Of a stretch of 64,000 nt of DNA, positions 1 through 64,000 are shown piece by piece. Below the pieces are notes generated by a model, which was not told where the DNA came from, did not search any database, and saw nothing but the letters and a program-made list of their open reading frames with translations. Both the position numbers and the translations under genes were made by a program. The first letter of the stretch is position 1, and each line of letters begins with the position of its first letter. The stretch comes from Roseicyclus mahoneyensis (GTDB lineage: Bacteria; Pseudomonadota; Alphaproteobacteria; Rhodobacterales; Rhodobacteraceae): assembly GCF_003148775.1 (NCBI RefSeq), contig NZ_QGGW01000007.1, positions 124,001 through 188,000 of the forward strand. The letters run 5' to 3'.

Positions 1-506
1 GCGTCGATGTCGACATAGGCGATGCGCGCGGCTCCCGCACGGCGCAGCGACAAGATCGCCAACACCGGATCGTTGAGGTAGCAAAACCCGCCCGCCCGGT
101 CGGGAAAACCGTGATGCGTGCCCCCGCCGGGATGGTAGATCATGCCGCCCTGTGCCAGCAACTCCCCCGCCAGCAGCGAGGCGCCCGCGGCGGTGGCGGG
201 GCGGCGGAACATCTCTGTGTAGATCGGATTGGCAACTGTTCCAAGGCCATGTCGCGCGCGCACGGCCTCGCTGACGGCCTGATCGGCCTCGGCCCGTTCC
301 AGTGCCGCGACATAGTCGGGCGTGTGCCAGATCGTCAGGGCCTGCGGCTTGGCACGTGGGCTGGTCAGGTATTGCGCCGCCGGAAGCCAGCCCATGGCGC
401 GGGCCAGATCCATCACGGTCGACACGCGCGGCACACGCAGAGGATGCCAGTCGCCATAGCTTGACCCGCGGTAGATCTCGGATCCGAGGAAGAGGGGCAG
501 GCTCAC
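1..506 (-). CDS. Histone deacetylase-family hydrolase (C-terminus outside window)
   Basis: This is a zinc-dependent amidohydrolase of the HDAC / AcuC / acetylpolyamine amidohydrolase superfamily, which removes acetyl groups from acetyl-lysine or acetylpolyamines in the cytoplasm. About 168 residues are visible. They include the charge-relay motif HPGGGTHHG (His131-His132), the FCYLND segment near 141-146 and the start of the zinc-binding VDID motif at 165-168, where the window ends. The start is GTG in a GTGA overlap with the stop of the glutathione peroxidase gene, so the two genes are probably translationally coupled. The exact substrate cannot be told from this part. The family call is strong. 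Confidence 0.88.
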   Translation of the reverse strand, partial: MSLPLFLGSEIYRGSSYGDWHPLRVPRVSTVMDLARAMGWLPAAQYLTSPRAKPQALTIWHTPDYVAALERAEADQAVSEAVRARHGLGTVANPIYTEMFRRPATAAGASLLAGELLAQGGMIYHPGGGTHHGFPDRAGGFCYLNDPVLAILSLRRAGAARIAYVDID

Positions 507-1039
507 GCGCCCAGCCGCGCCTCGATCTCGCGGCGGATGGTGCGGCTGTTGGGCCGGGTGTTCGACCCATATGTGCCCACCACGCGCCCGTCGCCGTCCA
601 GCAGCACCTTGTTGAAATTCCAAGCGGGCGCAAAACCATGCGCCTCGCGCAGCCAGCGATAAAAGGGATGGGCATTCGTGCCGCGCACCGGCGTGATCGT
701 GGTCATCGGCAGTGTGAGGTTGAAATTCACCTCGCAGAACTCTGCAACCGCGGCATCGCTGGCCAGTTCCTGCCGGAAGTCGTCGGACGGCACGGCCAGT
801 ACCACCAACCCGCGCGGCCCGTATTCTTCGTGCAGGGCCTGCAACTCGTCATATTGGGGCTTGTAGCCGCACAGCGACGCGGTGTTGACCACCAGAACCG
901 GCCGCCCGCGCCACGCCGCCATGTCGTAGCGCCCGCCGTCAATCGAGTCGAAGCTGAAGGTTGTCTGCGCCATGGATGGTCGGGCAAGCATCGTCAGGGG
1001 CAGAGCGGCAAGGGCGGCGAACAGGCAGCGGCGGTGCAT
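503..1039 (-). CDS. Secreted glutathione peroxidase-family protein
   Basis: A 178-residue thiol peroxidase of the glutathione peroxidase (GSHPx) family. It would reduce hydroperoxides, probably in the periplasm because the first 24 residues form a signal peptide ending in SMA-Q. The motif NTASLCGYKPQYDEL places the peroxidatic cysteine at Cys57, and WNFNK at 140-144 supplies the conserved Trp and Asn. In the second family motif (usually PCNQFGGQE) the sequence reads PSDDFRQE, so the usual Gln of the catalytic tetrad is Asp. That variant is familiar to me in alphaproteobacterial members and does not by itself mean loss of activity. The MHRRC start is chosen because it opens the signal peptide; the open frame runs further upstream but antisense to the NUDIX gene. 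Confidence 0.87.
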   Translation of the reverse strand: MHRRCLFAALAALPLTMLARPSMAQTTFSFDSIDGGRYDMAAWRGRPVLVVNTASLCGYKPQYDELQALHEEYGPRGLVVLAVPSDDFRQELASDAAVAEFCEVNFNLTLPMTTITPVRGTNAHPFYRWLREAHGFAPAWNFNKVLLDGDGRVVGTYGSNTRPNSRTIRREIEARLGA

Positions 1040-1141
1040 CGGACAGGCTCCATCGGTCGGGTGCCGCACAGGTATGGCCCGGGCACGCCCCGTCAAGCCG
1101 GGCTTGGCAAGGCAGGGTGCGGCATGGCATACCGCCACGTC

Positions 1142-1618
1142 ATGGCCCGCAAACCCATCCTTCAGGCACCCCTGCGCATTCCCGCCGCAGCCAAGCGCGA
1201 GACGCGGACGCAATTCGCCGTGCTGCCGTTCCGTGTGAAGAAGAAGGGTGATGTCGAGATCTTGCTGATTTCCTCGCTCGACACCGGGCGCTGGATCATC
1301 CCCAAGGGCTGGCCGATGGACGGCCTGCGCCCGGCCGAGGCCGCGGCACAAGAGGCCTGGGAAGAGGCGGGGTTGCGCGGACGGGTGCATGACACGGTGC
1401 TGGGCCTCTATTCCTATTCCAAATGGCTGGACGAGGAATTGTCGATCCCCTGCGTGGTTCTGGTCTTTGCCATGGAAATCTCGCAGATCGACGAGGTGTT
1501 TCCCGAGGCGGGCCAACGCCGGACCAAGTGGATGAGCCGCAGGAAGGCCGCGCAGCGCGTCGATGAGGTGGAACTGAAACAGATGATCGAGACCTTCGAT
1601 CCCGAACGCCTGCGATGA
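1142..1618 (+). CDS. NUDIX hydrolase
   Basis: A 158-residue NUDIX-superfamily pyrophosphohydrolase. The region GWPMDG...QEAWEEAGL (56-78) is the Nudix box; the core EAWEEAGL metal site is intact, while the first conserved Glu of the box is Leu. The KGWPMDG variant is typical of a small alphaproteobacterial family related to diphosphoinositol/diadenosine polyphosphate hydrolases, so cleavage of a nucleoside- or inositol-linked diphosphate is the likely reaction, with unknown substrate. Start: ATG giving MARKP; an in-frame ATG six codons upstream is also possible. It is divergent from the peroxidase gene and is followed on the same strand by the DUF1178 gene. Confidence 0.85.
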   Translation: MARKPILQAPLRIPAAAKRETRTQFAVLPFRVKKKGDVEILLISSLDTGRWIIPKGWPMDGLRPAEAAAQEAWEEAGLRGRVHDTVLGLYSYSKWLDEELSIPCVVLVFAMEISQIDEVFPEAGQRRTKWMSRRKAAQRVDEVELKQMIETFDPERLR

Positions 1619-1664
1619 CGGCACCGCTTGAACCCGGCCCGCGACCGCATAGTTTGGCACGACG

Positions 1665-2099
1665 ATGATCCGTTACGCCCTCAGATGTTCGCAAGACCAC
1701 AGCTTCGACAGCTGGTTCCAGTCTGCCGCCGCCTATGACGCGCTGGCGGCAAAGGGCCTTGTGTCCTGCGCCATCTGCGGCGGGAGCGAGGTGACCAAGG
1801 CGCTGATGGCGCCGCGCGTGGCGGGCACGGATGCGCCCGAGGCGCCGCTACCGGCCCGACCGCTGTCCGAGCCCGCCCATCCGGCCGAGCAGATGCTGCG
1901 GGTGCTGAAGGAGCATCTGGCGAAAAACTCCACCTATGTGGGCGGGCGCTTTGCCTCCGAGGCCCGCGCAATGCATCTGGGCGAGGCCGATGCCCGCCCG
2001 ATCCACGGCGAGGCCGCCCCCGAGGAGGCGCGCGCCCTGATCGAGGAGGGCATTGCCATCGCCCCCTTGCCGATCCTGCCGCCCGACAAGACGAACTAG
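1665..2099 (+). CDS. DUF1178 family protein
   Basis: A 144-residue protein of the DUF1178 family, widespread in alpha- and betaproteobacteria and of unknown function. The N-terminus MIRYALRC..DHSFDSWF with Cys8, His12 and the pair Cys35-x2-Cys38 suggests a small metal-binding knuckle. The middle contains KNSTYVGGRFASEARAMH and the EEARALIEEGI segment, both characteristic of the family. It lies 46 bases after the NUDIX gene in the same direction, and its stop overlaps the stop of the convergent glycosyltransferase gene by four bases. No function is assigned. Confidence 0.88.
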   Translation: MIRYALRCSQDHSFDSWFQSAAAYDALAAKGLVSCAICGGSEVTKALMAPRVAGTDAPEAPLPARPLSEPAHPAEQMLRVLKEHLAKNSTYVGGRFASEARAMHLGEADARPIHGEAAPEEARALIEEGIAIAPLPILPPDKTN

Positions 2100-3292
2100 A
2101 AACCGTTTGCGGGCGTCACGCCCATGGCGCGCAGTTGTGCCGCCTCGCGGGCGTCGCGCTCGGCCTCCAGTGCCGCCACGCGGGCCGCGATCTGGCGGGC
2201 GATGACCGCGTCGGGCAGGCCGCGCGCGCGCATCTGGGCCACCAGCGCCTTGCCTGCCGGCGCGAGCGGCTGCACGAACAAGACGTCGTCAAGCGCGGAT
2301 ATCGGCGTGTCGGCGGCGCGGGCGAGTTGGTCCATCCGCGCTGCAAAGCCGGGGGTGGCGCGCAACTGGCCAAGCCGCGCGGCGTGCCAGTCGCGGCTGG
2401 CCTCGTGCAGACGGTTGAGGGTGTCGTCGGTCAGCCAGTCCGCGACCAGCGCCGCAACCCGCGCAGACCACGTGGACAGGCCCGGCAAGGCCACCTCGTT
2501 GCGGTCAAAGACGGCGAAATAGGTCGCGTCATACTTGTCTTGCTTGAGGTTCACGTTGCCCCGGTCGCCGCGCAAGAGGTACGCCTCGCGGCTTTGCACC
2601 GCGAAATGGGCGATTTCTGCTAGGGCATAGCCCACTGTCGCCGCAGACCCGCGCCAGCCATCCGCCATGAAACTGGGTGGCATCGGCTGGCCCGACCCGT
2701 TGACCCACGCCTGTGCCATGAACCCGGCCAGCCGCTCGGGGTTCTCCTTACCGCCCTTCACGCCGGGACGGTGAATGCCCAGTTTCACATGGCGGTAGGG
2801 CCGGAACAGCGTCTTGACCCCCCAGCCACGACGAAAATCCTCGGGTGCTGCGCGGGTGAACTGCGGCAAGACCGGGTCGGGGGACCACGACCCGATCCCG
2901 TTCGACCCCATCATGCGCCAATTGATCGCCACGCCCTCGGTTCCATTCGGGCAAGCGTCCAGCAAGGCGGCCAGCGTCTCGTCGCCGGTCTTCACATGCA
3001 AGAACTCGTCCGCGTCGCTCACCAAAAGCCAGTCTGTGTCGAACAGCGCCCGGTTCTTCTCGGCAAGGCTCAGCGCGTGTGGCTGAGGCTTCTTGCCCGG
3101 CGGCACGACGTTGCGCAGGTGCCGGCAGAGGCCAAGGGCGTCGAGCCGGTCGAGAATCGCATCGCTGCCGTCACGGCAATCGTTGGTGTAGACCCAGACC
3201 GCATCGAACCCGATCAGCCGATGGTAGGCCAGCCATTCCAGCAGGCGCGGCCCCTCGTCCTTCATCATCGACAAGATCGTGGCGCGGGCCAT
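2096..3292 (-). CDS. Glycosyltransferase family 2 protein (Glyco_tranf_2_4 type)
   Basis: A 398-residue GT-A-fold glycosyltransferase of the Glyco_tranf_2_4 type. Its N-terminus, ILSMMKDEGPRLLEWLAYHRLIGF, and VYTNDCRDGSD are hallmark segments; the metal/nucleotide-binding motif is SDADEF (Asp93, Asp95). The middle third has the family's GWGVKTLF and KLGIHRP motifs, and the last 60 residues are a charged helix. It is the last gene of a five-gene minus-strand operon. Its start overlaps the stop of the methyltransferase-like gene (TGATG). It resembles the N-terminal half of the protein at 37510-39321, so the two are paralogues. The sugar and acceptor are unknown; surface polysaccharide or protein glycosylation is inferred from the neighbours. 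Confidence 0.85.
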   Translation of the reverse strand: MARATILSMMKDEGPRLLEWLAYHRLIGFDAVWVYTNDCRDGSDAILDRLDALGLCRHLRNVVPPGKKPQPHALSLAEKNRALFDTDWLLVSDADEFLHVKTGDETLAALLDACPNGTEGVAINWRMMGSNGIGSWSPDPVLPQFTRAAPEDFRRGWGVKTLFRPYRHVKLGIHRPGVKGGKENPERLAGFMAQAWVNGSGQPMPPSFMADGWRGSAATVGYALAEIAHFAVQSREAYLLRGDRGNVNLKQDKYDATYFAVFDRNEVALPGLSTWSARVAALVADWLTDDTLNRLHEASRDWHAARLGQLRATPGFAARMDQLARAADTPISALDDVLFVQPLAPAGKALVAQMRARGLPDAVIARQIAARVAALEAERDAREAAQLRAMGVTPANGF

Positions 3293-3996
3293 CAGTAATT
3301 GATGTAATGGCTCTGGATCACCGGTTTCGGCGGCCCGTCACGGTGTTTCTTCTGCACGACGTAAAACAGGAACTGCGGCACCTCGAAGCGTTTTTCGGCG
3401 CCCCGGCGCCGCTCGGTCGGGTCGGGCACGCGCGATGGCCGCTCCGTCCCCTTGCGCGAGAGTGTCCAGCAGCCCAGCACCTCATAGCCGAGCGAGGCAT
3501 GCCAGTAGCGCCACGGGATATCGGGGCCGACCTGATAGAAGCCATGGCCATACCAGCCGTCCGTGCCGACGCAGGAGACGAAGATGCCGCCCTCTTTCAG
3601 CATCGCATCGACGTTGCGGAAACTTTGCGCGATGTCGAAGACATGTTCGGTCGTGCCGCCGTCATAGATCAGCTCGAAACGGTCCTTGAGGTCGTCGCCC
3701 ACGGGGTCGGAGAGGTCATGGACATGTTCCGCCCCCTCGATCGCCGAGAAATCTAGGCTTTCGAGTTTCGGCCAGCCGATGGTCTTGAGATAGGCCTCGC
3801 AGAACCCGTCTTCCTGAAACAGGTCCTGGGGTGTTGCCTCTATCCCCAGCCGCGACAGTTTCTTGATCAGCCGGTCGGTCCAGCCGGGCGGGTTGAAATG
3901 CATCTTCTGGCGGCCCAGCATGATGCCGTTCCTGCACTCCTTCACCAGCGGTGCGATATAGGCCAGTTGCAGCGCGATGTTGATGCTGATGCCCAT
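3292..3996 (-). CDS. Methyltransferase-like protein
   Basis: A 234-residue protein with a partial class I SAM-methyltransferase pattern. The segment RFELIYDGGTTEHVFDIAQS (106-125), followed by NVDAMLKEGGIFV, matches the region around motifs II and III of these enzymes, where a motif-III helix precedes LKxGG. The usual glycine-rich motif I (ExGxGxG) is not obvious; DLSDPVGDD at 94-102 occupies its neighbourhood. It may therefore be a divergent methyltransferase or a non-catalytic relative. It lies between glycosyltransferase genes, with a one-base overlap downstream and a 19-base gap upstream, so a role in modifying a glycan is likely but unproven. Confidence 0.65.
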   Translation of the reverse strand: MGISINIALQLAYIAPLVKECRNGIMLGRQKMHFNPPGWTDRLIKKLSRLGIEATPQDLFQEDGFCEAYLKTIGWPKLESLDFSAIEGAEHVHDLSDPVGDDLKDRFELIYDGGTTEHVFDIAQSFRNVDAMLKEGGIFVSCVGTDGWYGHGFYQVGPDIPWRYWHASLGYEVLGCWTLSRKGTERPSRVPDPTERRRGAEKRFEVPQFLFYVVQKKHRDGPPKPVIQSHYINY

Positions 3997-4015
3997 GGGT
4001 TGGTCCTCTCGAAGC

Positions 4016-4891
4016 TCAGAGCAGACCGGCGAAGCGGTCGGGCACCATCACCGGAAAGCCGCGGTCGGTCGCGGCGGGGTGACGTGGCGGTTTGGGGCGG
4101 GCGGCAGGGCGGCCCTGCTTGTCGACGGGAAATTCGGCCAGTGCAATGTCGCGCGCCGCGTCGAAGGGCAGGGCGGTCGCAGGGTCGATCTCGCCGATCA
4201 TGCGCAAGCGGCCGAACTGGTGCTTGCGCATGGAGCGGTGCTGGTCGCGCCCGCCGCGCGCCATGATCCGGTCCTCGGCGACTTGCGTGTCCGCCAGCGC
4301 GAGGTGGAACAAGATGAAATTGCCCGTCATCTTGACCGGCAGGTTCAGCAGCCGATGTCCGCCATTGGCCCAGTTGGCGTGGCGCGAGATGACGAAAGGC
4401 TTGGAATAGGGCGGCGTCACATAGCCGTGCCGCCGCTGCGACAGGATCGGGGCGGTGCGGTCGATGGGAGAGCTTTCGTCCCCCGACTGGATCATGTCGA
4501 CGCCCGTGGCAAAGAGGTATCCGGCCTCATCCACTTCGGCGAGCGCTGCTTGCCAATCCAGCCCCGTCGCGGGATCGACCACGACATATTCGTCGACATC
4601 CATCCGCATCACGTAGCGATACCGCTCGCGCAAAAGGTCATTGGCGCGGCTCGACATCTTGCGGGCCATGAAACTGTCGTTGTCGGCCCGTTCGCGTGGC
4701 GCGTCCGTCAGAACCTCGGTCTGTATGCCGGTCAGGTCAACGGACGGCTGCCAATCCTCGCCATCGATGACCACGAAGAGGTTCTCGCGTCCGACGATCG
4801 CGCCGTAATGGGCGATCCACTTTTCCAAAAAGAACCCCTCGTGCCGGACATGCGTCATGGCGGCGACGAGGGATTTGCCCATCGCGCTCAT
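4016..4891 (-). CDS. Glycosyltransferase family 2 protein
   Basis: A 291-residue glycosyltransferase of the Glyco_tranf_2_4 kind. The N-terminus contains VAAMTHVRHEGFFLEKWIAHYG, the nucleotide-sugar end of the fold; the metal-binding motif is MRMDVDEYVVVD (Asp98, Asp100). FILFHLAL near the middle and a basic, proline-rich tail are also seen. Its ATG overlaps the stop of the next upstream gene by four bases, which indicates translational coupling within the operon. Substrate unknown; it is probably involved in assembling a cell-surface carbohydrate with the other transferases of this block. Confidence 0.8.
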   Translation of the reverse strand: MSAMGKSLVAAMTHVRHEGFFLEKWIAHYGAIVGRENLFVVIDGEDWQPSVDLTGIQTEVLTDAPRERADNDSFMARKMSSRANDLLRERYRYVMRMDVDEYVVVDPATGLDWQAALAEVDEAGYLFATGVDMIQSGDESSPIDRTAPILSQRRHGYVTPPYSKPFVISRHANWANGGHRLLNLPVKMTGNFILFHLALADTQVAEDRIMARGGRDQHRSMRKHQFGRLRMIGEIDPATALPFDAARDIALAEFPVDKQGRPAARPKPPRHPAATDRGFPVMVPDRFAGLL

Positions 4892-5784
4892 CCTTGGGTC
4901 GTATCGGTGGCAGCAATGCCGTCGGGCGGGGGCACGTCGAAGATGCGGCGGATGCGCTTGACGCCGACTTGCGCCTTCAGCCCGTCATAGCCGTCATTGG
5001 CCAGCCCCGCCTCTTCCAGCACCTCCCATTTGCGGTAGTGAACGGCGGTGATGGCCCGGTCGCGCGGAAAGGGTTTGCCGCGCAATCGCCCGCCGAGAAT
5101 GTAGTGGTCGTTCTCTTCCAGTTCGTTCCACGCCATCCCCGCGCGCCGGATCGCCACCGGCAGGCTCATCTGGTCGAGGTAGGGGCGGCGGTGGGGTACG
5201 AGCTTTTCGACACGGTCGAGGCTCTGTGCCGTGTCCATCCAGACCCCGGCAAACCCGCTATCCTCTGGGAAAAGCACGAAACCAGAGGAAAAATAGGGCA
5301 CCACCTGACGGCGGCGGTCGCGCATCAGGGTGATCCGCTCTTCCGGTACGGGCAGACCGAAATTGCCGTAGACGGTTTCCCAAAGATCGGCGGGCGCCCA
5401 CAGGATCGAGGCGGCGGGCGAGCAGGTGACATGGCCGGGCTTGAGCAGGCGGGTGATGTCATGGGCGGCCATAACAAGGATATCGCTGTCCATGAACCCG
5501 GACCATTGGGTGTCGCGGGGCTGAAGGCAGGCGATGATCTTGTTGCCGTGCGGATAGGCCGGGTCGAACACGCCTTCGGTCACCATCGGCCGCACCTCGC
5601 AGCGCATCCGGCGCAGCGTTTCGGTGACGGCGGGGTCCAGCTCCTCCATCCGGTGGGCAGGGCAGTAGCCGACGAGTTGGACCTCAGCGTCGAGATGCTG
5701 ACGGATCGAGGCGGCAAGGTAGCACGCGATATACTGGTAGGTCGGCGGTTCCACCACGAAGAAAAGCGTGAGCGAGGGCGTCAT
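4888..5784 (-). CDS. Nucleotide-diphospho-sugar transferase (GT-A fold)
   Basis: A 298-residue protein that looks like a GT-A nucleotide-sugar transferase. Evidence is the N-terminal beta-strand LTLFFVVEPPTYQYIACYLA, the HGNKIIACLQP segment and the DxD motif in GFMDSDILV (Asp99, Asp101), followed by an acceptor domain with YFSSGFVLFPEDSGF and YLDQMSLPVAIRRAG, a layout seen in GT8-like enzymes. Start: ATG giving MTPSL. A longer reading upstream would overlap the preceding gene and has no family support. Only 11 bases separate it from the upstream gene, and it overlaps the next one by four bases. The sugar transferred is unknown. Confidence 0.7.
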   Translation of the reverse strand: MTPSLTLFFVVEPPTYQYIACYLAASIRQHLDAEVQLVGYCPAHRMEELDPAVTETLRRMRCEVRPMVTEGVFDPAYPHGNKIIACLQPRDTQWSGFMDSDILVMAAHDITRLLKPGHVTCSPAASILWAPADLWETVYGNFGLPVPEERITLMRDRRRQVVPYFSSGFVLFPEDSGFAGVWMDTAQSLDRVEKLVPHRRPYLDQMSLPVAIRRAGMAWNELEENDHYILGGRLRGKPFPRDRAITAVHYRKWEVLEEAGLANDGYDGLKAQVGVKRIRRIFDVPPPDGIAATDTTQG

Positions 5785-5795
5785 GATCCGCCCCC

Positions 5796-6611
5796 TCAGT
5801 CTTCCAGCGCGAGGCCGGGGTCGATGCCGACCTCCTGGCACATGCGCCACGCGTAGGAGTTTTCCAGCGGCACGTTGCGCCGCCACCAGGGCTTGGTGCC
5901 GTTCGTGTAGAGATGGACGGAGGTGGTGGCCTCCGTGAACCAACCCTCCACCCGGCCATGGGGGTCGTAGAAGATGTCATTGAGCTGGAAGGGCACGGGG
6001 TAGAGCACGTCAGGCGTCATCGCGCGCTCGTAGTCGCCGGTCTGCTGGGCGAAATAGGTAAAGGCCTGCGGGCCGAAGGCGGTGCGCTCGGTGCGGTAGA
6101 TCTTGACCGCGTGGGGCGCATCCTTTTGCTTTTCAAGCTTCTTGCGCTGCTGCTTGTTCCACCATGGCGGGGCGTCGGGCAGATTGTCGTAATAGTCGAG
6201 CAGGCGGTCCATCAGTTCGCAGTGTTGCGGCAGGCCCACGACCCCGCAGTTCAGTGCGCCGCGCATACCGTGACCGGCAAAGATCCATTCCCATTCATCG
6301 GGGAAGGGCCTGTGGCAAAAAGCGTCGCAGTCGATCCAGATCGCACCGGTGGCACGGATCATCTTGTAGCGAAAGACGTTGGACAGGAAGCTGGCCGAGG
6401 TCTCCTCGACGATGTCCATGGGGATGTCCATGATCTCGGAGGCGGGGCGGACCACGACGCCCTCGGGCGCGTTCTGGACATTGTCGGTGCAATAAAGCGT
6501 CACCGGATGGCCGTGGCGCAGGTGGGATTTCAGGCAAAGCTGGTTGAGATACTGCAGCTTTTCCCCGATCCAGAGAGAGGCCACGGGTCGACGGTTCAGT
6601 TCCACTGGCAT
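5796..6611 (-). CDS. Glycosyltransferase with DxD sugar-binding motif (GT32-like)
   Basis: A 271-residue transferase resembling the GT32 / alpha-1,4-glycosyltransferase group. WIGEKLQYLNQLCLKSHLRHGH (near 14-35) and LSNVFRYKMIRATGAIWIDCDAF (76-98) are the characteristic nucleotide-sugar segments; the DxD motif is Asp94-x-Asp96. GALNCGVVGLP follows. The start MPVEL is preferred because AGGAAAAGGG lies just upstream; an in-frame ATG 13 codons earlier is the alternative. It is the first gene of the minus-strand glycosyltransferase operon, and the divergent Pho-regulated operon begins about 240 bases away. Donor and acceptor are unknown. Confidence 0.72.
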   Translation of the reverse strand: MPVELNRRPVASLWIGEKLQYLNQLCLKSHLRHGHPVTLYCTDNVQNAPEGVVVRPASEIMDIPMDIVEETSASFLSNVFRYKMIRATGAIWIDCDAFCHRPFPDEWEWIFAGHGMRGALNCGVVGLPQHCELMDRLLDYYDNLPDAPPWWNKQQRKKLEKQKDAPHAVKIYRTERTAFGPQAFTYFAQQTGDYERAMTPDVLYPVPFQLNDIFYDPHGRVEGWFTEATTSVHLYTNGTKPWWRRNVPLENSYAWRMCQEVGIDPGLALED

Positions 6612-6850
6612 GCCCTTTTCCTGCTCGAAACAGCGCGGGTTGGTCCGCATCTTTCGTTGATCCGTTGTCGCCTGTTTCGAAGATCAAGGCAAAGGATTTC
6701 CGGGAACAGGCAAAGGGGGGTGTTGCGGGGGTGCACGGGTGTCAGCGGCGGATGCTTCGGGGGTGCGGGGTGTCGCGACCGGGCGCACGGCTGCATGCCG
6801 CAAAGGCCTGTGGCTGAGGTGTCTCCAAACCCTTGGCGTCCCCCCTCTGA

Positions 6851-6868
6851 CCGTCATGGATGTGTCAT
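6851..6868 (+). promoter_or_regulatory. Pho box upstream of phnD
   Basis: CCGTCAT-GGAT-GTGTCAT is two direct 7-base repeats with a 4-base spacer, one mismatch each from the PhoB consensus CTGTCAT-N4-CTGTCAT. It lies 49 bases before the phnD start, where an activator site would be expected. Binding by PhoB and induction by phosphate starvation are inferred. Confidence 0.8.
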
Positions 6869-6917
6869 GATGCCTTGATAGGCGACCCGGAGTGTTCAAC
6901 CCGGGAGACACCGACAC

Positions 6918-7802
6918 ATGCGCAGACTTCACTTCACCGCAGCACCTCTTGCCGTCGCGGCCGTCCTTTTCGCTGGTGCAGCCACTGCGCAATCCGTGGC
7001 CGACGCTTGCCCTGCCACCCTGCGGATGGCGGATACCGGCATCGAGGGCATGGGTGATCTGACCGAAGCCTTCGGCCCTTTCGCCGAAACCTTCGAAGAG
7101 CTGACCGGCGTCGAGCTTGCGCTCTTCTCGCTGTCCAACCGGACCGCCGCAGGCACCGCCCTGCAGTTCGACGAGGTCGATTTCGTCTTTGCAGGCCCCT
7201 CTGAATTCGTGCTGTTCCAGCAACTGACCGAGATGGACATCTTGTTCTCCATCGTGCGTCCGCATTACGGCTCCAGCTTTGTCGTGCGGGCCGACAGTGA
7301 CATCCAGACGCTGGCCGATCTGGCCGGTCGCCGCGTGGCGCTCAAGGATGTGGGCTCCACCTCGGGGCATATCTTCCCGATGATGCTGATGGCCGAAGCA
7401 GGGCTCGATCCGGAAAACGACGTCGAGATCATCATGGCAGGCGACGCGCGCGTCCAGGTGCTGATCAATGGCGATGTCGATGCGATGGGCGGCGGCAATT
7501 CTGACTGGGATGCCGTGCGCGAGCAAGATCCCGATACCGAATACCGCCTGCTGGCGCAGACCGACACCCTGCCGGGTGATCCGGTGGTGATGCGCGCCAC
7601 CCTGCCGCAAGATTGCCGTGACGCCCTGCGCGCCACGCTGTCCGAAAACGCGGATGCGCTGTGGAACAGCCTGACCTCGACCGAGCGCAACGCCGACAAG
7701 TTCATCGAACGCGACGCCTACATGTCCTTCGACACCGACCCGGCCATCTACGACGTCGTGCGCAGAGCCTACGAGGTTGCAGGCATCGCGCTGGACGATT
7801 GA
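6918..7802 (+). CDS. phnD: Phosphonate/phosphite ABC transporter substrate-binding protein
   Basis: A 294-residue periplasmic binding protein of the PhnD / PtxB family. Residues 1-24 are a signal peptide ending ATA-Q. Family segments include LRMADTGIEGMGDL, AGPSEFVLFQQL, LADLAGRRVALKDVGSTSGH (the ligand-proximal STSGH loop) and GGGNSDWDAV. It would capture phosphonate, phosphite or phosphate esters and hand them to the permease PhnE. A Pho box lies just upstream, and an intercistronic hairpin separates it from phnC, an arrangement often used to make more binding protein than ATPase. No C-P lyase or phosphonatase gene is in the window, so the ligand is not fixed by context. Confidence 0.9.
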   Translation: MRRLHFTAAPLAVAAVLFAGAATAQSVADACPATLRMADTGIEGMGDLTEAFGPFAETFEELTGVELALFSLSNRTAAGTALQFDEVDFVFAGPSEFVLFQQLTEMDILFSIVRPHYGSSFVVRADSDIQTLADLAGRRVALKDVGSTSGHIFPMMLMAEAGLDPENDVEIIMAGDARVQVLINGDVDAMGGGNSDWDAVREQDPDTEYRLLAQTDTLPGDPVVMRATLPQDCRDALRATLSENADALWNSLTSTERNADKFIERDAYMSFDTDPAIYDVVRRAYEVAGIALDD

Positions 7803-7823
7803 TCCTCACCGATCCGTCACAGG

Positions 7824-7854
7824 CGGGCGGCCATCCATTGGGACAGGCCGCCCG
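7824..7854 (+). terminator. Intercistronic hairpin between phnD and phnC
   Basis: Nine-base inverted repeat CGGGCGGCC / GGCCGCCCG with a 13-base loop, followed by a T/C-rich run (TTTCCTATTT). It probably attenuates transcription or stabilises the upstream phnD message. Confidence 0.6.
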
Positions 7855-7893
7855 TTTCCTATTTGCACCGGACGTTCACGCAAGGAGCCGACG

Positions 7894-8679
7894 ATGAGTT
7901 CAGCCATTACCTGTGAGGACGTGCGGGTCAGCTACGGCGACCTGCAGGTCCTGCGCGGCGTGTCCTTCGATATCCCCGCCGGTCAAGGTGTGGTGTTGCT
8001 CGGGGCAAATGGCTGCGGGAAATCAACCCTTATGCGCAGCCTGAACGGGCTCGAGAAACTGCAGTCGGGCCGCATCCGCATCCATGGCGACAGCCTGGCG
8101 GATGCCTCGAGGGTCGATCTGCGCCGCATCCGGCGCTGCATGGGCTATGTGTTTCAGCAATTCAATCTGGTGCCGCAACTCAGCGCATTTCAAAACGTCC
8201 TTCTTGGGGCGATGGGGCGGCATCGTCTTGGGCTCCTGTCTTGCCTCGGATTGACGGCATCGACCGAGGAGCGCGCGCGCGCGATGGCCTGTCTCGAACG
8301 GGTCGGCATGGCCGACCGCGCGCAGCACCGCCCATCCCAGCTTTCGGGCGGCCAGCAGCAGCGCGTCGCCATCGCGCGCATGCTGATGCAGGCCCCCAAG
8401 GTCGTGATCGCCGACGAACCCATCGCAAGCCTTGATCCCAAGGCCGGGCGCGAGGTGCTGGACCTGTTGTGGCGGATCGTGCGCGAGGAAGGGTTGAGCA
8501 TGCTTTGCACGTTGCACCAGCTTGATCTGGCGCGGGAATATGCGGACCGCATCATCGGAATGAAGGCCGGACGGGTCGAGATCGACGCCGCCATCGCCGA
8601 CATCGATCCCCTGCACCTGAACACACTTTACGTCGGCATGACCCGCGTCGATGCCCAGCCACAGGAAGACGCCGCATGA
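7894..8679 (+). CDS. phnC: Phosphonate ABC transporter ATP-binding protein
   Basis: A 261-residue ABC ATPase of the PhnC type. Walker A is GANGCGKS (37-44), the Q-loop lies in VFQQFNLV, the signature is LSGGQQQRVAIAR and Walker B is VVIADEPIASLD, followed by the H-loop in TLHQLDLA. It powers uptake of the PhnD ligand through PhnE. The start after AAGGAG is chosen; an earlier in-frame start would run through the hairpin. Its last codons overlap phnE (ATGA), so the two are translated together. All catalytic motifs are intact. Confidence 0.92.
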   Translation: MSSAITCEDVRVSYGDLQVLRGVSFDIPAGQGVVLLGANGCGKSTLMRSLNGLEKLQSGRIRIHGDSLADASRVDLRRIRRCMGYVFQQFNLVPQLSAFQNVLLGAMGRHRLGLLSCLGLTASTEERARAMACLERVGMADRAQHRPSQLSGGQQQRVAIARMLMQAPKVVIADEPIASLDPKAGREVLDLLWRIVREEGLSMLCTLHQLDLAREYADRIIGMKAGRVEIDAAIADIDPLHLNTLYVGMTRVDAQPQEDAA

Positions 8680-9467
8680 GCGAGAGCAGCCGCATCCCCC
8701 CGCGTTTTCGCGCGCCCTCGGCGCTGGCTTGGGTGCTGGTCGTGGGCTTCGCGGCCTTTTTCATCCAGGGTCTCATCGCCTCGGAAATCTCGCTTGACCG
8801 GCTGGTGCGCGGGGCCAGCAACCTTGTGCGCTTCATCGGACAGGCTGTGCCGCCGGATTTCTCGCGCGCGCCCAACATCGCCGATGCCATGCTCGAGACG
8901 CTCAACATCGCCATCGTGGGCGTCACCTTCGGCTGCCTTTTTTCAATCCCTCTGGCGCTGCTATCGGCGCGCAACACCGCGCCGAACGCGGTCGTGCGCG
9001 TCCTTGCGCGGTTCGTCATCTCGGTCTCGCGGACCATTCCCGATCTGATCTGGGCGCTGATCTTCGTGGTGACCGTCGGGCTGGGGCCGCTTGCGGGGAT
9101 TCTCGCCATCATCATGGACACGATCGGTTTTGCCGCGCGCTTTTATTCCGAACGCTTCGAAGAGGTTCAAAAGGGCCCGTCCGAGGCGCTGACCTCGACG
9201 GGGGCGGGCCGGTTATCGGTCATCTTCGGCGCCATCTTGCCCGAAAGCTTCGCCTCGATGACCGCGACATCGCTGTTCAGCGTGGAAAAGGCGATCCGCT
9301 CGGCGGTCACGCTCGGGCTGGTGGGCGCGGGCGGGATCGGGGTGGAACTGTCCACCGCGATGCGCTTGTTCCGCTACGATCAGGCCGCAGCGATCATCCT
9401 TGTCATACTGGTCGTGGTCATCGTGTTCGAACAGATCTCCTCGAGCATCCGCAAGCGGATCATCTGA
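8676..9467 (+). CDS. phnE: Phosphonate ABC transporter permease
   Basis: A 263-residue inner-membrane permease of the PhnE family with about six predicted membrane segments (first one near 15-33, last near 236-254). ETLNIAIVGVTFGCLFSIPLALLS and SRTIPDLIWALIFV are typical of the family. The cytoplasmic coupling loop reads GPSEALTSTGAGRLSVIFGAILPE. The start overlaps phnC by four bases. It closes the first Pho-regulated operon. About 150 bases then separate it from the second transporter, which has its own Pho box. Confidence 0.92.
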   Translation: MSESSRIPPRFRAPSALAWVLVVGFAAFFIQGLIASEISLDRLVRGASNLVRFIGQAVPPDFSRAPNIADAMLETLNIAIVGVTFGCLFSIPLALLSARNTAPNAVVRVLARFVISVSRTIPDLIWALIFVVTVGLGPLAGILAIIMDTIGFAARFYSERFEEVQKGPSEALTSTGAGRLSVIFGAILPESFASMTATSLFSVEKAIRSAVTLGLVGAGGIGVELSTAMRLFRYDQAAAIILVILVVVIVFEQISSSIRKRII

Positions 9468-9556
9468 CACCCGCAAGGGGCGGGCAGGGGCGTCGCGCAC
9501 CGTCGATCAAGGCGCACGGCCCCGGCCCGGCTTGCCCGCCGACCCGGCGCAAAAGG

Positions 9557-9574
9557 CTGTCATCAAACCGTCAT
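9557..9574 (+). promoter_or_regulatory. Pho box upstream of the second transporter
   Basis: CTGTCAT-CAAA-CCGTCAT matches the PhoB consensus with a single mismatch and the right 4-base spacer. It lies 43 bases before the GTG start of the ATPase gene, so this operon is probably induced by phosphate starvation independently of phnDCE. Confidence 0.85.
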
Positions 9575-9616
9575 CCCGTCCGGGTAACCGCAGGTCTGCA
9601 AGGGACGGGGACAGCC

Positions 9617-10729
9617 GTGAGACAGGACACACCATCGGCAGGCGAGGCGCAGCACGCCATCGCCACACGCGCCCTGTCGCTGAGCTACGGTCAGACACAC
9701 GTGCTGCGCGGGATCGACCTCGGCTTGAACAGGGGTCAGACGCTGGCCCTTCTGGGTCCGTCCGGTTGCGGCAAGACGACCCTTTTGCGTCTGGTGGCCG
9801 GACTGCTCGCCCCGACCAGGGGCGACATATTCATCGACGGGCGGCAGGTGGCGGGGCAAGGCGTTCTTGTTCCGCCCGAGCGGCGCGGTCTGGGCATGGT
9901 GTTTCAGGATTACGCGCTCTGGCCGCATCTGAGTGTTGCGGGCAATGTCGCCTTCCCGCTCGAAATGGCGGGGGTGGGCCGCGCCGAGCGTGACCGCCGC
10001 GTCATGGCGGCGTTGAGCCGGGTGGGTCTGGCCGAGATGTCCGCACGCCGCCCCTCTGCGCTGTCGGGCGGCCAGCAGCAGCGGGTGGCGATCGCACGGG
10101 CCATCGTCGGCGAGCCGCGGATCGTGCTGTTCGACGAACCCCTGTCCAACCTCGACCGCGAGTTGCGGGAAACCATGGTGGCCGAACTGGGCGCCCTGAT
10201 CCGCGATCTGGGGCTGACGGCGATCTATGTGACCCATGACCAGTCCGAGGCGCTGACGCTGGCCGACCGGGTCGCGGTGATGGACGCGGGCGAGATTGCC
10301 CAACTGGCGGCCCCCGAGGATCTTGTCGAGCATCCGGCCTCTCCGAAGGTTGCGGAATTCCTGCGGCTCGGGGCGGTGCTGACGCTGCGGCGCGTGGCCG
10401 AGGACTGGCATCTGGGCCAGCATCCGCTGGGCCTCACGGGGGGGCCCGCCTCCGCGATGGCGCATGTGCTTGTCACGCCCCGTGCCCTTGTGGTGGCGGA
10501 TGCCGCGGGTGCCACCCTGACCGGCGATGTTATCGCCATTCAGTACCGCGACACCGCCTATGCGATCACCGTCAGGCTGGCCGATACCGCCCCGGTCCAG
10601 ACTGTCCAGATCGCCAGCAATACCCGCATGCGGATCGGAGACCGCATCGGGTTGACCCTCCTCTCCGACCGGCTGCGTTGGTTTCCCGCGCAGTCCCCAC
10701 ACCCCTTGAAAGAGACAAGATCATGTTGA
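9617..10729 (+). CDS. ABC transporter ATP-binding protein, PhnT/PotA-like
   Basis: A 370-residue ATPase of the PotA/FbpC/PhnT class. It has Walker A GPSGCGKTT, Q-loop VFQDYALW, signature LSGGQQQRVAIARAIV, Walker B IVLFDEPLSNLD and H-loop YVTHDQSEA, then a C-terminal TOBE-like regulatory domain (about 275-370, with TGDVIAIQYRDTAYAITV). The GTG start fits the Pho box spacing. Its end overlaps the binding-protein gene by seven bases. In company with a binding protein, a fused permease and a phosphodiesterase under a Pho box, it probably drives import of an organophosphorus compound such as 2-aminoethylphosphonate. Iron or polyamine import is less likely. Confidence 0.85.
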   Translation: MRQDTPSAGEAQHAIATRALSLSYGQTHVLRGIDLGLNRGQTLALLGPSGCGKTTLLRLVAGLLAPTRGDIFIDGRQVAGQGVLVPPERRGLGMVFQDYALWPHLSVAGNVAFPLEMAGVGRAERDRRVMAALSRVGLAEMSARRPSALSGGQQQRVAIARAIVGEPRIVLFDEPLSNLDRELRETMVAELGALIRDLGLTAIYVTHDQSEALTLADRVAVMDAGEIAQLAAPEDLVEHPASPKVAEFLRLGAVLTLRRVAEDWHLGQHPLGLTGGPASAMAHVLVTPRALVVADAAGATLTGDVIAIQYRDTAYAITVRLADTAPVQTVQIASNTRMRIGDRIGLTLLSDRLRWFPAQSPHPLKETRSC

Positions 10730-11676
10730 AGACCACGCTTCGTGCCAGCGTCGCCACCGTCAGCCTTCTGGCTGCCACCAGCGCTTTCGCTGATGTCACC
10801 GTCTACACCGCCGGCCCCGCCGGGCTGATCGAACAACTCGCGGCTGGCTTCACCGAAGAAACCGGCATCGCAATCGAGTTCTTCCAGGCCACCACCGGCA
10901 ACATCATGGCCCGCATCGAGGCCGAGGCCGCCAACCCGGTGGTCGATGTGCTGATCTCCGCTTCGTGGGACACCGCGACCGACTTCGCGGAGCGTGGCTG
11001 GCTCGCGCCCTACACCAGCCCGAATGCGGCCACCGTGCCTGATTTCTTGCAGACCGACACCGCCGTCGCGCAGGGCGTGGCGGCACTGGCCATCGCCTGG
11101 AACCCGACCTCGGGCACGCCGCGTCCGACCGAATGGTCCGATCTGACCGCGCCCGAGTTTCAGGGTCTCGTGAACCTTCCCGATCCGGCGCAGTCGGGCT
11201 CGGCGTTCGAACTGGTCGCGGCGCTCATGGCCACCAGCGGCATCGAGCTGTTCGACAGCCTCGCCGCCAATGGCGCCATCGTCGCGGGTGCCAATGCCGA
11301 GGCGCTGAACCCCGTGCTTCAGGGGGCCAAGGCCGCCGTGTTCGGCGCGGTCGACTATATCGCGCTCAACAACATGGCTGCCGGTGAATCGATCGAGGTG
11401 ATCTTTCCGGAAAGCGGCACGGTCATCGCGCCGCGCCCGATGATGATCCTGAACTGGTCCGACAACCAGACCGACGCGCAGGCCTTCATCGACTATGTGC
11501 TGTCGGATGCCGGTCAGGCCATCGTCGCCGCGCAGAACCTGATGCCTGCCCGCGCCGACGTGGCGGCGGATCGCGCGCTGATCGCTGACCTTACGATCCT
11601 GCCGATCGACGCCGAGGCCGTCTATGGCGCGCGCGCCGAGACGCTGGACGCCTTCGCCGGCGCCTTCGCGCAGTAA
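10723..11676 (+). CDS. ABC transporter substrate-binding protein, PhnS/FbpA-like
   Basis: A 317-residue extracellular solute-binding protein (SBP_bac type, as in FbpA, PotD-like and PhnS proteins). The first 23 residues are a signal peptide (SAFA-D), and the mature protein starts VTVYTAGPAGLIEQL, the usual first strand. EEADFAERGW-like and LNWSDNQTDAQAFIDYVLS segments match the family C-terminus. Its start lies inside the ATPase gene (seven-base overlap), so expression is coupled. The ligand is inferred from the Pho box and the phosphodiesterase downstream to be a phosphonate or phosphodiester; Fe3+ remains possible because the fold is shared. Confidence 0.82.
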   Translation: MLKTTLRASVATVSLLAATSAFADVTVYTAGPAGLIEQLAAGFTEETGIAIEFFQATTGNIMARIEAEAANPVVDVLISASWDTATDFAERGWLAPYTSPNAATVPDFLQTDTAVAQGVAALAIAWNPTSGTPRPTEWSDLTAPEFQGLVNLPDPAQSGSAFELVAALMATSGIELFDSLAANGAIVAGANAEALNPVLQGAKAAVFGAVDYIALNNMAAGESIEVIFPESGTVIAPRPMMILNWSDNQTDAQAFIDYVLSDAGQAIVAAQNLMPARADVAADRALIADLTILPIDAEAVYGARAETLDAFAGAFAQ

Positions 11677-11686
11677 GGCGCCCCGC

Positions 11687-13360
11687 ATGGCCAAAAGCCG
11701 TGCCGCGATCAGCCCCACCGTCGCGCTTGCGGCGGTGGGGCTTTCCATCGTCGTGGCTGTCCCGTTCCTTGCGATCGTGCTGCAGGCGATCTTTCCGACG
11801 CTTGGGCGCGGCTCCTTCGCCGCGCCGTTCTCGGCCTTTGCGGGCGCGCTCGGGGATGCGGCGCTGATCGGCATGGCGGGCAACACGCTGCTGCTGGGGT
11901 TTTGCGTGGTGGTGCTGTCGGCCGTGGTCTCCGTGCCGCTGGCCATCGCCCGCGCCCTGTTCCGTGTGCCCGGTGCGGCGATCTGGGACGTGATGTTCCT
12001 GATCCCCTTCATGATCCCACCCTATATCGCCGTGTTGGGCTGGATCATGACGCTGCAGCCGCGCGGCTATCTGTTCCAGCTTGCAGGTTTCGACCTTGGT
12101 TCGTTCCTGTTCTCGCTGCCCGGCATCGTCTTCGTGATGACGCTCAACACCTTTCCGGTGGTCTATTTCGCGGTCTCGCGCACGGTGGAAACCGTAGGCT
12201 CCCGCTATGCGGACGTCGCGCGCCTGTTCGGCGCCACCCCCGCCCGCGCGTTCTGGCGCGTGACCCTGCCGCTGTCGACGCCGGGCCTTGCCGCCAGCCT
12301 GCTGCTCGTCTTCGCCATGGCGATCGAGGAATACGGCACCCCCGCAGCCCTTGGCCGCCGCGCGGGCTTTGACGTTCTGGTGACCGCCATCGACCTGCGC
12401 GTGTCCGACTGGCCCATCGACCTGCCCGGTGCCGCCATCCTGTCGCTGATCCTCGTGATCTTGTCCTTCTGTGCGTTCCTGTTGCAACGCTGGGTTCTCA
12501 ACCGTCGCTCCTACGAGGCGACGACGGGCAAGCCGCAAGACACGTCCAAGCGCGAGCTTGGCGTCTGGACCTTTCCCGTCCTCGCCCTGTTTGCTCTGGT
12601 GGCCTTCGTCGCGACGATCCTGCCGCTGCTGGCGATCCTTGCAACCGCCCTGTCGCGGACCATTTCCGGCGGGCTGGCGTGGTCGAACCTGAGCTTTCGG
12701 CATTTCGCCGCGATCCTCGGCGATACGACCGGGGCGCTCAAGGCGTTGAGCACCAGCCTGTCGCTCGGCGTCGGCGCGGCGCTCATCACCGGCCTTTTGG
12801 GGGCGCTGTCGGCCTATGCGGTGGTGAAATCGCGCGCGCGGGGTCGCGGGGTGCTCGATGTTCTGACGATCCTGCCCAACTCTCTGCCGGGCATCGTGGT
12901 CGCGGTCGGGCTGATCCTTGCGTGGAACCAGCCGTGGCTGCCGATCACGCCCTACAACACGTCGCTGATCTTGCTGCTGGCCTATTGCTGCATCCTTCTG
13001 CCCCAGCCGGTGCGCTATGCCACCGCCGCCTTCCACCAGATCGGCGACAACCTCGAGGCGGCGGCGCGCGTCTCGGGCGCGTCTTCGCTGACCGCCTTCC
13101 GGCGCATCTTGCTGCCGCTGATCGCGCCAAGCCTGCTGGCGGCGATGCTGCTGGTCTTTGCCGTGGCAACGCGGGAACTGGTCGCCTCGGTCGTGATCGC
13201 GCCGGTCGGGGTTTCCACCATCTCGACCTATATCTGGCGGCAGTTCGAACAGGGATCGGTGGGACTGGGCATGGCGATGGCCTTTGTGACCATCCTGATC
13301 ACCACGGCGCTGCCGCTGATCGTGTTGAGCCTGATGGGGCGGCGGGGGTCCTTGCTATGA
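11687..13360 (+). CDS. Fused two-domain ABC transporter permease, PhnUV/FbpB-like
   Basis: A 557-residue inner-membrane permease made of two BPD_transp_1 units in tandem, with about 12 membrane segments. The first unit has the coupling loop VARLFGATPARAFWRVTLPL, the second AARVSGASSLTAFRRILLPL; both contain the EAA-like G motif. This fused layout occurs in iron (FbpB) and in putative 2-aminoethylphosphonate permeases, where two separate genes (phnU, phnV) are the alternative form. The start is ATG, 11 bases after the binding-protein stop. Its own stop overlaps the phosphodiesterase start (ATGA). The context favours organophosphorus uptake. Confidence 0.87.
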   Translation: MAKSRAAISPTVALAAVGLSIVVAVPFLAIVLQAIFPTLGRGSFAAPFSAFAGALGDAALIGMAGNTLLLGFCVVVLSAVVSVPLAIARALFRVPGAAIWDVMFLIPFMIPPYIAVLGWIMTLQPRGYLFQLAGFDLGSFLFSLPGIVFVMTLNTFPVVYFAVSRTVETVGSRYADVARLFGATPARAFWRVTLPLSTPGLAASLLLVFAMAIEEYGTPAALGRRAGFDVLVTAIDLRVSDWPIDLPGAAILSLILVILSFCAFLLQRWVLNRRSYEATTGKPQDTSKRELGVWTFPVLALFALVAFVATILPLLAILATALSRTISGGLAWSNLSFRHFAAILGDTTGALKALSTSLSLGVGAALITGLLGALSAYAVVKSRARGRGVLDVLTILPNSLPGIVVAVGLILAWNQPWLPITPYNTSLILLLAYCCILLPQPVRYATAAFHQIGDNLEAAARVSGASSLTAFRRILLPLIAPSLLAAMLLVFAVATRELVASVVIAPVGVSTISTYIWRQFEQGSVGLGMAMAFVTILITTALPLIVLSLMGRRGSLL

Positions 13361-14103
13361 GCCTGATCGTCCAGATCACAGATCCCCATCTGCGCAGCGA
13401 CGGGGCCGATCCGTGCCACGACCCGGCGCAGGCGATGCAGCGGGCCTTTGCGGCGATTTCCGCCATGGATATCCGCCCTGACGCCATCGTTCTGTCCGGC
13501 GACATCATCGACCGCAGCGCACGCGATTACGCCCATGCGCTGCCGCTGCTGCGTCAGGCCCCGGTCCGGCTTTTGCCGATGCCCGGCAATCATGACCGTA
13601 TGGTGGAATTCCGGGCGGCCTTTGGCGGATGGGCGCCTTATGTGCCCGATCACCTCAGCTTTGTGGAACCAGTGGGCGAGGTGCTGCTGATCGGGCTGGA
13701 CAGCAACTTGCCGGGTGGGGGCGGCGGCGTGGATGAGGCACGGCTCGACTGGTTGTCCGCGGTGCTGGCGGAGGCCCGCGCACCGGTGCTGCTGGCTCTC
13801 CACCATCCGCCCTTTCCGACGCATGCCCCGCATCTCGACGCCTCGGGCTTTGCCGGCGCCGACGCGCTCGCGTCCTGCCTGTCGGGCAGCCGCGTGTGCA
13901 AGATCATCGCCGGCCACAGCCACCGCGGGATGCAGACACTCTGGGCCGGCCTTCCCGCCAGCACATGCACGGCCATCGGCCATGGGCTCAGCCTGTCGCT
14001 GTCCGGCAAGACGCCGCATCGGCCTGTCGGCACGGGACCGGGCTACGAGCTTCACCAGCTGCGGTCAGGGGCGCTTGTGAGTCATCAGGTTGCCTTGGGA
14101 TGA
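13357..14103 (+). CDS. Calcineurin-like metallophosphodiesterase (GpdQ/CpdA-like)
   Basis: A 248-residue binuclear metallophosphoesterase. All metal-binding motifs are visible: D9-x-H11 in QITDPHL, Asp49 in LSGDIID, GNHD (Asn78-His79), His149 and the C-terminal GHSH (His187, His189). There is no signal peptide, so it acts in the cytoplasm. Its ATG overlaps the permease stop. It probably cleaves an imported phosphodiester, in the manner of GpdQ on glycerophosphodiesters, or a cyclic nucleotide (CpdA). The Pho-regulated transport context supports the former. It is the last gene of the operon. Confidence 0.85.
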   Translation: MSLIVQITDPHLRSDGADPCHDPAQAMQRAFAAISAMDIRPDAIVLSGDIIDRSARDYAHALPLLRQAPVRLLPMPGNHDRMVEFRAAFGGWAPYVPDHLSFVEPVGEVLLIGLDSNLPGGGGGVDEARLDWLSAVLAEARAPVLLALHHPPFPTHAPHLDASGFAGADALASCLSGSRVCKIIAGHSHRGMQTLWAGLPASTCTAIGHGLSLSLSGKTPHRPVGTGPGYELHQLRSGALVSHQVALG

Positions 14104-14258
14104 TCCGGTGTCCCCTTGCGGCAAGGCACAGCTGAACGGCACAAGGGGCGAGGCAGACGCCGATCCGCAGCCGGGAACCGCGTCGGATGACGCTCGCGCT
14201 TGGCCTTGAGCCGAAGGGCCCCGGACGTGGCGCAACCGGTCGGCAGCGGGTCGGCGCC

Positions 14259-14477
14259 CTACAGGATCAGCCCATCGGACCCATGCGGCAGGTGCAAGAC
14301 GCGTGAAACCTCCACGACGCCCGGGGAGGCTGCGGACGCCCGAGGGGCCAAGGCCACATCGTGGGCCACCGATGCCGCATCCAAGACGCGCGGCGACATG
14401 GCCGTCATCACGAGTGTGAGCGCTGCAATTCTCGTGAAGATCTTCCCCTGCCGTCTCTTTCTCGCGTGCCGCCCCAT
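14259..14477 (-). CDS. Possible small secreted protein, unrecognised
   Basis: A 72-residue open frame whose N-terminus looks like a signal peptide: basic stretch RKRRQGKIFTR, hydrophobic IAALTLVMTAMS, then a possible cleavage site before VLDAAS. The remaining 35 or so residues have no known motif. It sits in a stretch of decayed DNA, has no clear ribosome binding site and matches nothing I recognise, so it may be fortuitous in GC-rich sequence. Confidence 0.25.
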   Translation of the reverse strand: MGRHARKRRQGKIFTRIAALTLVMTAMSPRVLDAASVAHDVALAPRASAASPGVVEVSRVLHLPHGSDGLIL

Positions 14478-14662
14478 CAAGGGATGGCATCGCGACTGGC
14501 TCAAAATTGCCTTGCACCACGGAGCCAAGTCCAGCGCATCCGCCGATCATGAACCGGGCGCGGCGCGCCGTTCACCTGCCGTTCAAGGACGCGGCAGGAC
14601 CGGCTCGGACAGAGGGGCAAATCTTGGGGTCATCGCAACCCGAACCCAAGATTGGTCCACAA

Positions 14663-14962
14663 ATGAAATACTTCAAGCGGATCCAGACCGACATCCCGAC
14701 CGCATTCCTGTTGGACGAAATCGCCCCAGCCAGCGACGCCTGGGCGCAGATAGCGGGCCGTCACGACAAGATCGCGATGCAGCGCGAGGCGCTGGAGCTA
14801 CTGCTGCGCGGGCTGCGCAAGTCGATGATGCACGGGCGAAAGGACCGCGACAGACATGAAATCCGCTGGATGACCGTCTCCGAGGCCTTTTTGCGGGCGC
14901 GCGCCTTCATCATCGATGCGGCGGCGCGGTTCCCATCTTTCGGTCGGGTCTGCCCGGCCTGA
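14663..14962 (+). pseudogene. Truncated aspartyl/asparaginyl beta-hydroxylase-like relic
   Basis: The 99-residue frame begins MKYFKRIQTDIP and contains GRHDKIAMQREAL, LRGLRKS and GRKDRDRHEIRW, matching the N-terminal third of the aspartyl/asparaginyl beta-hydroxylase-domain proteins common in alphaproteobacteria. After FGRVCPA it ends where intact members continue with the CLPAG segment and the iron-binding HxD/H residues. Those catalytic residues are absent, and I could not find the rest of the domain downstream in another frame. It is therefore read as a truncated pseudogene rather than a small functional protein. Confidence 0.55.
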
Positions 14963-15602
14963 TCTCGGATGCCTGGATCCTTGGGTCTGACTTTGGCCAG
15001 GGGATACCTGCCCATGCATCGGGCAGGCCCCGGCAGGTCATCGCAGGGCCGGGCACAGGAACTGTTGGCGATGTGTCCGGATACGAGTCCGCAATCGCGG
15101 CGGGCGTGCCAGACGTCACCGATGCGGGCACGGGGTCCATCCAACGGCAATCGCCCGACCAGATCGGGCTTGCGCGGGAGCGTTTGGGCCGTCTGCACGG
15201 TCATCTGGCCTCGACCGGGGCGGCTGTGATCATGATTGCCTTGGATGCCAAGGCAATCTTGCGGCTGCGTCCATCCCTGATGGTGCAGATGATACATCCT
15301 GTTCCGGACAAACCTTGGTGCGACCTGTGACAAGCCGATCGGAGATGGTGCGCGCCGGTCGGGCGCGGTCTCGCCGGCGGCACATCCGACAGGCGGCGGT
15401 CACCGGTCGGATGGCAGCATTGAAAGTCGTCTTTATGAAACTGTTCCACGTTCCGGCGCATCGAGTGCCACACCACCGACACCCGCGAATCAACAGCTTT
15501 CCCACATGCCCGACCCGTGCCCTCACGGCACGGCGGCGGTGGGCTGATGGTCGGGTCAGGATGGTCTTGTGGCGTCGCAGGCGTGGTGGCGTCCGTCCCC
15601 CG

Positions 15603-16961
15603 TCAGAAGCTGCCGAATGCGATCCCCAAGGCCATGATCAGCGCGCAAGCCAGCGTCGGCCCTAGCACCGCTACCATGAAGATATCGGCATAGGCTTGTC
15701 GGTGGGTCATGCCGCAAATGCCCAGCAGCGTGATGACCGCCCCGTTATGGGGCAGTGTGTCGAGCCCGCCCGTCGCCACTGCAACGACCCGGTGCAACAG
15801 CGCGGGATCGACCGCTTGCGCCGTCGCCTGCGCCACCAGCGACGGCCCCAGCACGTCGAGCGCGATCGACATGCCGCCCGAAGCGGATCCGGTGATCCCC
15901 GCGAGCGCCCCAGAGGACAACGCCGCAGCGACGACGACATTGCCGCCCGACAGCCCATCGAGGCTGGCGCGGAGCATCTCGAACCCCGGCAAGGACGCGA
16001 TGACCGCGCCGAACCCCACGAGGCTGGCGGTGTTGAAAAGCGGCAGCAGGGCGGATTCGGCGCCTTCGTTCAATACCGCCATCAGCCGGGGCGGACGGCT
16101 GAGCGCAAGGGCAAGGGCCAGCGCGACGCCCAGTGCCGCGATCACCGACCACAGGCCGCCCACGCGCGACAGGTCGGTCGCGCCGTAAAGGGGCAGGGCG
16201 AGGTATCCGGTCTCCAGCGCGGGCAGCACCAGCACCCCCATCGCCAGCGTGCCGATCCCCACCGACGCGATCGGCACCAGCGCCACCCAAAGCGGCAGGG
16301 GCCGGTCGCGCGGCGGGCCGTCGGGCGCCTCGGGCGGTGCCTCGCCGGCAAGGGCGCGCGCGCGGTATCGTAGCCAGCCCAATCCCAGCGCCAGCATCAC
16401 CGCCCCGGCGATCACCCCCAGCCCCGGCGCGGCAAAGGGTGTGGTGCCGAAGGTGGCCATCGGGATGGCGTTCTGGATCGAGGGCGTTCCGGGCAGCGCG
16501 GTCATCGTGAAGGTGAAGGCGCCGAGCGCGATGGTCGCCGGGATCAGCCGCGCGGGCAATCCGGTCTGTGCAAACAGCGCGCGGGCCAGCGGCCATGCTG
16601 CAAAGGCGACCACGAAAAGCGACACCCCGCCATAGGTCAGCACCGCGCAGGCCAGCACCACCGCCAGCATGGCATTGGCGGGCCCAACCGCCGCCGCGAT
16701 GGCCTGCGCCAGCCGCTCGGCCGCGCCCGAGGCCTCCATCACCTTCCCGAACAGCGCGCCCAGCAAAAACAGCGGGAAGAAGGCCACGACAAAGCCCCCC
16801 GCCGCCGCCATGAAGACCTGCGTGTAGCCCGCCAGCACCGGCATTCCCGAGGCAAATGCCGCGAGCGCCGCCAACAGGGGCGCAAGAACCAGCACCGACA
16901 GCCCGGCCCAGGCCCCTGCGATCAGCAGGACAAGCGCAATCAGGATCAGGATGACGGACAT
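15603..16961 (-). CDS. GntP-family gluconate/organic acid permease
   Basis: A 452-residue, very hydrophobic inner-membrane protein with 12 or more membrane segments, of the GntP / citrate transporter (CitMHS-like) superfamily. Family segments include PLFLLGALFGKVMEASGAAERLA, YGGVSLFVVAFAAWPLA, ALPGTPSIQNAIP, SSGALAGITGSASGGMSIAL and GGLDTLPHNGAVITLL. It would symport a sugar acid or other carboxylate with protons. The start MSVILILIAL, at the first membrane helix, is preferred over a longer basic extension. No metabolic partner gene is adjacent, so the substrate is open. Its left neighbour is the decayed region. Confidence 0.87.
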   Translation of the reverse strand: MSVILILIALVLLIAGAWAGLSVLVLAPLLAALAAFASGMPVLAGYTQVFMAAAGGFVVAFFPLFLLGALFGKVMEASGAAERLAQAIAAAVGPANAMLAVVLACAVLTYGGVSLFVVAFAAWPLARALFAQTGLPARLIPATIALGAFTFTMTALPGTPSIQNAIPMATFGTTPFAAPGLGVIAGAVMLALGLGWLRYRARALAGEAPPEAPDGPPRDRPLPLWVALVPIASVGIGTLAMGVLVLPALETGYLALPLYGATDLSRVGGLWSVIAALGVALALALALSRPPRLMAVLNEGAESALLPLFNTASLVGFGAVIASLPGFEMLRASLDGLSGGNVVVAAALSSGALAGITGSASGGMSIALDVLGPSLVAQATAQAVDPALLHRVVAVATGGLDTLPHNGAVITLLGICGMTHRQAYADIFMVAVLGPTLACALIMALGIAFGSF

Positions 16962-17043
16962 GGGGCCTCTCGTGCTGCGGCGCAGCATAAGCCCATGTCG
17001 CCGGGGTTCCAAGTCTACCTCCGCGCCTGCGGCGAATGGCCGG

Positions 17044-17928
17044 TCAGTCCTGTCGGGCCAGTTCCGCCATCACATGCGCACGGAGCGCCGTCTCGGGCGT
17101 CTCTGTGGCTTGCGCGACCATGCGGCGCAGCCGGTCAAGTCGTGGGGCCATCACCGGCGGATCGCCCGGACCCGGCGCATGGGCAAGGCTCAGAAGGTCC
17201 GGCCGGCCGGCCGTCTCGGCCACGATCCGGGCCAATGCGCCAAGGCTGCGGGGCTGGCCCGATCCGATGTCGCAAGGCCCTGACAGGGGGCTGTCCATGA
17301 GTGCAACCAGCAGGCGGGCGACATGCGGGGTGGAGGCGACATCGCGGATCAGCTCGGCCGCGCGCACCTCGGCCGGGCGTCCCGCGCGGCAGGCGGCGAT
17401 CAGACCGGGGATCAGGCGGCGCGGGTCCTCGTTCGGGCCGTAAAGATGGAACAGCCGCGCCCAGACAAGCGCATCGCCACAGATCGCGGCAAGTTCGGCA
17501 TGAAGCGCGGCCTTGGCCTGCCCGTAGGGGGTCGCGGGCGCGATGGCGCGTGCCTCGTCCCATGTGCCGGGGACCGCGGCGTCATATTCCGCGCAGGTGC
17601 CAAGTGCCACCACGCGCACCCCGCTCGCCGCCATGAAACGGCCCACCAGATCGGCGGAGGCCTCCCGCCAGAGCGCATTGGCCGGCGCCGTCCAGAAGGC
17701 GCCATGTTCCACCTCCCAGGCGCAATGGATCAGGCGCGGCGCAAGGCCCGCCACTTCGGCACGATCCTCCGCGACCAGCAGATCGGCGCGGTGCCATGTG
17801 ACGCCGGGCATCGGCGCGCCGGGGCGGCGGCTGACGGCATGGACGGGGATACGGGCCGCGCAAAGTGCGGCCAGAAGCTGTCGCCCGACAAACCCCGTCG
17901 CCCCGGTCAGAAGGACGGCGTCAGGCAT
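17044..17928 (-). CDS. NAD(P)-dependent nucleotide-sugar epimerase/reductase (SDR)
   Basis: A 294-residue extended short-chain dehydrogenase. The Rossmann motif TGATGFVGRQL opens the protein, HCAWEVEHGAFWTAP is the sugar-nucleotide SDR segment, and the catalytic YxxxK is YGQAK. LYGPNEDPRRLIPGLI follows, as in 4-ketoreductases and 4-epimerases of NDP-deoxysugars. It lies downstream of the rfbC, methyltransferase and rfbG relics and of intact rfbF on the same strand, so it was probably the last step (C4 reduction) of a CDP-deoxysugar pathway. A broken relative lies at 61404-61841. Start: ATG giving MPDAV. Confidence 0.83.
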   Translation of the reverse strand: MPDAVLLTGATGFVGRQLLAALCAARIPVHAVSRRPGAPMPGVTWHRADLLVAEDRAEVAGLAPRLIHCAWEVEHGAFWTAPANALWREASADLVGRFMAASGVRVVALGTCAEYDAAVPGTWDEARAIAPATPYGQAKAALHAELAAICGDALVWARLFHLYGPNEDPRRLIPGLIAACRAGRPAEVRAAELIRDVASTPHVARLLVALMDSPLSGPCDIGSGQPRSLGALARIVAETAGRPDLLSLAHAPGPGDPPVMAPRLDRLRRMVAQATETPETALRAHVMAELARQD

Positions 17929-18049
17929 GGGGCAGGTCCGGCCGGTTTCGGTCACGCTTTGAGATGGCGGCGGGGCGCGCGGGCCGACCGGTGTCGAGCG
18001 CGGACCCATCCCGGCACGCGTGCCGCCAGAGCCTGTGCCTGCAGCGAAA

Positions 18050-18319
18050 AGCGAGGCTTTCTGCGCGCAGGTCCACTGTCACGTCCCATATCGCGCCCGC
18101 AACACAGCGCAGTGGCTTGGCCCCGCGATGCGGTTCGGCCCGCCGGTGGAGGAGCCCGCGCAGGTTGGTCGAAAGGCTGGCCTGAGCCGAGGGGAAATCG
18201 AGCCCGATGGCGACAAGACCTTCGGCCCAACAGCCGTGGCGCGTGCCGCCCCTCGCGTCGATCTGCGCCAGACCTTCGACCTCCAAGACGCCGGGGATGT
18301 GGGTGTGGGCCAGCTGCAT
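18050..18319 (-). pseudogene. Relic of rfbC-like NDP-4-keto-deoxysugar 3,5-epimerase
   Basis: Reading the minus strand, about 90 residues match the N-terminal half of RfbC-type epimerases: MQLAHTHIPGVLEVEG, then DARG, STNLRGLLH (for GTxRGLH) and LRCVAGAIWDVTVDLR (for VRCxxGAIWDVxVDLRxxS). The second half of the family (about 180 residues in the intact gene at 63058-63606) is missing, and the conserved His lies in a damaged context. The N-terminus is closer to the common LPGV-type RfbC than to the intact copy in this window, so it is not a recent duplicate of that gene. Confidence 0.65.
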
Positions 18320-18379
18320 CCATGCCGCTCCATGCGGGACACCGCCGTCCGGGGTCCACCGGTCAAGATTCTCGCGACG

Positions 18380-18475
18380 CCCGAAGGCTCGATCCCGAGG
18401 CATGGGATGCCGGCCTTGCCGAAATTTCCAAGCAGGTGGCCGTCGTTCGAGGCCACCACGATCACGCGCGAACCC
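18380..18475 (-). pseudogene. Relic of sugar C-methyltransferase
   Basis: A short minus-strand stretch reads VIVVASNDGHLLGNFGKAG then IPCLGIEP. This is nearly the same as motif I of the intact methyltransferase at 61838-63061 (VVELASNDGYLLRNF, AGIPCLGIEP). It is in a different frame from the rfbG and rfbC relics on either side. The zinc-binding N-terminal Cys cluster and the C-terminal domain were not found, so only a fragment remains; faint similarity may extend upstream to about 18640. Confidence 0.65.
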
Positions 18476-18603
18476 GGCCCGGGCGACGGACAGGCGTTCG
18501 GCACCGGGTGCAGTCCCGGATCGCGCAAGCCCGCTGTCCACGGCGAGCTTCGGCGCCGCGGGCAGCAGCGTCTTGGCGGGGGCCTCGGCACGCAGTGCGC
18601 GGC

Positions 18604-18638
18604 CTGTGACCTCCTGCGAGAGGCGCAGGAGGTCACAG
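18604..18638. repeat. Perfect 15-base-stem inverted repeat inside the relic block
   Basis: CTGTGACCTCCTGCG and its exact reverse complement are separated by the five bases AGAGG. The hairpin lies between the rfbG and methyltransferase relics. There is no T run, so it is a poor terminator. A perfect palindrome in otherwise decayed DNA may mark a rearrangement junction. Confidence 0.7.
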
Positions 18639-18699
18639 ATCGACATCTTAGCTCCGACCGGGCCACGTTTGAGAGCTTCTTGGGTCAGTCCGGTGAGCC

Positions 18700-19225
18700 G
18701 ATCGTCGACAGGGATCGGGTGGTCCACGCCCGCGTCCAGCGCATGCTGGAACGCACGGGTCGCGCCCGGGTTGCGCAGGGCCGGCGACAGGCCAGCCGTC
18801 CCGGGGCGGCCCGGTCCGGGCGCGCGGTAAACCTTGTCGGAGGCGACGGTTAACGCCGCCGCGCACGGGCAGCGCAGGGCTTGCAAGACGGTCTTGGTGC
18901 GGGTGGGGTTGCTCGAACATCCGCGGACCGGGTCGCAGACCCCCTCGGACAAGGTTGCTTGGGCGGCCACGCGCAAGACAATGGCGTCACCGCTGGGGTC
19001 CACCCATACCTTCGCATCCGGGTGGGCAAGACCTGCGCGCAGGTCGGGCGAAAGCTCGCGTCCCGCGCACAACAGGTCATGGACGCCCTGTCCCGGCTTG
19101 TGGGCGAGCGGCTTGCCCGTCACCCGCGCCCTTTGTTCGACCAGCCGCCGCCCGGCCCAGGCTCCGTTGAACCCGGTGGTTCCGGTCAGAGGCCCGGCCC
19201 GGAAGGTACGCAGGGGACGGATCAC
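18700..19225 (-). pseudogene. rfbG: Relic of CDP-glucose 4,6-dehydratase
   Basis: Starting in overlap with the rfbF stop (GTGATC), the minus strand encodes recognisable RfbG pieces in order: GTTGFNGAW (degraded TGHTGFKGxW Rossmann motif), LVEQRARVTG, PGQGVHDLLCAGRELSPDLR, DAIVLRVAAQA, the ALTVASDKVY segment (TSDKxY), and then directly LRNPGATRAFQHALD, which matches the C-terminal NPGATRPWQHVLDP. Roughly 120 residues between the last two, including the catalytic YxxxK and the GNVIGGGDW region, are deleted. The frame stays open, but the nucleotide-binding glycines and catalytic residues are lost, so it cannot be functional. The C-terminal part of an intact copy is at 63603-64000. Confidence 0.72.
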
Positions 19226-19992
19226 CAGATCTTCCACGGTGCCTGCCCCCCGTCCCACAGCGCCTGGAGCGTATCGCGGTCACGCAGCGTGTCCATAGGT
19301 TGCCAAAAGCCGCGATGCTCCCACGACATCAACTGCCCGTCGCGGGCGAGCCCGCGCAGGGTGTCTTGTTCCAGCACGGTCGCATCCCCGGCGATCCGGT
19401 CCAGCACGGACGGCGACAGCACGAAGAACCCCCCGTTGATCAACCCTCCATCGCCGGCAGGTTTCTCGACGAAGGCTGTGACTTCATGGCCGTCTCGTTT
19501 CAGCGCGCCGAAGCGGCCGGGCGGCACCACGGCCGTCACCGTGGCCTCGCGGCCATGGGCGCGATGAAACGCGATGCTGCCGGCAATATCCACATCGCCC
19601 AGCCCGTCGCCATAGGTCAGGCAAAACGCCTCTTCGCGCTGCAACAGGTGGCCCACGCGCACCAGCCGGCCGCCGGTCTGCGTATCGTCTCCGGTGTCGA
19701 TCAGGGCCACGCGCCAAGGTTCGGCGGCGGGGCGCAGCACTTCGAACGTACTGGTGGCCACATCGACCACGATGTCGGACGACAGCCTCGCGTAGTTGAG
19801 AAAGAATTCCTTGATCTGCCAGCCGCGATAGCCAAGACAGATCACGAAATCGGTGATCCCGTGGGCCTGATAGAGCTTGAGGATATGCCACAAGATCGGC
19901 CGCCCGCCGATCTCGACCATGGGTTTGGGGCGCAGACCCGTTTCCTCGGACAGCCGTGTGCCGCGCCCGCCTGCAAGGATCACCGCTTTCAC
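19222..19992 (-). CDS. rfbF: Glucose-1-phosphate cytidylyltransferase
   Basis: A 256-residue nucleotidyltransferase that makes CDP-glucose from CTP and glucose 1-phosphate, the first step of CDP-deoxysugar pathways. MKAVILAGGRGTRLSEETGLRPKPMVEIG is the signature N-terminus, with GGRPILWHILKLY; FEVLRPAAEPWRVALIDTGDDTQTGGRL is the RfbF-specific region. MDTLRDRDTLQALW and the C-terminal PWKIW also match the family. Its start overlaps the upstream TPR glycosyltransferase by four bases, and the rfbG relic begins in its stop. It looks intact, so CDP-glucose can still be made, but the next enzyme must come from elsewhere. Confidence 0.93.
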   Translation of the reverse strand: MKAVILAGGRGTRLSEETGLRPKPMVEIGGRPILWHILKLYQAHGITDFVICLGYRGWQIKEFFLNYARLSSDIVVDVATSTFEVLRPAAEPWRVALIDTGDDTQTGGRLVRVGHLLQREEAFCLTYGDGLGDVDIAGSIAFHRAHGREATVTAVVPPGRFGALKRDGHEVTAFVEKPAGDGGLINGGFFVLSPSVLDRIAGDATVLEQDTLRGLARDGQLMSWEHRGFWQPMDTLRDRDTLQALWDGGQAPWKIW

Positions 19993-22280
19993 TCGGACGC
20001 CACCTTTCGTGCCAGACCGTAGAAATGCCGGGCGAAGCGGTCGGGCTGGCCCAGCGGGTTTGCCGCGATCTGCGCGCGCAACCCGTGGCGCAGCTGCAGT
20101 CGCCGGGCCGGATCAGCGGCAAGGTCCGCGGCGGCGGCAACGTAGTCCTCGGGGGTCGATGCAGCCAGATCACCCAAACCTGCATTCGTCAGGTTCGAGT
20201 AGGACAGCCGCTCGGGGAAACCGGGGCCCACGAGGGTGATGGTGGGCACGCCCATCCAAAGCGCCTCGCAGGTCGTGGTGCCGCCGACATGGGGCGCGGT
20301 ATCCAGCGCGATGTCGATCTCGTTGTAGTGGCGCATGTGATCGCCGCGCACGCCGATATAGTCCAGCCGGTCCGGGTCGACGTCGCGCCGCGCGAAGGCG
20401 GTGCGGGTGTTGGCGACAAAGCTCGGCGCACCCGCCTCGGGGCGCAGGAACACGAAGCGCGACCCCGGCACCGCGCGCAGAACCATGGCCCACAGGTCAA
20501 GACAGAACGGCGTATACTTGTAGGGATTGTTGGCGGTGCCGAAGGTGAGATGGCCCTTGCGCGCCTCGGGTGTGGCGTCGGTGATGGGGGTGGGCGCGAA
20601 CATGCGCGACAGCGCCACCCAGGTTTCGGGCATCGCGAAGGGCCGTTCGATCAGCAGGCGCGGATCGGCAGGGTGCAGCCAAGGGTCGGTCAAGATGAGA
20701 TCGATCCGCGACAGACCTGCCGAATGCGGATAGCCCAGCCAGCTCGCCCCGAGGCGCGCGGGACGATAGGCCATCACCTCGAGCTTGTTCATCGCCGTTG
20801 ATCCGCCCAGTTCGAACAGGATATCGAGCCCGTCCGCCGCGATGCCTTCGGCCACCTGTGGCGTGGGCCGGCCCGGCCAATGGCGAAAGGCGGTGACCTT
20901 GCTTGCGAGATGGGTCTGCACCTTGTCGGCGGGTTTCTCGCTGAAGGAATAGCAAAACACCTCGACCGCGTCGGGGTCGTAGCCTTCCAGCAGCGGCAGG
21001 GCGAAATAGGTCACCGGATGGTGGCGCAGGTCCGAGGACATGAAGCCAACGCGCAGCTTGCGCGCGCCATGGAGCGCCGGGGTCACAGGCGGCAGCGGCG
21101 TGATCGCCGCCTCGACCTTGCGTCCCCAGTCGCGGTGCCAGTCCACCAGTGCGATCCGGTCCTCGAGCGTGGTCACCTGCCCCAACTCGTAATGCACCGA
21201 GGAATGGCGCCCCTCGGCCAGCCAATGTGGCAGAAGGTCGGACAGATCGCCGGTGGCGGCCATCCGGTCCTCGTCCATTACCCGCATCAGCACCGTGCGC
21301 AGGGTCCGGGCGGCTGGAGGCAGCCGGTCGGGGAAACGCGCCATCATCTCGCAAGACAGGGTATAGGCCTGTTCGATATGGGCGGTCTCGTCGTCGTAGC
21401 GGCTGCGCACAAGGCTGTCGATCCGGCGGTCGAGCAACTCGAAGGAGGTCGGATCGCCCTCGGTGGCGCGTGCAAGTGCCGCATTCGCGCCCCGTCGATC
21501 CCCGTCGCCCAAGATATGCGCCAGAAGGAAATTCGCGTCGACATGGGTGCGGTTGCGCGCGATCACCCGCTCCAGCAAGGCCAGCGCGCGGGCGCGGTTG
21601 CCCCGGCGTGAGGCATGGCGGGCGACGGTGACGGTCAGGGCGTCATCGCCGGGGGCAGCCGCCAGCGCCGTTTCGAGGGTGTCATCAAGCTCGGCCGGGC
21701 GGCCCGCGCCATGCAATGCCTGCACCAAAAGCGCCAGCGCGCGGCGATCGGAGGGTGTGATCCGCAAGGCGGTGCGCAGGCTGCGCTCGGCCTCATTCCA
21801 ACGCTGCAGGGCCAGTTCCTCGGCCCCGAGCAGGCGCCAAAGCTCGGCAGATTTCGGCGCGATCCGCAGCGCCCCGCGATAGGTTTCGGCGGCGCGTGCA
21901 TGATCGCCCATCTGCGCCAGCACATTGCCCAGATTGTGCCACGGCGAGATGTCGGAGGGGCGCATCCGGCGCGCCTTTTCCAGCACCTCGGCCGACTTGG
22001 TCAGCCGCCCGGCCCGCTTGAGCAGCACACCCATCAGGTTCCAGACCGCGACATCCTTGCGGTTGCGTTCGAACCATGGGCGGTAGACGGCCACGGCTTC
22101 CTCCGCGCGGCCCAGTTCGGACAGCGCCAGCGCATGGCCCTGCGCCGTCAGTTTGGGCGATGCACCCGCCGCGCGCGCCCGCTCGAAGGCCGCGAGGGCG
22201 CGCGCGGCGTCGCCATCGCGTTGGGCGGCGGCCGCAGCGGCAAGCGCGAGGTCCGCTTCGGTCAGGCCGGGTCGAGTCAT
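19989..22280 (-). CDS. TPR protein with OGT-like (GT41) glycosyltransferase domain
   Basis: A 763-residue protein. The N-terminal part, to about 340, is a run of tetratricopeptide repeats (for example WNLMGVLLKRAGRLTKSAEVLEKA and WHNLGNVLAQMGDHARAAETYRGA). The rest is a GT41 domain as in O-GlcNAc transferase / SPINDLY proteins: LRVGFMSSDLRHHPV, ILFELGGSTAMNKLEVMAYRPA, TFGTANNPYKYTP, IDIALDTAPHVGGTTTCEALWMGVP, GDLAAST. It probably glycosylates a protein or surface structure. The ATG giving MTRPG is preferred; a GTG 22 codons upstream is possible, but its extra residues look non-coding. It is the first gene of the operon with rfbF. Confidence 0.85.
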   Translation of the reverse strand: MTRPGLTEADLALAAAAAAQRDGDAARALAAFERARAAGASPKLTAQGHALALSELGRAEEAVAVYRPWFERNRKDVAVWNLMGVLLKRAGRLTKSAEVLEKARRMRPSDISPWHNLGNVLAQMGDHARAAETYRGALRIAPKSAELWRLLGAEELALQRWNEAERSLRTALRITPSDRRALALLVQALHGAGRPAELDDTLETALAAAPGDDALTVTVARHASRRGNRARALALLERVIARNRTHVDANFLLAHILGDGDRRGANAALARATEGDPTSFELLDRRIDSLVRSRYDDETAHIEQAYTLSCEMMARFPDRLPPAARTLRTVLMRVMDEDRMAATGDLSDLLPHWLAEGRHSSVHYELGQVTTLEDRIALVDWHRDWGRKVEAAITPLPPVTPALHGARKLRVGFMSSDLRHHPVTYFALPLLEGYDPDAVEVFCYSFSEKPADKVQTHLASKVTAFRHWPGRPTPQVAEGIAADGLDILFELGGSTAMNKLEVMAYRPARLGASWLGYPHSAGLSRIDLILTDPWLHPADPRLLIERPFAMPETWVALSRMFAPTPITDATPEARKGHLTFGTANNPYKYTPFCLDLWAMVLRAVPGSRFVFLRPEAGAPSFVANTRTAFARRDVDPDRLDYIGVRGDHMRHYNEIDIALDTAPHVGGTTTCEALWMGVPTITLVGPGFPERLSYSNLTNAGLGDLAASTPEDYVAAAADLAADPARRLQLRHGLRAQIAANPLGQPDRFARHFYGLARKVASE

Positions 22281-22506
22281 CGCCGGCTCAAGACTCAGGC
22301 CAAAGTGCGATGGGTCCGACCCGCTGTCCTTGCCTGTCTGCGCCACCTCGCCGTGCCATCGCCTCAGTCCCTTTTTGCGGTTTCTCGAAGAACATACGGT
22401 CCTCTACCAGCCCTGCATCCGCGCACGCAGCATTTTTTTCCCGATGGGCAGGATGCAGGCCCGTGTCGGCACCGTATGCAAAAAGCAGACAAAAAGGCCC
22501 TGACCC

Positions 22507-23673
22507 ATGGCACTGACCGACCTTCCCCGTCACCCGGCAGCGGGCGACCCGGCACCCAGTTTCATCCAGCGCACACCGGTGACACCGCGATTTTCCTTTG
22601 ACAGCGCTGCGGGGCGCTATCTGGTGCTGTGCTTTCTCGGCAGCGGCTCGGACCCGCGCGCGCAGACCGTGTTCGAGACCGCCTTGGCCCGCCGGGACCT
22701 CTTCGACGACGAAAGGGCCTGCTTCTTTGCTGTCACGCAAGACCCGCAGGACGAAACGCTGGGCGTGATCGGCAACCGTCCCCCGGGCGTCCGGGTGTTT
22801 TGGGATTTCGACCTGTCGGTCGCCCGGCGCTATGGGGCCATCGACGCGGAGGCGGGGCCCTTCGGGGGCTGGCAGGCGGTTGCCCGATGCTGGGTCGTGA
22901 TCGACCCAACGATGCGGGTGATCGACCGCATCGCGTTTCGGGACGACGGGTCGGACACAGCCGAGGTGATGGCCCTACTGGAAGCGCTCCCACCGCCCGA
23001 CATGCACGCGGGCTTTGCCGTTCCGGCCCCCGTTCTGGTGCTGCCGCGGGTCTTCGAGCCGGAGCTTTGCCGACATCTGATCGCGCTTTATGACGCGCAA
23101 GGGGGCGTGGAGAGCGGCTTCATGCGGCAGATCGACGGGCGGACCGTGGGCGTGATGGACGCGGGCTTCAAGGTGCGCCGGGACATCACCTTGTCCGATG
23201 CGAGCCTGATTGCGGCGATCCAGACGCGGTTCATCCGCCGCGTGGTGCCCGAAATCGCAAAGGTCCACCAGTTCCACGTCACCAGAATGGAACGCTACAT
23301 CGTGTCGTGCTATGCGGCCGAGGACGGTGGACATTTCTCGGCCCATCGTGACAACACCACGGCGGGCACGGCACATCGCCGCTTTGCCGTTTCGGTCAAC
23401 CTGAACGCGGATTTCGAGGGCGGCGAGGTGAGTTTCCCCGAATACGGTCCCCGCGGCTTCAAGGCGCCACCCGGCGGGGCGGTGGTCTTTTCGTGCTCGC
23501 TGCTGCACCGGGTCAGCCGCGTGACGCAAGGGCGACGCTACGCCTTTTTGCCCTTTCTCTACGATGACGCCGCTGCCCGCATCCGGGAACGCAACGCGGG
23601 CCTTGTGGACGCGAGCGGTGCGACGGCTGCGTTCGATGCCCGGCAGAGCCCGGCCGGGGCGGACGCGAAATGA
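22507..23673 (+). CDS. Thioredoxin-fold / 2OG-Fe(II) oxygenase fusion protein
   Basis: A 388-residue two-domain protein. Residues about 5-165 resemble a peroxiredoxin/AhpC fold (GDPAPSF, RYLVLCFLGSG, FFAVTQDP) but lack the catalytic TxxC cysteine, as the active-site region reads FLGSGSDP. Residues about 175-350 are a 2-oxoglutarate/Fe(II) dioxygenase of the prolyl-hydroxylase type: iron ligands His280-x-Asp282 (HRD) and His334 (LLHRVS), and a 2OG-binding Arg at 343 or 344. ADFEGGEVSFPEYG is the typical core. The ATG of the following ECF sigma gene overlaps its stop. It may hydroxylate a protein; the substrate is unknown. Confidence 0.82.
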   Translation: MALTDLPRHPAAGDPAPSFIQRTPVTPRFSFDSAAGRYLVLCFLGSGSDPRAQTVFETALARRDLFDDERACFFAVTQDPQDETLGVIGNRPPGVRVFWDFDLSVARRYGAIDAEAGPFGGWQAVARCWVVIDPTMRVIDRIAFRDDGSDTAEVMALLEALPPPDMHAGFAVPAPVLVLPRVFEPELCRHLIALYDAQGGVESGFMRQIDGRTVGVMDAGFKVRRDITLSDASLIAAIQTRFIRRVVPEIAKVHQFHVTRMERYIVSCYAAEDGGHFSAHRDNTTAGTAHRRFAVSVNLNADFEGGEVSFPEYGPRGFKAPPGGAVVFSCSLLHRVSRVTQGRRYAFLPFLYDDAAARIRERNAGLVDASGATAAFDARQSPAGADAK

Positions 23674-24206
23674 GCGGTGCTGCGCGGCTCGACGTGACCG
23701 CGCATCTGGAGGCACTGCGCCGCTATGCCCGCGTGCTGACGCGCAATGGCAGCGAAGCTGACGATCTGGTGCAAGGCGCCCTTTTGCGGGCGTTGGAAAA
23801 GCGGGCGAGTTTTCGGGACGGCGCGGATCTGCGGGTCTGGCTGATGTCGATCTTGCATAACCACCATATCGACCGCCTGCGCAGCACCAGCGCGGCAACC
23901 GCGCGCGAGACCGCATGGGCCGACCTTGCGCCGGGTTTCGCGCCTCCCGCGGGCGAGCATGCGGTAAGGCTGGAGCAATTGCGCGCCGCCGTCCTGACCC
24001 TGCCCGAGGATCAGCGCGAGGCGCTGCATCTGGTCGCCATCGAGGGGCTTTCGGTGGCCGAGGCGGCGGATGTCCTGTCGGTGCCCCCGGGCACCGTCAT
24101 GTCGCGCGTGGGACGGGCAAGGGCCGCGCTACGGCGTTGGGAAGATGGCGGTACAGCGCGGCTTTCGAGCATCAGACTTGTGGGAGGTGCGGATGACGCG
24201 ACCTGA
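23670..24206 (+). CDS. ECF RNA polymerase sigma factor
   Basis: A 178-residue extracytoplasmic-function sigma factor. Region 2 contains LRRYARVLTRNGSEADDLVQGALLRAL and VWLMSILHNHHIDRLR; region 4 reads LTLPEDQREALHLVAIEGLSVAEAADVL followed by the DNA-binding helix VPPGTVMSRVGRARAALR. It directs RNA polymerase to a stress regulon. It overlaps both neighbours, by four bases with the oxygenase gene upstream and 14 bases with the anti-sigma gene downstream, so all three are probably made together. No target promoter was identified. Confidence 0.92.
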   Translation: MSGAARLDVTAHLEALRRYARVLTRNGSEADDLVQGALLRALEKRASFRDGADLRVWLMSILHNHHIDRLRSTSAATARETAWADLAPGFAPPAGEHAVRLEQLRAAVLTLPEDQREALHLVAIEGLSVAEAADVLSVPPGTVMSRVGRARAALRRWEDGGTARLSSIRLVGGADDAT

Positions 24207-24957
24207 AGACGGCATCACCGAAACCGAACTCGATGCCTTCCTGACCGGCCAGCTCGAGGCCGGGCGGCGTTTTGCCGTCGCCGACCATCTGGCGCGCCAC
24301 CCCGATCTGGCAGCGCGCGCGATGTCGGACCTGCGCCTGCGCGAAGGTCTGCATCTGGTGCTTTCACAAGTGGATGGGCCGCCACCGCCCGCTTTGCGGC
24401 AGGCCGCCGACACCTTGGCGCGCGGGCTCGTGCGGCCGCCCCGATGGCCTTTGCGTGCTGCCGCCGCTGCCGCGCTGATCGCGTTGGGCTGGGCGAGTGA
24501 GGCGCTGTGGTCGGGCTTTCAGGAAATGCGCACTATGGCGGAACTGCGTCCCTTGGCCGAGACGGCGCTCGATGCACGCGACGCCGTGGAACTGCGCCGG
24601 TCGTTGGCCTTGACCACGGTGCAGGTCGACGCCGCGCAGATTGCCGAGCGGCTGGGGCTAGATCTGCCGACGCTGCCCACCGAGTGGCAGGTGCGCGATG
24701 TTCAGGTGGTGGCGACCCCACAGGCGCCGGGCCTTGCCCTGGTGATCGACACCCCTGACATGGGCGAGGTCATGCTGCTCAGCTTTCTTCAAAACGATGG
24801 CGGAAGGATCAGCCCGCTCAGGGCCTTCGATCACCGGGGAAGCGCTGTTGCCGTCTTCGAACATGGTCCCACGGCCTTCGTCTTGCTGGATGCCAGTGCA
24901 GGTGTCCGCGCCGAGGTCTCGCGTGAGGCCGAGCGCTTGCTCAGTCGCATGAACTGA
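24193..24957 (+). CDS. Membrane-anchored anti-sigma factor
   Basis: A 254-residue protein with a ChrR/RsgI-like plan. The cytoplasmic N-terminal domain (ITETELDAFLTGQLEAGRRFAVADHLARHPDL) is the usual anti-sigma segment, there is one membrane helix near 95-110 (LRAAAAAALIALGWAS), and a periplasmic domain of about 140 residues follows. It should hold the preceding ECF sigma factor inactive until an envelope signal is sensed. A ribosome binding site (GGGAGGTG) lies inside the sigma gene. No zinc-binding HxxxCxxC motif is visible, so it is not a ZAS-type anti-sigma factor. Confidence 0.85.
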   Translation: MTRPEDGITETELDAFLTGQLEAGRRFAVADHLARHPDLAARAMSDLRLREGLHLVLSQVDGPPPPALRQAADTLARGLVRPPRWPLRAAAAAALIALGWASEALWSGFQEMRTMAELRPLAETALDARDAVELRRSLALTTVQVDAAQIAERLGLDLPTLPTEWQVRDVQVVATPQAPGLALVIDTPDMGEVMLLSFLQNDGGRISPLRAFDHRGSAVAVFEHGPTAFVLLDASAGVRAEVSREAERLLSRMN

Positions 24958-24958
24958 C

Positions 24959-24983
24959 GGCCGCAACGACGCGGCTTGCGGCC
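24959..24983. terminator. Hairpin between convergent genes
   Basis: GGCCGCAA / TTGCGGCC, an eight-base stem with a nine-base loop, followed by TTTCGGG on the plus strand. It probably ends the sigma/anti-sigma transcript. Confidence 0.5.
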
Positions 24984-24998
24984 TTTCGGGCAAGGTGG

Positions 24999-26231
24999 TC
25001 ACGACGGGGCGAGCCGAGCGAGGCGGGCTTGCAGGAACATTGCCTCGGCCGGGGTCGCAGCGCGCGCGATGGCCTCGCGGTAGGCTGCCGCGGCCGCCTC
25101 TGGCGCCCCCGTCGCGGCCAGCAGGGCCGCGCGGGCGGCGTGCCAGGGCTGGTAGTCCCACAGACTGTCGCCAAGCGTCTCCACAATGGCCAGACCTTGC
25201 GCCTGCTCGCCCGCCTCTGCGAGGGCGACGGCGGCATTCAGCCGGATCACAGGCGTCGGCTCGTGGCGCAGGAGCGCACCGTAAAGCGCGGCGATCTGTG
25301 GCCAGTCGGGACCGGGGTCGGCCATCTGGCAATCGGCGATGGCGGCCTTGATCTGGAACGGTCCGGGGCGGCGGCGTTCCATCGCGCGGGCAAGAACCGC
25401 GCGCCCCTCGGCGATGCGGGCCGCGTCCCACAAGCGGCGGTCCTGGTCGCCCGGCGGCAGGCTCGCCCCATCCGGCCCGATCCGCGCGGCGCGCCGGGCA
25501 CCCGTCAGCAGCATCATCGCCAACGCCCCCTCGATCTCGGCCTCACCGGGGCGCAGTCGGTCGACAAGACGGATCAGGTATTCGGCCTCGAGGCAGAGAT
25601 CGCGCGGCTCTTGCGGACCCGCGACATAGCCGGTGGTGAAGATCAGGTAGATCGTGGTCAGCACGGTCTCCAGACGCTCGGGCCAATGCTCGGGCTCGGG
25701 CACGGCAAAGGGGATGCCGGCGGCGGCGATCTTGGCCTTGGCGCGGCTGATGCGCTGGCCCATCGTGGCCTCGGCATCGAGAAAGGCGCGCGCGATCTCG
25801 GGCGTGGTGAGCCCGCAAACGGTCCGCAAGGTCAGCGCCACGCGCGATTTCGGCTCCAGCGCGGGATGGCAGCAGGCAAAGATCAGGCGCAGACGTTCGT
25901 CGGGGATATCCCGGGCGTCCGGCGCTGCCTCGTCTGCGGTCAGCGCGGCCAGAGCCTGCGCCTTGCGGCCATCGCGCCCCGCCGCGCGCAGCCGGTCGAT
26001 GGCCTTGCGCCGGGCGACCTGCAGCAGCCAAGCCTGAGGGGATGCGGGCAGCCCCGACCGGCCCCAATGCGCGAGCGCCGAGATCGCTGCGTCGTGCAAC
26101 ACCTCTTCGGCCAGTCCAAGGTCGCGCAAACCTGCTGCGAGGATGGCAAGCAACCGCCCCCGGTCTGCCCGCATCACGCGGTCAAGCTCTCTTGACACGG
26201 CGATGGCGCTGGACGGGCCGGGGGCGGTCAT
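24999..26231 (-). CDS. ECF42-type RNA polymerase sigma factor (DUF6596 tail)
   Basis: A 410-residue long-form ECF sigma factor. Region 2 and region 4 occupy about the first 175 residues (ALAHWGRSGLPASPQAWLLQVARRKAIDRLR; LRTVCGLTTPEIARAFLDAEATMGQRISRAKAKI). A long C-terminal TPR-like extension follows (YLIFTTGY, EAEYLIRLVDRL, LNAAVALAEAGEQAQGL), characteristic of ECF42 and annotated as DUF6596. The known partners of ECF42 sigma factors are DGPF/YCII proteins, and one is encoded only four bases upstream. These sigma factors lack an anti-sigma factor; the C-terminal extension does the regulation. It converges on the first ECF operon. Confidence 0.9.
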   Translation of the reverse strand: MTAPGPSSAIAVSRELDRVMRADRGRLLAILAAGLRDLGLAEEVLHDAAISALAHWGRSGLPASPQAWLLQVARRKAIDRLRAAGRDGRKAQALAALTADEAAPDARDIPDERLRLIFACCHPALEPKSRVALTLRTVCGLTTPEIARAFLDAEATMGQRISRAKAKIAAAGIPFAVPEPEHWPERLETVLTTIYLIFTTGYVAGPQEPRDLCLEAEYLIRLVDRLRPGEAEIEGALAMMLLTGARRAARIGPDGASLPPGDQDRRLWDAARIAEGRAVLARAMERRRPGPFQIKAAIADCQMADPGPDWPQIAALYGALLRHEPTPVIRLNAAVALAEAGEQAQGLAIVETLGDSLWDYQPWHAARAALLAATGAPEAAAAAYREAIARAATPAEAMFLQARLARLAPS

Positions 26232-26235
26232 GGCG

Positions 26236-26595
26236 TCAACTGGCCGGGTTGTAATCCATCAGCGGCCTGACCTCGATCGTGCCGAAATGGGCCGAAGGGA
26301 TCAGCGCCGCATAGGTCAAGGCCGCATCCAGATCGGGCACGTCGACGATGTAGTAGCCGCCCAGATGCTCGCGCGTTTCGGCGAAGGGGCCGTCCATCGT
26401 CTCGACCTTGCCCCCCTTGATGCGGAACGAGGTCGCGGTCTCCACGCCTTGCAACCCTTCGCCGCCGCGCAAGACGCCATCGGCCTTCATGCGCGCGCTC
26501 GCGGCGAAATAGCCGCCCATCATCTCTGTGAACGCGGGCGTGCCGTAGGCCGGTTCAAGGGACGGATCATTGTAGATCAGAAGCATGTATTGCAT
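26236..26595 (-). CDS. YCII/DGPF-domain protein
   Basis: A 119-residue member of the YCII-related family. The family name motif DGPF is present in VETMDGPFAETREHLGGYYIVD, and the N-terminus MQYMLLIYNDPS is the usual ferredoxin-like first strand. Members are thought to be small enzymes or ligand-binding proteins co-regulated with ECF42 sigma factors. It lies directly upstream of that sigma gene, on the same strand. The start is the ATG of MQYML; a longer upstream reading would run into the MAPEG gene. Confidence 0.9.
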   Translation of the reverse strand: MQYMLLIYNDPSLEPAYGTPAFTEMMGGYFAASARMKADGVLRGGEGLQGVETATSFRIKGGKVETMDGPFAETREHLGGYYIVDVPDLDAALTYAALIPSAHFGTIEVRPLMDYNPAS

Positions 26596-26608
26596 CGATT
26601 GGTCCCCT

Positions 26609-27001
26609 TCACTGTCCCAGGATCTGCAAGACGATGGCGGCCATCGCGGCAAGGGCCGCAATGAGGTTCGTGCCATTGCCGACATAGCGCAGCGGATGGC
26701 CCGCGTTGCCCGCGACCAGACCGAAGGGATGCGCGATGCGCCCCACCACCAGCAGCCCGCCCGAGACATGCAGCCACAGCGCGGGCGCGCCCATGCCTTC
26801 GGCCAGCATCATCAAGATCAGCACGAAGCCCGCCCATTCGGCGCAATTGCCGTGCTGGCGGATGCGGCACAGCAAGTCGGCATTGCCGCCGTCGCCGAAG
26901 GAGACGCCCGCCGCCGAGCGGACGGAGGACACCCTGAACCACAAGACCAGATAGATCGCCGCCACCGGCAGCGCATAGAGGGGTGTTACCGCGAAAACCA
27001 T
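26609..27001 (-). CDS. MAPEG family membrane protein
   Basis: A 130-residue integral membrane protein with four predicted helices, of the MAPEG (membrane-associated eicosanoid/glutathione metabolism) family. LYALPVAAIYLVLWFRVSSVR, the conserved RIRQHGNCAEWAGFVLILMMLAE and GRIAHPFGL are diagnostic. Bacterial members may have glutathione transferase or peroxidase activity. It is 13 bases upstream of the DGPF gene and probably the first gene of the three-gene unit. Confidence 0.88.
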   Translation of the reverse strand: MVFAVTPLYALPVAAIYLVLWFRVSSVRSAAGVSFGDGGNADLLCRIRQHGNCAEWAGFVLILMMLAEGMGAPALWLHVSGGLLVVGRIAHPFGLVAGNAGHPLRYVGNGTNLIAALAAMAAIVLQILGQ

Positions 27002-27165
27002 GTGTACTCCTTACCATTTGAGGTTTCGATACCCCAGTGACGCGGGAGGTTTGCAGATTTCGACATCGGGCCGAAGAAAATTTTCACAGACGCGGAGTTT
27101 GCCCGATCACGCAAGGCCGGGGCCCCTTTGGGGGACCCCGGTGCCGCAGGGTCTGTGGCGCGCGA

Positions 27166-27870
27166 TCAGCCGCGCCAGCGGGCGACGTAGGTGGTGACGG
27201 TCAGGCAGCCCATGCCGGCTGCGACGCTGGCGGGGTTCATGCCCCCCGGTGCGTTCAGGTTGAAGGCGAAACGGCTTTCGCCGCGGATCACCGTTGGGCT
27301 GACCAGCCGTGCAGTAAAAGTCACGCGGGCGAAGGCGCCGTCGATTTCCTCGTCCACAACGATGCCACGCCAGGACAGATCGCCGGTGCGCGACCAGGCC
27401 ACCATGCCTTGGGTTTCGGGAAAGATCCGCTCGGGGTGGAACCGCCCGCCCCAGCTGACGGACACCGTGTGGCTTTCCAGCCCGCCCATGGCCGCCATGC
27501 CGACCATCGGGCATTGCGAGGCGTCGGTGGCAACATCGGTGATGAACCAGCGGCCATCGCGCGGCGTGATCTCCTCGAACAGCTGCAGGGGGCAGCTGCC
27601 TTGCCCGCCGTAAAGCAGATCGAGGTTATCGGGGGACATGTCGGTCCAGAACAGGTTGCCGTCCGGGTCGCGCAGGAAGGTCTGGTTTTCGGCATCGTCG
27701 GGCACCTCCATGTTCGCGGTGGCGGCAATCTCGCCCACGGTCAGATCGGTGACGCGGCAGGTGCAGCCGGAGCTGGTGCAATCGGCCATCTGCACCCGCG
27801 GCCCGGTCTGGGCGAGGGCAGCGAGCGTGGACATGAGCAGGGCGGTGGCAGAGGCAAGGATGAGGCGCAT
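27166..27870 (-). CDS. Secreted hypothetical protein
   Basis: A 234-residue protein with a clear signal peptide (MRLILASATALLMSTLAALA-Q). The mature part has five or more cysteines (DCTSSGCTCRV near 30-40, GSCPLQ, SQCPM, GMGCLTV), consistent with disulfides in the periplasm. I do not recognise a domain. It starts 15 bases after the stop of the VWA protein gene on the same strand, so the two are probably co-transcribed and may act together at the cell surface. Confidence 0.7.
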   Translation of the reverse strand: MRLILASATALLMSTLAALAQTGPRVQMADCTSSGCTCRVTDLTVGEIAATANMEVPDDAENQTFLRDPDGNLFWTDMSPDNLDLLYGGQGSCPLQLFEEITPRDGRWFITDVATDASQCPMVGMAAMGGLESHTVSVSWGGRFHPERIFPETQGMVAWSRTGDLSWRGIVVDEEIDGAFARVTFTARLVSPTVIRGESRFAFNLNAPGGMNPASVAAGMGCLTVTTYVARWRG

Positions 27871-27885
27871 CTTGAATTACTCCGT

Positions 27886-30570
27886 TCAATTCGGCGGAAA
27901 GAGAAGGTCGATGACCTCGTCGGCATCCCGACCGCCAAGGTCGATCGGGATGAACCGAGGCTCGCTGGTGGCAGGTGCACCGGCCGGTGCGGCGTTGGCG
28001 AAAAAGCCGGTCGTGGCGCGCAGCATCCCGGTATTGTCGATCACGCGGATCTCGTGCGGGCCGGGGTTCGGGGGAACCGGCAGGACGTAATCCTGCGCCG
28101 ACAGCATCTGTGCGGCGTCCATACTGAACACCACGCCGCCGCTCGGATCATGCAGCGAGATCATGCCTGCAAAGCCCGGGGGGGCCGCGATGTCGATGGG
28201 AAAGAACCCGCCCGACCCGGCGGTGATGTCGGCCTCGAAAAGGCTCACGGTCACGGAACCCTCGACCGCCATGGAAGAAGGTGCGGGGGCGGTCATCGTG
28301 AGGCTGGATGCGATCATGGCGGCGGCGGTGATGGCGGGGGGCGGCGCGTCCGCGAACCAGCAGAGCGCGCCTGCCTGCGTGCTCAGGCAAGGGCCATTGG
28401 AGGTCAGCCATTGATGCGGGTTCAGTTGCAACAGCTCGCCCATGGCGGGGCCATAGAAGCTCGCCATCGGCCAGTCCGAGGGGATGGCATGGCCCACGGC
28501 GCGGAAAAACAGCGGTTCGGTCATCGCCCAGCCCTCGGGCAGGATCAGGGACACGGTGCCGATGGTGACCGCGCAGCCGCCGGGCGTATCGCAGCGAGCC
28601 ACGATCTCTGCGTCGACCGGGATGTTGCCCTGCGGGACGACACTGCCCTGACGCTCGGGCGGGGGCGTGCCTTCGGGCAGAAGCGCGATGGGAAAGACGC
28701 CGGTGCGCGCGATCAACTGCCCCTCGAACCCCGCGCCGCCCAAGGGCTGCATCAGCGCAAGACGCAGGGTTTCGGGGCCGGCCCCAAGGGGCAGAACCAT
28801 GATGATTTCCAGCAACCCGTCATTGTCGATCGTCACGCTTTGCAGATCGCCCGACTGCACGCCCCCCATGGCGGCGGTGGTCTGGAAGCTGCCGGTGTAA
28901 TCCATGCCCTCTGCCGTGGGGCGCAGGCTGATGCGGGCAAAGTTCATCGGCGCATCGGCGATGCCTTCGGGCGGCAGCGCCCAGAGCGTCCAGTCGCCCG
29001 TCAGCGCGCCGTCGACCTGCATGCTCTCCATTTCGACGGTGAAATCGTTGGGCTGGCCGGGGAAGATTTCGACCTCGGCGGACAGGATCGTGTCGGCCAT
29101 GCCTTCGGCGATGATGCGCCAGCGGCCGGGTTGCAGGGTCGCGGTCACCACGGGGCCGGTGCCGTCGATCCGCACCCGCTCGGGCGGCAGGTCGGGGTCA
29201 AGCGGCTCGGCCCGCCAGTTCGCGCTGTCGAAGGGCAGACCGGGCGGCAGGCGGAAGGTGGCGGTGACCAGCGCCAGATCGTCTTGCGACGCGTCGCCTT
29301 GCATTGCGGCAGCGGCGCGGGCGGCAAGTTCGGCGCTGGTGGTCAGGTCGCTGTCGGAAAAGGGGATGCCGACACCGAAGCGACGCGAGAACATGACCTC
29401 GGTGCGCTCGCGGTTCAGATAGCGCAGCTCGTATTCGCCGGGCACGTCCGGAACCCTGAGGGTGACCGTGCCGTTGCGGCTGAGTGAAAAGGCCCAGGAA
29501 TGGCGCTGATGCTCGTTCACGGGCTGGTCGAGATCGGCGATCACGATCCGCTCCTCCCCGCGTTCGGGGGCGCGGAAGGTGAAGCGCACACGGCTGCCGG
29601 GTTCGACCGACCCGATGGGATCGAAGCCCATGCTGGGGGGCACGACCTCGATCTCCTGCCGCGCGATCACCTCGCCCGAGGTGCTGCGGATGATCAGGTC
29701 ATACAGGCCGGGCGTCGCCGGTGCCGTGCGCGTGACCGGATTGCGCGCCACGCCCGGCCCGGAGGTGTTGATCGTCCCGAAGGAGGACGAGGCGGGCGCG
29801 CGGGTCTCGCCCTGCGGGACAAAGCCCAACTGGTCGGTCGGACCTGCCGTGCCGTTCCATGTGATGGTGTAGGTGAACCCCGCCTCGGCCCGGTCGCCGA
29901 TGTCGAAGGCGGCCGTGGGGGGCGCGGGTTCCGGCGGTGCCTCGGGAGCGGGCACAACCGCGCTGACCTGTTGCAACGCCTGCGCCAGTTCGGCGCCCGA
30001 ATTGGTCTGAAACAGCATGCCGCCCGTCTGGTCGGTGATGCACGACAACGCCGCGACCTCGGCGGCACTCAGGCCAAAGCCCACGACATGGGCGCGGATG
30101 TCGATGCCTTCGTTGGCAAGGCTCGCGGCCAGCGCGCAGGGGTCGCCCCCGCAGGTTTCAAGGCCATCGGTGACAAGGATGATGTCAGCGCCCTCGGCGG
30201 CGGGCGGGATCTGGTCGCGCGCGAGCGCAAGGCTGTCGGTCAAGGGCGTCATGCCCCGCGGCATCAGCCCGCGCAGGCGCGTCTCAAGCGTGCCGGGCGC
30301 GGTCTGGCCCATGGGCGCCACCACCTCGATATCGCGGCAATCGCCGCGCCGGTTGTGGCCATAGGCGATGACCGACAAGGGCACGGCCCCGTCCCGGCTG
30401 GCGAAATAATCGCCCATCACGTCGCGCGCGACCTCGATCCGGGTCAGGTCACCCTCGACCCGGTTCCACATCGAGCCCGAGGCGTCGAAGACCAGAACCG
30501 AGACGCGGTCTGCCATCGCGGGGGCGGTCGAGAGGAGAAGCGCGGCAAGGGTTGGGTAAAGACGGGGCAT
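27886..30570 (-). CDS. Secreted von Willebrand factor type A domain protein
   Basis: An 894-residue exported protein. After a signal peptide (1-20, APAMA-D) comes a VWA domain (about 22-200) with an intact MIDAS: DASGS at 29-33, a TPLTDSL threonine region and ILVTDGLETCGGD. The remaining 690 residues contain several beta-rich repeats, with VPEPAPEAPPEPAPP-like linkers near 230, and read like bacterial surface adhesion or sensing modules. The start MPRLYP is chosen because it opens the signal peptide. It is followed by a small secreted protein. Function is unknown; metal-dependent ligand or protein binding in the periplasm is inferred from the VWA fold. Confidence 0.85.
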   Translation of the reverse strand: MPRLYPTLAALLLSTAPAMADRVSVLVFDASGSMWNRVEGDLTRIEVARDVMGDYFASRDGAVPLSVIAYGHNRRGDCRDIEVVAPMGQTAPGTLETRLRGLMPRGMTPLTDSLALARDQIPPAAEGADIILVTDGLETCGGDPCALAASLANEGIDIRAHVVGFGLSAAEVAALSCITDQTGGMLFQTNSGAELAQALQQVSAVVPAPEAPPEPAPPTAAFDIGDRAEAGFTYTITWNGTAGPTDQLGFVPQGETRAPASSSFGTINTSGPGVARNPVTRTAPATPGLYDLIIRSTSGEVIARQEIEVVPPSMGFDPIGSVEPGSRVRFTFRAPERGEERIVIADLDQPVNEHQRHSWAFSLSRNGTVTLRVPDVPGEYELRYLNRERTEVMFSRRFGVGIPFSDSDLTTSAELAARAAAAMQGDASQDDLALVTATFRLPPGLPFDSANWRAEPLDPDLPPERVRIDGTGPVVTATLQPGRWRIIAEGMADTILSAEVEIFPGQPNDFTVEMESMQVDGALTGDWTLWALPPEGIADAPMNFARISLRPTAEGMDYTGSFQTTAAMGGVQSGDLQSVTIDNDGLLEIIMVLPLGAGPETLRLALMQPLGGAGFEGQLIARTGVFPIALLPEGTPPPERQGSVVPQGNIPVDAEIVARCDTPGGCAVTIGTVSLILPEGWAMTEPLFFRAVGHAIPSDWPMASFYGPAMGELLQLNPHQWLTSNGPCLSTQAGALCWFADAPPPAITAAAMIASSLTMTAPAPSSMAVEGSVTVSLFEADITAGSGGFFPIDIAAPPGFAGMISLHDPSGGVVFSMDAAQMLSAQDYVLPVPPNPGPHEIRVIDNTGMLRATTGFFANAAPAGAPATSEPRFIPIDLGGRDADEVIDLLFPPN

Positions 30571-30945
30571 GCAAAATCTCCGGAAAGCAATGAAGGGGGG
30601 CTGTGCATCCTTGGGGTCTGGGCGGTGGGTCACGGGGGGCGGGACCTGCGGGTTTGACCGCAAACGCCTCCTCGATACTCCGGACACAGCTTGATACATG
30701 CAGGCACCCTAACGGAGGACGCCGGCGATGGGATGTAGGGAATACCTTATCTTGTCATAGTTTTAGCCGTGAGATCCGCTGTCGCCCTCCGGTGCCGCCC
30801 GGCCTTGTGGCAGGGCGCGCGTGCCTTGGGGCAGGGGCGTTGAGGGTGGGCTGTCGGAGCGGCGCGGAGAGGGCCGCGCCGGGGGCACCGGGCGTACACA
30901 AGCTGTACACAGGGCGTACACCGGCGGGGCGCGGGGCAGGGCGGC
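30571..30945. other. Non-coding stretch between the VWA gene and the ccdB relic
   Basis: No convincing gene. An AT-richer patch near 30735-30770 (ATACCTTATCTTGTCATAG) could be the VWA gene promoter. Phased GTACAC repeats lie near the right end and are listed separately. Open frames here are short and compositional. Confidence 0.5.
30894..30921. repeat. Three phased GTACAC repeats
   Basis: GTACAC occurs at 30894, 30905 and 30916, exactly 11 bases apart, so each copy faces the same side of the helix. This looks like an iteron or a cooperative regulator site. It lies just beyond the 3' end of the ccdB relic, upstream of the VWA gene by about 320 bases. Confidence 0.55.
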
Positions 30946-31235
30946 TCAGACCCCGTCGATCAGCATGTCGAGGGCGCGCGTGAGCGCGTCGCGCTGGGGG
31001 GCAGCGTGCCGATGGGGTTGAGCAGCGCCGCCTCGGGCACGGAGCCGATCTGGGGGATGACGACGACCCGGCGGGTTTCGGCGAAGAGGACGCGCGGCAT
31101 GAGGGCGGGCATCTGCGGCAGCTCGGCCACGGGCAGCATGGGCGCGACAAGGCGGGTGCCGATGGCCGCGATCAGGTCGGTTTGCAGGTCGCAGACAGGT
31201 TGGCCCCCGGCCAGACGGGAGATGTCGACCTGCGT
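30946..31235 (-). pseudogene. ccdB: ccdB-like toxin relic
   Basis: The minus strand encodes a CcdB-family gyrase toxin in two frames: VDISRLAGGQPVC, DLQTDLIAAIGTRLVAPMLP and ETRRVVVIPQIGSVPEAALL, then, after a run of six C, the ending QRDALTRALDMLIDGV in the next frame. One frame reaches NPIGTLPP and would then run on into a spurious tail, so there is a one-base indel at the C run. The 5' end also lacks a start codon: the position expected for ATG reads ACG, directly after an in-frame TGA. Two independent lesions make the toxin dead. It lies immediately after ccdA. Confidence 0.75.
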
Positions 31236-31241
31236 CGCGGG

Positions 31242-31577
31242 TCAGAAGGTTCGGTATGTCTCGAGCAGGAGGCCGTGTTCGGCCACATGGCGGTTATGGG
31301 CCTCGATCCCGTCGCGGTTGTCCGCGGTCCAGCGGCGGTTGCGCTCGGCCTTGGCGGCGGCGGCCAGCGCCTCCTCGGTCCTGCGGGAGAGGGTGAGGCC
31401 AGCGTCCTTGGCGGCGGCGAGGACGGTTTTGGCGGTGGAGAGGGTGACGCGGGTGGGCGTGGGTGCGTTCGGGGTGGGGGTGTTGGGTTCAGCAGATAGG
31501 ATACTTGCGTCGTCTTTGGTCCCGTCGTTTACGAAGGCCGTGGTGTAGCTGTGGAGAGCATTGCAAATTCGCCTCAC
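31242..31577 (-). CDS. ccdA: CcdA-like antitoxin
   Basis: The C-terminal 70 residues match CcdA antitoxins: TRVTLSTAKTVLAAAKDAGLTLSRRTEEAL (ribbon-helix-helix DNA-binding part), then RRWTADNRDGIEAHNRHVAE and HGLLLETYRTF, the toxin-binding tail. CcdA is normally about 75-80 residues. The only usable in-frame start found is a GTG giving 111 residues with an unusual N-terminus, so the true start may be lost and the gene itself may be decaying. It would bind CcdB and repress its own promoter, but its partner is broken. The AT-richer DUF488 pair is divergent from it. Confidence 0.6.
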   Translation of the reverse strand: MRRICNALHSYTTAFVNDGTKDDASILSAEPNTPTPNAPTPTRVTLSTAKTVLAAAKDAGLTLSRRTEEALAAAAKAERNRRWTADNRDGIEAHNRHVAEHGLLLETYRTF

Positions 31578-31612
31578 AGTAACAGTTTGTTAAGGAATGT
31601 TCTGTCAGCGTG

Positions 31613-31640
31613 TGGACAGTATGGGCACCCCTTCTAATAT
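31613..31640 (+). promoter_or_regulatory. Sigma70-type promoter for the DUF488 pair
   Basis: TGGACA and TAATAT separated by 16 bases, ending 23 bases before the ATG. GGAGGTG follows as ribosome binding site. The surrounding sequence is AT-rich compared with the rest of the window. Confidence 0.5.
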
Positions 31641-31663
31641 CGGTGCAACACGGAGGTGTGCAA

Positions 31664-32128
31664 ATGGCAGAGAGCATGAAGACCGAAGAGCAAATCTTTA
31701 CAATAGGTTACGAGAAGTCATCGATTGGCGATTTTGTTAGCCGGTTAGCTGACGCCGAGATTGAAATGCTCGTGGACGTGCGGGAACTTCCACTGTCGCG
31801 CAAGAAGGGCTTTTCGAAGAAGGGGCTGAACGCGGCGGTCACTGAGGCCGGTATTGACTATCTGCATGTCAAGGCTCTTGGGGATCCTAAGCCGGGGCGG
31901 GACGCTGCACGCGCTGGTAACCATGATCTGTTTGTTTCCATCTTTACTCGACATATGGAAAGTGACATAGCCCAATCTGCCCTTTCTGAACTTGCTGACA
32001 TTGTACGTGGCAAGCGGGTTTGCCTCACTTGCTTTGAGCGCCACCACGAAGGGTGCCATCGGAAAATCGTTGCAGAGCGACTATCTGCTCTGCTCGGCAC
32101 TCCAGTTGAACATATCGCAGTGAACTGA
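31664..32128 (+). CDS. DUF488 family protein
   Basis: A 154-residue protein of the DUF488 family, of unknown function. Family motifs seen are FTIGYEKSS near the N-terminus, LVDVRELPLSRKKGFSK (36-52), and the C-terminal LTCFERHHEGCHRKIVAE with Cys120, Cys123 and Cys131-His132, which may form a metal or redox site. ATG with GGAGGTG upstream is chosen over an earlier in-frame ATG. The base composition is clearly more AT-rich than the neighbours, which suggests recent transfer. The next gene starts two bases later and probably forms a functional pair with it. Confidence 0.85.
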   Translation: MAESMKTEEQIFTIGYEKSSIGDFVSRLADAEIEMLVDVRELPLSRKKGFSKKGLNAAVTEAGIDYLHVKALGDPKPGRDAARAGNHDLFVSIFTRHMESDIAQSALSELADIVRGKRVCLTCFERHHEGCHRKIVAERLSALLGTPVEHIAVN

Positions 32129-32130
32129 AC

Positions 32131-32904
32131 TTGAGCGCTTGGCAGGAACCCGTTGAGGTTTGTGTGATCGTCAAGGCCGCGCCGGAGTCTGGACAGACGC
32201 ATGGCGAGACTGTGTGTGTTGCTGGAATCGACCTTTACGGAAATTGGCACCGGCTCTATCCGATGCCGTTTAAACTGCTCCAGCCCGATCAGAGGTTCAA
32301 TCGTTGGGATATCATTCGCACCAGATGGCGAAGCGCTGCGCCAAAGGACTCGCGGCCAGAGAGCAAAAGAATAGATCACGAATCAATTATCAAGGTGCGC
32401 GAAGTAAAGAAATCAGAGCGCCACGAGTTTGCACGACGTGCTATCGTAAAGAGTTTGTCGGAAGAAAAAGCAAAAGGGCGTTCTTTTGCGCTTATCCGCC
32501 CAGAAAATCCCGAGTTTATTATTCGACCTCTCAGTGAAGAGGCAAGATCAAAAAATCAAAAAAGGCGAAATGTTATTTTAAATCAATTAGATATTTTTTC
32601 AGGTGATAACACGGTTTTAGCCAAGGAGGTTGCTCCATATTCTTTCCACTATCGCTTCACCCATGAGGGAAAAATTCTAACGCACACCTGTATTGATTGG
32701 GAGACTGAGCAAACCTTTTTCAAGTGGCGCGGGTTGTACGGCGAGGCAGAAACTCTTCGAATGATGCGCCACAGATGGGGGCAAGAAATGCCTGAGCGCG
32801 GTATTGCTTTTGCTATGGGAACACATCGCGTCACTAAATTTAATAAATGGCTGCTCTCTGGGGTGGTCCGAGTAGATCATTCATCACAAGCCAATTTTTT
32901 GTAG
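32131..32904 (+). CDS. Unknown protein paired with DUF488
   Basis: A 257-residue protein starting with TTG (or a later start), two bases after the DUF488 stop. I do not recognise a named family. Visible pieces are EVCVIVKAAPES, VAGIDLYGNWHRLYPMPFK, a charged middle rich in Lys/Arg/Glu (SKRIDHESIIKVREVKKSER), and an ending with GIAFAMGTHRVTKFNKWLLSG. There is no signal peptide or membrane helix, so it is cytoplasmic. The basic content would suit nucleic-acid binding, but that is a guess. Codon use and composition are AT-rich like DUF488, unlike the rest of the window. Confidence 0.75.
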   Translation: MSAWQEPVEVCVIVKAAPESGQTHGETVCVAGIDLYGNWHRLYPMPFKLLQPDQRFNRWDIIRTRWRSAAPKDSRPESKRIDHESIIKVREVKKSERHEFARRAIVKSLSEEKAKGRSFALIRPENPEFIIRPLSEEARSKNQKRRNVILNQLDIFSGDNTVLAKEVAPYSFHYRFTHEGKILTHTCIDWETEQTFFKWRGLYGEAETLRMMRHRWGQEMPERGIAFAMGTHRVTKFNKWLLSGVVRVDHSSQANFL

Positions 32905-32971
32905 TTGAGATTTAAGAAGCCCATAGCAGCGATTATGCGACGGTACTTTACGGTTCTGCAATCCCCCCCCC

Positions 32972-35263
32972 TCACACCACCTGCCCCCGCAAATCCACCC
33001 CCTCGGCCACACCCGTCACCTCCACGATCCCGAGGCCGAGCCTCAAGCGCCAGACGCCGCCGCCCAACTCCTGCACCTCAGGCGCCCCCGGCCAGCCGGA
33101 CAGGTCATAGACCGCGCGCGCGTCCCAGCCCTCGATCACGCAGACGCCGCCCCAGCGGATGCGGTAGCGCTTGGCGCCGGGGGCGGCCTCGATCCGCGTG
33201 ACGCCCGTGCCGACGAAGATCTCGTGGTCGCCCTCGGCCAGCCGGACCAGATTGCGGCCCGGGCCGGGGTCGATGGTGGAGGCGCCGGTCCCATCCTCGA
33301 TCACGTCATTGCCGTGGCCGCCCCAGATGCGGTTGCTGTTGGTGTGGCCGAAGATCACGTCATCGCCCGTGCCGCCGTCGAGCGTGTCGCGCCCCGGGCC
33401 GCCATGGAGCGTGTCGTTGCCCGCCTCGCCATAGAAGGCGTGGCGGCGGTTGGCCTGTTTGGCTTTCGCGATCAGCAGGTCGTTGCCCGCGCCGCCGTAG
33501 AAGGTGGCCGCCCCGTGTTTGGGGCCGATCATCACGTCGTCGCCGTCACTGCCCCGCAGGTCGATCTCGACCCGTTCGGAGGTCTCGAACTCGATCGGGC
33601 TGTCGGGGTGGGCGACGATGCGGATCACCTTGCCGGTCTGGCCATCGGCCTCGGCCCGGCTGACGACGGTGGCGATGCGGATCTTTTCGACATTGGCGGG
33701 GAGGTGCAGGACGTAATCGTCGGGCCCGGCCATGTACCACAGCGTGTCGGTGCCGCCGTCACGCTCCTCGACGATCTTTTCGGCGTCGGCGCCGTAGGCC
33801 CAGTAGTCGGTGTCTCCGCGCCCGCCCGCAAGGATGACGGAGCCGTCGACGGCCATCATGGCGTTGACGCCATCGGCGGGGTTCTCATGCCCGCGCAGGT
33901 CGAGGCCGAGGTTGAGCGCGCCCTTGACGAGGTCCGCGCGGAGCTGGGCAAGGGGGGCGGTGGCGGCGATGTTCGTGGTCTCGCCGGGGTCGTTGGCGAG
34001 GTCGTAGACGTGTTCCTCGCCATTGGGGTAGCGGAAGTAGCGGTAGTGGGTGAGGCCCTCGGTCGAGGGGCGGACGGACAGCGTGCCGAAGACGCAGGTG
34101 ACCGGCGACCATTGGCGGTCGTAGGTGCCGAAGGAGGGGTCGATCAGCGGCAGCAGCGATTGGCCCGAGGTCCAGTCGGGGCGGGGCGGCAGGCCCGCGA
34201 TATCCATGATCGTCTTGGGGATGTTGTGGAGCGAGACGGGGAGGGGGATTTCCTGTTCGGCGGTCATGGACGGGTGGCGGATGCCCAAGGGGATATGGGC
34301 GGCGCTGTCCCATTGCGACATCTTGTGGAAGCTGTCGTGGGTGCCGAGGTTGAAGCCGTTGTCGGAGAAGAAGATGGTCGTGGTGTCAGGTCCGAGCGGC
34401 GAGGCGTCGAGCGCGGCGAGGAAGCGGCCAAGCTCGTGATCCATGTGCGAGATGGCGGCGAAATAGGCGCGCACGACCTGTCGCCATGCCTCGTCGCCCG
34501 CTTTCTCGGGGGTCCATTGGCCGTTGGCGATATAGGCGGCCTCGTAGACGGCGAAACCGGGTTGGGGGCCGTGGTAGTCGTCGGCATGCGCGATGGAGGG
34601 CCAGCGGATCTGGGCCGGGTCGTATTGGGCGTAGAAGCGGTCGGGCGTGATCAGGTTGTAATGCGGGTGCTTGAAGCCAAGCTGGATCAGGTGGCGGCGG
34701 TTCGGGTCGGCGCGCGTGACGAAGTCGATGGCGTTCTGGGCGACGCGGTGGTCGTAGAAGCGGTCGTCTTGCGACCCGTCGTCATCGGGGTGGTTGACGC
34801 CTTTGATGCCGGGGCCGTGGGCGAGATAGGTTTTCACGCCGGCGCGCTTGCCGATGTCATCGGCGGCCGGTTCCTCATGGAAGAGGATGCGGCGGTAGGC
34901 TTCGGGCATGGGCTGGTAGTTGCTGTCGACCTTGCCGGTGGTGAAGGTGTGCCAGCCCGCGCGGCGGAGGTCGTATTGCCACGCTTTTTCTGGCCGGTAG
35001 ACGTCGCGCCAGAAGCGGTTGAGATCGACCAGACCCGAGCGGAAGGGGCTGATGCCGGTCGCCACCTCGGCGCGGCAGGGCGCGCAGAGCGGCACGGTGG
35101 CATAGGCGTTGGTGAAGCGGGCGGCCTGCCCCATGAAGCGGTCGAGGTTCGGGGTCTGGATCGGCAAGCCAAAGGCGTCGCGCCACGTGTAGACGTCGAT
35201 CAGGTCGTCGACCCAGATCACCACGATATGGCCGCCGCCGAGGCTGTCCCGGGTGAAGGTCAT
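32972..35263 (-). CDS. Secreted sulfatase with C-terminal RTX repeats
   Basis: A 763-residue fusion. Residues about 12-480 are an alkaline-phosphatase-fold sulfatase: metal ligands Asp19-Asp20, the formylglycine motif CAPCR (Cys60-x-Pro-x-Arg64), TGKVDSNYQPMP, and FFSDNGFNLGTHDSFHK. Residues about 571-660 hold GGxGxDxxx RTX calcium-binding repeats (GGAGNDLLI, GEAGNDTLH, GGPGRDTLD, GGTGDDVIF, GGHGNDVIE). There is no N-terminal signal peptide, so type I secretion is likely. It would release sulfate from an external polysaccharide or glycan once Cys60 is converted to formylglycine; the maturation enzyme and the exporter are not in the window. Its start overlaps the upstream gene by four bases. 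Confidence 0.88.
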   Translation of the reverse strand: MTFTRDSLGGGHIVVIWVDDLIDVYTWRDAFGLPIQTPNLDRFMGQAARFTNAYATVPLCAPCRAEVATGISPFRSGLVDLNRFWRDVYRPEKAWQYDLRRAGWHTFTTGKVDSNYQPMPEAYRRILFHEEPAADDIGKRAGVKTYLAHGPGIKGVNHPDDDGSQDDRFYDHRVAQNAIDFVTRADPNRRHLIQLGFKHPHYNLITPDRFYAQYDPAQIRWPSIAHADDYHGPQPGFAVYEAAYIANGQWTPEKAGDEAWRQVVRAYFAAISHMDHELGRFLAALDASPLGPDTTTIFFSDNGFNLGTHDSFHKMSQWDSAAHIPLGIRHPSMTAEQEIPLPVSLHNIPKTIMDIAGLPPRPDWTSGQSLLPLIDPSFGTYDRQWSPVTCVFGTLSVRPSTEGLTHYRYFRYPNGEEHVYDLANDPGETTNIAATAPLAQLRADLVKGALNLGLDLRGHENPADGVNAMMAVDGSVILAGGRGDTDYWAYGADAEKIVEERDGGTDTLWYMAGPDDYVLHLPANVEKIRIATVVSRAEADGQTGKVIRIVAHPDSPIEFETSERVEIDLRGSDGDDVMIGPKHGAATFYGGAGNDLLIAKAKQANRRHAFYGEAGNDTLHGGPGRDTLDGGTGDDVIFGHTNSNRIWGGHGNDVIEDGTGASTIDPGPGRNLVRLAEGDHEIFVGTGVTRIEAAPGAKRYRIRWGGVCVIEGWDARAVYDLSGWPGAPEVQELGGGVWRLRLGLGIVEVTGVAEGVDLRGQVV

Positions 35264-36042
35264 CCCGCGTCGTCCGACCAGAGCACGAAACGGCGCAGTG
35301 CCATCAGGGCGGCGCGGTCGGCGGGGGCATCCGACATCAGCAGCGCGCGGCCGGGCCAGAGCCAGACATCGGCGATGAGCGCGCCGCCCAGCGTCTTGGT
35401 CAGGCCTGCACGCTGGTTGCGGCAGCCGATGAAGAGGTTGGCAGGACCGAAGAGGACAGGGGCGGAGGCTTGGGCCTCGGCCTTTGCCTCGCCCACCACC
35501 TCGATCGCCAGCCGGTCGCCCGAGAGCGATACGAGGATGACGCGGGGCAGGTCCGCATCGGGCGCGGGAAAGGTCAGGTCGACAAGGCCCTTGTCGTCCT
35601 TGACCGTGACGACGCCCGCGGTCTCCGACAGGAACAGGCAGTTTTCGAACTCTGATCGCTTGGCGACGCCGCCGCTGTTGAAGGCCATGACGGTTTTGGC
35701 GTCCTCGCCCCAGGGCGGCAGGTAGCGCGCGGCAAGGGTGGCGCTGGTGGCGTCTTTGGTCACTTTGCCGGCCATCAGCCCGCAATGCAGCCCGTCGCGG
35801 CATTGCAGGCCCACAAGGTCCCCGGCCGCCCCGGTCAATCCGTTGCCGGTACTGGGGCCGGTCGGGCGCGCCAGCGTGCCGCCGAGGCGGTCGGCCCAGC
35901 CCGTCACGGCGCCGGTGGCATCCGTGCTCAGGTCCGCACCCGCCCACCAATGTGCGCCCATGCCTGCAAGCGTCTCGGCCAGCAGGTCCGCGCCCCCATC
36001 GCAGAGCGCGCCGGGGGGAAGGTGGTCGGGCAACTCAAGCAT
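35260..36042 (-). CDS. Unknown protein, possibly LamG/jelly-roll-like
   Basis: A 260-residue protein of unknown function. Segments such as LAARYLPPWGEDAKTVMAFN and ENCLFLSETAGVVTVKDD alternate hydrophobic and polar residues, as in a beta-sandwich (LamG or concanavalin-like) fold, and MLELPDHLPPGAL opens the protein. There is no signal peptide. The ATG chosen gives an eight-base overlap with the upstream gene (ATGCTTGA); an ATG four codons earlier is possible. Its stop overlaps the sulfatase start, so sulfatase, this protein and the one upstream form an operon. A role in binding the sulfatase's carbohydrate is a guess from the neighbours. Confidence 0.6.
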   Translation of the reverse strand: MLELPDHLPPGALCDGGADLLAETLAGMGAHWWAGADLSTDATGAVTGWADRLGGTLARPTGPSTGNGLTGAAGDLVGLQCRDGLHCGLMAGKVTKDATSATLAARYLPPWGEDAKTVMAFNSGGVAKRSEFENCLFLSETAGVVTVKDDKGLVDLTFPAPDADLPRVILVSLSGDRLAIEVVGEAKAEAQASAPVLFGPANLFIGCRNQRAGLTKTLGGALIADVWLWPGRALLMSDAPADRAALMALRRFVLWSDDAG

Positions 36043-37450
36043 GGCGGCCCTCATGAACCGGGAGGATCGCGGGCAGTGCCCAGCGGTGCAGCGGCGTGCC
36101 GGTGCGGCTGTCAAGGCTCCAGCCGTCGCGGAGCGCGCCGGGGATGCCTGCGGCATAGGTCAGGCGCAGGCCCTCGGCGCGCTGGCTCACGCGGACCAGC
36201 AGCGCCTGAGGGTCATCGGCGGCCAGCGTGACGGCCTCTACCACGATCCCCTCCGCCCCCGTGACGGCAAAGCCCGCCGTGCCGCCGCCGTCGATCACCA
36301 AAGGGCCATCGGCCTGCGCGGTGACGCGGATGACCGGCGCGCCCGGTTCCCATTCGGCCAGGAACAAGGTGGGGCAGCGCCAGCCCGCGCCGTCCGACAG
36401 GGCGGCGGCCGTCAACTCGGCCATGCGGCGGCGGGCGTCGTCAGACGGGCGGTCATAGGCGTCGCGGGCAAAAGGGTAGGAGGGGCTTGAGAAGATCAGC
36501 CGGTGATCGCCATGGTTCCACGCCAGTTCCCATTGGCCCTGCAAGACGGCCCCGGCGCTGGCCGGGTCGAGCCCGGCCTCGAACCGGGCGACAAAGAGCG
36601 GGCGGTCAAAGCCGAGCGCCCCAAGGCCCTGTTCCACGGCGCGCAGGGTGGCGAGCATCCCGTCGCGGTAGGCCACGGCATCGCCGGTGACATGTTCCAG
36701 CGCGTAATCGAGGCAGATGGCGAGGATCTTGGCGCGCTTGCCCATGCGGGCGGCGGCAGACTTGAGGTTGCCCGCCGCAATCAGCAGGTTCGTCACCGCG
36801 AGGCCCCGCGCCAGATCAGTGGCGCTGGCCGAGGCGTCGGTTTCCACGCGGGTGACGATCAGGGGCAGGGGGGCGAATTTCTCGATCTGCCAATGCAGGA
36901 TCGTTTCGGCCACCAGCGCCTCATGCGTCGCCTCGCGCAAGCCTTCCAGCCGATCGGTCACGGGGGCGGGTTCGATCCCCGCCATGCCGACGGCGCCGAT
37001 GTCATCCTCGGGTGCTGTGATGTGGTGGGGAAAGGCCGGGGCGCCGGGGGTTGCGAGCGCGGCGCGCGGGCCGCCGAGGCCGAGGATGCCCAGGACCGCG
37101 CCCGGCCCGTCGCCAAGCGTCGCGCCGCCGTCGATGTGGCGGCGAAAGCCACGCACGCCCTGCGCGCCGGGCAGGCGGGCGGTGAAGCGGAGCCAGTCGC
37201 CGTCTTGGGTGATGCCCCATGCGTCGATGCCGTCGAGCAGGTGGTCGATGTCGGTGGCGGGTTTTGGGGTGGCGGCTGCGGGGGGCGTCTGGCCGGGGGG
37301 CTGGCCGAGGCGCAGCGCGATGTCGGCGATGACCTTGTCAGACAGGCGCATGACGAGGCCGGTGGGGTCGTAGCGGATCACATCGCCATTCTGCGCGCGC
37401 ACGATGACACCATGGCCCGCGATCGGCTGTTCGTCGTCCTGCGTGCTCAC
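36035..37450 (-). CDS. Conserved hypothetical protein
   Basis: A 471-residue cytoplasmic or exported protein I cannot place. The N-terminal 70 residues (VIVRAQNGDVIRYDPTGLVMRLSDKV) look like a small separate module. A proline/alanine linker near 50-65 is followed by DHLLDGIDAWGITQDGDWLRFTA and a larger domain with ILHWQIEKFAPLPLIVTRVETDAS, ILAICLDYALEHV and ELAWNHGDHRLIFSSPSY. The latter pieces resemble an SGNH or sialate O-acetylesterase-like fold, but the GDS motif is not obvious. It is the first gene of the three-gene unit ending with the RTX sulfatase, so a role in the same surface carbohydrate is possible. Confidence 0.55.
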   Translation of the reverse strand: MSTQDDEQPIAGHGVIVRAQNGDVIRYDPTGLVMRLSDKVIADIALRLGQPPGQTPPAAATPKPATDIDHLLDGIDAWGITQDGDWLRFTARLPGAQGVRGFRRHIDGGATLGDGPGAVLGILGLGGPRAALATPGAPAFPHHITAPEDDIGAVGMAGIEPAPVTDRLEGLREATHEALVAETILHWQIEKFAPLPLIVTRVETDASASATDLARGLAVTNLLIAAGNLKSAAARMGKRAKILAICLDYALEHVTGDAVAYRDGMLATLRAVEQGLGALGFDRPLFVARFEAGLDPASAGAVLQGQWELAWNHGDHRLIFSSPSYPFARDAYDRPSDDARRRMAELTAAALSDGAGWRCPTLFLAEWEPGAPVIRVTAQADGPLVIDGGGTAGFAVTGAEGIVVEAVTLAADDPQALLVRVSQRAEGLRLTYAAGIPGALRDGWSLDSRTGTPLHRWALPAILPVHEGRHA

Positions 37451-37509
37451 ATGCTCCTCCGGCTTTTGCGTGCCACGTTAGGCGAGGCTGCGCCCAAGGT
37501 CACGCCCGG

Positions 37510-39321
37510 TCACGCCCCTGCGCGGTCGTATTGCAGGCTGCCGCCGCCCGCGCGCTCGACGTTCTCAGAGAAGCCCATGGCCGCCAGCACCCGGCCGTAG
37601 CCTTCGCGGAGTTTGCCCGCCTCTTCTTCGGTGACGAAGGGGACAAGGACGCGCCGCACGGTGCCGAGATCCTGGCCCGCCAGAACCTCGGGCGCGACAT
37701 CGGCGGGGCGGTTGAGGCGCAGGGCTGCGGGGCGGAAATCGCGCAGGTAGGCGGCGAGGCCACTGGCCTGCGCGCCGCTGTCGGAGGGGAAGCGCAGCGG
37801 TCCGTCGGTCCATTTCAGCCGGGCCGAATTCTCCACGCCCGCGCGGCGCGCGACCTCTTGCCCAAGCGCCACCAGTTCCGGGCGGCTGTCTTGTGCCATG
37901 ACCACGACGCCCTGCGAGATCTGCACCACACGGATGGGCAAGAAGCCCACGCCGGTCCCGATCTCCAGCACGCGGGCGCAGCCGTCGAGGTAGGCGGGGA
38001 TGTTGCGGGCGTGGCGCCGCTCGAACCGGCCCGCGACGATGGCGCTGAGCGCCTCGGGGCGGAAGACGCGGGCATCCGCAGGCAGCGGGATCTCGTGGTT
38101 GGGGATCCAGTCGCAGGGGATGTCCAAGCTCAGGTCGATGGGGGCGGGCATATGGGGATCGCCCCCTTCGACGGCCCAGCCCGCGATGGTTTCGGTGCGC
38201 CGCTCATCCTTGGGGCGGGCTTGGGATTTCTGTTCCACCTCGCTCATCAGGGCGGCGATCTTGGCGGGGTCGCGGGCCTTGGGCGGTTTGGCCTCCACGT
38301 TCGTGATCGGCACCTTGGAGGCTTCGATCAGGCTGTTGCGAAGCTCCTGATAGGCGGGGGTCTTGCGGTAGTCTTCGAGCCGCGCCTCCACCCGTTCGAG
38401 GGCGGCATGGTGCAGCTTGTTCAGGACCGGGTCCTTGAGCAGTTCGGCCATGATCCGGGCGCGTTCGGGCGCGTGGCGCAAGATGGCGCGATCCTCGACC
38501 TCGTTGCGGTCCTGCAGCGACCAGTAGTCGGCGTTATATTTGTCGGCCTTGTTGTTCACGTTGCCGCGGAATTTGCGCACGGCGTAGCTGTCCACCGATT
38601 TCACCGCGTAATGGTTCATCTGCGCCCAGTTGTAGCCGATGGTGCGCCGGATCGACCGCCAGCCGCGGAACTTGAAGTAATCCTCCATCGGCAGGCCCGA
38701 GCCGTTGAGCCAGTGGACGGTGTCGGGAAAGCCGTCCTCGAGGTGCTTGTTCTTGATCGTCGGGCGGTGGATGCCGAGTTTCCAGTATTCGGGGTCGAAC
38801 TTGAACAGCGTCTTGACGCCCCAGCCCTTGTTCCAGAGCGGGGGTGCCGCGCGGGTGTATTGCTCGGTCACGGGCGCGCGTGACCAGTCCACCACGCCGC
38901 CCGAGCCGAAGATGCGCCATGTTATGACGACGCCGGTGCCGCCGAGGGCCACGGTGTCATCGAGCATCCCCTCGAGATTGCCGGAGGGGTGATTGACGGA
39001 CAGAAACTCGTCGGCGTCGAAGACCAGTACCCAGTCGGCGGCGCCCACCAGTGGCTCGTTCTGCGCGTGGTTCAGGGCGGAGGGCTGCGGCTTGATGCCT
39101 TCGGGGATCACATTGGGGCGGTGGTAGCCCAAGCCCAGTTCCTCGAGCCGCATCAGCATCGTGTCGGTGCCGTCGGAACAGTCGTTGGTGTAGACGAGGA
39201 TGTCGGTGAAGCCCACGGCTAGATGGTGGGCGAACCATTCCAGAAGGAAGGGCGCCTCGTCCTTCATCATCGACACGGCCATGACTTTGCCGTGTTTCGA
39301 CATGGGTTTGAGATGCTTCAT
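37510..39321 (-). CDS. Glycosyltransferase / methyltransferase-like fusion protein
   Basis: A 603-residue protein. Residues about 10-330 are a Glyco_tranf_2_4 glycosyltransferase (VSMMKDEAPFLLEWFAHHLAVG, VYTNDCSDGTD, the DxD motif in FDADEF, GWGVKTLFKF, KLGIHRP). This part is clearly paralogous to the gene at 2096-3292. A charged linker follows. Residues about 455-600 have a methyltransferase-like motif I (RVLEIGTGVGFLP) and VVVMAQDSRPELVALGQ, so it may both transfer and methylate a sugar. The start MKHLKPMSKHG is preferred over a long unsupported extension. It is divergent from the Hint-domain gene. Confidence 0.8.
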   Translation of the reverse strand: MKHLKPMSKHGKVMAVSMMKDEAPFLLEWFAHHLAVGFTDILVYTNDCSDGTDTMLMRLEELGLGYHRPNVIPEGIKPQPSALNHAQNEPLVGAADWVLVFDADEFLSVNHPSGNLEGMLDDTVALGGTGVVITWRIFGSGGVVDWSRAPVTEQYTRAAPPLWNKGWGVKTLFKFDPEYWKLGIHRPTIKNKHLEDGFPDTVHWLNGSGLPMEDYFKFRGWRSIRRTIGYNWAQMNHYAVKSVDSYAVRKFRGNVNNKADKYNADYWSLQDRNEVEDRAILRHAPERARIMAELLKDPVLNKLHHAALERVEARLEDYRKTPAYQELRNSLIEASKVPITNVEAKPPKARDPAKIAALMSEVEQKSQARPKDERRTETIAGWAVEGGDPHMPAPIDLSLDIPCDWIPNHEIPLPADARVFRPEALSAIVAGRFERRHARNIPAYLDGCARVLEIGTGVGFLPIRVVQISQGVVVMAQDSRPELVALGQEVARRAGVENSARLKWTDGPLRFPSDSGAQASGLAAYLRDFRPAALRLNRPADVAPEVLAGQDLGTVRRVLVPFVTEEEAGKLREGYGRVLAAMGFSENVERAGGGSLQYDRAGA

Positions 39322-39497
39322 GCCTGATCCCCGGGCCTTCTGACGGGCGTTGCAGCACGATCTATCACGGGCGCGGTCGGGTGGTCTACAGGGCCGCATT
39401 CCCAGAAATGACCGAAACGCTGCCGTGCGGGGGCCGCAATCTCCCCGCAGATCTGCACGCGACGGCGACAAGACCGACCCGAGGCACGGACCCAGAG

Positions 39498-40454
39498 ATG
39501 AGCAACTTTACCTACGCATCCTACACCTCCTACCGCGAAGATCCCTTCTTTGGCGGCTTCATGCGGTTTCAATACAACGGCGCGGGCGGGACGATCACCG
39601 ACCCGACGAACGGCAGCGCGTTGCGACCCGAGATGCGCAATGACGACACGTTTCAGGTCACCGAAAGCTTCACGCTTTATCCTGACCCCGACGATCCCTC
39701 CATCGAGGTCGCGCTGACCTATGTCGGCACAATCGAGGTGAACGGCGAGCTGATGCCGGTCTTCGAAAGCATCTTCTTCGGCGACCTCTACCTTTTCTCG
39801 CAAACCGCTGCCCCCTTGCCGCAGGCGCTGGATGTGACCACGATCAACGAGGGTGAGGAATTCAGCTTTGCCATGTGTTTCGCGGAAGGCACGCGGATCG
39901 CCACGCCTTCGGGCGAGATGGCGGTCGAGACGCTGGCGCCCGGGGATATGGTGCTGACGGCGGATGGCCGTGCGGTGCCTGTGCTGTGGGTGGGGATCCA
40001 GACGCTGCGGCGCGGCTTTGCCCATGAGGACCGCAGCCCGATCAAGATCGCGGCCGGTGCGCTGGGCGGGGGACTGCCGCTGCGCGATCTGGTGGTGACG
40101 GCCGATCACGGAATGATCTTGGACGGTGTGATCGTGACCGCCGGTGCGTTGGTCAATGGCGACACGATCCGCCCCGTCGCGCGTGAGGCCCTGCCGCCGC
40201 GCTACCGCGTCTGGCATATCGAGACAGAGGCGCATGAGGTTTTGCTGGCCGAAGGCGCGCCGACGGAAAGCTTCGTGTGTTACACAGGCCGCGCCGGGTA
40301 TGACAATTTCGACGGCTATATGGCGTTGTTCGGGGTGGAACGGATGATCCCCGAGATGCGCTTGCCCCGGATCGCGGCCGCCCGGATGCTGCCGCCCGCC
40401 TTGCGTGCGCGGTTGTCTGGCTGTGTGGCGCAGATGGAAAACCGCGCGGCCTGA
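39498..40454 (+). CDS. Hint (hedgehog/intein)-domain protein
   Basis: A 318-residue protein. The first 125 residues are a beta-rich N-terminal domain without known motifs. The rest is a Hint_2 domain, starting at the conserved Cys127 (MCFAEGTRIATPSGEMAVETL, APGDMVLT), followed by LWVGIQTLRRG, VTADHGMILDG and WHIETEAHEVLLAEGAPTESF. Such proteins in Rhodobacteraceae are usually exported by type I systems, and the Cys could catalyse self-processing. There is no classic signal peptide. The ATG giving MSNFTY is preferred to an upstream ATG. A strong terminator overlaps its stop. It is adjacent to the RTX sulfatase block. Confidence 0.82.
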   Translation: MSNFTYASYTSYREDPFFGGFMRFQYNGAGGTITDPTNGSALRPEMRNDDTFQVTESFTLYPDPDDPSIEVALTYVGTIEVNGELMPVFESIFFGDLYLFSQTAAPLPQALDVTTINEGEEFSFAMCFAEGTRIATPSGEMAVETLAPGDMVLTADGRAVPVLWVGIQTLRRGFAHEDRSPIKIAAGALGGGLPLRDLVVTADHGMILDGVIVTAGALVNGDTIRPVAREALPPRYRVWHIETEAHEVLLAEGAPTESFVCYTGRAGYDNFDGYMALFGVERMIPEMRLPRIAAARMLPPALRARLSGCVAQMENRAA

Positions 40455-40466
40455 GGGGCCGCGCGG
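40442..40466 (+). terminator. Terminator of the Hint-domain gene
   Basis: CCGCGCGGCC / GGCCGCGCGG, a perfect ten-base stem with a five-base loop holding the stop codon, followed by ACGTTTTCTC. It ends the gene and may also insulate the convergent membrane-protein gene. Confidence 0.75.
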
Positions 40467-40489
40467 ACGTTTTCTCAGGATCAGGCGGG

Positions 40490-41698
40490 TCAGGCGGTGC
40501 GCAGCGCGCCGCTTTGAGTGGCCCGGAAGTGGCGGCGGTGCAGGAAGATCACCAGCGCCACCGCGACGGCCTGAAGGGCAAGGGCCACGGCGGTCAGTGC
40601 CCAGTAGGCCACCCCGAATTTCTCGATCAGTCCGGCGGCCACCAGACCGTTGTTGACCCAGAATTGCGTCAGGACCGACATCGCCACGGGCGGGCAGACC
40701 AGTGCGTAGTTGCCGGGGCTGATCACCTCGCCGGTGAGAAAGCGGCGGGCGTAGCCGGTGGCGGCCAGAACCGTCAGGCCAAAGGCGGCGAAGAGAACCT
40801 CGACCGACAACAGGCGCGTCAGCATCATCATCCGGTCGGCGGCGGCCATTTCGGCCTCGAAGCTGACGCCAAGGCCATGGGCCTGACGCAGCATCAAGAT
40901 GCCGAGGATCGTGGTGATCGGGACGACCATCATCAGCGTGGGCGCCTGTTCGGCGGCGACGCCGTTCTCCATGATCGAGCGCAACCCGAGGATCAGCCCG
41001 ACGACGGTGATGAGGACGGCGGCGATGAAGAAGAAGCTCGAGAGGATCAGGGCGATGCCGGCGACGGTGACGTTCGCGCTCATGGCGGCGGGGGCGGACA
41101 GGCCGACGCCGGTCATGGCGAGCGCGAAGGCGGGCAGCATCTGGGCGAAGGAGTTGTTCTTGGCGCAGTCGAAGCCACCCGAGGCGGTGACCCGCGCGAT
41201 GAACTGACCGAGTTGCTTGAAGGCGAGCCAGCCCACGGCGAGGAAGGCGACCATGGCCAGCGGAAAGAGGTATTCGACGACCGACCACAGGCCGGGGACA
41301 AAGACCATGCCGAGGATGAAGCCGCCATTGATCGACATGGCAAGCGCCAGCGGCAAGGCCATCATCTGGGTCTGGGCGTTGGAATTGGCCAGCGCCCGGC
41401 CTTTCTCGGAGGCGGCAAAGCCGCGCATCTTGCGCAGGTTCCAGATCAGGAGCGACAGGTTCAGCGCGCCGAAGATGGCGATGCCGGCCAGTGCGATTGC
41501 GATGGCCACTGTCAGCGCCGGGTTGCCCGAGGCGAGGGCGGCGGTGATGTCTTCGAACACGGCGACGGTTTTGCCAGGGTGCGGCACCCAGTGCATGAGA
41601 TACATGTAGAAGGTGACGCTCAGGCCGCCTGCGCCGACGGAGGCGAGGAAGTAGAGCGGCGACCATTGGTCTGCGGGGCGTTTGAGGGTGTTGGGCAT
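40490..41698 (-). CDS. Multi-pass membrane protein, TDT/SLAC1-like
   Basis: A 402-residue integral membrane protein with about ten membrane helices. The opening PLYFLASVGAGGLSVTFYMYLMHW and GVGLSAPAAMSANVTVAG-like helices suggest an anion channel or dicarboxylate carrier of the TDT/TehA/SLAC1 kind, but no diagnostic motif fixes the family. The start MPNTLKRP is chosen because a membrane protein begins there; upstream in-frame sequence is shadow from the next gene. It lies about 120 bases downstream of the bile-acid-type transporter gene on the same strand. The transported solute is unknown. Confidence 0.7.
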   Translation of the reverse strand: MPNTLKRPADQWSPLYFLASVGAGGLSVTFYMYLMHWVPHPGKTVAVFEDITAALASGNPALTVAIAIALAGIAIFGALNLSLLIWNLRKMRGFAASEKGRALANSNAQTQMMALPLALAMSINGGFILGMVFVPGLWSVVEYLFPLAMVAFLAVGWLAFKQLGQFIARVTASGGFDCAKNNSFAQMLPAFALAMTGVGLSAPAAMSANVTVAGIALILSSFFFIAAVLITVVGLILGLRSIMENGVAAEQAPTLMMVVPITTILGILMLRQAHGLGVSFEAEMAAADRMMMLTRLLSVEVLFAAFGLTVLAATGYARRFLTGEVISPGNYALVCPPVAMSVLTQFWVNNGLVAAGLIEKFGVAYWALTAVALALQAVAVALVIFLHRRHFRATQSGALRTA

Positions 41699-41820
41699 GG
41701 CATTTGTCTCCTTGATTGGAGACAGGGTTACGCCCTGCGGGTCGGTGGTGTCGGTGACTTTGTTACCAGCGTCAAACGAATTGAGGGGGGGAAACGCGCG
41801 TTTTCCGGCTGCCCCCCCGG

Positions 41821-42702
41821 TTACAGCAGCCCGTCGGGCATCTTCTGTTCGGCGGCGGTGTTGGCGCGGCGGAAGACCAGCGTGACCAGCGTGGAGACGA
41901 TCACGATGAAGAGCGAGTAGAGCGCAGGCACCGCCATGTAGCTTTGCGCCTCGTCGCCCGAAAAGGTGAAGGCGATGATGGCGATGGCAAGCGGGCCGTT
42001 CTGGATGCCGGTCTCCAGCGCCACGGTGCGGGCATTGCGCGGATGCAATTTCAGCGCGCGTGCAAAGCCATAGCCGATGGCGATGCCCACAAGGCCCAGC
42101 GCGATGGCCGCTACATAGGTGGCGGGGGTGGTGGACAGCAGGAATTGCCAGTTCTGCGGCACCCATGTCACCATGATGAAGACGATGAAGAAGAGCGCGA
42201 GGATGGACCCGCCGAACTCGATCACCGCGCCGACATTGGCGTTGAGCTTGCGCAGCCCCATGCCGATGGCGACGGGCACGAGCAGGACGATCAGCACGCG
42301 GATGATGTCCTCGCGCGGGATCTCGAGGCCCAGGACATTGGCGTAAAGCACAAGGATGATCGGGATCAAGATCACGCCCGTCACGGTCGAGGTGACGGTC
42401 ATCAGGACCGACAGCGCCAGATTGCCCTTGGAGAAGTAGGTGAAGATGTTCGAGGTCGTCCCCCCCGGCATGCAGGCCATGATCAAGACACCCACGGCGA
42501 TGGCATCGGGCAGGGGCAGGAAGGTCACGAGCAAGAAGCCCAGAAACGGCATGATCCCGTATTGCGAGACCACGCCGATCATCAGGCCATAGGGGCGTTT
42601 GAGCGCAAGGTAGAAGTCGCGCGGCGTGAGCGAGGCACCCATGCCAAGCATGATGACGGCGACCATGATGCCCAGCAGGGTCTGGGTAAATTCATCGACC
42701 AT
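41821..42702 (-). CDS. Bile acid:sodium symporter family (BASS) transporter
   Basis: A 293-residue membrane protein with about nine or ten helices, of the BASS/SBF family. Diagnostic segments are VAVIMLGMGASLTPRDF, the broken helix ACMPGGTTSNIFTYFSKGN, and ALETGIQNGPLAIAIIAF with its conserved ETG-QN pair. Bacterial members carry organic anions such as pantoate, pyruvate or sulfonates with sodium. It starts five bases after the acyl-CoA ligase stop on the same strand, so the ligase may act on an imported acid. Confidence 0.9.
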   Translation of the reverse strand: MVDEFTQTLLGIMVAVIMLGMGASLTPRDFYLALKRPYGLMIGVVSQYGIMPFLGFLLVTFLPLPDAIAVGVLIMACMPGGTTSNIFTYFSKGNLALSVLMTVTSTVTGVILIPIILVLYANVLGLEIPREDIIRVLIVLLVPVAIGMGLRKLNANVGAVIEFGGSILALFFIVFIMVTWVPQNWQFLLSTTPATYVAAIALGLVGIAIGYGFARALKLHPRNARTVALETGIQNGPLAIAIIAFTFSGDEAQSYMAVPALYSLFIVIVSTLVTLVFRRANTAAEQKMPDGLL

Positions 42703-42707
42703 CTACG

Positions 42708-44432
42708 TCACTCCGCCGCCACTTGCGTCAAGACCTCGGCGCGCAGGTCTTTTCTCAGGATCTTGCCGACGTTGGATTTCGGCAGCTCGTCGCGAAATTC
42801 CACGCGCTTGGGCACCTTGTAGGCGGTCAGGTGTTCCTTGGCATAGGCGCGCAGGGTTTCCGCCGTGATGCCGGGATCGGACTTCACGACATAGGCCGCG
42901 ACGGCCTCGCCGGTGCCGGCATCGGGCACGCCGATCACGGCCACCTCCAGCACGCCGGGATGGGCGGCCAGCACATCCTCGACCTCGTTGGGATAGACGT
43001 TGAAGCCCGAGACCACGACCATGTCCTTTTTCCGATCGACGATGCGGATGTAGCCATCCGCGTCGATCACCCCGATGTCACCGGTCAGGAACCAGTCGCC
43101 GCGCATGGTCTTGGCGGTTTCCTCGGGCTTGCGCCAGTAGCCCTTCATGATCTGCGGCCCGCGCGCCGCGATCTCGCCCGGCTCGCCTTGCGGCACGGGT
43201 TGTCCGTCCTCGTCCATGCAGACGATCTCGGTCCCCGGCACGGGCACGCCGATGGACCCCGGACGCGCCTTGCCCAGAGGCTCGAAGGTCAGGACGGGCG
43301 AGGTCTCGGTCAGCCCGTAGCCCTGGATTACGGGCGCGCCGGTGATGCGTTGCCATTTTTCCGCGACCGAGGATTGCAGCGCCATGCCGCCCGCAGAGGC
43401 GAATTTCAGGTGGCGCGGCGGGGCGTCGGTGAACCAGATCTCGTTCGTCAGCCCGTTGAACAGCGTGTTCACCCCGCTCATCCAGGTGATCTTGTAATTC
43501 TCGAAGGCGCGCTTGAGCGACGTCAGCGGTCGCGGGTTCGGGATCAAGATGTTGCGCGCGCCCAACCACCAGAAGCCCAAGAGGTTCACGTTGAAGGCAA
43601 AGATGTGATACATCGGCAAGGCGGTCAGCGCGACCTCGCGCCCCTTGGCCAGATGGCCCGTCAGCAGCTCCATCACCTGCTCCATGTTCACGAGCAGGTT
43701 GGCATGCGTCAGCATCGCGCCCTTGGACACCCCCGTCGTACCGCCGGTATATTGCAGCACGGCCACGTCATCGCCGGTGACGGACTGGTGATAGGCATCG
43801 ACCTCGATCCGCGCCTGTGCCGCCTTGGCGCGCCCGGCGGCCAGCGCCTCGGGCAGGCGGGTATGAGCGATGTCGATGGGTTTGACGGACTGGTCCCAGT
43901 ATTTCTGCACCAGCCCCACAATGCCGCGCGGCAAGACGGGCAGAAATTCGGCCACGCGGGTGACGATGATGTTGGGGATCGGGTGGCCCAGTGTTGCCGC
44001 CGGGATCTTGTCGGCGAACATGTCGACGATGATCAGCGCATGCGGCTCGGCGTCGGCGAACTGCTTGGCCATTTCATCCGCGGTGTAAAGCGGGTTGACG
44101 TTGACCAGCACGCAGCCCGCCTTGAGCACGCCGAAGGCCGCCACCGGAAAGGACAAGCCGTTGGGCAATTGCACCGCCACCCGGTCGCCCTGTTTCAGCC
44201 CCGCCACCTCGCGCAGGTAGACGGCAAGCGCATCCGACATCTCGTCGACCTGCGCGAAGCTGAGCGTGCCGTTCATGCCGTTGGGCAGGCAGCAGGTGAA
44301 GGCGGGGTTGCTGCCATAGGTTTCGGCCACGGCACGGATCATGTCGGCGAGGTTGCGATAGGCGGTCGCCGCGATCTCGGCGCGCGCGCCCGCGGGGTAG
44401 AAGGCCGTCCACGGCCTGTCCGGATGTTGCAT
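42708..44432 (-). CDS. fadD: Long-chain acyl-CoA ligase (FadD-like)
   Basis: A 574-residue ANL-superfamily enzyme that activates a fatty or other carboxylic acid to acyl-CoA with ATP. The AMP-binding P-loop is VLQYTGGTTGVSKGAML, followed by YGLTETSP (A5 motif), GEIAARGPQIMKGY, the hinge region DRKKDMVVVSGFNV and the C-terminal catalytic Lys in LPKSNVGKILRKDLR. LPMYHIFAFNVNLL matches long-chain ligases. The N-terminus is MQHPDRPW. It is coupled to the BASS transporter downstream. Long-chain specificity is by overall resemblance; other acids are possible. Confidence 0.9.
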   Translation of the reverse strand: MQHPDRPWTAFYPAGARAEIAATAYRNLADMIRAVAETYGSNPAFTCCLPNGMNGTLSFAQVDEMSDALAVYLREVAGLKQGDRVAVQLPNGLSFPVAAFGVLKAGCVLVNVNPLYTADEMAKQFADAEPHALIIVDMFADKIPAATLGHPIPNIIVTRVAEFLPVLPRGIVGLVQKYWDQSVKPIDIAHTRLPEALAAGRAKAAQARIEVDAYHQSVTGDDVAVLQYTGGTTGVSKGAMLTHANLLVNMEQVMELLTGHLAKGREVALTALPMYHIFAFNVNLLGFWWLGARNILIPNPRPLTSLKRAFENYKITWMSGVNTLFNGLTNEIWFTDAPPRHLKFASAGGMALQSSVAEKWQRITGAPVIQGYGLTETSPVLTFEPLGKARPGSIGVPVPGTEIVCMDEDGQPVPQGEPGEIAARGPQIMKGYWRKPEETAKTMRGDWFLTGDIGVIDADGYIRIVDRKKDMVVVSGFNVYPNEVEDVLAAHPGVLEVAVIGVPDAGTGEAVAAYVVKSDPGITAETLRAYAKEHLTAYKVPKRVEFRDELPKSNVGKILRKDLRAEVLTQVAAE

Positions 44433-44547
44433 GAGCCTCCCCTCTCACCGCGTTCCTGACCGGGGACGCTAGCCTATGTTCCCGCCCCCGGGAAACGAAT
44501 TCCGCAGGGACGTCACGTCAGGGGGGCCGCGCTGAGCCGGGCGCGCG

Positions 44548-44901
44548 TCAGCTGCCGCGATAGGTCGAATAACCATAGGGCGATAGCAGCAACGGCACAT
44601 GGTAGTGATCCTCAAGCGCCATGCCGAAGCGGATCGGCACCTCGTCGAGAAACAGCGGCTCCACCCCCGACTGCCCGCTGGCGCGCAGGTAGTCGCCGGC
44701 AAAAAAGACCAGCTCGTACTGGCCTGTCCGGAACTGGTCATGGGGCAGGATCGGCGTGTCGGTGCGCCCGTCGCCATTGGTCACCATCTCGGCGATCTTG
44801 CGGTGCGATGTGCCCGCGACACGGTACAGCACGATGCGCACCCCCTCGGCTGGGCAACCGCGCGCCGTGTCGAGGACATGGGTCGTGAGAAATCCGGGCA
44901 T
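44548..44901 (-). CDS. uraH: 5-hydroxyisourate hydrolase
   Basis: A 117-residue transthyretin-like enzyme that hydrolyses 5-hydroxyisourate to OHCU in purine catabolism. The signature LTTHVLDTARGCPAEG near the N-terminus, TNGDGRTDTPIL, HYHVPLLLSPYGYSTYRGS and the C-terminal YRGS tetrapeptide are complete. It has no signal peptide, so it is cytoplasmic. It is divergent from the puuE-uraD fusion gene, whose product carries the next steps; the 117 bases between them must contain both promoters. Confidence 0.95.
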   Translation of the reverse strand: MPGFLTTHVLDTARGCPAEGVRIVLYRVAGTSHRKIAEMVTNGDGRTDTPILPHDQFRTGQYELVFFAGDYLRASGQSGVEPLFLDEVPIRFGMALEDHYHVPLLLSPYGYSTYRGS

Positions 44902-45018
44902 CTGACACCTCCTGTGCACGGCGCGACAGTTCCGCAAGGCCATGCCCCTTGCAACCCCCCCTTGCAACATCCGGTGCGCTTGGCCAAAGCTGAGCCGCCA
45001 ACACCGGAGACCCCATCC

Positions 45019-46428
45019 ATGCAGCGATACCCCCGCGACCTGACCGGCCATGGTGCCACGCCCCCCGATCCGCAATGGCCGGGCGGGGCGAAGATCGCGG
45101 TCCAGATCGTGATGAATTACGAGGAAGGCGGCGAGAACAACATCTTGCACGGCGATGCCGCCTCCGAAGGCTTCCTGTCCGAGATCACCGGCGCGCAAGC
45201 ATGGCCGGGGCAGCGGCACTGGAACATGGAATCGATCTACGAATACGGCGCGCGGGCGGGGTTCTGGCGGCTGCACCGGATGCTGGGGCACCTGCCGGTG
45301 ACCGTCTATGGTGTCACCAGCGCGCTGGCCCGCGCCCCCGGACAGGTCGCCGCGATGCATGAGGCAGGCTGGGAAATCGCCTCTCACGGGCTGAAATGGG
45401 TCGAACACAAGGACATGTCCGAGGATCAGGAGCGCGCCCTGATGCACGAGGCGATCCGGCTCCACACCGAGGTCACGGGCAGCCCCCCGCGGGGCTGGTA
45501 CACCGGACGCTGTTCGATGAACACCGTGCGGCTGGCGGCGGAAACCGGGCTGTTTGCCTATATTTCCGACGATTACGCCGATGACCTGCCCTATTGGCGG
45601 CGCTTCGGCGACCGCGACCAGCTGATGGTGCCCTATACGCTGGATGTGAACGACATGCGCTTTGCCATTCAGGCGGGCTATGCCGAGGGTGCGCAATTCG
45701 AACGCTACATCACCGACAGTTTCGACTGCCTCTTTGCCGAAGGGGCTGCGGGGCGTCCCGCCATGATGTCGATCGGCCTGCATTGCCGCCTTGCCGGGCG
45801 CCCCGGCCGGGCGCAGGGCCTCAAGCGCGCCATCGCCCATATGGCGGGCCACGCGGGCGTGTGGTTCGCCACCCGCCTCCAGATCGCGGAGCATTGGGCA
45901 AAGGTCCATCCGCCGGTTGCCCGCACCCGCCCCTCCGAGATGGACCGCGCCAGCTTTGTCGCGGAATTCGGGGCCATCTACGAGCATTCCCCCTGGATCG
46001 CCGAGCGCGCCCACGGGCTGGAACTGGGCCCGACACATGATACAGCCGCAGGCGTCCATTCCGCGCTGGCGCGGGTGTTTCGCAGCGCCTCGCCCGAGGA
46101 ACAGCTGGCCGTTCTGAACGCCCATCCCGATCTGGCTGGCAAGCTGGCGGCGGCCAAGCGGCTGACGGCCGAAAGCACGGCCGAACAGGCGAGCGCGGGG
46201 CTGGATGCGCTGACCGACGCCGAGCGTGCCGAATTCACCGCCCTCAATACCGCCTACATGGAAAAATTCGGCTTCCCCTTCATCATCGCGGTGCGCGACA
46301 ACACCAAGGCCTCGATCCTCGACGCCTTTCGCCGCCGCACCCTTCAGGACCGCGACACCGAATTCGCCGAGGCCTGCCGACAGGTCGAACGCATCGCAGA
46401 ACTCCGCCTGAAGGAGAAGTTGGGATGA
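45019..46428 (+). CDS. Allantoinase PuuE / OHCU decarboxylase UraD fusion
   Basis: A 469-residue bifunctional enzyme of the ureide pathway. Residues 1-310 are a cofactor-light PuuE-type allantoinase of the polysaccharide-deacetylase fold (VQIVMNYEEGGENN, WNMESIYEYGARAG, WEIASHGLKWVEH, GWYTGRCSMNTVRL). Residues about 312-469 are OHCU decarboxylase (FGAIYEHSPWIAERA, LNAHPDLAGKLA, YMEKFGFPFIIAVRDNTK). Together they turn OHCU into allantoin and then allantoate. The fused order is the reverse of the reaction order. ATGA overlap with allA shows coupling. Confidence 0.93.
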   Translation: MQRYPRDLTGHGATPPDPQWPGGAKIAVQIVMNYEEGGENNILHGDAASEGFLSEITGAQAWPGQRHWNMESIYEYGARAGFWRLHRMLGHLPVTVYGVTSALARAPGQVAAMHEAGWEIASHGLKWVEHKDMSEDQERALMHEAIRLHTEVTGSPPRGWYTGRCSMNTVRLAAETGLFAYISDDYADDLPYWRRFGDRDQLMVPYTLDVNDMRFAIQAGYAEGAQFERYITDSFDCLFAEGAAGRPAMMSIGLHCRLAGRPGRAQGLKRAIAHMAGHAGVWFATRLQIAEHWAKVHPPVARTRPSEMDRASFVAEFGAIYEHSPWIAERAHGLELGPTHDTAAGVHSALARVFRSASPEEQLAVLNAHPDLAGKLAAAKRLTAESTAEQASAGLDALTDAERAEFTALNTAYMEKFGFPFIIAVRDNTKASILDAFRRRTLQDRDTEFAEACRQVERIAELRLKEKLG

Positions 46429-46913
46429 GCACCGATATTGTGATCGAACCGCTTACCGCCCGTGCCTTCGCGCCCTTCGGCGAGGTGCTGGAAACCGAAG
46501 GCGCACCCGACAAGATCATCAACGCGGGCCTCTGCGGCCGCTGGCACGACCGGGCGACCCTCGACATTCTCGACGGACAGCCGGGGATCAGCCTGTTTCG
46601 CTCGGAATCCCGCGCGCTGCCCTACCGGCTCGAGATGGTGGAGCGTCACCTGTTGGGCAGCCAGGCTTTCGTGCCGATGTCGCATGATCCGTTCCTCGTG
46701 ATCGTCGCGCCCGACGCGGGCGGCAGCCCGGGCACCCCGCGCGCCTTCCGCACCGAACCGGGTCAGGCGATCAACATCGCGCGCAACACGTGGCACGGTG
46801 TCCTGACGCCACTTCACGCCCCCGGACTTTTCGCGGTGATCGACCGGATCGGCGAGGGTGCCAACCTCGAGGAATACTGGTTCGACCAGCCCTGGATGGT
46901 GCGGAACGCCTGA
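46425..46913 (+). CDS. allA: Ureidoglycolate lyase
   Basis: A 162-residue AllA-family enzyme that splits ureidoglycolate into glyoxylate and urea. EPLTARAFAPFGEVLE, SLFRSESRALPYRLEMVERHLLGSQAFVPM and NTWHGVLTPLH are the family's metal-cupin segments. Its start overlaps the fusion gene. Allantoicase is not in the window and must lie elsewhere. The product glyoxylate is the direct substrate of the beta-hydroxyaspartate cycle encoded by the convergent operon. Confidence 0.94.
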   Translation: MSTDIVIEPLTARAFAPFGEVLETEGAPDKIINAGLCGRWHDRATLDILDGQPGISLFRSESRALPYRLEMVERHLLGSQAFVPMSHDPFLVIVAPDAGGSPGTPRAFRTEPGQAINIARNTWHGVLTPLHAPGLFAVIDRIGEGANLEEYWFDQPWMVRNA

Positions 46914-46930
46914 GCGGCCAGGCGCCCCCC

Positions 46931-47035
46931 GACTTCTCTGTTTCAAAAATATCCCCGCCGGAGGCTCCCGCAGTCGACGCCCCGCGCAGGCGTCGGATGT
47001 GGCGCGCGACCGCACCCGCGCCGTGGCGCGGGTGC
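46931..47035 (-). terminator. Intergenic terminator region between allA and bhcD
   Basis: On the minus strand, after bhcD, an 11-base stem (GCACCCGCGCC with its complement, ending at 47012) is followed by CCTCCGGCGGGGATATTTTTG. The latter includes a T run and resembles a motif I recall as common after genes in Rhodobacteraceae. It probably ends the bhc transcript and, in the other direction, the allA transcript. Confidence 0.5.
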
Positions 47036-47101
47036 AGGGCCCAAGTGGTGAGGCAGATCGCGCAGCGATGGCCAAACCCGCGGGAGCGCGCCTTCCTATG
47101 C

Positions 47102-48097
47102 TCAGAGCGGAACGAGCGTAGCCATGCCGCGTGCGACGGCCTCGGTCACGATGGCGTCGGCCACGGCCAGATCCTGCAAGCCCACGCCGGTGCCATCAAA
47201 AAGCGTGATCTCGTCGTCGGACGTCCGTCCCGGATGCGCGCCATTGATGACGGCGCCGATGGGCGTGACGGCCTCGGCCCCGATCAGTCCCGCCGCGACC
47301 GCGTGCTGCGCCTCGCCGATGGTGACGCTTTGCGCCACCTCGTCGCAAAACACCGTCGCGAGGGCCAGCAGGGCCGCCTCGACCTCCTGCTTGCCCTTGG
47401 TGTCGGTTCCCATGCAAGCCAGATGCGTGCCGGGGCTGACATGTGCGGCCATGAGCGAGGGGGCGAAGCTCGAGGTGATCGTGATGATCACATCCGCCTC
47501 GCGCAGGCCCGGCAGGTCGACCGCCTGAAACGGCACGCCCATTTCCTCGGCTACCGCACCAAGACCCGGAAGCATGTCGGGGTGGTAGTTCCAGCCGATG
47601 ACCTTTTCGAAGGCGTGCGTTTCCAGCGCCGCGCGGAGCTGGAACTTTGCCTGATGGCCTGCGCCCACCATGCCCAGCACCTTTGCGTCTTTCCGCGCCA
47701 GATGCTTGATCGACACCGAGGACGCGGCCGCCGTGCGCAGCGCCGTCAACAGATTGCCGCCGACCATCGCCTTTACGCGACCACTGTCGGGGTCGAAGAG
47801 GAAGACGCTCGACTGGTGGTTGATCAGCCCGCGCCGCTCAAGGTTATGGGGCCAGTAGCCCCCCGCCTTGAGGCCCAGAACGCCACCCACAGCGTCGAAG
47901 CCGCCCTTGAAGCCGTAAAGCGCATCCTCGTGTCCCAAGGCTTCGCGCACCACGGGAAAGTTCACCGCATCGCCGGAGGCCATGGCGGCAAAGACCTTTT
48001 CCACCGCGTCGAAGGACGCCTTGCGGGTCAGCAGATCGGCGATCATCCCCTCGGGGACGATCGCCAGTTCATGGGCGGGGGATTTTCCGCCGTCCAT
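47102..48097 (-). CDS. bhcD: Iminosuccinate reductase BhcD (ornithine cyclodeaminase family)
   Basis: A 331-residue member of the ornithine cyclodeaminase/mu-crystallin family. In the beta-hydroxyaspartate cycle BhcD reduces iminosuccinate to aspartate with NADH. Rossmann motif VLGMVGAGHQAKFQLRAAL, the substrate-side LKAGGYWPHN, and TLACMGTDTKGKQEVE-like segments are seen. The assignment rests mainly on its place as the last gene after bhcABC, in the same order as Paracoccus denitrificans. The start is two bases after bhcC, so the pair is tightly coupled. Confidence 0.93.
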   Translation of the reverse strand: MDGGKSPAHELAIVPEGMIADLLTRKASFDAVEKVFAAMASGDAVNFPVVREALGHEDALYGFKGGFDAVGGVLGLKAGGYWPHNLERRGLINHQSSVFLFDPDSGRVKAMVGGNLLTALRTAAASSVSIKHLARKDAKVLGMVGAGHQAKFQLRAALETHAFEKVIGWNYHPDMLPGLGAVAEEMGVPFQAVDLPGLREADVIITITSSFAPSLMAAHVSPGTHLACMGTDTKGKQEVEAALLALATVFCDEVAQSVTIGEAQHAVAAGLIGAEAVTPIGAVINGAHPGRTSDDEITLFDGTGVGLQDLAVADAIVTEAVARGMATLVPL

Positions 48098-48099
48098 CC

Positions 48100-49263
48100 T
48101 CAGTAGGCCTTGCCGCGGGCCGACACGGGCCAGACCACCTCGACCTTGCCGTTCCGCACGCCGACATACCAGTCGTGCACGTTGCAGGTCGGGTCGCAGT
48201 GGCCGGGGACAAGGCGCAGCTTGTCGTTGACCTTGAGCACGCCCTCGGGGTCGGCAACGACGCCGTGCTCATCCGAGCATTTGACATACTTCACGTCGTC
48301 GCGGCCGAAGATGACCGGCAGGCCAGAGTCGACCGATTGTGCCTTGAGGCCGGCATCGACGATGGCCTTGTCGGCCTTGGCGTGGGACATGACGCTGGTC
48401 AGGATGAACAGCGCGTTTTCCCATTCGCCGCGGTCGATGCGGTTGCCATCCTTGTCGAGGATGCGGCCGTAATCGGCATCCATGAAGGCGTAGCTGCCGC
48501 ACTGAAGCTCGTTGTAGACGCCGGAATTTGACTCGAAGTAGTAGCTGCCGGTGCCGCCGCCGCCGACGATGTCGCACTCCAGCCCCTCGGCCTTCAGGCC
48601 TTCGACCGCATCGCGCACCATGTTGATGGCGATGGTGGTCTTGGCCATCCGCTCGTCATAGCTGTCGAGGTGCTGCATCGCGCCTTGATAGGCCTGGATG
48701 CCGGAAAACTTCAGACCCGGCGCCGCGTCGATCGCCTTGGCGATCTCGATCACGGCGGGCGTGGTGGTCACGCCACAGCGGCCCGCGCCGCAGTCGATTT
48801 CCACCAGACACTCGATGGTTGTGCCATGCTTGACGGCGGCAGCCGACAGGTCGGCCACGTTGGCGAGGTCGTCGACGCAGCAGATCGCGCGCGCGCCGAG
48901 CTTGGGGATGCGGGCAAGGCGGTCGATCTTGGCCGGGTCGCGCACCTGGTTGGAGACCAGAACATCCTTGATGCCGCCGCGGGCGAAGACCTCGGCCTCT
49001 GACACTTTCTGACAGCAGACGCCGACCGCGCCGCCAAGGCTTTCTTGCAGCTTGGCCACATCGACGGACTTGTGCATCTTGCCATGCACGCGGTGGCGCA
49101 TGCCGTGCGAGGCCGCGTAATCGCCCATCTTCTTGATGTTGCGCTCCAGCGCATCGAGGTCGAGGATCAGGCAGGGCGTCTGGATATCCGCCTCGTCCAT
49201 GCCGGGCAGGGCGGGGATGTCGTAGCCGACTTCCAGGGTTTCGATGTCGATGACGTCTTTCAT
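48100..49263 (-). CDS. bhcC: Beta-hydroxyaspartate aldolase BhcC
   Basis: A 387-residue PLP enzyme of the D-threonine aldolase / alanine-racemase-fold family. BhcC condenses glycine and glyoxylate to (2R,3S)-beta-hydroxyaspartate. DIQTPCLILDLDALERNI opens the barrel; the PLP lysine is expected in RVHGKMHKS (Lys62). VGGGGTGSYYFE is the phosphate-binding loop, and the C-terminal HCDPTCNVHDWYVGVRNGKVE carries the metal-binding His/Cys pair. ATG giving MKDVIDI is chosen by family length. A palindromic element separates it from bhcB. Confidence 0.95.
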   Translation of the reverse strand: MKDVIDIETLEVGYDIPALPGMDEADIQTPCLILDLDALERNIKKMGDYAASHGMRHRVHGKMHKSVDVAKLQESLGGAVGVCCQKVSEAEVFARGGIKDVLVSNQVRDPAKIDRLARIPKLGARAICCVDDLANVADLSAAAVKHGTTIECLVEIDCGAGRCGVTTTPAVIEIAKAIDAAPGLKFSGIQAYQGAMQHLDSYDERMAKTTIAINMVRDAVEGLKAEGLECDIVGGGGTGSYYFESNSGVYNELQCGSYAFMDADYGRILDKDGNRIDRGEWENALFILTSVMSHAKADKAIVDAGLKAQSVDSGLPVIFGRDDVKYVKCSDEHGVVADPEGVLKVNDKLRLVPGHCDPTCNVHDWYVGVRNGKVEVVWPVSARGKAY

Positions 49264-49299
49264 GGGTTCTCTCCCGGTTTGCGTTTCCGGCCCGGTCAA

Positions 49300-49352
49300 G
49301 GTGGGCGGATCGCCCACCCTACGGGCGGTGTAGGGTGGGCGATCCGCCCACC
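49300..49352. repeat. 23-base perfect inverted repeat between bhcB and bhcC
   Basis: Two exact 23-base complementary arms (49300-49322 and 49330-49352) flank a seven-base loop. The arm contains the internally symmetric GGTGGGCGGATCGCCCACC. Such REP-like elements recur between genes in Rhodobacteraceae as far as I recall. In the bhc mRNA it would form a very stable hairpin. Confidence 0.85.
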
Positions 49353-49368
49353 GATGATGGTCTTGCCC

Positions 49369-50334
49369 TTACATCCAGGGCAGCTTGTCGAGGTCCACGT
49401 TGCCCCCCGTGACGATGACGCCGACGCGCTTGCCGCGGAAGACGTCGGGGTTCTTGATGATCGTGGCCAGCGGCACCGCGCAGGACGGTTCCATCACGAT
49501 CTTCATCCGTTCCCAGGTCAGCTTCATCGCGTCGATGATTTCTTGCTCGCTTGCGGTCAGGATGTCGGTGACGTGGTGCGACACGAAATGCCAGGTGTTT
49601 TCCTTGAGCGGCACCTTGAGGCCATCGGCGATGGTGTTGGGCGCGTCATCCGCGATGATGTGACCGGCCTTGAAGGAGCGGTAGGCGTCATCGGCCTGTT
49701 CGGGCTCTGCGGCGTAGATCTTGACGTGCGGCGCGATGTTGGACAGCGTCAGGCAGCAGCCCGACACCATGCCGCCGCCGCCGATGGGGGCGATGACCGC
49801 CTCCAGACCCTCGACCTGTTCCATCAGCTCGCGCGAACAGGTGGCTTGTCCCGCGATCACGCGGGGGTCGTTGTAGGGATGCACGAAATCGGCACCCGTG
49901 CGAGCGTGAACCTCGGCAAATACCGCCTCGCGCGAGGTGGTCGAGGGCTCGCATTCGGTGATGATGCCGCCATAGCCGCGCACGGCGGCCTTTTTCGCCT
50001 CGGGTGCGGTGCGGGGCATCACGACATGGCAGGGGATGCCACGCCGGCCCGCCGCATAGGACAGGGACAGCGCATGGTTGCCCGAAGAATGGGTGGCCAC
50101 CCCTTTGGCCGCCACATCGTCGGACAGGCCGAAGACCGCGTTGCACGCCCCGCGCACCTTGAAGGCACCGGCTTTTTGGAAGTTCTCGCATTTGAAGAAC
50201 AGGTCCGCGCCGGTCAGCTCGTTCATGAATTGCGAGGTCAGGACCGGCGTGCGGTGGATGTAGGGCGCGATCCGCGCGTGGGCGGCCAGCACGTCGTCAT
50301 AGGTCGGGATATGGGTCTCGATGGCGTCTTTCAT
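49369..50334 (-). CDS. bhcB: Beta-hydroxyaspartate dehydratase BhcB
   Basis: A 321-residue PLP enzyme of the serine/threonine dehydratase family (fold type II). In the cycle it dehydrates beta-hydroxyaspartate to iminosuccinate. The PLP lysine is Lys59 in FQKAGAFKVRGA; HSSGNHALSLSYAA and the glycine loop IGGGGMVSG are intact. Identification as BhcB rather than a generic threonine dehydratase rests on the operon. The start MKDAIETHIP is ten bases after the bhcA stop. Confidence 0.93.
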   Translation of the reverse strand: MKDAIETHIPTYDDVLAAHARIAPYIHRTPVLTSQFMNELTGADLFFKCENFQKAGAFKVRGACNAVFGLSDDVAAKGVATHSSGNHALSLSYAAGRRGIPCHVVMPRTAPEAKKAAVRGYGGIITECEPSTTSREAVFAEVHARTGADFVHPYNDPRVIAGQATCSRELMEQVEGLEAVIAPIGGGGMVSGCCLTLSNIAPHVKIYAAEPEQADDAYRSFKAGHIIADDAPNTIADGLKVPLKENTWHFVSHHVTDILTASEQEIIDAMKLTWERMKIVMEPSCAVPLATIIKNPDVFRGKRVGVIVTGGNVDLDKLPWM

Positions 50335-50344
50335 GGCGTTCCCC

Positions 50345-51535
50345 TCACTCAGCGGCCAGCGCGACGGGCGCGGCGGTCCTGCGATACACCTCTTGCGCGG
50401 CGGCGACGCCGGAGCCGAGGCGGATGTCGAGGCCAAGATCGGCCATGGCCATTTCCGCCGTGGCCAGACCCGAGAGCATCAGCACATCGGTCAGGCTGCC
50501 CAGATGCCCGATGCGGAACACCTTGCCTGCGACCTGACCCAGACCCGCGCCGAAGGCCACTCCATACCGCTTGCTCGCGTGGCTGACGATGCGGCCGGCG
50601 TCGAAGCCCTCGGGCGTGCGGATCGCGCTGACCGTGTCGGAGTAAAGATCGGGGCGGATCGCACAAAGCTGCAGACCCCAGGCCTGCACTGCGGCGCGCA
50701 CGCCGGTTGCGATGCGGGTATGGCGGGCGAAGACATTGTCGAGCCCTTCTTCCATAAGCATCTCCGACGCGGTCTTGAGTCCGTTCAGCAGGCCGACGGC
50801 GGGGGTGTAGGGGTAGCCATTGATGGCATAGCCCTTCACCATGTCGCGGATGTCGAAATAGGTGCGCGGCAGGCCGCCGGTTTCCACCGCCGCCATCGCC
50901 TTGGGCGAAAACGCCGCGATGCCGAGACCTGCGGGCAGCATGAAGCCCTTTTGCGACCCGGTGACGGCCACGTCGATCTTCCAGCCGTCGAATTCGAAGG
51001 GCATGGAGCCGATGGAGCTGACCCCGTCGACAAACAGAAGCGCGGGGTGCTTGGCCGCATCCATCGCGCGGCGGACGCCCGCAATGTCAGAGCGCACGCC
51101 GGTCGCAGTCTCGTTATGGGTGGCCAGAACCGCCTTGATCTTGTGCGCTGTGTCGGCGGTCAGGATCTCTTCGAACCGGGCGGTTGGAATGCCCTCGCCC
51201 CAAGGCGTTTCGATGATCTCGACCGTCAGGCCGTGACGTTGGCACATGTCGATCCACTTCTGGGAGAACATGCCGTTGCGCGCCGCCAGAACCGTGTCTC
51301 CGGGGGTGAGCGTGTTGGTGATGGCCGTTTCCCAGCCGCCCGTGCCGGTGGAGGGGAACACGAACACTTCGGCCACGGCCGATTTCAGCACGCGCTTCAC
51401 GCCGTCACGGGCAGGGTGCAGGATATCCTTGAACAGGTCGGATCGGTGGTCGATCGTAGGCATGTCGCAGGCCCGGCGCAGGCTTTCGGGCATGTTCGTC
51501 GGGCCGGGAATGAAAACCGGGTTCTGCAGGCTCAT
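50345..51535 (-). CDS. bhcA: Aspartate-glyoxylate aminotransferase BhcA
   Basis: A 396-residue class V aminotransferase (serine-glyoxylate aminotransferase family). BhcA transfers the amino group of aspartate to glyoxylate, giving glycine and oxaloacetate. FIPGPTNMPESLR opens the protein, PSTGTGGWETAI is the PLP-phosphate loop, LLFVDGVSSIGSMPF supplies the PLP-ring Asp, and VTGSQKGFMLP holds the Schiff-base Lys196. It is the first gene of the operon bhcABCD, read away from the divergent regulator bhcR. Confidence 0.95.
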   Translation of the reverse strand: MSLQNPVFIPGPTNMPESLRRACDMPTIDHRSDLFKDILHPARDGVKRVLKSAVAEVFVFPSTGTGGWETAITNTLTPGDTVLAARNGMFSQKWIDMCQRHGLTVEIIETPWGEGIPTARFEEILTADTAHKIKAVLATHNETATGVRSDIAGVRRAMDAAKHPALLFVDGVSSIGSMPFEFDGWKIDVAVTGSQKGFMLPAGLGIAAFSPKAMAAVETGGLPRTYFDIRDMVKGYAINGYPYTPAVGLLNGLKTASEMLMEEGLDNVFARHTRIATGVRAAVQAWGLQLCAIRPDLYSDTVSAIRTPEGFDAGRIVSHASKRYGVAFGAGLGQVAGKVFRIGHLGSLTDVLMLSGLATAEMAMADLGLDIRLGSGVAAAQEVYRRTAAPVALAAE

Positions 51536-51597
51536 CAGGGTCTCTCCTCATCTCTCGTCTCCACATTAGTCTTTGCGGCCGCCGCGCACAATTTTTT

Positions 51598-51686
51598 TGA
51601 AAAGGTTTTTCAGAAATGCTAGTATGCGTCGAAGTTGTTTAATATCAAACGCTTGTATTTTTTCACAGGGTGAAAGTGTTTTTCAC
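51598..51686. promoter_or_regulatory. Operator/promoter region between bhcA and bhcR
   Basis: Three inverted repeats share a TTTCAC/GTGAAA half-site: TGAAAA-GGT-TTTTCA at 51598-51612, TTTCAC-AGG-GTGAAA at 51661-51675 and GTGAAA-GTGTT-TTTCAC at 51670-51686. The intervening DNA is AT-rich. They are the likely BhcR binding sites controlling both the operon and bhcR. Position and palindromy fit an IclR-type dimer; binding is inferred. Confidence 0.7.
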
Positions 51687-51706
51687 TGCACTGCAGCGAG
51701 GCCAAA

Positions 51707-52555
51707 ATGCGTGACGATCCAGAGGTCGAATCCCCCCGTCCCGGGGCGTCGCGCGCCCGGGGACGCCCCAAGGCTTGGGACGACAAGACCGACCAGAACA
51801 CGATCAAATCACTCGACCGGGCGATGGCGGTATTCGAGCATCTGTCGACCATGCCGGGCGCCACCCTGTCGGAACTGGCCGCCGACACCGACCAATCGCC
51901 CGCCACGACCTACCGCATCCTGACGACGTTGGAATCGCGCGGGCTGGTGGAATTCGACGCGGGCGCGCAACTGTGGCACATCGGGCCGCGCGCCTTTCTG
52001 ATCGGGGCGCGGTATCTGCGCCGCACCTCGGTCGTGGACCGGGCCCGGCCGATCCTGCGTCGGCTGATGGAGGCGACGGGGGAAACCGCCAACCTCGGCA
52101 TCGCGCGCGAGGCGCATGTGCTGTTCGTCAGCCAGGTGGAAAGCCACGCCTCGATCCGGGCGTTCTTTCCGCCGGGCTCGCTGTCGCCCATGCATGCCTC
52201 GGGCATCGGCAAGGCGCTGCTGGCCCAGATGACCGACGACCGTCTTTCGCGCTACATTGCCACGGCACCGCTTGACCGTTTCACCGTGCGCACGCTGACA
52301 GATCCCGTCGATCTGCGCGCAAACCTGCAAGAAACCCGCGCGCGCGGCTATGCCATCGACGACGAGGAGAAGAACGAGGGGATGCGCTGCATCGCGGCCC
52401 CTGTCTTCGACCACCATGGCGAGGCGGTGGCGGGCCTGTCGGTGTCGGGTCCGGTCAGCCGCGTCTCGGTGCGCGAGACGCCCCGTCTGGCCGAGGCTGT
52501 CGCGCGGGCGGCCGCGGATCTTTCGGCGGCCTTGGGGGCCGAGGCGCGGGGATGA
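51707..52555 (+). CDS. bhcR: IclR-family transcriptional regulator BhcR
   Basis: A 282-residue IclR regulator. The N-terminal winged helix-turn-helix (IKSLDRAMAVFEHLSTMPGATLSELAADT, with ATTYRILTTLESRGLVEF as recognition helix) is followed by the effector-binding domain (YLRRTSVVDRARPILRRLMEATGETANLG, MHASGIGKALLAQM). A charged, proline-rich N-terminal extension of about 35 residues precedes the HTH. In Paracoccus BhcR senses glyoxylate and controls bhcABCD. The divergent position and the half-sites between the genes fit that. Confidence 0.92.
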   Translation: MRDDPEVESPRPGASRARGRPKAWDDKTDQNTIKSLDRAMAVFEHLSTMPGATLSELAADTDQSPATTYRILTTLESRGLVEFDAGAQLWHIGPRAFLIGARYLRRTSVVDRARPILRRLMEATGETANLGIAREAHVLFVSQVESHASIRAFFPPGSLSPMHASGIGKALLAQMTDDRLSRYIATAPLDRFTVRTLTDPVDLRANLQETRARGYAIDDEEKNEGMRCIAAPVFDHHGEAVAGLSVSGPVSRVSVRETPRLAEAVARAAADLSAALGAEARG

Positions 52556-52836
52556 TGCGCGGTCGGATGGCGGCGGGTGACCGACCCGCTGACGGTTTCC
52601 CGGATCACCGGCGGGCGTGACCCCACGCCTGCAAGCATGAGGTCTGTCCCGCGTGACTTGCCTCACCCCAAACGGCAGCTTATCAACCCGAAGCGATGTT
52701 CAGGTGGACACGCGATCCACGAGCGCCACGGCACAGGCTCACTGGCCATGGTCCGGGCGAGCCGAACGAGCATCAGCTGTCGGACTTTTTCCGGCTGCAG
52801 GGACGGCTGGTTCCTTCGCAAAGATGAGGCGAGAGC

Positions 52837-53958
52837 ATGACGAAACGCGCGCTGATCACCGGGATAACCGGCCAGGACGGCTCCTACCTCGCGGAGCTGC
52901 TGCTCGGGAAGGGCTATGAGGTCCATGGCATCAAGCGCCGGGCGTCGATGTTCAACACGCAGCGGATCGATCACATCTATGAGGATCCGCATCAGACCGA
53001 CCCCAAGCTGCGGCTGCATTACGGTGATCTGACCGATACGTCGAACCTGACCCGCCTCCTGGCCGAGGTGAGCCCGGACGAGGTCTACAACCTGGGCGCC
53101 CAGTCTCACGTCGCGGTCAGTTTCGAAGCGCCGGAATACACCACCGATGTCGATGCCATGGGCACCTTGCGGCTGCTGGAAGCCATTCGGTTTCTCGGCC
53201 TCGACAAGACGACGCGTTTCTATCAGGCGTCCACCTCCGAACTCTACGGTCTCGTTCGGGAAACCCCTCAGACCGAGACGACGCCCTTCCACCCGCGTTC
53301 GCCCTATGCCGTGGCCAAGATGTATGCGCACTGGATCACGGTGAACTACCGCGAGGCCTATGGGATGTATGCCTGCAACGGCATCTTGTTCAATCACGAG
53401 AGCCCGCGCAGGGGCGAGACCTTCGTCACCCGCAAGATCAGCCGGGGGCTGGCCAATATCGCCCAAGGGCTGGAACAGTGTCTTTACATGGGCAACATCG
53501 ACGCATTGCGCGATTGGGGTCATGCGAAGGACTATGTCCGCATGCAGTGGATGATGCTGCAGCAAGATGCGGCCGAGGATTTCGTGATTGCCACCGGCGA
53601 ACAGCATTCGGTGCGTGATTTCATTACTTGGGCGGCGGCCGATCTGGGCATTGCGCTGTCCTTCGAGGGTCACGGCGTTGACGAGGTGGCCCGGGTGAGC
53701 GCCGTGGCGGGGGACAATGCCCCCGCGGTTCGTCCGGGTGACGTCCTTTTGCGCATCGACCCCAAGTACTTCCGCCCTGCCGAGGTCCAGACGCTACTTG
53801 GCGATCCGTCCAAGGCCAAGGCCAAGCTCGGCTGGAAGCCCGAGATCACCGCCCGCGAGATGTGCAGCGAGATGGTGGCCGAGGACTTGAAGACGGCGAA
53901 ACGCCATGCCTTTCTCAAGTCGCATGGCTACAATTTGCCGGTGGCCCTTGAAGGGTGA
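52837..53958 (+). CDS. gmd: GDP-mannose 4,6-dehydratase
   Basis: A 373-residue extended SDR that converts GDP-mannose to GDP-4-keto-6-deoxymannose, the first step of GDP-L-fucose synthesis. [16 protein letters not shown] (Rossmann), [19 protein letters not shown], and the catalytic [12 protein letters not shown] (YxxxK) are intact, as are [15 protein letters not shown] and WGHAKDYV. The ribosome binding site GAGGCGAGAG lies just upstream. The 280 bases before it contain no recognised gene. fcl follows after nine bases. Confidence 0.96.
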
Positions 53959-53967
53959 GGCCGCCTC

Positions 53968-54939
53968 ATGACCAGGATTTTCGTAGCAGGGCATCGCGGC
54001 ATGGTCGGCTCGGCCATCCTGCGTCGGTTGACGGCGCGACGGGCGGAAGGCGAGAAGATCGACCTTGTCACGCGGACGCATGCAGAGCTTGACCTGACCG
54101 ACCAGGCCGCCGTGAGAAGGTTCATGCAATCCGAACGTCCGGATGTCGTGATCCTCGCCGCGGCGAAAGTGGGCGGCATCCATGCCAACAACAGCTATCC
54201 CGCCGATTTCATCTACGAGAACCTGATGATCGAGTGCAATGTGATCCATCAGGCTTTTGCCGCCGGGGTCAGACGCCTGCTGCAGCTGGGGTCGAGCTGC
54301 ATCTATCCGCGCATGGCACCCCAGCCCATGGCCGAGGCGGCGCTCCTGACCGGGACGCTCGAGCCTACGAACGAGCCCTACGCCATCGCCAAGATCGCGG
54401 GCATCAAGCTGTGCGAGAGCTACAACCGTCAGCATGGCACCGACTACCGAAGTGTCATGCCGACCAACCTCTACGGGCCGGGCGACAATTTCCACCCCGA
54501 CAACAGCCATGTTCTGCCCGCGCTCATCCGCCGATTCCACGAGGCGGTCCGCGATGGGCTGGGCGAGGTGGTGATCTGGGGCACCGGCACCCCGCGACGT
54601 GAATTCCTGCATGTCGACGACATGGCCGAGGCGTCGCTTTTCGTGCTGGATCTGGACCGAACCATCTATGACGCGAACACCGAGCCCATGCTGAGCCATA
54701 TCAACGTAGGCTCAGGTTCGGATGTCAGCATCGGCGACCTTGCGGCCATGGTGGCGCAAGTGACGGGGTTTCAGGGCGAGATCCGCTGTGACACGACCAA
54801 GCCCGACGGCACCCCGCGAAAGCTCATGGATGTGAGCCGGCTTTCCGCGATGGGCTGGCGGGCGCGCATAGAGCTGCGCGACGGAATAGGCGGCACATAT
54901 CGCTGGTTCCTTGAGAACGCTGCCGAAGCGCGCATGTGA
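53968..54939 (+). CDS. fcl: GDP-L-fucose synthase
   Basis: A 323-residue SDR (WcaG/Fcl) that epimerises and reduces the Gmd product to GDP-L-fucose. The Rossmann motif [46 protein letters not shown], and catalytic Tyr-Lys in [11 protein letters not shown] are present. [24 protein letters not shown] completes the substrate site. It is in operon with gmd. The product is the donor for the fucosyltransferase encoded convergently on the other strand. Confidence 0.96.
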
Positions 54940-55007
54940 TGCCGTCCGCACTTTCCCGGCGTTTATGAAGTCCGGGGAAATCGGTGGCAAAGGTCCGCTT
55001 CAGGGCG

Positions 55008-55877
55008 TTACCCCGGGATCTTGATCCAGCTTGTCGGCCAGATGTCCGGGTTCTCGAATTCGGGATTGGCGAACCATCGCTCCGGCGCGGCGACGATCTT
55101 TTCCGGGTTCGGGTTCAGCCACGCCCCCCACCACGAGAACGAGGAATTGGCGATGATGTGATGGCGGCACGAACTCATGAGCCGGAGGTCCTCGTAGTTC
55201 CGGTCCGGCCCATTGTGCCCGACGACCCTGATCTCGGCTGGCAGGACAAGGTTTTCGCTGACCCAGGCGGGATCATCGGAAAAGGCAAAGACGACCGGCT
55301 CTTCGCCCATCTGCGCCGCGACATGATCGAGAGCGGCCGTGTAGTATGCCGGTGTGCAGGTGCCGTGGAGAGCTGCGAATTTCGCGTTTTGCACGTAATC
55401 GCCACGTCGCACGTGCAGGGAAACGGCCCGCGGCTCGTCCTTGATCCGGGAGAGCCAGCGGGCATTCTCGGGGTCCGGCGGCATCTTGACCGTCAACTCG
55501 TCCCGGATGACCGAGCGGTGCTTTGCGAAATACCGTTCAGACTGGAAATACCCCTCCAGCCAGACCGGCCCTGTGACTTGCGCCACGCGTGGGTCATAGC
55601 CGGGACCGGCTTCGCGCAGCCGCGCGGGTCCTCGTCGGGCCAGTCTCCAGAGCATGTGCGCAAGGGGGCGCTCGCGTGGGAATGGGGGCATCTCTGCATC
55701 CGGCACGGGCCGATCAGCAAGCTCGAACACATCCATCGCATAGCCGTGTTCGCGCGCGCGGCGATAATGACGGCGGTCGAGGACAAGATCCTGTCCCGTT
55801 GTGAGCGCCAAGGAGCGTCCGGCGGCATATTGGAACATCTGGTTTCCAAGGCCGCCAATCAGCGTCATCATGATCAT
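55008..55877 (-). CDS. Alpha-1,2-fucosyltransferase (GT11)
   Basis: A 289-residue GT11 fucosyltransferase that transfers L-fucose from GDP-fucose. The diagnostic motifs are LIGGLGNQMFQYAAGRSLAL at the N-terminus, HVRRGDYVQN (the HxRRxD GDP-fucose motif), FAFSDDPAWVSENL and CRHHIIANSSFSWWGAWLN. It is convergent with fcl, across a 68-base gap. With gmd and fcl it shows that a fucosylated surface glycan is made. The acceptor sugar is unknown. Confidence 0.93.
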   Translation of the reverse strand: MIMMTLIGGLGNQMFQYAAGRSLALTTGQDLVLDRRHYRRAREHGYAMDVFELADRPVPDAEMPPFPRERPLAHMLWRLARRGPARLREAGPGYDPRVAQVTGPVWLEGYFQSERYFAKHRSVIRDELTVKMPPDPENARWLSRIKDEPRAVSLHVRRGDYVQNAKFAALHGTCTPAYYTAALDHVAAQMGEEPVVFAFSDDPAWVSENLVLPAEIRVVGHNGPDRNYEDLRLMSSCRHHIIANSSFSWWGAWLNPNPEKIVAAPERWFANPEFENPDIWPTSWIKIPG

Positions 55878-56135
55878 TCGCGTTGCCCCTCTGAACGGCT
55901 GACGTCAACGGAGTGGCGAAAGCGCCGATGGCAAGCAGCGTCCCGACACCGATGCGATGGTGTTCCGGCTCGCTTGTCCCGTGTCACCGGTGGCCGACTG
56001 GTCGAGAGCGTGTTCACGGGGCGCGTTGAACCTGCATGGTCCTTGACAGTTTCGGGCAGGCGGCCGGCACCGGGCTTTCCGTTTACGCGGCGATTGCCTC
56101 TTGCTAAGACCGTCCTTCTAGGCGGGGTTGAACTG

Positions 56136-57089
56136 GTGATCAAGCAAATCGAAACCTATAGTTTCAGCCCCGCGCTTCTGGCGCCGGCCGAACGCTTGCC
56201 GGGCGTTTCGGCCTTCATGCGGATCCGCAACGGGGCCGATTTCCTCGAGGCGACGATCCGCAGCCATATCGACGCCTATGACGAGATCGTCGCGGTCTAC
56301 AACCAGTGCACCGATGCCACGCCCGACATCCTTGACCGGCTGGCCGGCGAATACGGGCCGCGGCTCAGGGTTGTCCACTACCTGCCCCGCGTGCACCCCG
56401 CCGGCAGCGAGGGCCATGCGAGCACGCCGCCGTCCTCGCCGCAATCGCTTGTGACCTATTACAATTGCGCTTTGGCGATGACACGTCACCAATGGGCCGT
56501 GAAACTTGACGACGATCACCTCGCCATTCCCGAGGCGCTGGGCGGCATGGTCCGCCGCATTCGCACCGGCGAGGCCGATGATCGGCGTCTGCACTGTTTT
56601 TCGGGTCCGAACCTGATCCGTGACCGGGCAGGGCGGCTGGGCATCGCCTCGGCTGATCCGGTGTCGGGCGGCGGGGACATCGGGTATTTCCGGGTCCGGA
56701 CCGACACCTATTTCACCCATGATCCGCGATTCGAACGCTTTGCCCGCGGGCCTCTCACCCGGGAGTTCGCGGGCTGGTTCTACTGGCATCTGAAGTTTCT
56801 CAAGCAGGGCGGTGGCTTTGCCAATTACGAACTTGATGCCAATCCCGGCTCTCGCTACGCGCGCAAACGCGACAAGATGGCGGGAGCTGGCATCTGGGAC
56901 ATGTCGCAGATGCGGCAGGCCCGCGCGCCGGGCCTGATCCGGCGGCTGCGCGCGCAGATCGATGGCAAGGAACGGCTGTCGGCGGCGCGCGACATGGCCC
57001 TTTCCCGGGCCTTTCCGCAAACGAGCGTCGAACAGGCGCTGGATGACAGCACACCGGGCTGGCGAGACTGGCTGGAGCGCGCAACATGA
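56136..57089 (+). CDS. Glycosyltransferase family 2-like protein
   Basis: A 317-residue glycosyltransferase. LPGVSAFMRIRNGADFLEATIRSHIDAYDEIVAVYNQCTDATPD is the GT-A donor-binding part, and the metal motif is KLDDDHLAI. FGPNLI-like, GDIGYFRVRTDTYF and GWFYWHLKFLK segments follow. The GTG start with AGGCGGGG upstream is chosen because the protein then begins just before the first strand; the open frame continues far upstream without support. Its end overlaps the GT25 gene (ATGA). Sugar and acceptor unknown. Confidence 0.8.
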   Translation: MIKQIETYSFSPALLAPAERLPGVSAFMRIRNGADFLEATIRSHIDAYDEIVAVYNQCTDATPDILDRLAGEYGPRLRVVHYLPRVHPAGSEGHASTPPSSPQSLVTYYNCALAMTRHQWAVKLDDDHLAIPEALGGMVRRIRTGEADDRRLHCFSGPNLIRDRAGRLGIASADPVSGGGDIGYFRVRTDTYFTHDPRFERFARGPLTREFAGWFYWHLKFLKQGGGFANYELDANPGSRYARKRDKMAGAGIWDMSQMRQARAPGLIRRLRAQIDGKERLSAARDMALSRAFPQTSVEQALDDSTPGWRDWLERAT

Positions 57090-57853
57090 ACGACTGGCCC
57101 ATCTACGTGATCAACATGGCGGCCAACACGACCCGCATGACCCGCGTCACGGATGAGTTGGCGCGCCGGGGCCTGTCCTTTGACCGTTTCGAGGCGGTGG
57201 ACGGGCGCGCCCTGACCGAGGCCGAGCGCGCCCGCGTCTACGACCCGCAGGCCAATGCCCGCCGCGCTCGGCACCCCATGATCGGCCCCGAACTGGGCTG
57301 CTACCTGAGCCATGTCGCCCTGTGGGAAAAGATCGCCCAAGGGCCTGCCGGTGGCGCGGTGATCCTCGAGGATGATTTCGCCGCGCAAGATGACCTGCCG
57401 CAGGTGATAAAGGCCCTTGCAGCGGATGGCGGCGATTGGGACATAGCCAAGCTTTTTTCGCTGAAACAGGCGCAAGGCGTTATGGCGCGCCGCCCCCTCA
57501 GCGCCGGGCGCGAGATCGTGACACCCTACAAGGTGCCGACCACGACCCTTGGCTATGCGATCCGCCGCAAGGCCGCCGCGCGGCTCGCGGCCCGCGCCCT
57601 GCCGGTGTCGCGCCCGATCGACGAGGATCACAAGCATTTCTGGGAACTGGACCTGCGTGTGGCCCTTGTCATGCCGCCGCCGCTGCGCTTTGGGGATGAA
57701 ACGGCGGAAACCGGCTCGATCCAGAGCGCCCGACGCCGCGCCCGGGGCTTGCAGGGATGGGCCGCCTTGGCGCAGGGCTGGCGCAGCCTGCGCTACCGTC
57801 TGCGCTATGTCGCCGGGCTGCATTGGCACCGGCTTGTGCGGCGGGTGCGGTGA
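57086..57853 (+). CDS. Glycosyltransferase family 25 (LPS-type)
   Basis: A 255-residue GT25 enzyme of the type that adds sugars to lipooligosaccharide. IYVINMAANTTRMTRVTDELARRG opens the protein, GCYLSHVALWEKI is the family signature, and GGAVILEDDF supplies the ExD motif. TTLGYAIRRKAAARLAARALP and PIDEDHKHFWE are typical of the acceptor half. It is translationally coupled to the upstream glycosyltransferase. A 12-base palindrome, GGCGCTAGCGCC, lies in the short gap to the convergent gene. Confidence 0.9.
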   Translation: MNDWPIYVINMAANTTRMTRVTDELARRGLSFDRFEAVDGRALTEAERARVYDPQANARRARHPMIGPELGCYLSHVALWEKIAQGPAGGAVILEDDFAAQDDLPQVIKALAADGGDWDIAKLFSLKQAQGVMARRPLSAGREIVTPYKVPTTTLGYAIRRKAAARLAARALPVSRPIDEDHKHFWELDLRVALVMPPPLRFGDETAETGSIQSARRRARGLQGWAALAQGWRSLRYRLRYVAGLHWHRLVRRVR

Positions 57854-57860
57854 GCGGGCG

Positions 57861-58682
57861 CTAGCGCCGCGTCATCCGGCTGGCGATCCGCCTGAGCGGG
57901 ATCAGCGTGGCCGCGACCGGAAAGGCCGCGATCAGGGCGGCCTGCTCGATGGGGGAGGACAGGGTCAGATAATCTGGCAGTTGCGTGCGTCTGAAGCGCA
58001 TGCGGGTTGTTTCCGTCATCGCGGCGCTGGCCTGATGGTGCCGTTTGTAGATGTACGGGCCCTTGACCGAGACGAGCTCCGTTTGGCGCAGAAGGTGGTA
58101 GAGCGTCAGCATGTCGGCCCCCCGCCCGCCGCGCCGGAACGGCGCAAGCGCGTCGTCGGTCAAGAGATCGCGGGGAAAGATGCTGTAGAACGGGTTGGCT
58201 TTGCCCATGAAGGCGGGTTGCACGAAATAGCGCAACCGCCGCAAGGCGGCAGGCCCGGTAAAGGACAGGTTGCGCCCGTTGACCGCATGTGCGCGCGGCT
58301 GGCCATCGACCTCGGTCATCTGGACGCGTCCGAAGGCCATGCAGCGGCGCGATTGCGCGACGGGCAACAAGGTCTCGACCCAATCGGGCGACCATGTATC
58401 ATCGGCGGCAGCCCACATGAAATGAGCGGCCTGCGCCGCGTTCAGCACGGCGATGAAGTTGCCGATTGCACCGAGGTTCTTGCTCTGGCGAATGACGCGC
58501 AGTCGGGGGTCTCGGGCCGCGTGCTCCGCGATGATCCGGGGCGTCTCGTCGGTCGAGGCGTTGTCGGACACGATCAGTTCGAAATCACCACGTGTCTGCG
58601 TCCGCAGGCTCGTCAAGGCCGCGTCAATATAGGCCGCTCCGTTGAAGACGGGCAGTCCGATCGAGAGGCTGTGTTGGCTCAC
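57861..58682 (-). CDS. Glycosyltransferase family 2 protein
   Basis: A 273-residue GT2 enzyme. SIGLPVFNGAAYIDAALTSLRTQTRGDFELIVSDNASTDET is the classic GT-A start, and the metal motif is AADDTW. The start is GTG in a GTGA overlap with the upstream GT2 gene; a longer reading to an upstream start lacks support. It is the last gene of the minus-strand glycan operon that starts beyond the right edge. The sugar is unknown. It is closely similar to its upstream neighbour, which suggests tandem duplication. Confidence 0.87.
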   Translation of the reverse strand: MSQHSLSIGLPVFNGAAYIDAALTSLRTQTRGDFELIVSDNASTDETPRIIAEHAARDPRLRVIRQSKNLGAIGNFIAVLNAAQAAHFMWAAADDTWSPDWVETLLPVAQSRRCMAFGRVQMTEVDGQPRAHAVNGRNLSFTGPAALRRLRYFVQPAFMGKANPFYSIFPRDLLTDDALAPFRRGGRGADMLTLYHLLRQTELVSVKGPYIYKRHHQASAAMTETTRMRFRRTQLPDYLTLSSPIEQAALIAAFPVAATLIPLRRIASRMTRR

Positions 58683-59572
58683 AAGGCCACCGCAGCGTGG
58701 TCCAGCAATCGTTCTACGTCGACGACCCTGTACCCCTTGGGGAAGTGTCCCGGGCGCATTGCTTCCATGATCACCCTGAGTTCCGACACGGCCCAAGGAA
58801 AGGCCACTTCGAGGACTGGAACACTTCGCGCCACGTCGTTTCGGAAGTTCGCCTCGCGTCTTTGCGACAGTGGAACAGCACGCCTGATCCAGCTGCGAAC
58901 GAGGCCCCAGCGCTTAAGAAAGGGGAAACCAGCGATCACTTTTCCTTTGGCCCTCCCCACACAGACGGCTGCGAGGACACCATCGTTTTCCAGCCCTTGC
59001 GACTGTATGGCCTGACGCATGAACTCTGTTCGAAAGAGCGAATACACAATGTTGCACTTGTGCGAAAAATGCAGCGCGAGGAAATGCAGCAGCCGTGCGC
59101 GGCTGTCACGGGACTCGACAAACGCAAATATCCCGGGGTCGTACTCATCAAGGAACCCAAAGATCTGATCCTTGATCGCAAAACTGGGAAAGGCGAAGCC
59201 GATCTCGGGCTCTGCATCCAGCGCCGCGACGGCACGTTCCAGCCAGAAGGGGCGCCACAGGTCGTCATGGGCAGCCCATTGAAAGAAGTCCCCGCGCGCT
59301 TCGCCCAAGACATAGGCGAAGTTTCCCGCCGCGCCGATATTGCGAGGCTGTCGCACGTAGCGGATGCGGGGATCGCGCGCGGCATAGCGTCGGGCGATGT
59401 CGCCCGTGCGGTCGGTCGAGGCATTGTCCGAAATGATCAGTTCGAAATCGGCAAACCCCTGCGCCAGAAACGAGTCGATGGCCCCCGGCAGATGTTTCGC
59501 GGCATTGTAGACCGGCATCCCGATGGACACCCGGGGCGTCGCACCTGCCGCGATATCCACCGACCCCGGCAC
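58679..59572 (-). CDS. Glycosyltransferase family 2 protein
   Basis: A 297-residue GT2 enzyme with VSIGMPVYNAAKHLPGAIDSF, the donor-site ELIISDNASTDRTGDIA, YVRQPRNIGAAGNFAYVL and the metal motif AAHDDLW. It shares the opening pattern with the next gene and overlaps it by four bases. It is ten bases downstream of the CmcI-like gene. A role in surface polysaccharide assembly is inferred from the cluster. Confidence 0.88.
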   Translation of the reverse strand: MPGSVDIAAGATPRVSIGMPVYNAAKHLPGAIDSFLAQGFADFELIISDNASTDRTGDIARRYAARDPRIRYVRQPRNIGAAGNFAYVLGEARGDFFQWAAHDDLWRPFWLERAVAALDAEPEIGFAFPSFAIKDQIFGFLDEYDPGIFAFVESRDSRARLLHFLALHFSHKCNIVYSLFRTEFMRQAIQSQGLENDGVLAAVCVGRAKGKVIAGFPFLKRWGLVRSWIRRAVPLSQRREANFRNDVARSVPVLEVAFPWAVSELRVIMEAMRPGHFPKGYRVVDVERLLDHAAVAL

Positions 59573-59581
59573 GTCCCGCCC

Positions 59582-60352
59582 TCAGCCCTTGCGCCGCAGG
59601 TAGCCATCGGGCGCGACGGAGACCAGCAGTTTGGCATCCATGCTGCGGTCGATCTCGAAATCGGGGTTCCCGGGCAGCCAGTGATGCACGGCCGTCTTGG
59701 GATTGTCGCCCGGCCCCCAAGGGCGATCACCCGCCATCTCTGCCGGCAGATCCTCGACCACGGTGTCGAAAACGATGCAATAGCAACCCGGGGTGACAAG
59801 CTCGGCATAGGCCTCAAGCTCGGCCAGAACGTGATCATGGGTATGATTGCTGTCGAGGCAGACCATCACCCGCCCGGCGCCTTCGGCGCGCGCGCGGACC
59901 TGCGCCACGATGTCGGGCGCTATGGCGGAGCCTTCGATCATCTCGATGCGGCTTGCCATGGGATGTGCCTCGATCGCGGCGCGGTTATGGGGCCGGATGT
60001 CGATGTCGATGCCCAGAACCTTGCGGCGCGGCTGGCGCGGGTCGATCACCCCGCCTGCCTCGGCGGCATCGCAGTAGTCCAGCATCGCCAGAAGCGAGGC
60101 CGACAAGATCAGCGATCCACCATGGGCGATGCCCGTTTCGATGATCAGGTCGGGGCGCGTGGCCCAGACGATTTCCTGCAACGCGACCATGTCTTGCGGA
60201 TACTGGATGATCGGCCGTCCAGCCCAAAAGAAGTTGTAGGAATACTGCGCCGGGATCGTCGCCTCGGCAAAGGCCTGACCGGCCGCGCGCAGGCCCTTGT
60301 CGGTCTGGGCCGCGGCAAGGCGGTCGGCCACCTCTTTTTCGAAAGGTGTCAT
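59582..60352 (-). CDS. CmcI-like cephalosporin hydroxylase family protein (sugar O-methyltransferase-like)
   Basis: A 256-residue protein of the CmcI / rhamnosyl O-methyltransferase family (class I SAM fold). FWAGRPIIQYPQDM, the SAM motif LIIETGIAHGGSLIL, LGIDIDIRPHNRAAIE and the metal-ligand region VCLDSNHTHDHVLAELEAYAELV are typical. In polysaccharide clusters such genes usually O-methylate a sugar. Its start overlaps the stop of the preceding methyltransferase gene (ATGA). Confidence 0.85.
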   Translation of the reverse strand: MTPFEKEVADRLAAAQTDKGLRAAGQAFAEATIPAQYSYNFFWAGRPIIQYPQDMVALQEIVWATRPDLIIETGIAHGGSLILSASLLAMLDYCDAAEAGGVIDPRQPRRKVLGIDIDIRPHNRAAIEAHPMASRIEMIEGSAIAPDIVAQVRARAEGAGRVMVCLDSNHTHDHVLAELEAYAELVTPGCYCIVFDTVVEDLPAEMAGDRPWGPGDNPKTAVHHWLPGNPDFEIDRSMDAKLLVSVAPDGYLRRKG

Positions 60353-61407
60353 GCGCTCACTCCCACATAGGTAAAGGCGTTGCCCGTCATCTGGCGGATC
60401 TCGTCGAGATAATTGGGGTTCATCACAAGGATCGTCGCCCCGGGTTCGATACCGCGCAGCCCCTCGTCGGGGGACAGCACGCGCAGGCCCGTCGCGGGCA
60501 GGTAGCGCCCCTGTTTGGCCGGGTTGATGTCGATCACCCTGCCCACGGGACGGCCCGCGCGTTCCCGCAAAAGCGAAAAGATCACGCCTTTGGAGGCGCC
60601 GCCCCAGACGATATCGTCAGGGCCACCCGTCTCGGTCTGGGCCTTCAGGCGTGCGGTGATGTCGTCGGGGAAGCGGACCGTGTCGCCGGCGTCGCGGCGT
60701 GGTGTGCGCAGGGTCGACAGATCGGCGACCACCCGAAGGTATTGCCCACCAAAGGCCCGGTCGGCATGCACCACACGCGCGAAGATCCGGTTGAAGTCCG
60801 TCAGCCGGAAGTAGTTCACATGCTCGAAGAAGATGTCGAACCAGGATTTGTGGGTGCAGATCCAGTCGAGGCAGGGCACCTCGATATAGATGAGGCCGCG
60901 TCCACCGTTCGCCTCGGCCAATTTGCGCAGGAACGCAACAGGGTCGGGGATGTGTTCCAGCACATGTCGCAAGATCAGCCCCTCGCCGCGCAGCCCGAGG
61001 CCGGGACTGAAATAGGCGCGCTTCACCAGCGGGCTGTCGCCCTCGTAGGTAGGATCGAAGCCGGTCACCTTTGCGCCCCGGTCCGATAGCAGTTCCAGAA
61101 AGGTGCCCTTGCCGCAGCCAACCTCGATCAGCCCGGTGCGTCCCATCTTGTCTTCGACCAGATCGGCCACGGCGTCCATATGTGCCCTGAACTGCGGCGA
61201 GCCGGCCTGTTCGTTTTGGTAGGCGGCGTCGTAATCGACAAACTCCGGGTTGAAGGCCGCGTTGTGCACCAGCCCCGTTTCCAGATCCTCGACCAACCGC
61301 ATGTCGCCCTTGGGGCAATCGCGCCCCTCGGCTGCGCTGTCATACATCCGGTTCTGGAAAACGGGCAGCGCGTCCTGTGCATACAACAGACGGGTCTGAG
61401 GTGTCAT
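60349..61407 (-). CDS. Class I SAM-dependent methyltransferase
   Basis: A 352-residue methyltransferase with motif I LIEVGCGKGTFLELLSDRG, FDPTYEGDSPLVKRAYF, ILRHVLEHIPDPVAFLRKLAE (the DxxEH-type motif) and a C-terminal Rossmann-like domain (DDIVWGGASKGVIFSLL, GRVIDINPAKQGRYLPATG). This two-domain layout is that of the sugar C-methyltransferases, but it lacks their N-terminal zinc cysteines. It overlaps both the relic upstream (ATGA) and the CmcI-like gene downstream. Probable substrate: a nucleotide sugar or glycan. Confidence 0.85.
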   Translation of the reverse strand: MTPQTRLLYAQDALPVFQNRMYDSAAEGRDCPKGDMRLVEDLETGLVHNAAFNPEFVDYDAAYQNEQAGSPQFRAHMDAVADLVEDKMGRTGLIEVGCGKGTFLELLSDRGAKVTGFDPTYEGDSPLVKRAYFSPGLGLRGEGLILRHVLEHIPDPVAFLRKLAEANGGRGLIYIEVPCLDWICTHKSWFDIFFEHVNYFRLTDFNRIFARVVHADRAFGGQYLRVVADLSTLRTPRRDAGDTVRFPDDITARLKAQTETGGPDDIVWGGASKGVIFSLLRERAGRPVGRVIDINPAKQGRYLPATGLRVLSPDEGLRGIEPGATILVMNPNYLDEIRQMTGNAFTYVGVSA

Positions 61408-61841
61408 GTTCTCTCCTCATCGGCGGGCAGGCAGGCGGGTATGCCCAGCTCGTGACCGGTCGCCACCAAAGTGTCGCCCCGCACCCCGAACCGCCACATG
61501 TCGCGCCGCGCGTATCCCTGCGCGATCCGTTTCGCAAGCTGGCGCGTGGCGATCAAGACGCCCGTGCGGACATTCGCCACGCCTTGGTCCGGCCTGATCA
61601 TGCCCGTCCGGCAGTCACTGCTGCGGGGCGAGGTCAGACAGGCGCCGGGGCGCGCGCGCCATGTGCCATGGATCACCTTGGCGATACCGGTGCAGGCCGC
61701 CTGCCGCCTGCCCATGCCTTCGGTCAGCGCATCGGGCCTATGCCGAGCCAGGCATATCGCCCGACCATGACGGGCGGGATCGGCCAGAACCGGCCTCACG
61801 ACGAAACCTGTCACCGCGGTCGGAAAGACCCGGTCCGTCAT
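61404..61841 (-). pseudogene. Relic of a nucleotide-sugar SDR (epimerase/reductase)
   Basis: The frame keeps ATGA overlaps with both neighbours, as an intact operon gene would, but encodes only 145 residues. Its N-terminus MTDRVFPTAVTGFVVRPVLAD is a damaged MTxxVFxTGATGFVGRxVLA Rossmann motif. CLARHRPDAL and VIHGTWRARPGACLTSP match the next SDR segments (compare HCAWEVEHGAFWTAP in the gene at 17044-17928). The catalytic YxxxK region and most of the C-terminal half are absent, and the glycine motif is broken, so it is read as an internally deleted pseudogene. A short unrelated protein is the alternative. Confidence 0.62.
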
Positions 61842-63061
61842 CTCACTCGCAACTCCGGCACTGCGGTCACGAAGCGCGTGCCTGAGGCGCGCAGCGGATC
61901 AAGCTGGGCCATCACCTCCTCGGCGATGTTCCAAGGCAAGATCAAGACGTAATCCGGCGCGGCCGCGCTCAACGCGGCGGGCGCAAGGATCGGGATACGC
62001 GAGCCGGGCAGGAACTTGCCCTGCTTGGCCGTTGCCGCATCGCACACGAAGTTGAGCAGGTCGGGTCGCACGCCGGCGAAATTCAAAAGCGTGTTGCCCT
62101 TGGCCGCCGCGCCGTAGCCCGCCACCGTCTTGCCGTCGGCGCGTGCCTTGAGCAAGAACCGCAACAGGTCGTCCTTGATCGTCTCGGCCCTGGTCTGGAA
62201 CCCGCGGTAGAAGTCATCCCCCGCCATGCCGCGGGCGCGTTCCTCGGCCAAAAGCGCGGCCACTGCCCCACGTTCGACATGTGGCGCGCCGTCGAGACAG
62301 CCCCAGACGCGCAGGCTTCCGCCATGTGTCGGGATCTGCTCGACATCGAAAATTCGCAGACCGGCCTTGGCAAGGATGCGCGCGACGCTGAGCAGCGAGA
62401 GATAGGAAAAATGCTCGTGATAGACGGTGTCGAACTGACCGTGTTCCACCAGTTCCATCAGATGCGGAAATTCCAGCGTGACAACGCCTTCGGGCTTCAG
62501 CAGTGCCGCGATCCCCGCCGTGAAATCATTGATGTCGGGGACATGGGCAAAGACATTGTTGCCTGCGATCAGGTCGGCCTGCCGCCCCTCGGCGGCCAGT
62601 CGCGCGCCCACGGCCTCACCGAAGAATTCCTGCAGCACGGGGATGCCGAGCGCCTCGGCCGCCACGGCGGTGCTGTTGGTCGGTTCAATCCCCAGACAGG
62701 GGATGCCCGCTTCGACGAAATTGCGCAGAAGATAACCATCATTGCTCGCCAGTTCGACGACATGCGAGGCGGGCCCAAGCGCCAGCCGGTCGATCACCAT
62801 CGCGGCATAGCGCGCGGCATGGGCGAGCCAGCCCTTGGAGGTCGAGGAAAAATAGGCGTAATCATCGCTGAACAGAGCGTCCGCCGTTGTGAAATCCTCT
62901 GTCTGGACCAGTCGGCAGGTGCCGCAAACGAACAGCCGCAAGGGATAATGCACCTCGGGCGCGCGCAATGCGTCGCGCGTCATGTAGGCGTTGGAGGGTG
63001 GGGCCGCACCCAGATCCAGAAAGACGTCTCTGAGCGGAGCCTGACAATGGCGGCAGTTCAT
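61838..63061 (-). CDS. Nucleotide-sugar C-methyltransferase (TylCIII/NovU-like)
   Basis: A 407-residue sugar C-methyltransferase. The N-terminal zinc-binding cysteines are in MNCRHCQAPL and FVCGTCRLVQ. LGAAPPSNAYMT, the SAM motif VVELASNDGYLLRNF, GIEPTNSTAVAAEALGIP and NNVFAHVPDINDF are signature segments; GGSLRVWG and VAGYGAAAKGNTLLNFAG form the C-terminal domain. It would add a methyl branch, typically at C3 of a 4-keto-6-deoxysugar nucleotide. It overlaps rfbC by four bases. Confidence 0.92.
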   Translation of the reverse strand: MNCRHCQAPLRDVFLDLGAAPPSNAYMTRDALRAPEVHYPLRLFVCGTCRLVQTEDFTTADALFSDDYAYFSSTSKGWLAHAARYAAMVIDRLALGPASHVVELASNDGYLLRNFVEAGIPCLGIEPTNSTAVAAEALGIPVLQEFFGEAVGARLAAEGRQADLIAGNNVFAHVPDINDFTAGIAALLKPEGVVTLEFPHLMELVEHGQFDTVYHEHFSYLSLLSVARILAKAGLRIFDVEQIPTHGGSLRVWGCLDGAPHVERGAVAALLAEERARGMAGDDFYRGFQTRAETIKDDLLRFLLKARADGKTVAGYGAAAKGNTLLNFAGVRPDLLNFVCDAATAKQGKFLPGSRIPILAPAALSAAAPDYVLILPWNIAEEVMAQLDPLRASGTRFVTAVPELRVR

Positions 63062-63606
63062 GTTGCAAGAGGCTCCAGGTCGTGCAGCCGGGGCAGGGCA
63101 GCGTCCCGGGGCGAAAGATTTGCGACGGGCAAGGCCCAGTCGATGCCGAGTTCGGGATCGTCATGGGCGACGCCGCCTTCGTGAGCAGGGCTGTAGGCCG
63201 CCCCATGCAGGTACAACAACTCCGTATCGGGCAACAGTGTCTGGAACCCGTGAGCAAACCCCGGCGGCACATAGACCATGTCGCGGTTTTCTGCGGTCAG
63301 GTCCACAGCTTCCCATTGACCGAATTGCGGCGAGCGGGCGCGAAGGTCGACGATCACGTCCCGGATCGCGCCGCGCAGACACCGCACCACCTTGCTGTCC
63401 GCGGCCGGTGGCCGCTGGAAATGAAGCCCCCGCACCGTCCCCGCCGCGCGGCTGAAGGAGGTGTTGATCTGTGCGATTTCGGGCAGAAGCCCCTGCGCAC
63501 GGAACTCCTCGGTGCAAAAGAACCGTGCAAAGAACCCGCGCGTGTCCTCCCTCGGGTTCAGCGCGATGCGGAACGCGCCATGCAGCTTGAGCGGGTGAAA
63601 GATCAT
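63058..63606 (-). CDS. rfbC: NDP-4-keto-6-deoxysugar 3,5-epimerase (RfbC-like)
   Basis: A 182-residue cupin epimerase of the RmlC/RfbC family. NPREDTRGFFARFFCTEEF, QINTSFSRAAGTVRGLHFQ (with the catalytic His), KVVRCLRGAIRDVIVDLRARSP and MVYVPPGFAHGFQTL are intact. In this cluster it probably acts on CDP-6-deoxy-4-keto-glucose rather than on a dTDP sugar, because the adjacent dehydratase is of the RfbG type. ATGA overlaps on both sides show an operon. Confidence 0.92.
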   Translation of the reverse strand: MIFHPLKLHGAFRIALNPREDTRGFFARFFCTEEFRAQGLLPEIAQINTSFSRAAGTVRGLHFQRPPAADSKVVRCLRGAIRDVIVDLRARSPQFGQWEAVDLTAENRDMVYVPPGFAHGFQTLLPDTELLYLHGAAYSPAHEGGVAHDDPELGIDWALPVANLSPRDAALPRLHDLEPLAT

Positions 63607-64000
63607 CTGTCCGACGCCTCGAAGGCTGTGATCTGGGCATCGGTCAGCGCCACAGGGTCGGCGCCTTCATGAAGGCCGCGATACCATTCGATGCTGCGGG
63701 CCACCGCATCCTCGAGACCCCAGCGCGGGGCCCAGCCCAGCGTGGCGCGGGCCAGTTCGATCGACAGGGCCAGTTGCCCGGCCTCGTGCGGGGCGTCAGG
63801 GTCGGAGGCGTCGTGCCATGTGCCGGGCCAATGCCGAAGCGCGATCTCGACCAGTCGCCGGACGGGCGCCAGATCGGTCAATGCAGGGCCGAAATTGACG
63901 GCGTCAGGCACGGGGGTATCGGCCAGCATGCGTTCGGCCATGGTCATGTAGCCTGCCAGCGGGTCCAGCACATGCTGCCACGGCCGGATCGCGGCCGGGT
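63603..64000 (-). CDS. rfbG: CDP-glucose 4,6-dehydratase, C-terminal part (gene continues beyond window)
   Basis: About 132 C-terminal residues of RfbG. RPWQHVLDPLAGYM at the edge and NFGPALTD, PHEAGQLALSIELARATLGWAPRW and LTDAQITAFEA match the end of CDP-glucose 4,6-dehydratases. The frame is open to the window edge, so the gene is 5'-truncated by the edge and not by mutation. It makes CDP-4-keto-6-deoxyglucose from the product of RfbF. Its own rfbF may lie beyond the edge. Confidence 0.88.
   Translation of the reverse strand, partial: PAAIRPWQHVLDPLAGYMTMAERMLADTPVPDAVNFGPALTDLAPVRRLVEIALRHWPGTWHDASDPDAPHEAGQLALSIELARATLGWAPRWGLEDAVARSIEWYRGLHEGADPVALTDAQITAFEASDR

Follow-up and report, generated by a model that had tools for sequence, protein, structure and literature searches.

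The mycarose and tetronitrose pathways of antibiotic producers use MtmC/TcaB9-type 3-C-methyltransferases, and both share with the genes described here a 4,6-dehydratase, a 3-C-methyltransferase, an RmlC-like epimerase and a 4-ketoreductase. These systems use dTDP, whereas the RfbF and RfbG proteins found here exceed the cut-offs of their CDP families, which points to CDP activation. In Salmonella and Yersinia, rfbF and rfbG stand at the start of the CDP-3,6-dideoxyhexose pathway of O antigens. The first two enzymes are shared with that pathway, but its branch is C3 deoxygenation, whereas here it is C-methylation.

Intact genes and relics in loci A and B

We analysed 64,000 nt of Roseicyclus mahoneyensis (the window), which carries parts of two CDP-deoxysugar loci. 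In locus A, intact rfbF and SDR genes flank relics of rfbG, a sugar C-methyltransferase gene (CMT) and rfbC:

17044..17928, minus strand: SDR_A, an intact reductase of the NAD-dependent epimerase/dehydratase family and proposed 4-ketoreductase (Pfam Epimerase, 81.7 bits)
17921..19225, minus strand: relic tract A, 434 codons in a single stop-free frame that opens at the former rfbG start and closes at the former rfbC stop
17921..18319, minus strand: rfbC relic of the A subtype, comprising the N-terminal half and the last ~37 codons (Pfam dTDP_sugar_isom, 38 bits)
18382..18480, minus strand: C-methyltransferase relic, 33 aligned residues that are 79% identical to L023
18518..19225, minus strand: rfbG relic, of which the N-terminal portion and a segment of the C-terminal half survive (tblastn match to intact A-type RfbG)
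19222..19992, minus strand: rfbF_A, an intact glucose-1-phosphate cytidylyltransferase gene
19989..22346, minus strand: TPR/GT41 glycosyltransferase, the first gene of the A operon and in the same position in intact A loci (Pfam Glyco_transf_41)

In locus B, the sole gene missing is a working SDR:

59582..60352, minus strand: MT3_B, sugar O-methyltransferase of the RMNT_CmcI family in the B operon (PF04989, 309.5 bits)
60349..61407, minus strand: MT2_B, methyltransferase of the B operon (Methyltransf_23), in the same position in 8 of 10 SDR-bearing B loci
61404..61841, minus strand: SDR_B relic, 145 stop-free codons in a single frame with ATGA at each end
61838..63061, minus strand: CMT_B, an intact sugar 3-C-methyltransferase
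63058..63606, minus strand: RfbC_B, an intact RmlC-like epimerase
63603..64000 in the window (complete at 63603-64667), minus strand: RfbG_B, CDP-glucose 4,6-dehydratase (TIGR02622, 435.5 bits; cut-off 278.45)
64649-65416, right of the window: rfbF_B, intact

Intact A-type proteins of relatives matched the 17.9-19.2 kb region by tblastn (RfbG, E 9.5e-25; CMT, 1.7e-13; RfbC, 5.8e-23), and the intact SDR of L017 matched the relic at 61404-61841 (3.3e-11); these E-values refer to the short stretches alone, without composition correction. Chance similarity was rejected: across 500 dinucleotide shuffles of each tract, the real score was never matched for any of the four genes. The relics of both loci, and the ATGA junctions that bound the SDR_B relic at each end, had been reported in a first-pass annotation and are borne out. 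In searches of the longer contig and the loci, B's own proteins also hit the A relics (7e-7 for RfbG, 2e-9 for CMT and 3e-4 for RfbC), as that annotation had expected.

About 60-70 codons are gone between the two parts of the rfbG relic and about 41 between the halves of the rfbC relic; within each relic the parts share a frame, and the frame of the CMT relic differs from that of the other two. Of an intact SDR, the SDR_B relic retains residues ~1-111, interrupted by a gap, and ~231-277. TIGR02622 gives the rfbG relic just 38.3 bits against a cut-off of 278.45, and Pfam assigned the SDR_B relic to no family beyond one weak unrelated match. The possibility that the relic frames encode working enzymes was dismissed because large parts are gone, among them the YxxxK region in both RfbG and SDR_B. 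SDR_A carries TGATGFVG and YGQAK, the Rossmann glycine motif and YxxxK, which we take to be marks of an extended-SDR NDP-sugar 4-ketoreductase; in the SDR_B relic both have been changed or lost. In ten open reading frames of two further gene-poor regions, a metallophosphatase and a DUF488 gene were the only Pfam matches above their cut-offs.

Both cytidylyltransferases exceed the TIGR02623 cut-off of 300.25 (RfbF_A, 408.4 bits; RfbF_B, 451.5 bits). RfbC_B falls below the RmlC equivalog cut-off (TIGR01221, 148.8 versus 155.75) but lies inside the wider Pfam family dTDP_sugar_isom (201 bits). CMT_B has both the Methyltransf_13 zinc domain and the Methyltransf_14 C-terminal domain expected of a sugar 3-C-methyltransferase. 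Its best PDB matches are the D-mycarose 3-C-methyltransferase 4rv9 (E 1.5e-81), the sugar 3-C-methyl transferase 5t64 and TcaB9, and we propose that it methylates C3 of a 4-keto sugar.

Origins of the two loci

Intact versions of both loci, sought as the first-pass annotation had suggested, are present in relatives: eight A loci and ten SDR-bearing B loci. The A reference set excludes the MAG L028, whose rfbF is split in two and whose rfbG and CMT genes are short; L019 and L024 cover one and the same stretch and entered as a single locus. Core gene orders are fixed within each type and differ between them, with GT41-rfbF-rfbG-CMT-rfbC-SDR in A and rfbF-rfbG-rfbC-CMT-SDR-MT2-MT3 in B. In trees of SDR, CMT and RfbC, the window genes nest within the A or B clades. 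RfbF_A and RfbF_B are 58% identical, and SDR_A is 37-43% identical to intact SDR_B proteins and falls in a separate clade.

The relics follow the same division when they are scored under identical settings. For the RfbC relic, the top score among 8 A-type proteins is 81.6 bits and that among 11 B-type proteins 47.8, in agreement with the earlier observation that this relic is nearer a different subtype than the intact RfbC. The corresponding values are 94.4 (A-type) versus 50.8 (B-type) for the RfbG relic and 66.6 (B-type) versus 39.7 (A-type) for the SDR_B relic; the CMT relic does not discriminate (55.1 versus 54.7 bits). The enzyme families common to both loci might instead suggest a single duplication followed by subfunctionalisation. 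We consider this extremely improbable and reject one duplication on gene order (A, G-CMT-C-SDR; B, G-C-CMT-SDR), trees and scores, given also the 58% identity of the RfbF proteins and the different nearest relatives of the copies. The comparisons support two separately acquired operons, as the first-pass annotation had proposed.

Both loci were found together in one genome, with no replicate. No locus B was found in any of nine A-type genomes searched (three stated to be at least 90% complete; completeness not given for six), each of which has one CMT match at A-type identity (50-53%). An empty locus A site was sought in the genus and none was established: the left-flank gene occurs at 87% in G008 in another neighbourhood, and for the right-flank gene a 41% match in G011 was all that turned up.

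A probable hybrid pathway

Relics of both loci have decayed to similar depth. The RfbG relic retains 60 of 96 conserved residues and the RfbC relic 32 of 55 (92 of 151 together), and the SDR_B relic retains 25 of 44 (A versus B relics, Fisher p 0.73). SDR_A is under constraint, with 90 of the 96 residues that are invariant in 8 intact relatives retained (SDR_A versus A relics, p 2.5e-9), and five B genes tested retain 0.966-0.985 of conserved residues. RfbF_A retains 154 of 166 invariant residues (0.928), whereas its eight relatives retain 0.960-0.994; RfbF_A may therefore be loosening.

Because global DNA alignments of the relics could not be trusted beyond their first blocks, protein-guided codon alignments were used. 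Excess differences at codon positions 1, 2 and 3 are about 0.19, 0.20 and 0.09 in the RfbG relic, 0.17, 0.09 and 0.07 in the RfbC relic, and 0.07, 0.16 and 0.01 in the SDR_B relic. An even codon-position pattern is seen in the RfbG relic only, and this weakens our reading.

These retention values bear on whether both loci are simply being lost, with SDR_A and RfbF_A intact by chance in a genome that is shedding surface-sugar genes. There are parallels for such shedding: the A remnant on plasmid pRCB133 of Rhodobacter capsulatus SB 1003 consists of an intact rfbF, 58 residues of RfbG and a start-less SDR, and a relic of a flavohaemoglobin-like reductase lies right of rfbF_B. However, the loss of only 6 of 96 residues by SDR_A next to relics that have lost ~40%, together with the retention in the five B genes, makes this improbable.

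A whole-genome search (E 1e-5; genome 99.99% complete) excluded a further copy of SDR_B elsewhere, and SDR_A alone turned up as an intact homologue (43% identity, E 6e-39). The only RfbG over its family cut-off in the genome is that of B. The earlier proposal that one full gene set remains between A and B is supported by gene content. Its companion claim of complementary decay held in part: A supplies the SDR lost from B, but the complementarity is uneven, with rfbF duplicated. Of the two genes, rfbF and SDR, whose presence right of the window edge would have weighed against that proposal, an intact rfbF was found at 64649-65416, which rules out a locus B without rfbF, and the genome-wide search found no intact SDR_B homologue except SDR_A. 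With rfbF_B intact, the only unique gene of A is SDR_A; complementation gives no explanation for keeping RfbF_A.

We think it likely that a single hybrid pathway, combining the B core with the A reductase, leads to a CDP-3-C-methyl-6-deoxysugar. Two distinct operons would have been joined in one genome and redundant steps then dropped from both, roughly simultaneously (rfbG, CMT and rfbC from A; SDR from B). RfbF would make CDP-glucose and RfbG_B CDP-4-keto-6-deoxyglucose; CMT_B would add a methyl group to C3, and RfbC_B would catalyse epimerisation, probably at C5. SDR_A, encoded ~44 kb away, would then reduce the C4 ketone in place of SDR_B, and MT2 and MT3 would methylate the product to a branched, O-methylated CDP-6-deoxyhexose for a surface glycan. 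In 17 B-like loci, CMT is followed by an SDR gene in 10 cases, by a DegT aminotransferase gene in 6 and by neither in one. SDRs and aminotransferases would both suit a step at a C4 ketone, and as they share this slot, we infer the reduction of the C4 ketone by SDR_A. We likewise infer its action on a B intermediate, and with it the step order, stereochemistry, product and use.

Given the distance between SDR_A and SDR_B, the two may act with different stereochemistry. A C4 epimer could result from the hybrid pathway, or SDR_A may have some other role. The C4 step could also fall to reductases encoded elsewhere that do not resemble SDR_B. If there were no hybrid, SDR_A and RfbF_A would serve a separate function (e.g., with the GT41 protein), B would use an unrecognised reductase or make a 4-keto sugar, and the complementarity would be coincidental. 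We regard this as unlikely. It would accommodate the redundant RfbF_A and the divergence of the two SDRs, as well as L020 and L033, where an SDR_A-like gene lies beside a GT41 gene with no CDP-sugar genes in the stretch seen; it is opposed by the lack of another SDR_B homologue at E 1e-5 and by the similarly deep losses in A and B. The genome of L020 (G280) has an rfbF-rfbG-CMT-rfbC core on a different contig from its SDR_A-like gene, and the 17 kb read there contains no homologue of either SDR_A or SDR_B. G280 thus fits a reductase acting in trans as well, and would be a natural precedent for the unlinked reductase of the hybrid pathway.

The arrangement would be an apparent natural merger of two foreign, functionally overlapping operons into one pathway through reciprocal loss, and the exchanged step, C4 reduction, is the one that decides the product. 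As a lead only, CDP-vinelose of Azotobacter vinelandii (6-deoxy-3-C-methyl-2-O-methyl-L-talose) is a CDP-linked 3-C-methyl, O-methyl 6-deoxyhexose and a possible product type for the B operon with its RMNT_CmcI protein. No 2,3-deoxygenation gene was noted in the B operon, unlike in the mycarose and tetronitrose pathways.

Open relic frames and translational coupling

Although the proteins have decayed, each relic tract is a single stop-free frame from the stop of its upstream neighbour to the start of its downstream neighbour. Tract A has 0 stops in this frame, whereas the two alternative forward frames contain 6 and 7. It is bordered by GTGA at the rfbF stop and old rfbG start and by an 8-nt overlap of the old rfbC stop with the SDR_A start, an overlap also present in 8 of 8 intact A loci. 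This overlap and the ATGA flanking the SDR_B relic at either end are the overlapping stop/start arrangement of termination-reinitiation pairs. The SDR_A start has no clear ribosome-binding site; among 12 starts scored in the window and right flank, those of RfbF_B (-3.6) and RfbG_B (-3.2) are equally weak, so a weak site is not peculiar to SDR_A, which likewise weakens our reading.

Under neutral decay, counting stops alone and simulating no indels, 4.8-6.3 stops are expected in the relic frames versus 0 observed (P 0.002-0.009 over six settings; P 0.07-0.28 for single relics). In shuffles, a stop-free frame has P 0.003 for A and 0.07 for B. All six multi-codon deletions that set the relics apart from the references preserve the frame, with a probability of ~0.0014 under random lengths in alignments made on the open frame. 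Independent evidence of frame comes from frame-free tblastn, other alignments presupposing the open frame: the RfbG and SDR_B pieces flanking their large deletions share one frame, and one RfbC match crosses its deletion in a single frame. The one other relic checked shows a frame change.

The open frames fit selection for translational coupling, with modest statistics. They tentatively suggest, though we would not favour it, that the tracts are translated conduits in which start, stop, frame and freedom from stops are selected and the amino acid sequence is free to decay. Ribosomes would traverse the dead genes to reach SDR_A (and MT2_B, where this is less needed), and Rho would be kept from ending the transcript. 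If so, dead genes would act as spacers that deliver ribosomes within a hybrid pathway pieced together from two operons, and selected open frames would directly measure how far an operon gene is constrained for its protein versus for carrying ribosomes to the next gene. A dead upstream member, as here, is not treated in the relevant passages of two papers on coupling (PMC6728339, PMC12548453), and the word "pseudogene" is absent from the main text of the 2025 review among them. Those passages describe termination-reinitiation coupling in overlapping gene pairs, with which the relic borders share their stop/start overlaps.

Gene content of the two loci and their relics

The source genome assembly (4.03 Mb, 99.99% complete, 32 contigs) carries two CDP-deoxysugar operons, A and B, on the contig that includes the window (C7). 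Suffixes denote the copy of each locus; CMT is a sugar C-methyltransferase and SDR a proposed 4-ketoreductase.

Genes and relics of loci A and B (window coordinates)
22346-19989, minus strand, GT41 gene of locus A
19992-19222, minus strand, rfbF_A
19225-17921, minus strand, degenerate tract A (rfbG, CMT and rfbC relics)
17928-17044, minus strand, SDR_A
65416-64649, minus strand, rfbF_B, beyond the window
64667-63603, minus strand, rfbG_B
63606-63058, minus strand, rfbC_B
63061-61838, minus strand, CMT_B
61841-61404, minus strand, degenerate SDR_B
61407-60349, minus strand, MT2_B
60352-59582, minus strand, MT3_B (RMNT_CmcI methyltransferase)

In tblastn searches with intact A-type queries, tract A yielded pieces of RfbG (9.5e-25), CMT (1.7e-13) and RfbC (5.8e-23) in the G-CMT-C order of the A operon, and the intact SDR of locus L017 matched the SDR_B relic at 3.3e-11 (all E-values for short stretches). 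For each gene, none of 500 dinucleotide shuffles reached the real score. The relics that the first-pass annotation placed in both loci are thus real. Under equal settings, the RfbG relic matched A-type proteins better than B-type ones (94.4 versus 50.8 bits), as did the RfbC relic (81.6 versus 47.8 bits), in agreement with the proposal that the relic rfbC belongs nearer to another RfbC subtype than the intact one. The SDR_B relic was closer to B-type SDRs (66.6 versus 39.7 bits for A-type), and the CMT piece gave no distinction (55.1 versus 54.7 bits).

At 22507-24957, beside GT41, are a 2OG-Fe oxygenase gene, a gene resembling an ECF sigma factor by eye and one further gene. These also adjoin GT41 in A loci L018, L025, L027, L028 and partly L026, where they share its orientation; in the window they are opposite to it. 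Elsewhere, 32972-35950 encodes a large sulfatase with an RTX calcium-binding repeat match, and two adjoining genes right of the window (L002:9447-11405, extrapolated to 71446-73404) have products resembling class A beta-lactamase-type proteins in translations inspected by eye.

Separate origins and a proposed shared reductase

The A order (GT41, rfbF-rfbG-CMT-rfbC-SDR) is intact in eight distinct loci of relatives: L018, L019 (the same stretch as Fuscovulum blasticum L024, counted once), L023 of Gemmobacter serpentinus (GT41 frame start not clear), L025 of G. caeni, L026, L027, L029 and L081. The B order (rfbF-rfbG-rfbC-CMT-SDR) occurs in ten loci, with MT2 next in eight; the closest, L067, is 76-85% identical across the six B genes compared. 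In the trees of SDR, CMT and RfbC, the window copies fall within the clade, A or B, expected of their locus. Together, these distinct fixed orders and clades uphold the view that A and B were acquired separately. SDR_A is found in only 1 of 13 genomes of the genus, the source genome itself; the other match in the genus (37%, in G007) is the SDR of that genome's B locus. B was not found beside A in any of the nine A-type genomes searched, that of L028 among them: each had a single CMT match, at the 50-53% identity to CMT_B typical of A-type CMTs (completeness >90% is stated for three of the nine).

The first-pass annotation also proposed complementary decay, with the two loci jointly holding one full gene set. 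This stands insofar as B has no working SDR and A has one. It does not extend to rfbF, because B has its own copy right of the window edge (family score 451.5 versus a cut-off of 300.25; rfbF_A, 408.4). rfbG_B is the only RfbG in the source genome above the TIGR02622 cut-off. The sole intact SDR_B homologue there (search at E <1e-5) is SDR_A (43%, 6e-39), and the other two matches are relic pieces. Judged from sequence, complementation holds in a narrower form, in which B would need only the reductase of A.

CMT is followed by an SDR gene in 10 of 17 B-like loci and by a DegT/DnrJ/EryC1/StrS aminotransferase gene in 6 (all six with Pfam scores of 401-419 bits); the remaining locus has neither. 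Because a reductase or an aminotransferase is the usual fate of the C4 ketone in deoxysugar pathways, this slot most likely encodes the C4 step. The nearest solved structures to CMT_B are D-mycarose 3-C-methyltransferase and other sugar 3-C-methyltransferases. A methylated C3 has no exchangeable hydrogen, so by known chemistry an epimerase acting after C3 methylation could change only C5. Given the RMNT_CmcI MT3, the expected product class would be an O-methylated CDP-6-deoxy-3-C-methylhexose, similar to the CDP-vinelose of Azotobacter.

Depth of decay and open relic frames

Of the residues that never vary among the intact references, 60/96 (RfbG), 32/55 (RfbC) and 25/44 (SDR_B) remain in the relics, a loss matching ~0.23-0.30 neutral substitutions per site in simulation. 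Decay is of similar depth in the A and B relics (92/151 versus 25/44, Fisher p 0.73), which suggests losses of about the same age, with the wide margin that 44 residues allow. SDR_A retains 90/96, a value inside its references' range (p 2.5e-9 versus its relic neighbors), and retention is 0.966-0.985 in the five B proteins tested. RfbF_A retains 154/166 (0.928). This is less than the lowest value among its references (0.960) and may reflect slight loosening or a longer branch. Mean differences between the RfbG relic and references are 0.39, 0.39 and 0.55 at codon positions 1-3, versus 0.20, 0.19 and 0.46 between the best reference and the others. The excess is the same at the first two positions, the pattern expected of sequence free of protein constraint; it is uneven in the RfbC (0.17, 0.09, 0.07) and SDR_B (0.07, 0.16, 0.01) relics.

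Tract A (1305 nt, former rfbG GTG start to former rfbC stop) has no internal stop in its reading frame, versus 6 and 7 in the other forward frames, and this frame crosses the CMT piece out of the CMT's own frame. The SDR_B relic (438 nt) likewise has none, versus 8 and 3. Large deletions in the RfbG, RfbC and SDR_B relics are in frame. Original borders are also kept: in A, GTGA with rfbF and an 8-nt overlap with SDR, as in 8/8 intact A loci; in B, ATGA on both sides of the broken SDR, as first annotated. Neutral decay to the same depth, simulated from intact relatives' codons, predicts 4.8-6.3 stops in the three aligned relics together; zero stops arose in 0.2-0.9% of runs across six parameter settings (7-28% for a single relic). 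With plain shuffles, the zero-stop values were 0.003 (A) and 0.07 (B). Selection for open relic frames is suggested but not proven: GC-rich DNA often contains open frames, the P values give modest support, and only a single genome is available. One stop-free frame is also present on the reverse strand of the SDR_B relic.

No clear Shine-Dalgarno-like site precedes SDR_A in the window (-3.2) or in seven intact loci (-1.6 to -3.3), values near the random mean of -2.8; MT2_B does have such a site (-7.2). RfbF_B (-3.6) and RfbG_B (-3.2) are similarly weak, so a weak site is not in itself proof of dependence. Plausibly, SDR_A is started by ribosomes that terminate at the former rfbC stop. Two papers support this mechanism in general: reinitiation is possible without such a site, although its removal lowered efficiency in four of five E. 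coli pairs (PMC6728339), and operon genes that are not translated give rise to Rho polarity (PMC12548453).

Comparison with other loci

None of the enzyme families is new. The unusual features are the reciprocal loss, similar in depth on both sides, and the stop-free relics lying between live, overlapping genes. Upstream of rfbF_B, a flavohaemoglobin-like FAD/NAD reductase relic (L002:3933-4651, ~65932-66650, minus strand) lies as two pieces in different frames, a single case unlike the stop-free relics of A and B. A LysR-like relic piece is beside it on the other strand (L002:4661-4777, plus). On a Peteryoungia desertarenae plasmid (L097:1-8330), two divergent CDP-sugar sets (rfbF, rfbG, rfbC, methyltransferase) adjoin, one followed by a DegT aminotransferase.

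Genome G280 parallels the window in having a reductase gene apart from its core. One contig (C38) carries rfbF, rfbG, CMT and rfbC together (L104), with no match to SDR_A or the L017 SDR within the 17 kb read, and an SDR_A-like gene adjoins GT41 on another (C1, L020). G280 may be another example of a reductase working from a locus apart from its core. On Rhodobacter capsulatus SB 1003 plasmid pRCB133 (L096:8085-9864), the A-type locus is a clean remnant. There, rfbF is intact, GT41 retains only its C-terminal part (roughly 250-290 residues), and 58 RfbG residues (81% identical to L018 and L019) run out of frame into an SDR that has lost its start and N-terminal glycine motif. The 88-aa protein annotated as hypothetical corresponds to the beginning of rfbG, and the annotated SDR has no such motif. 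In this single case the SDR was not spared, whereas in the window it was.
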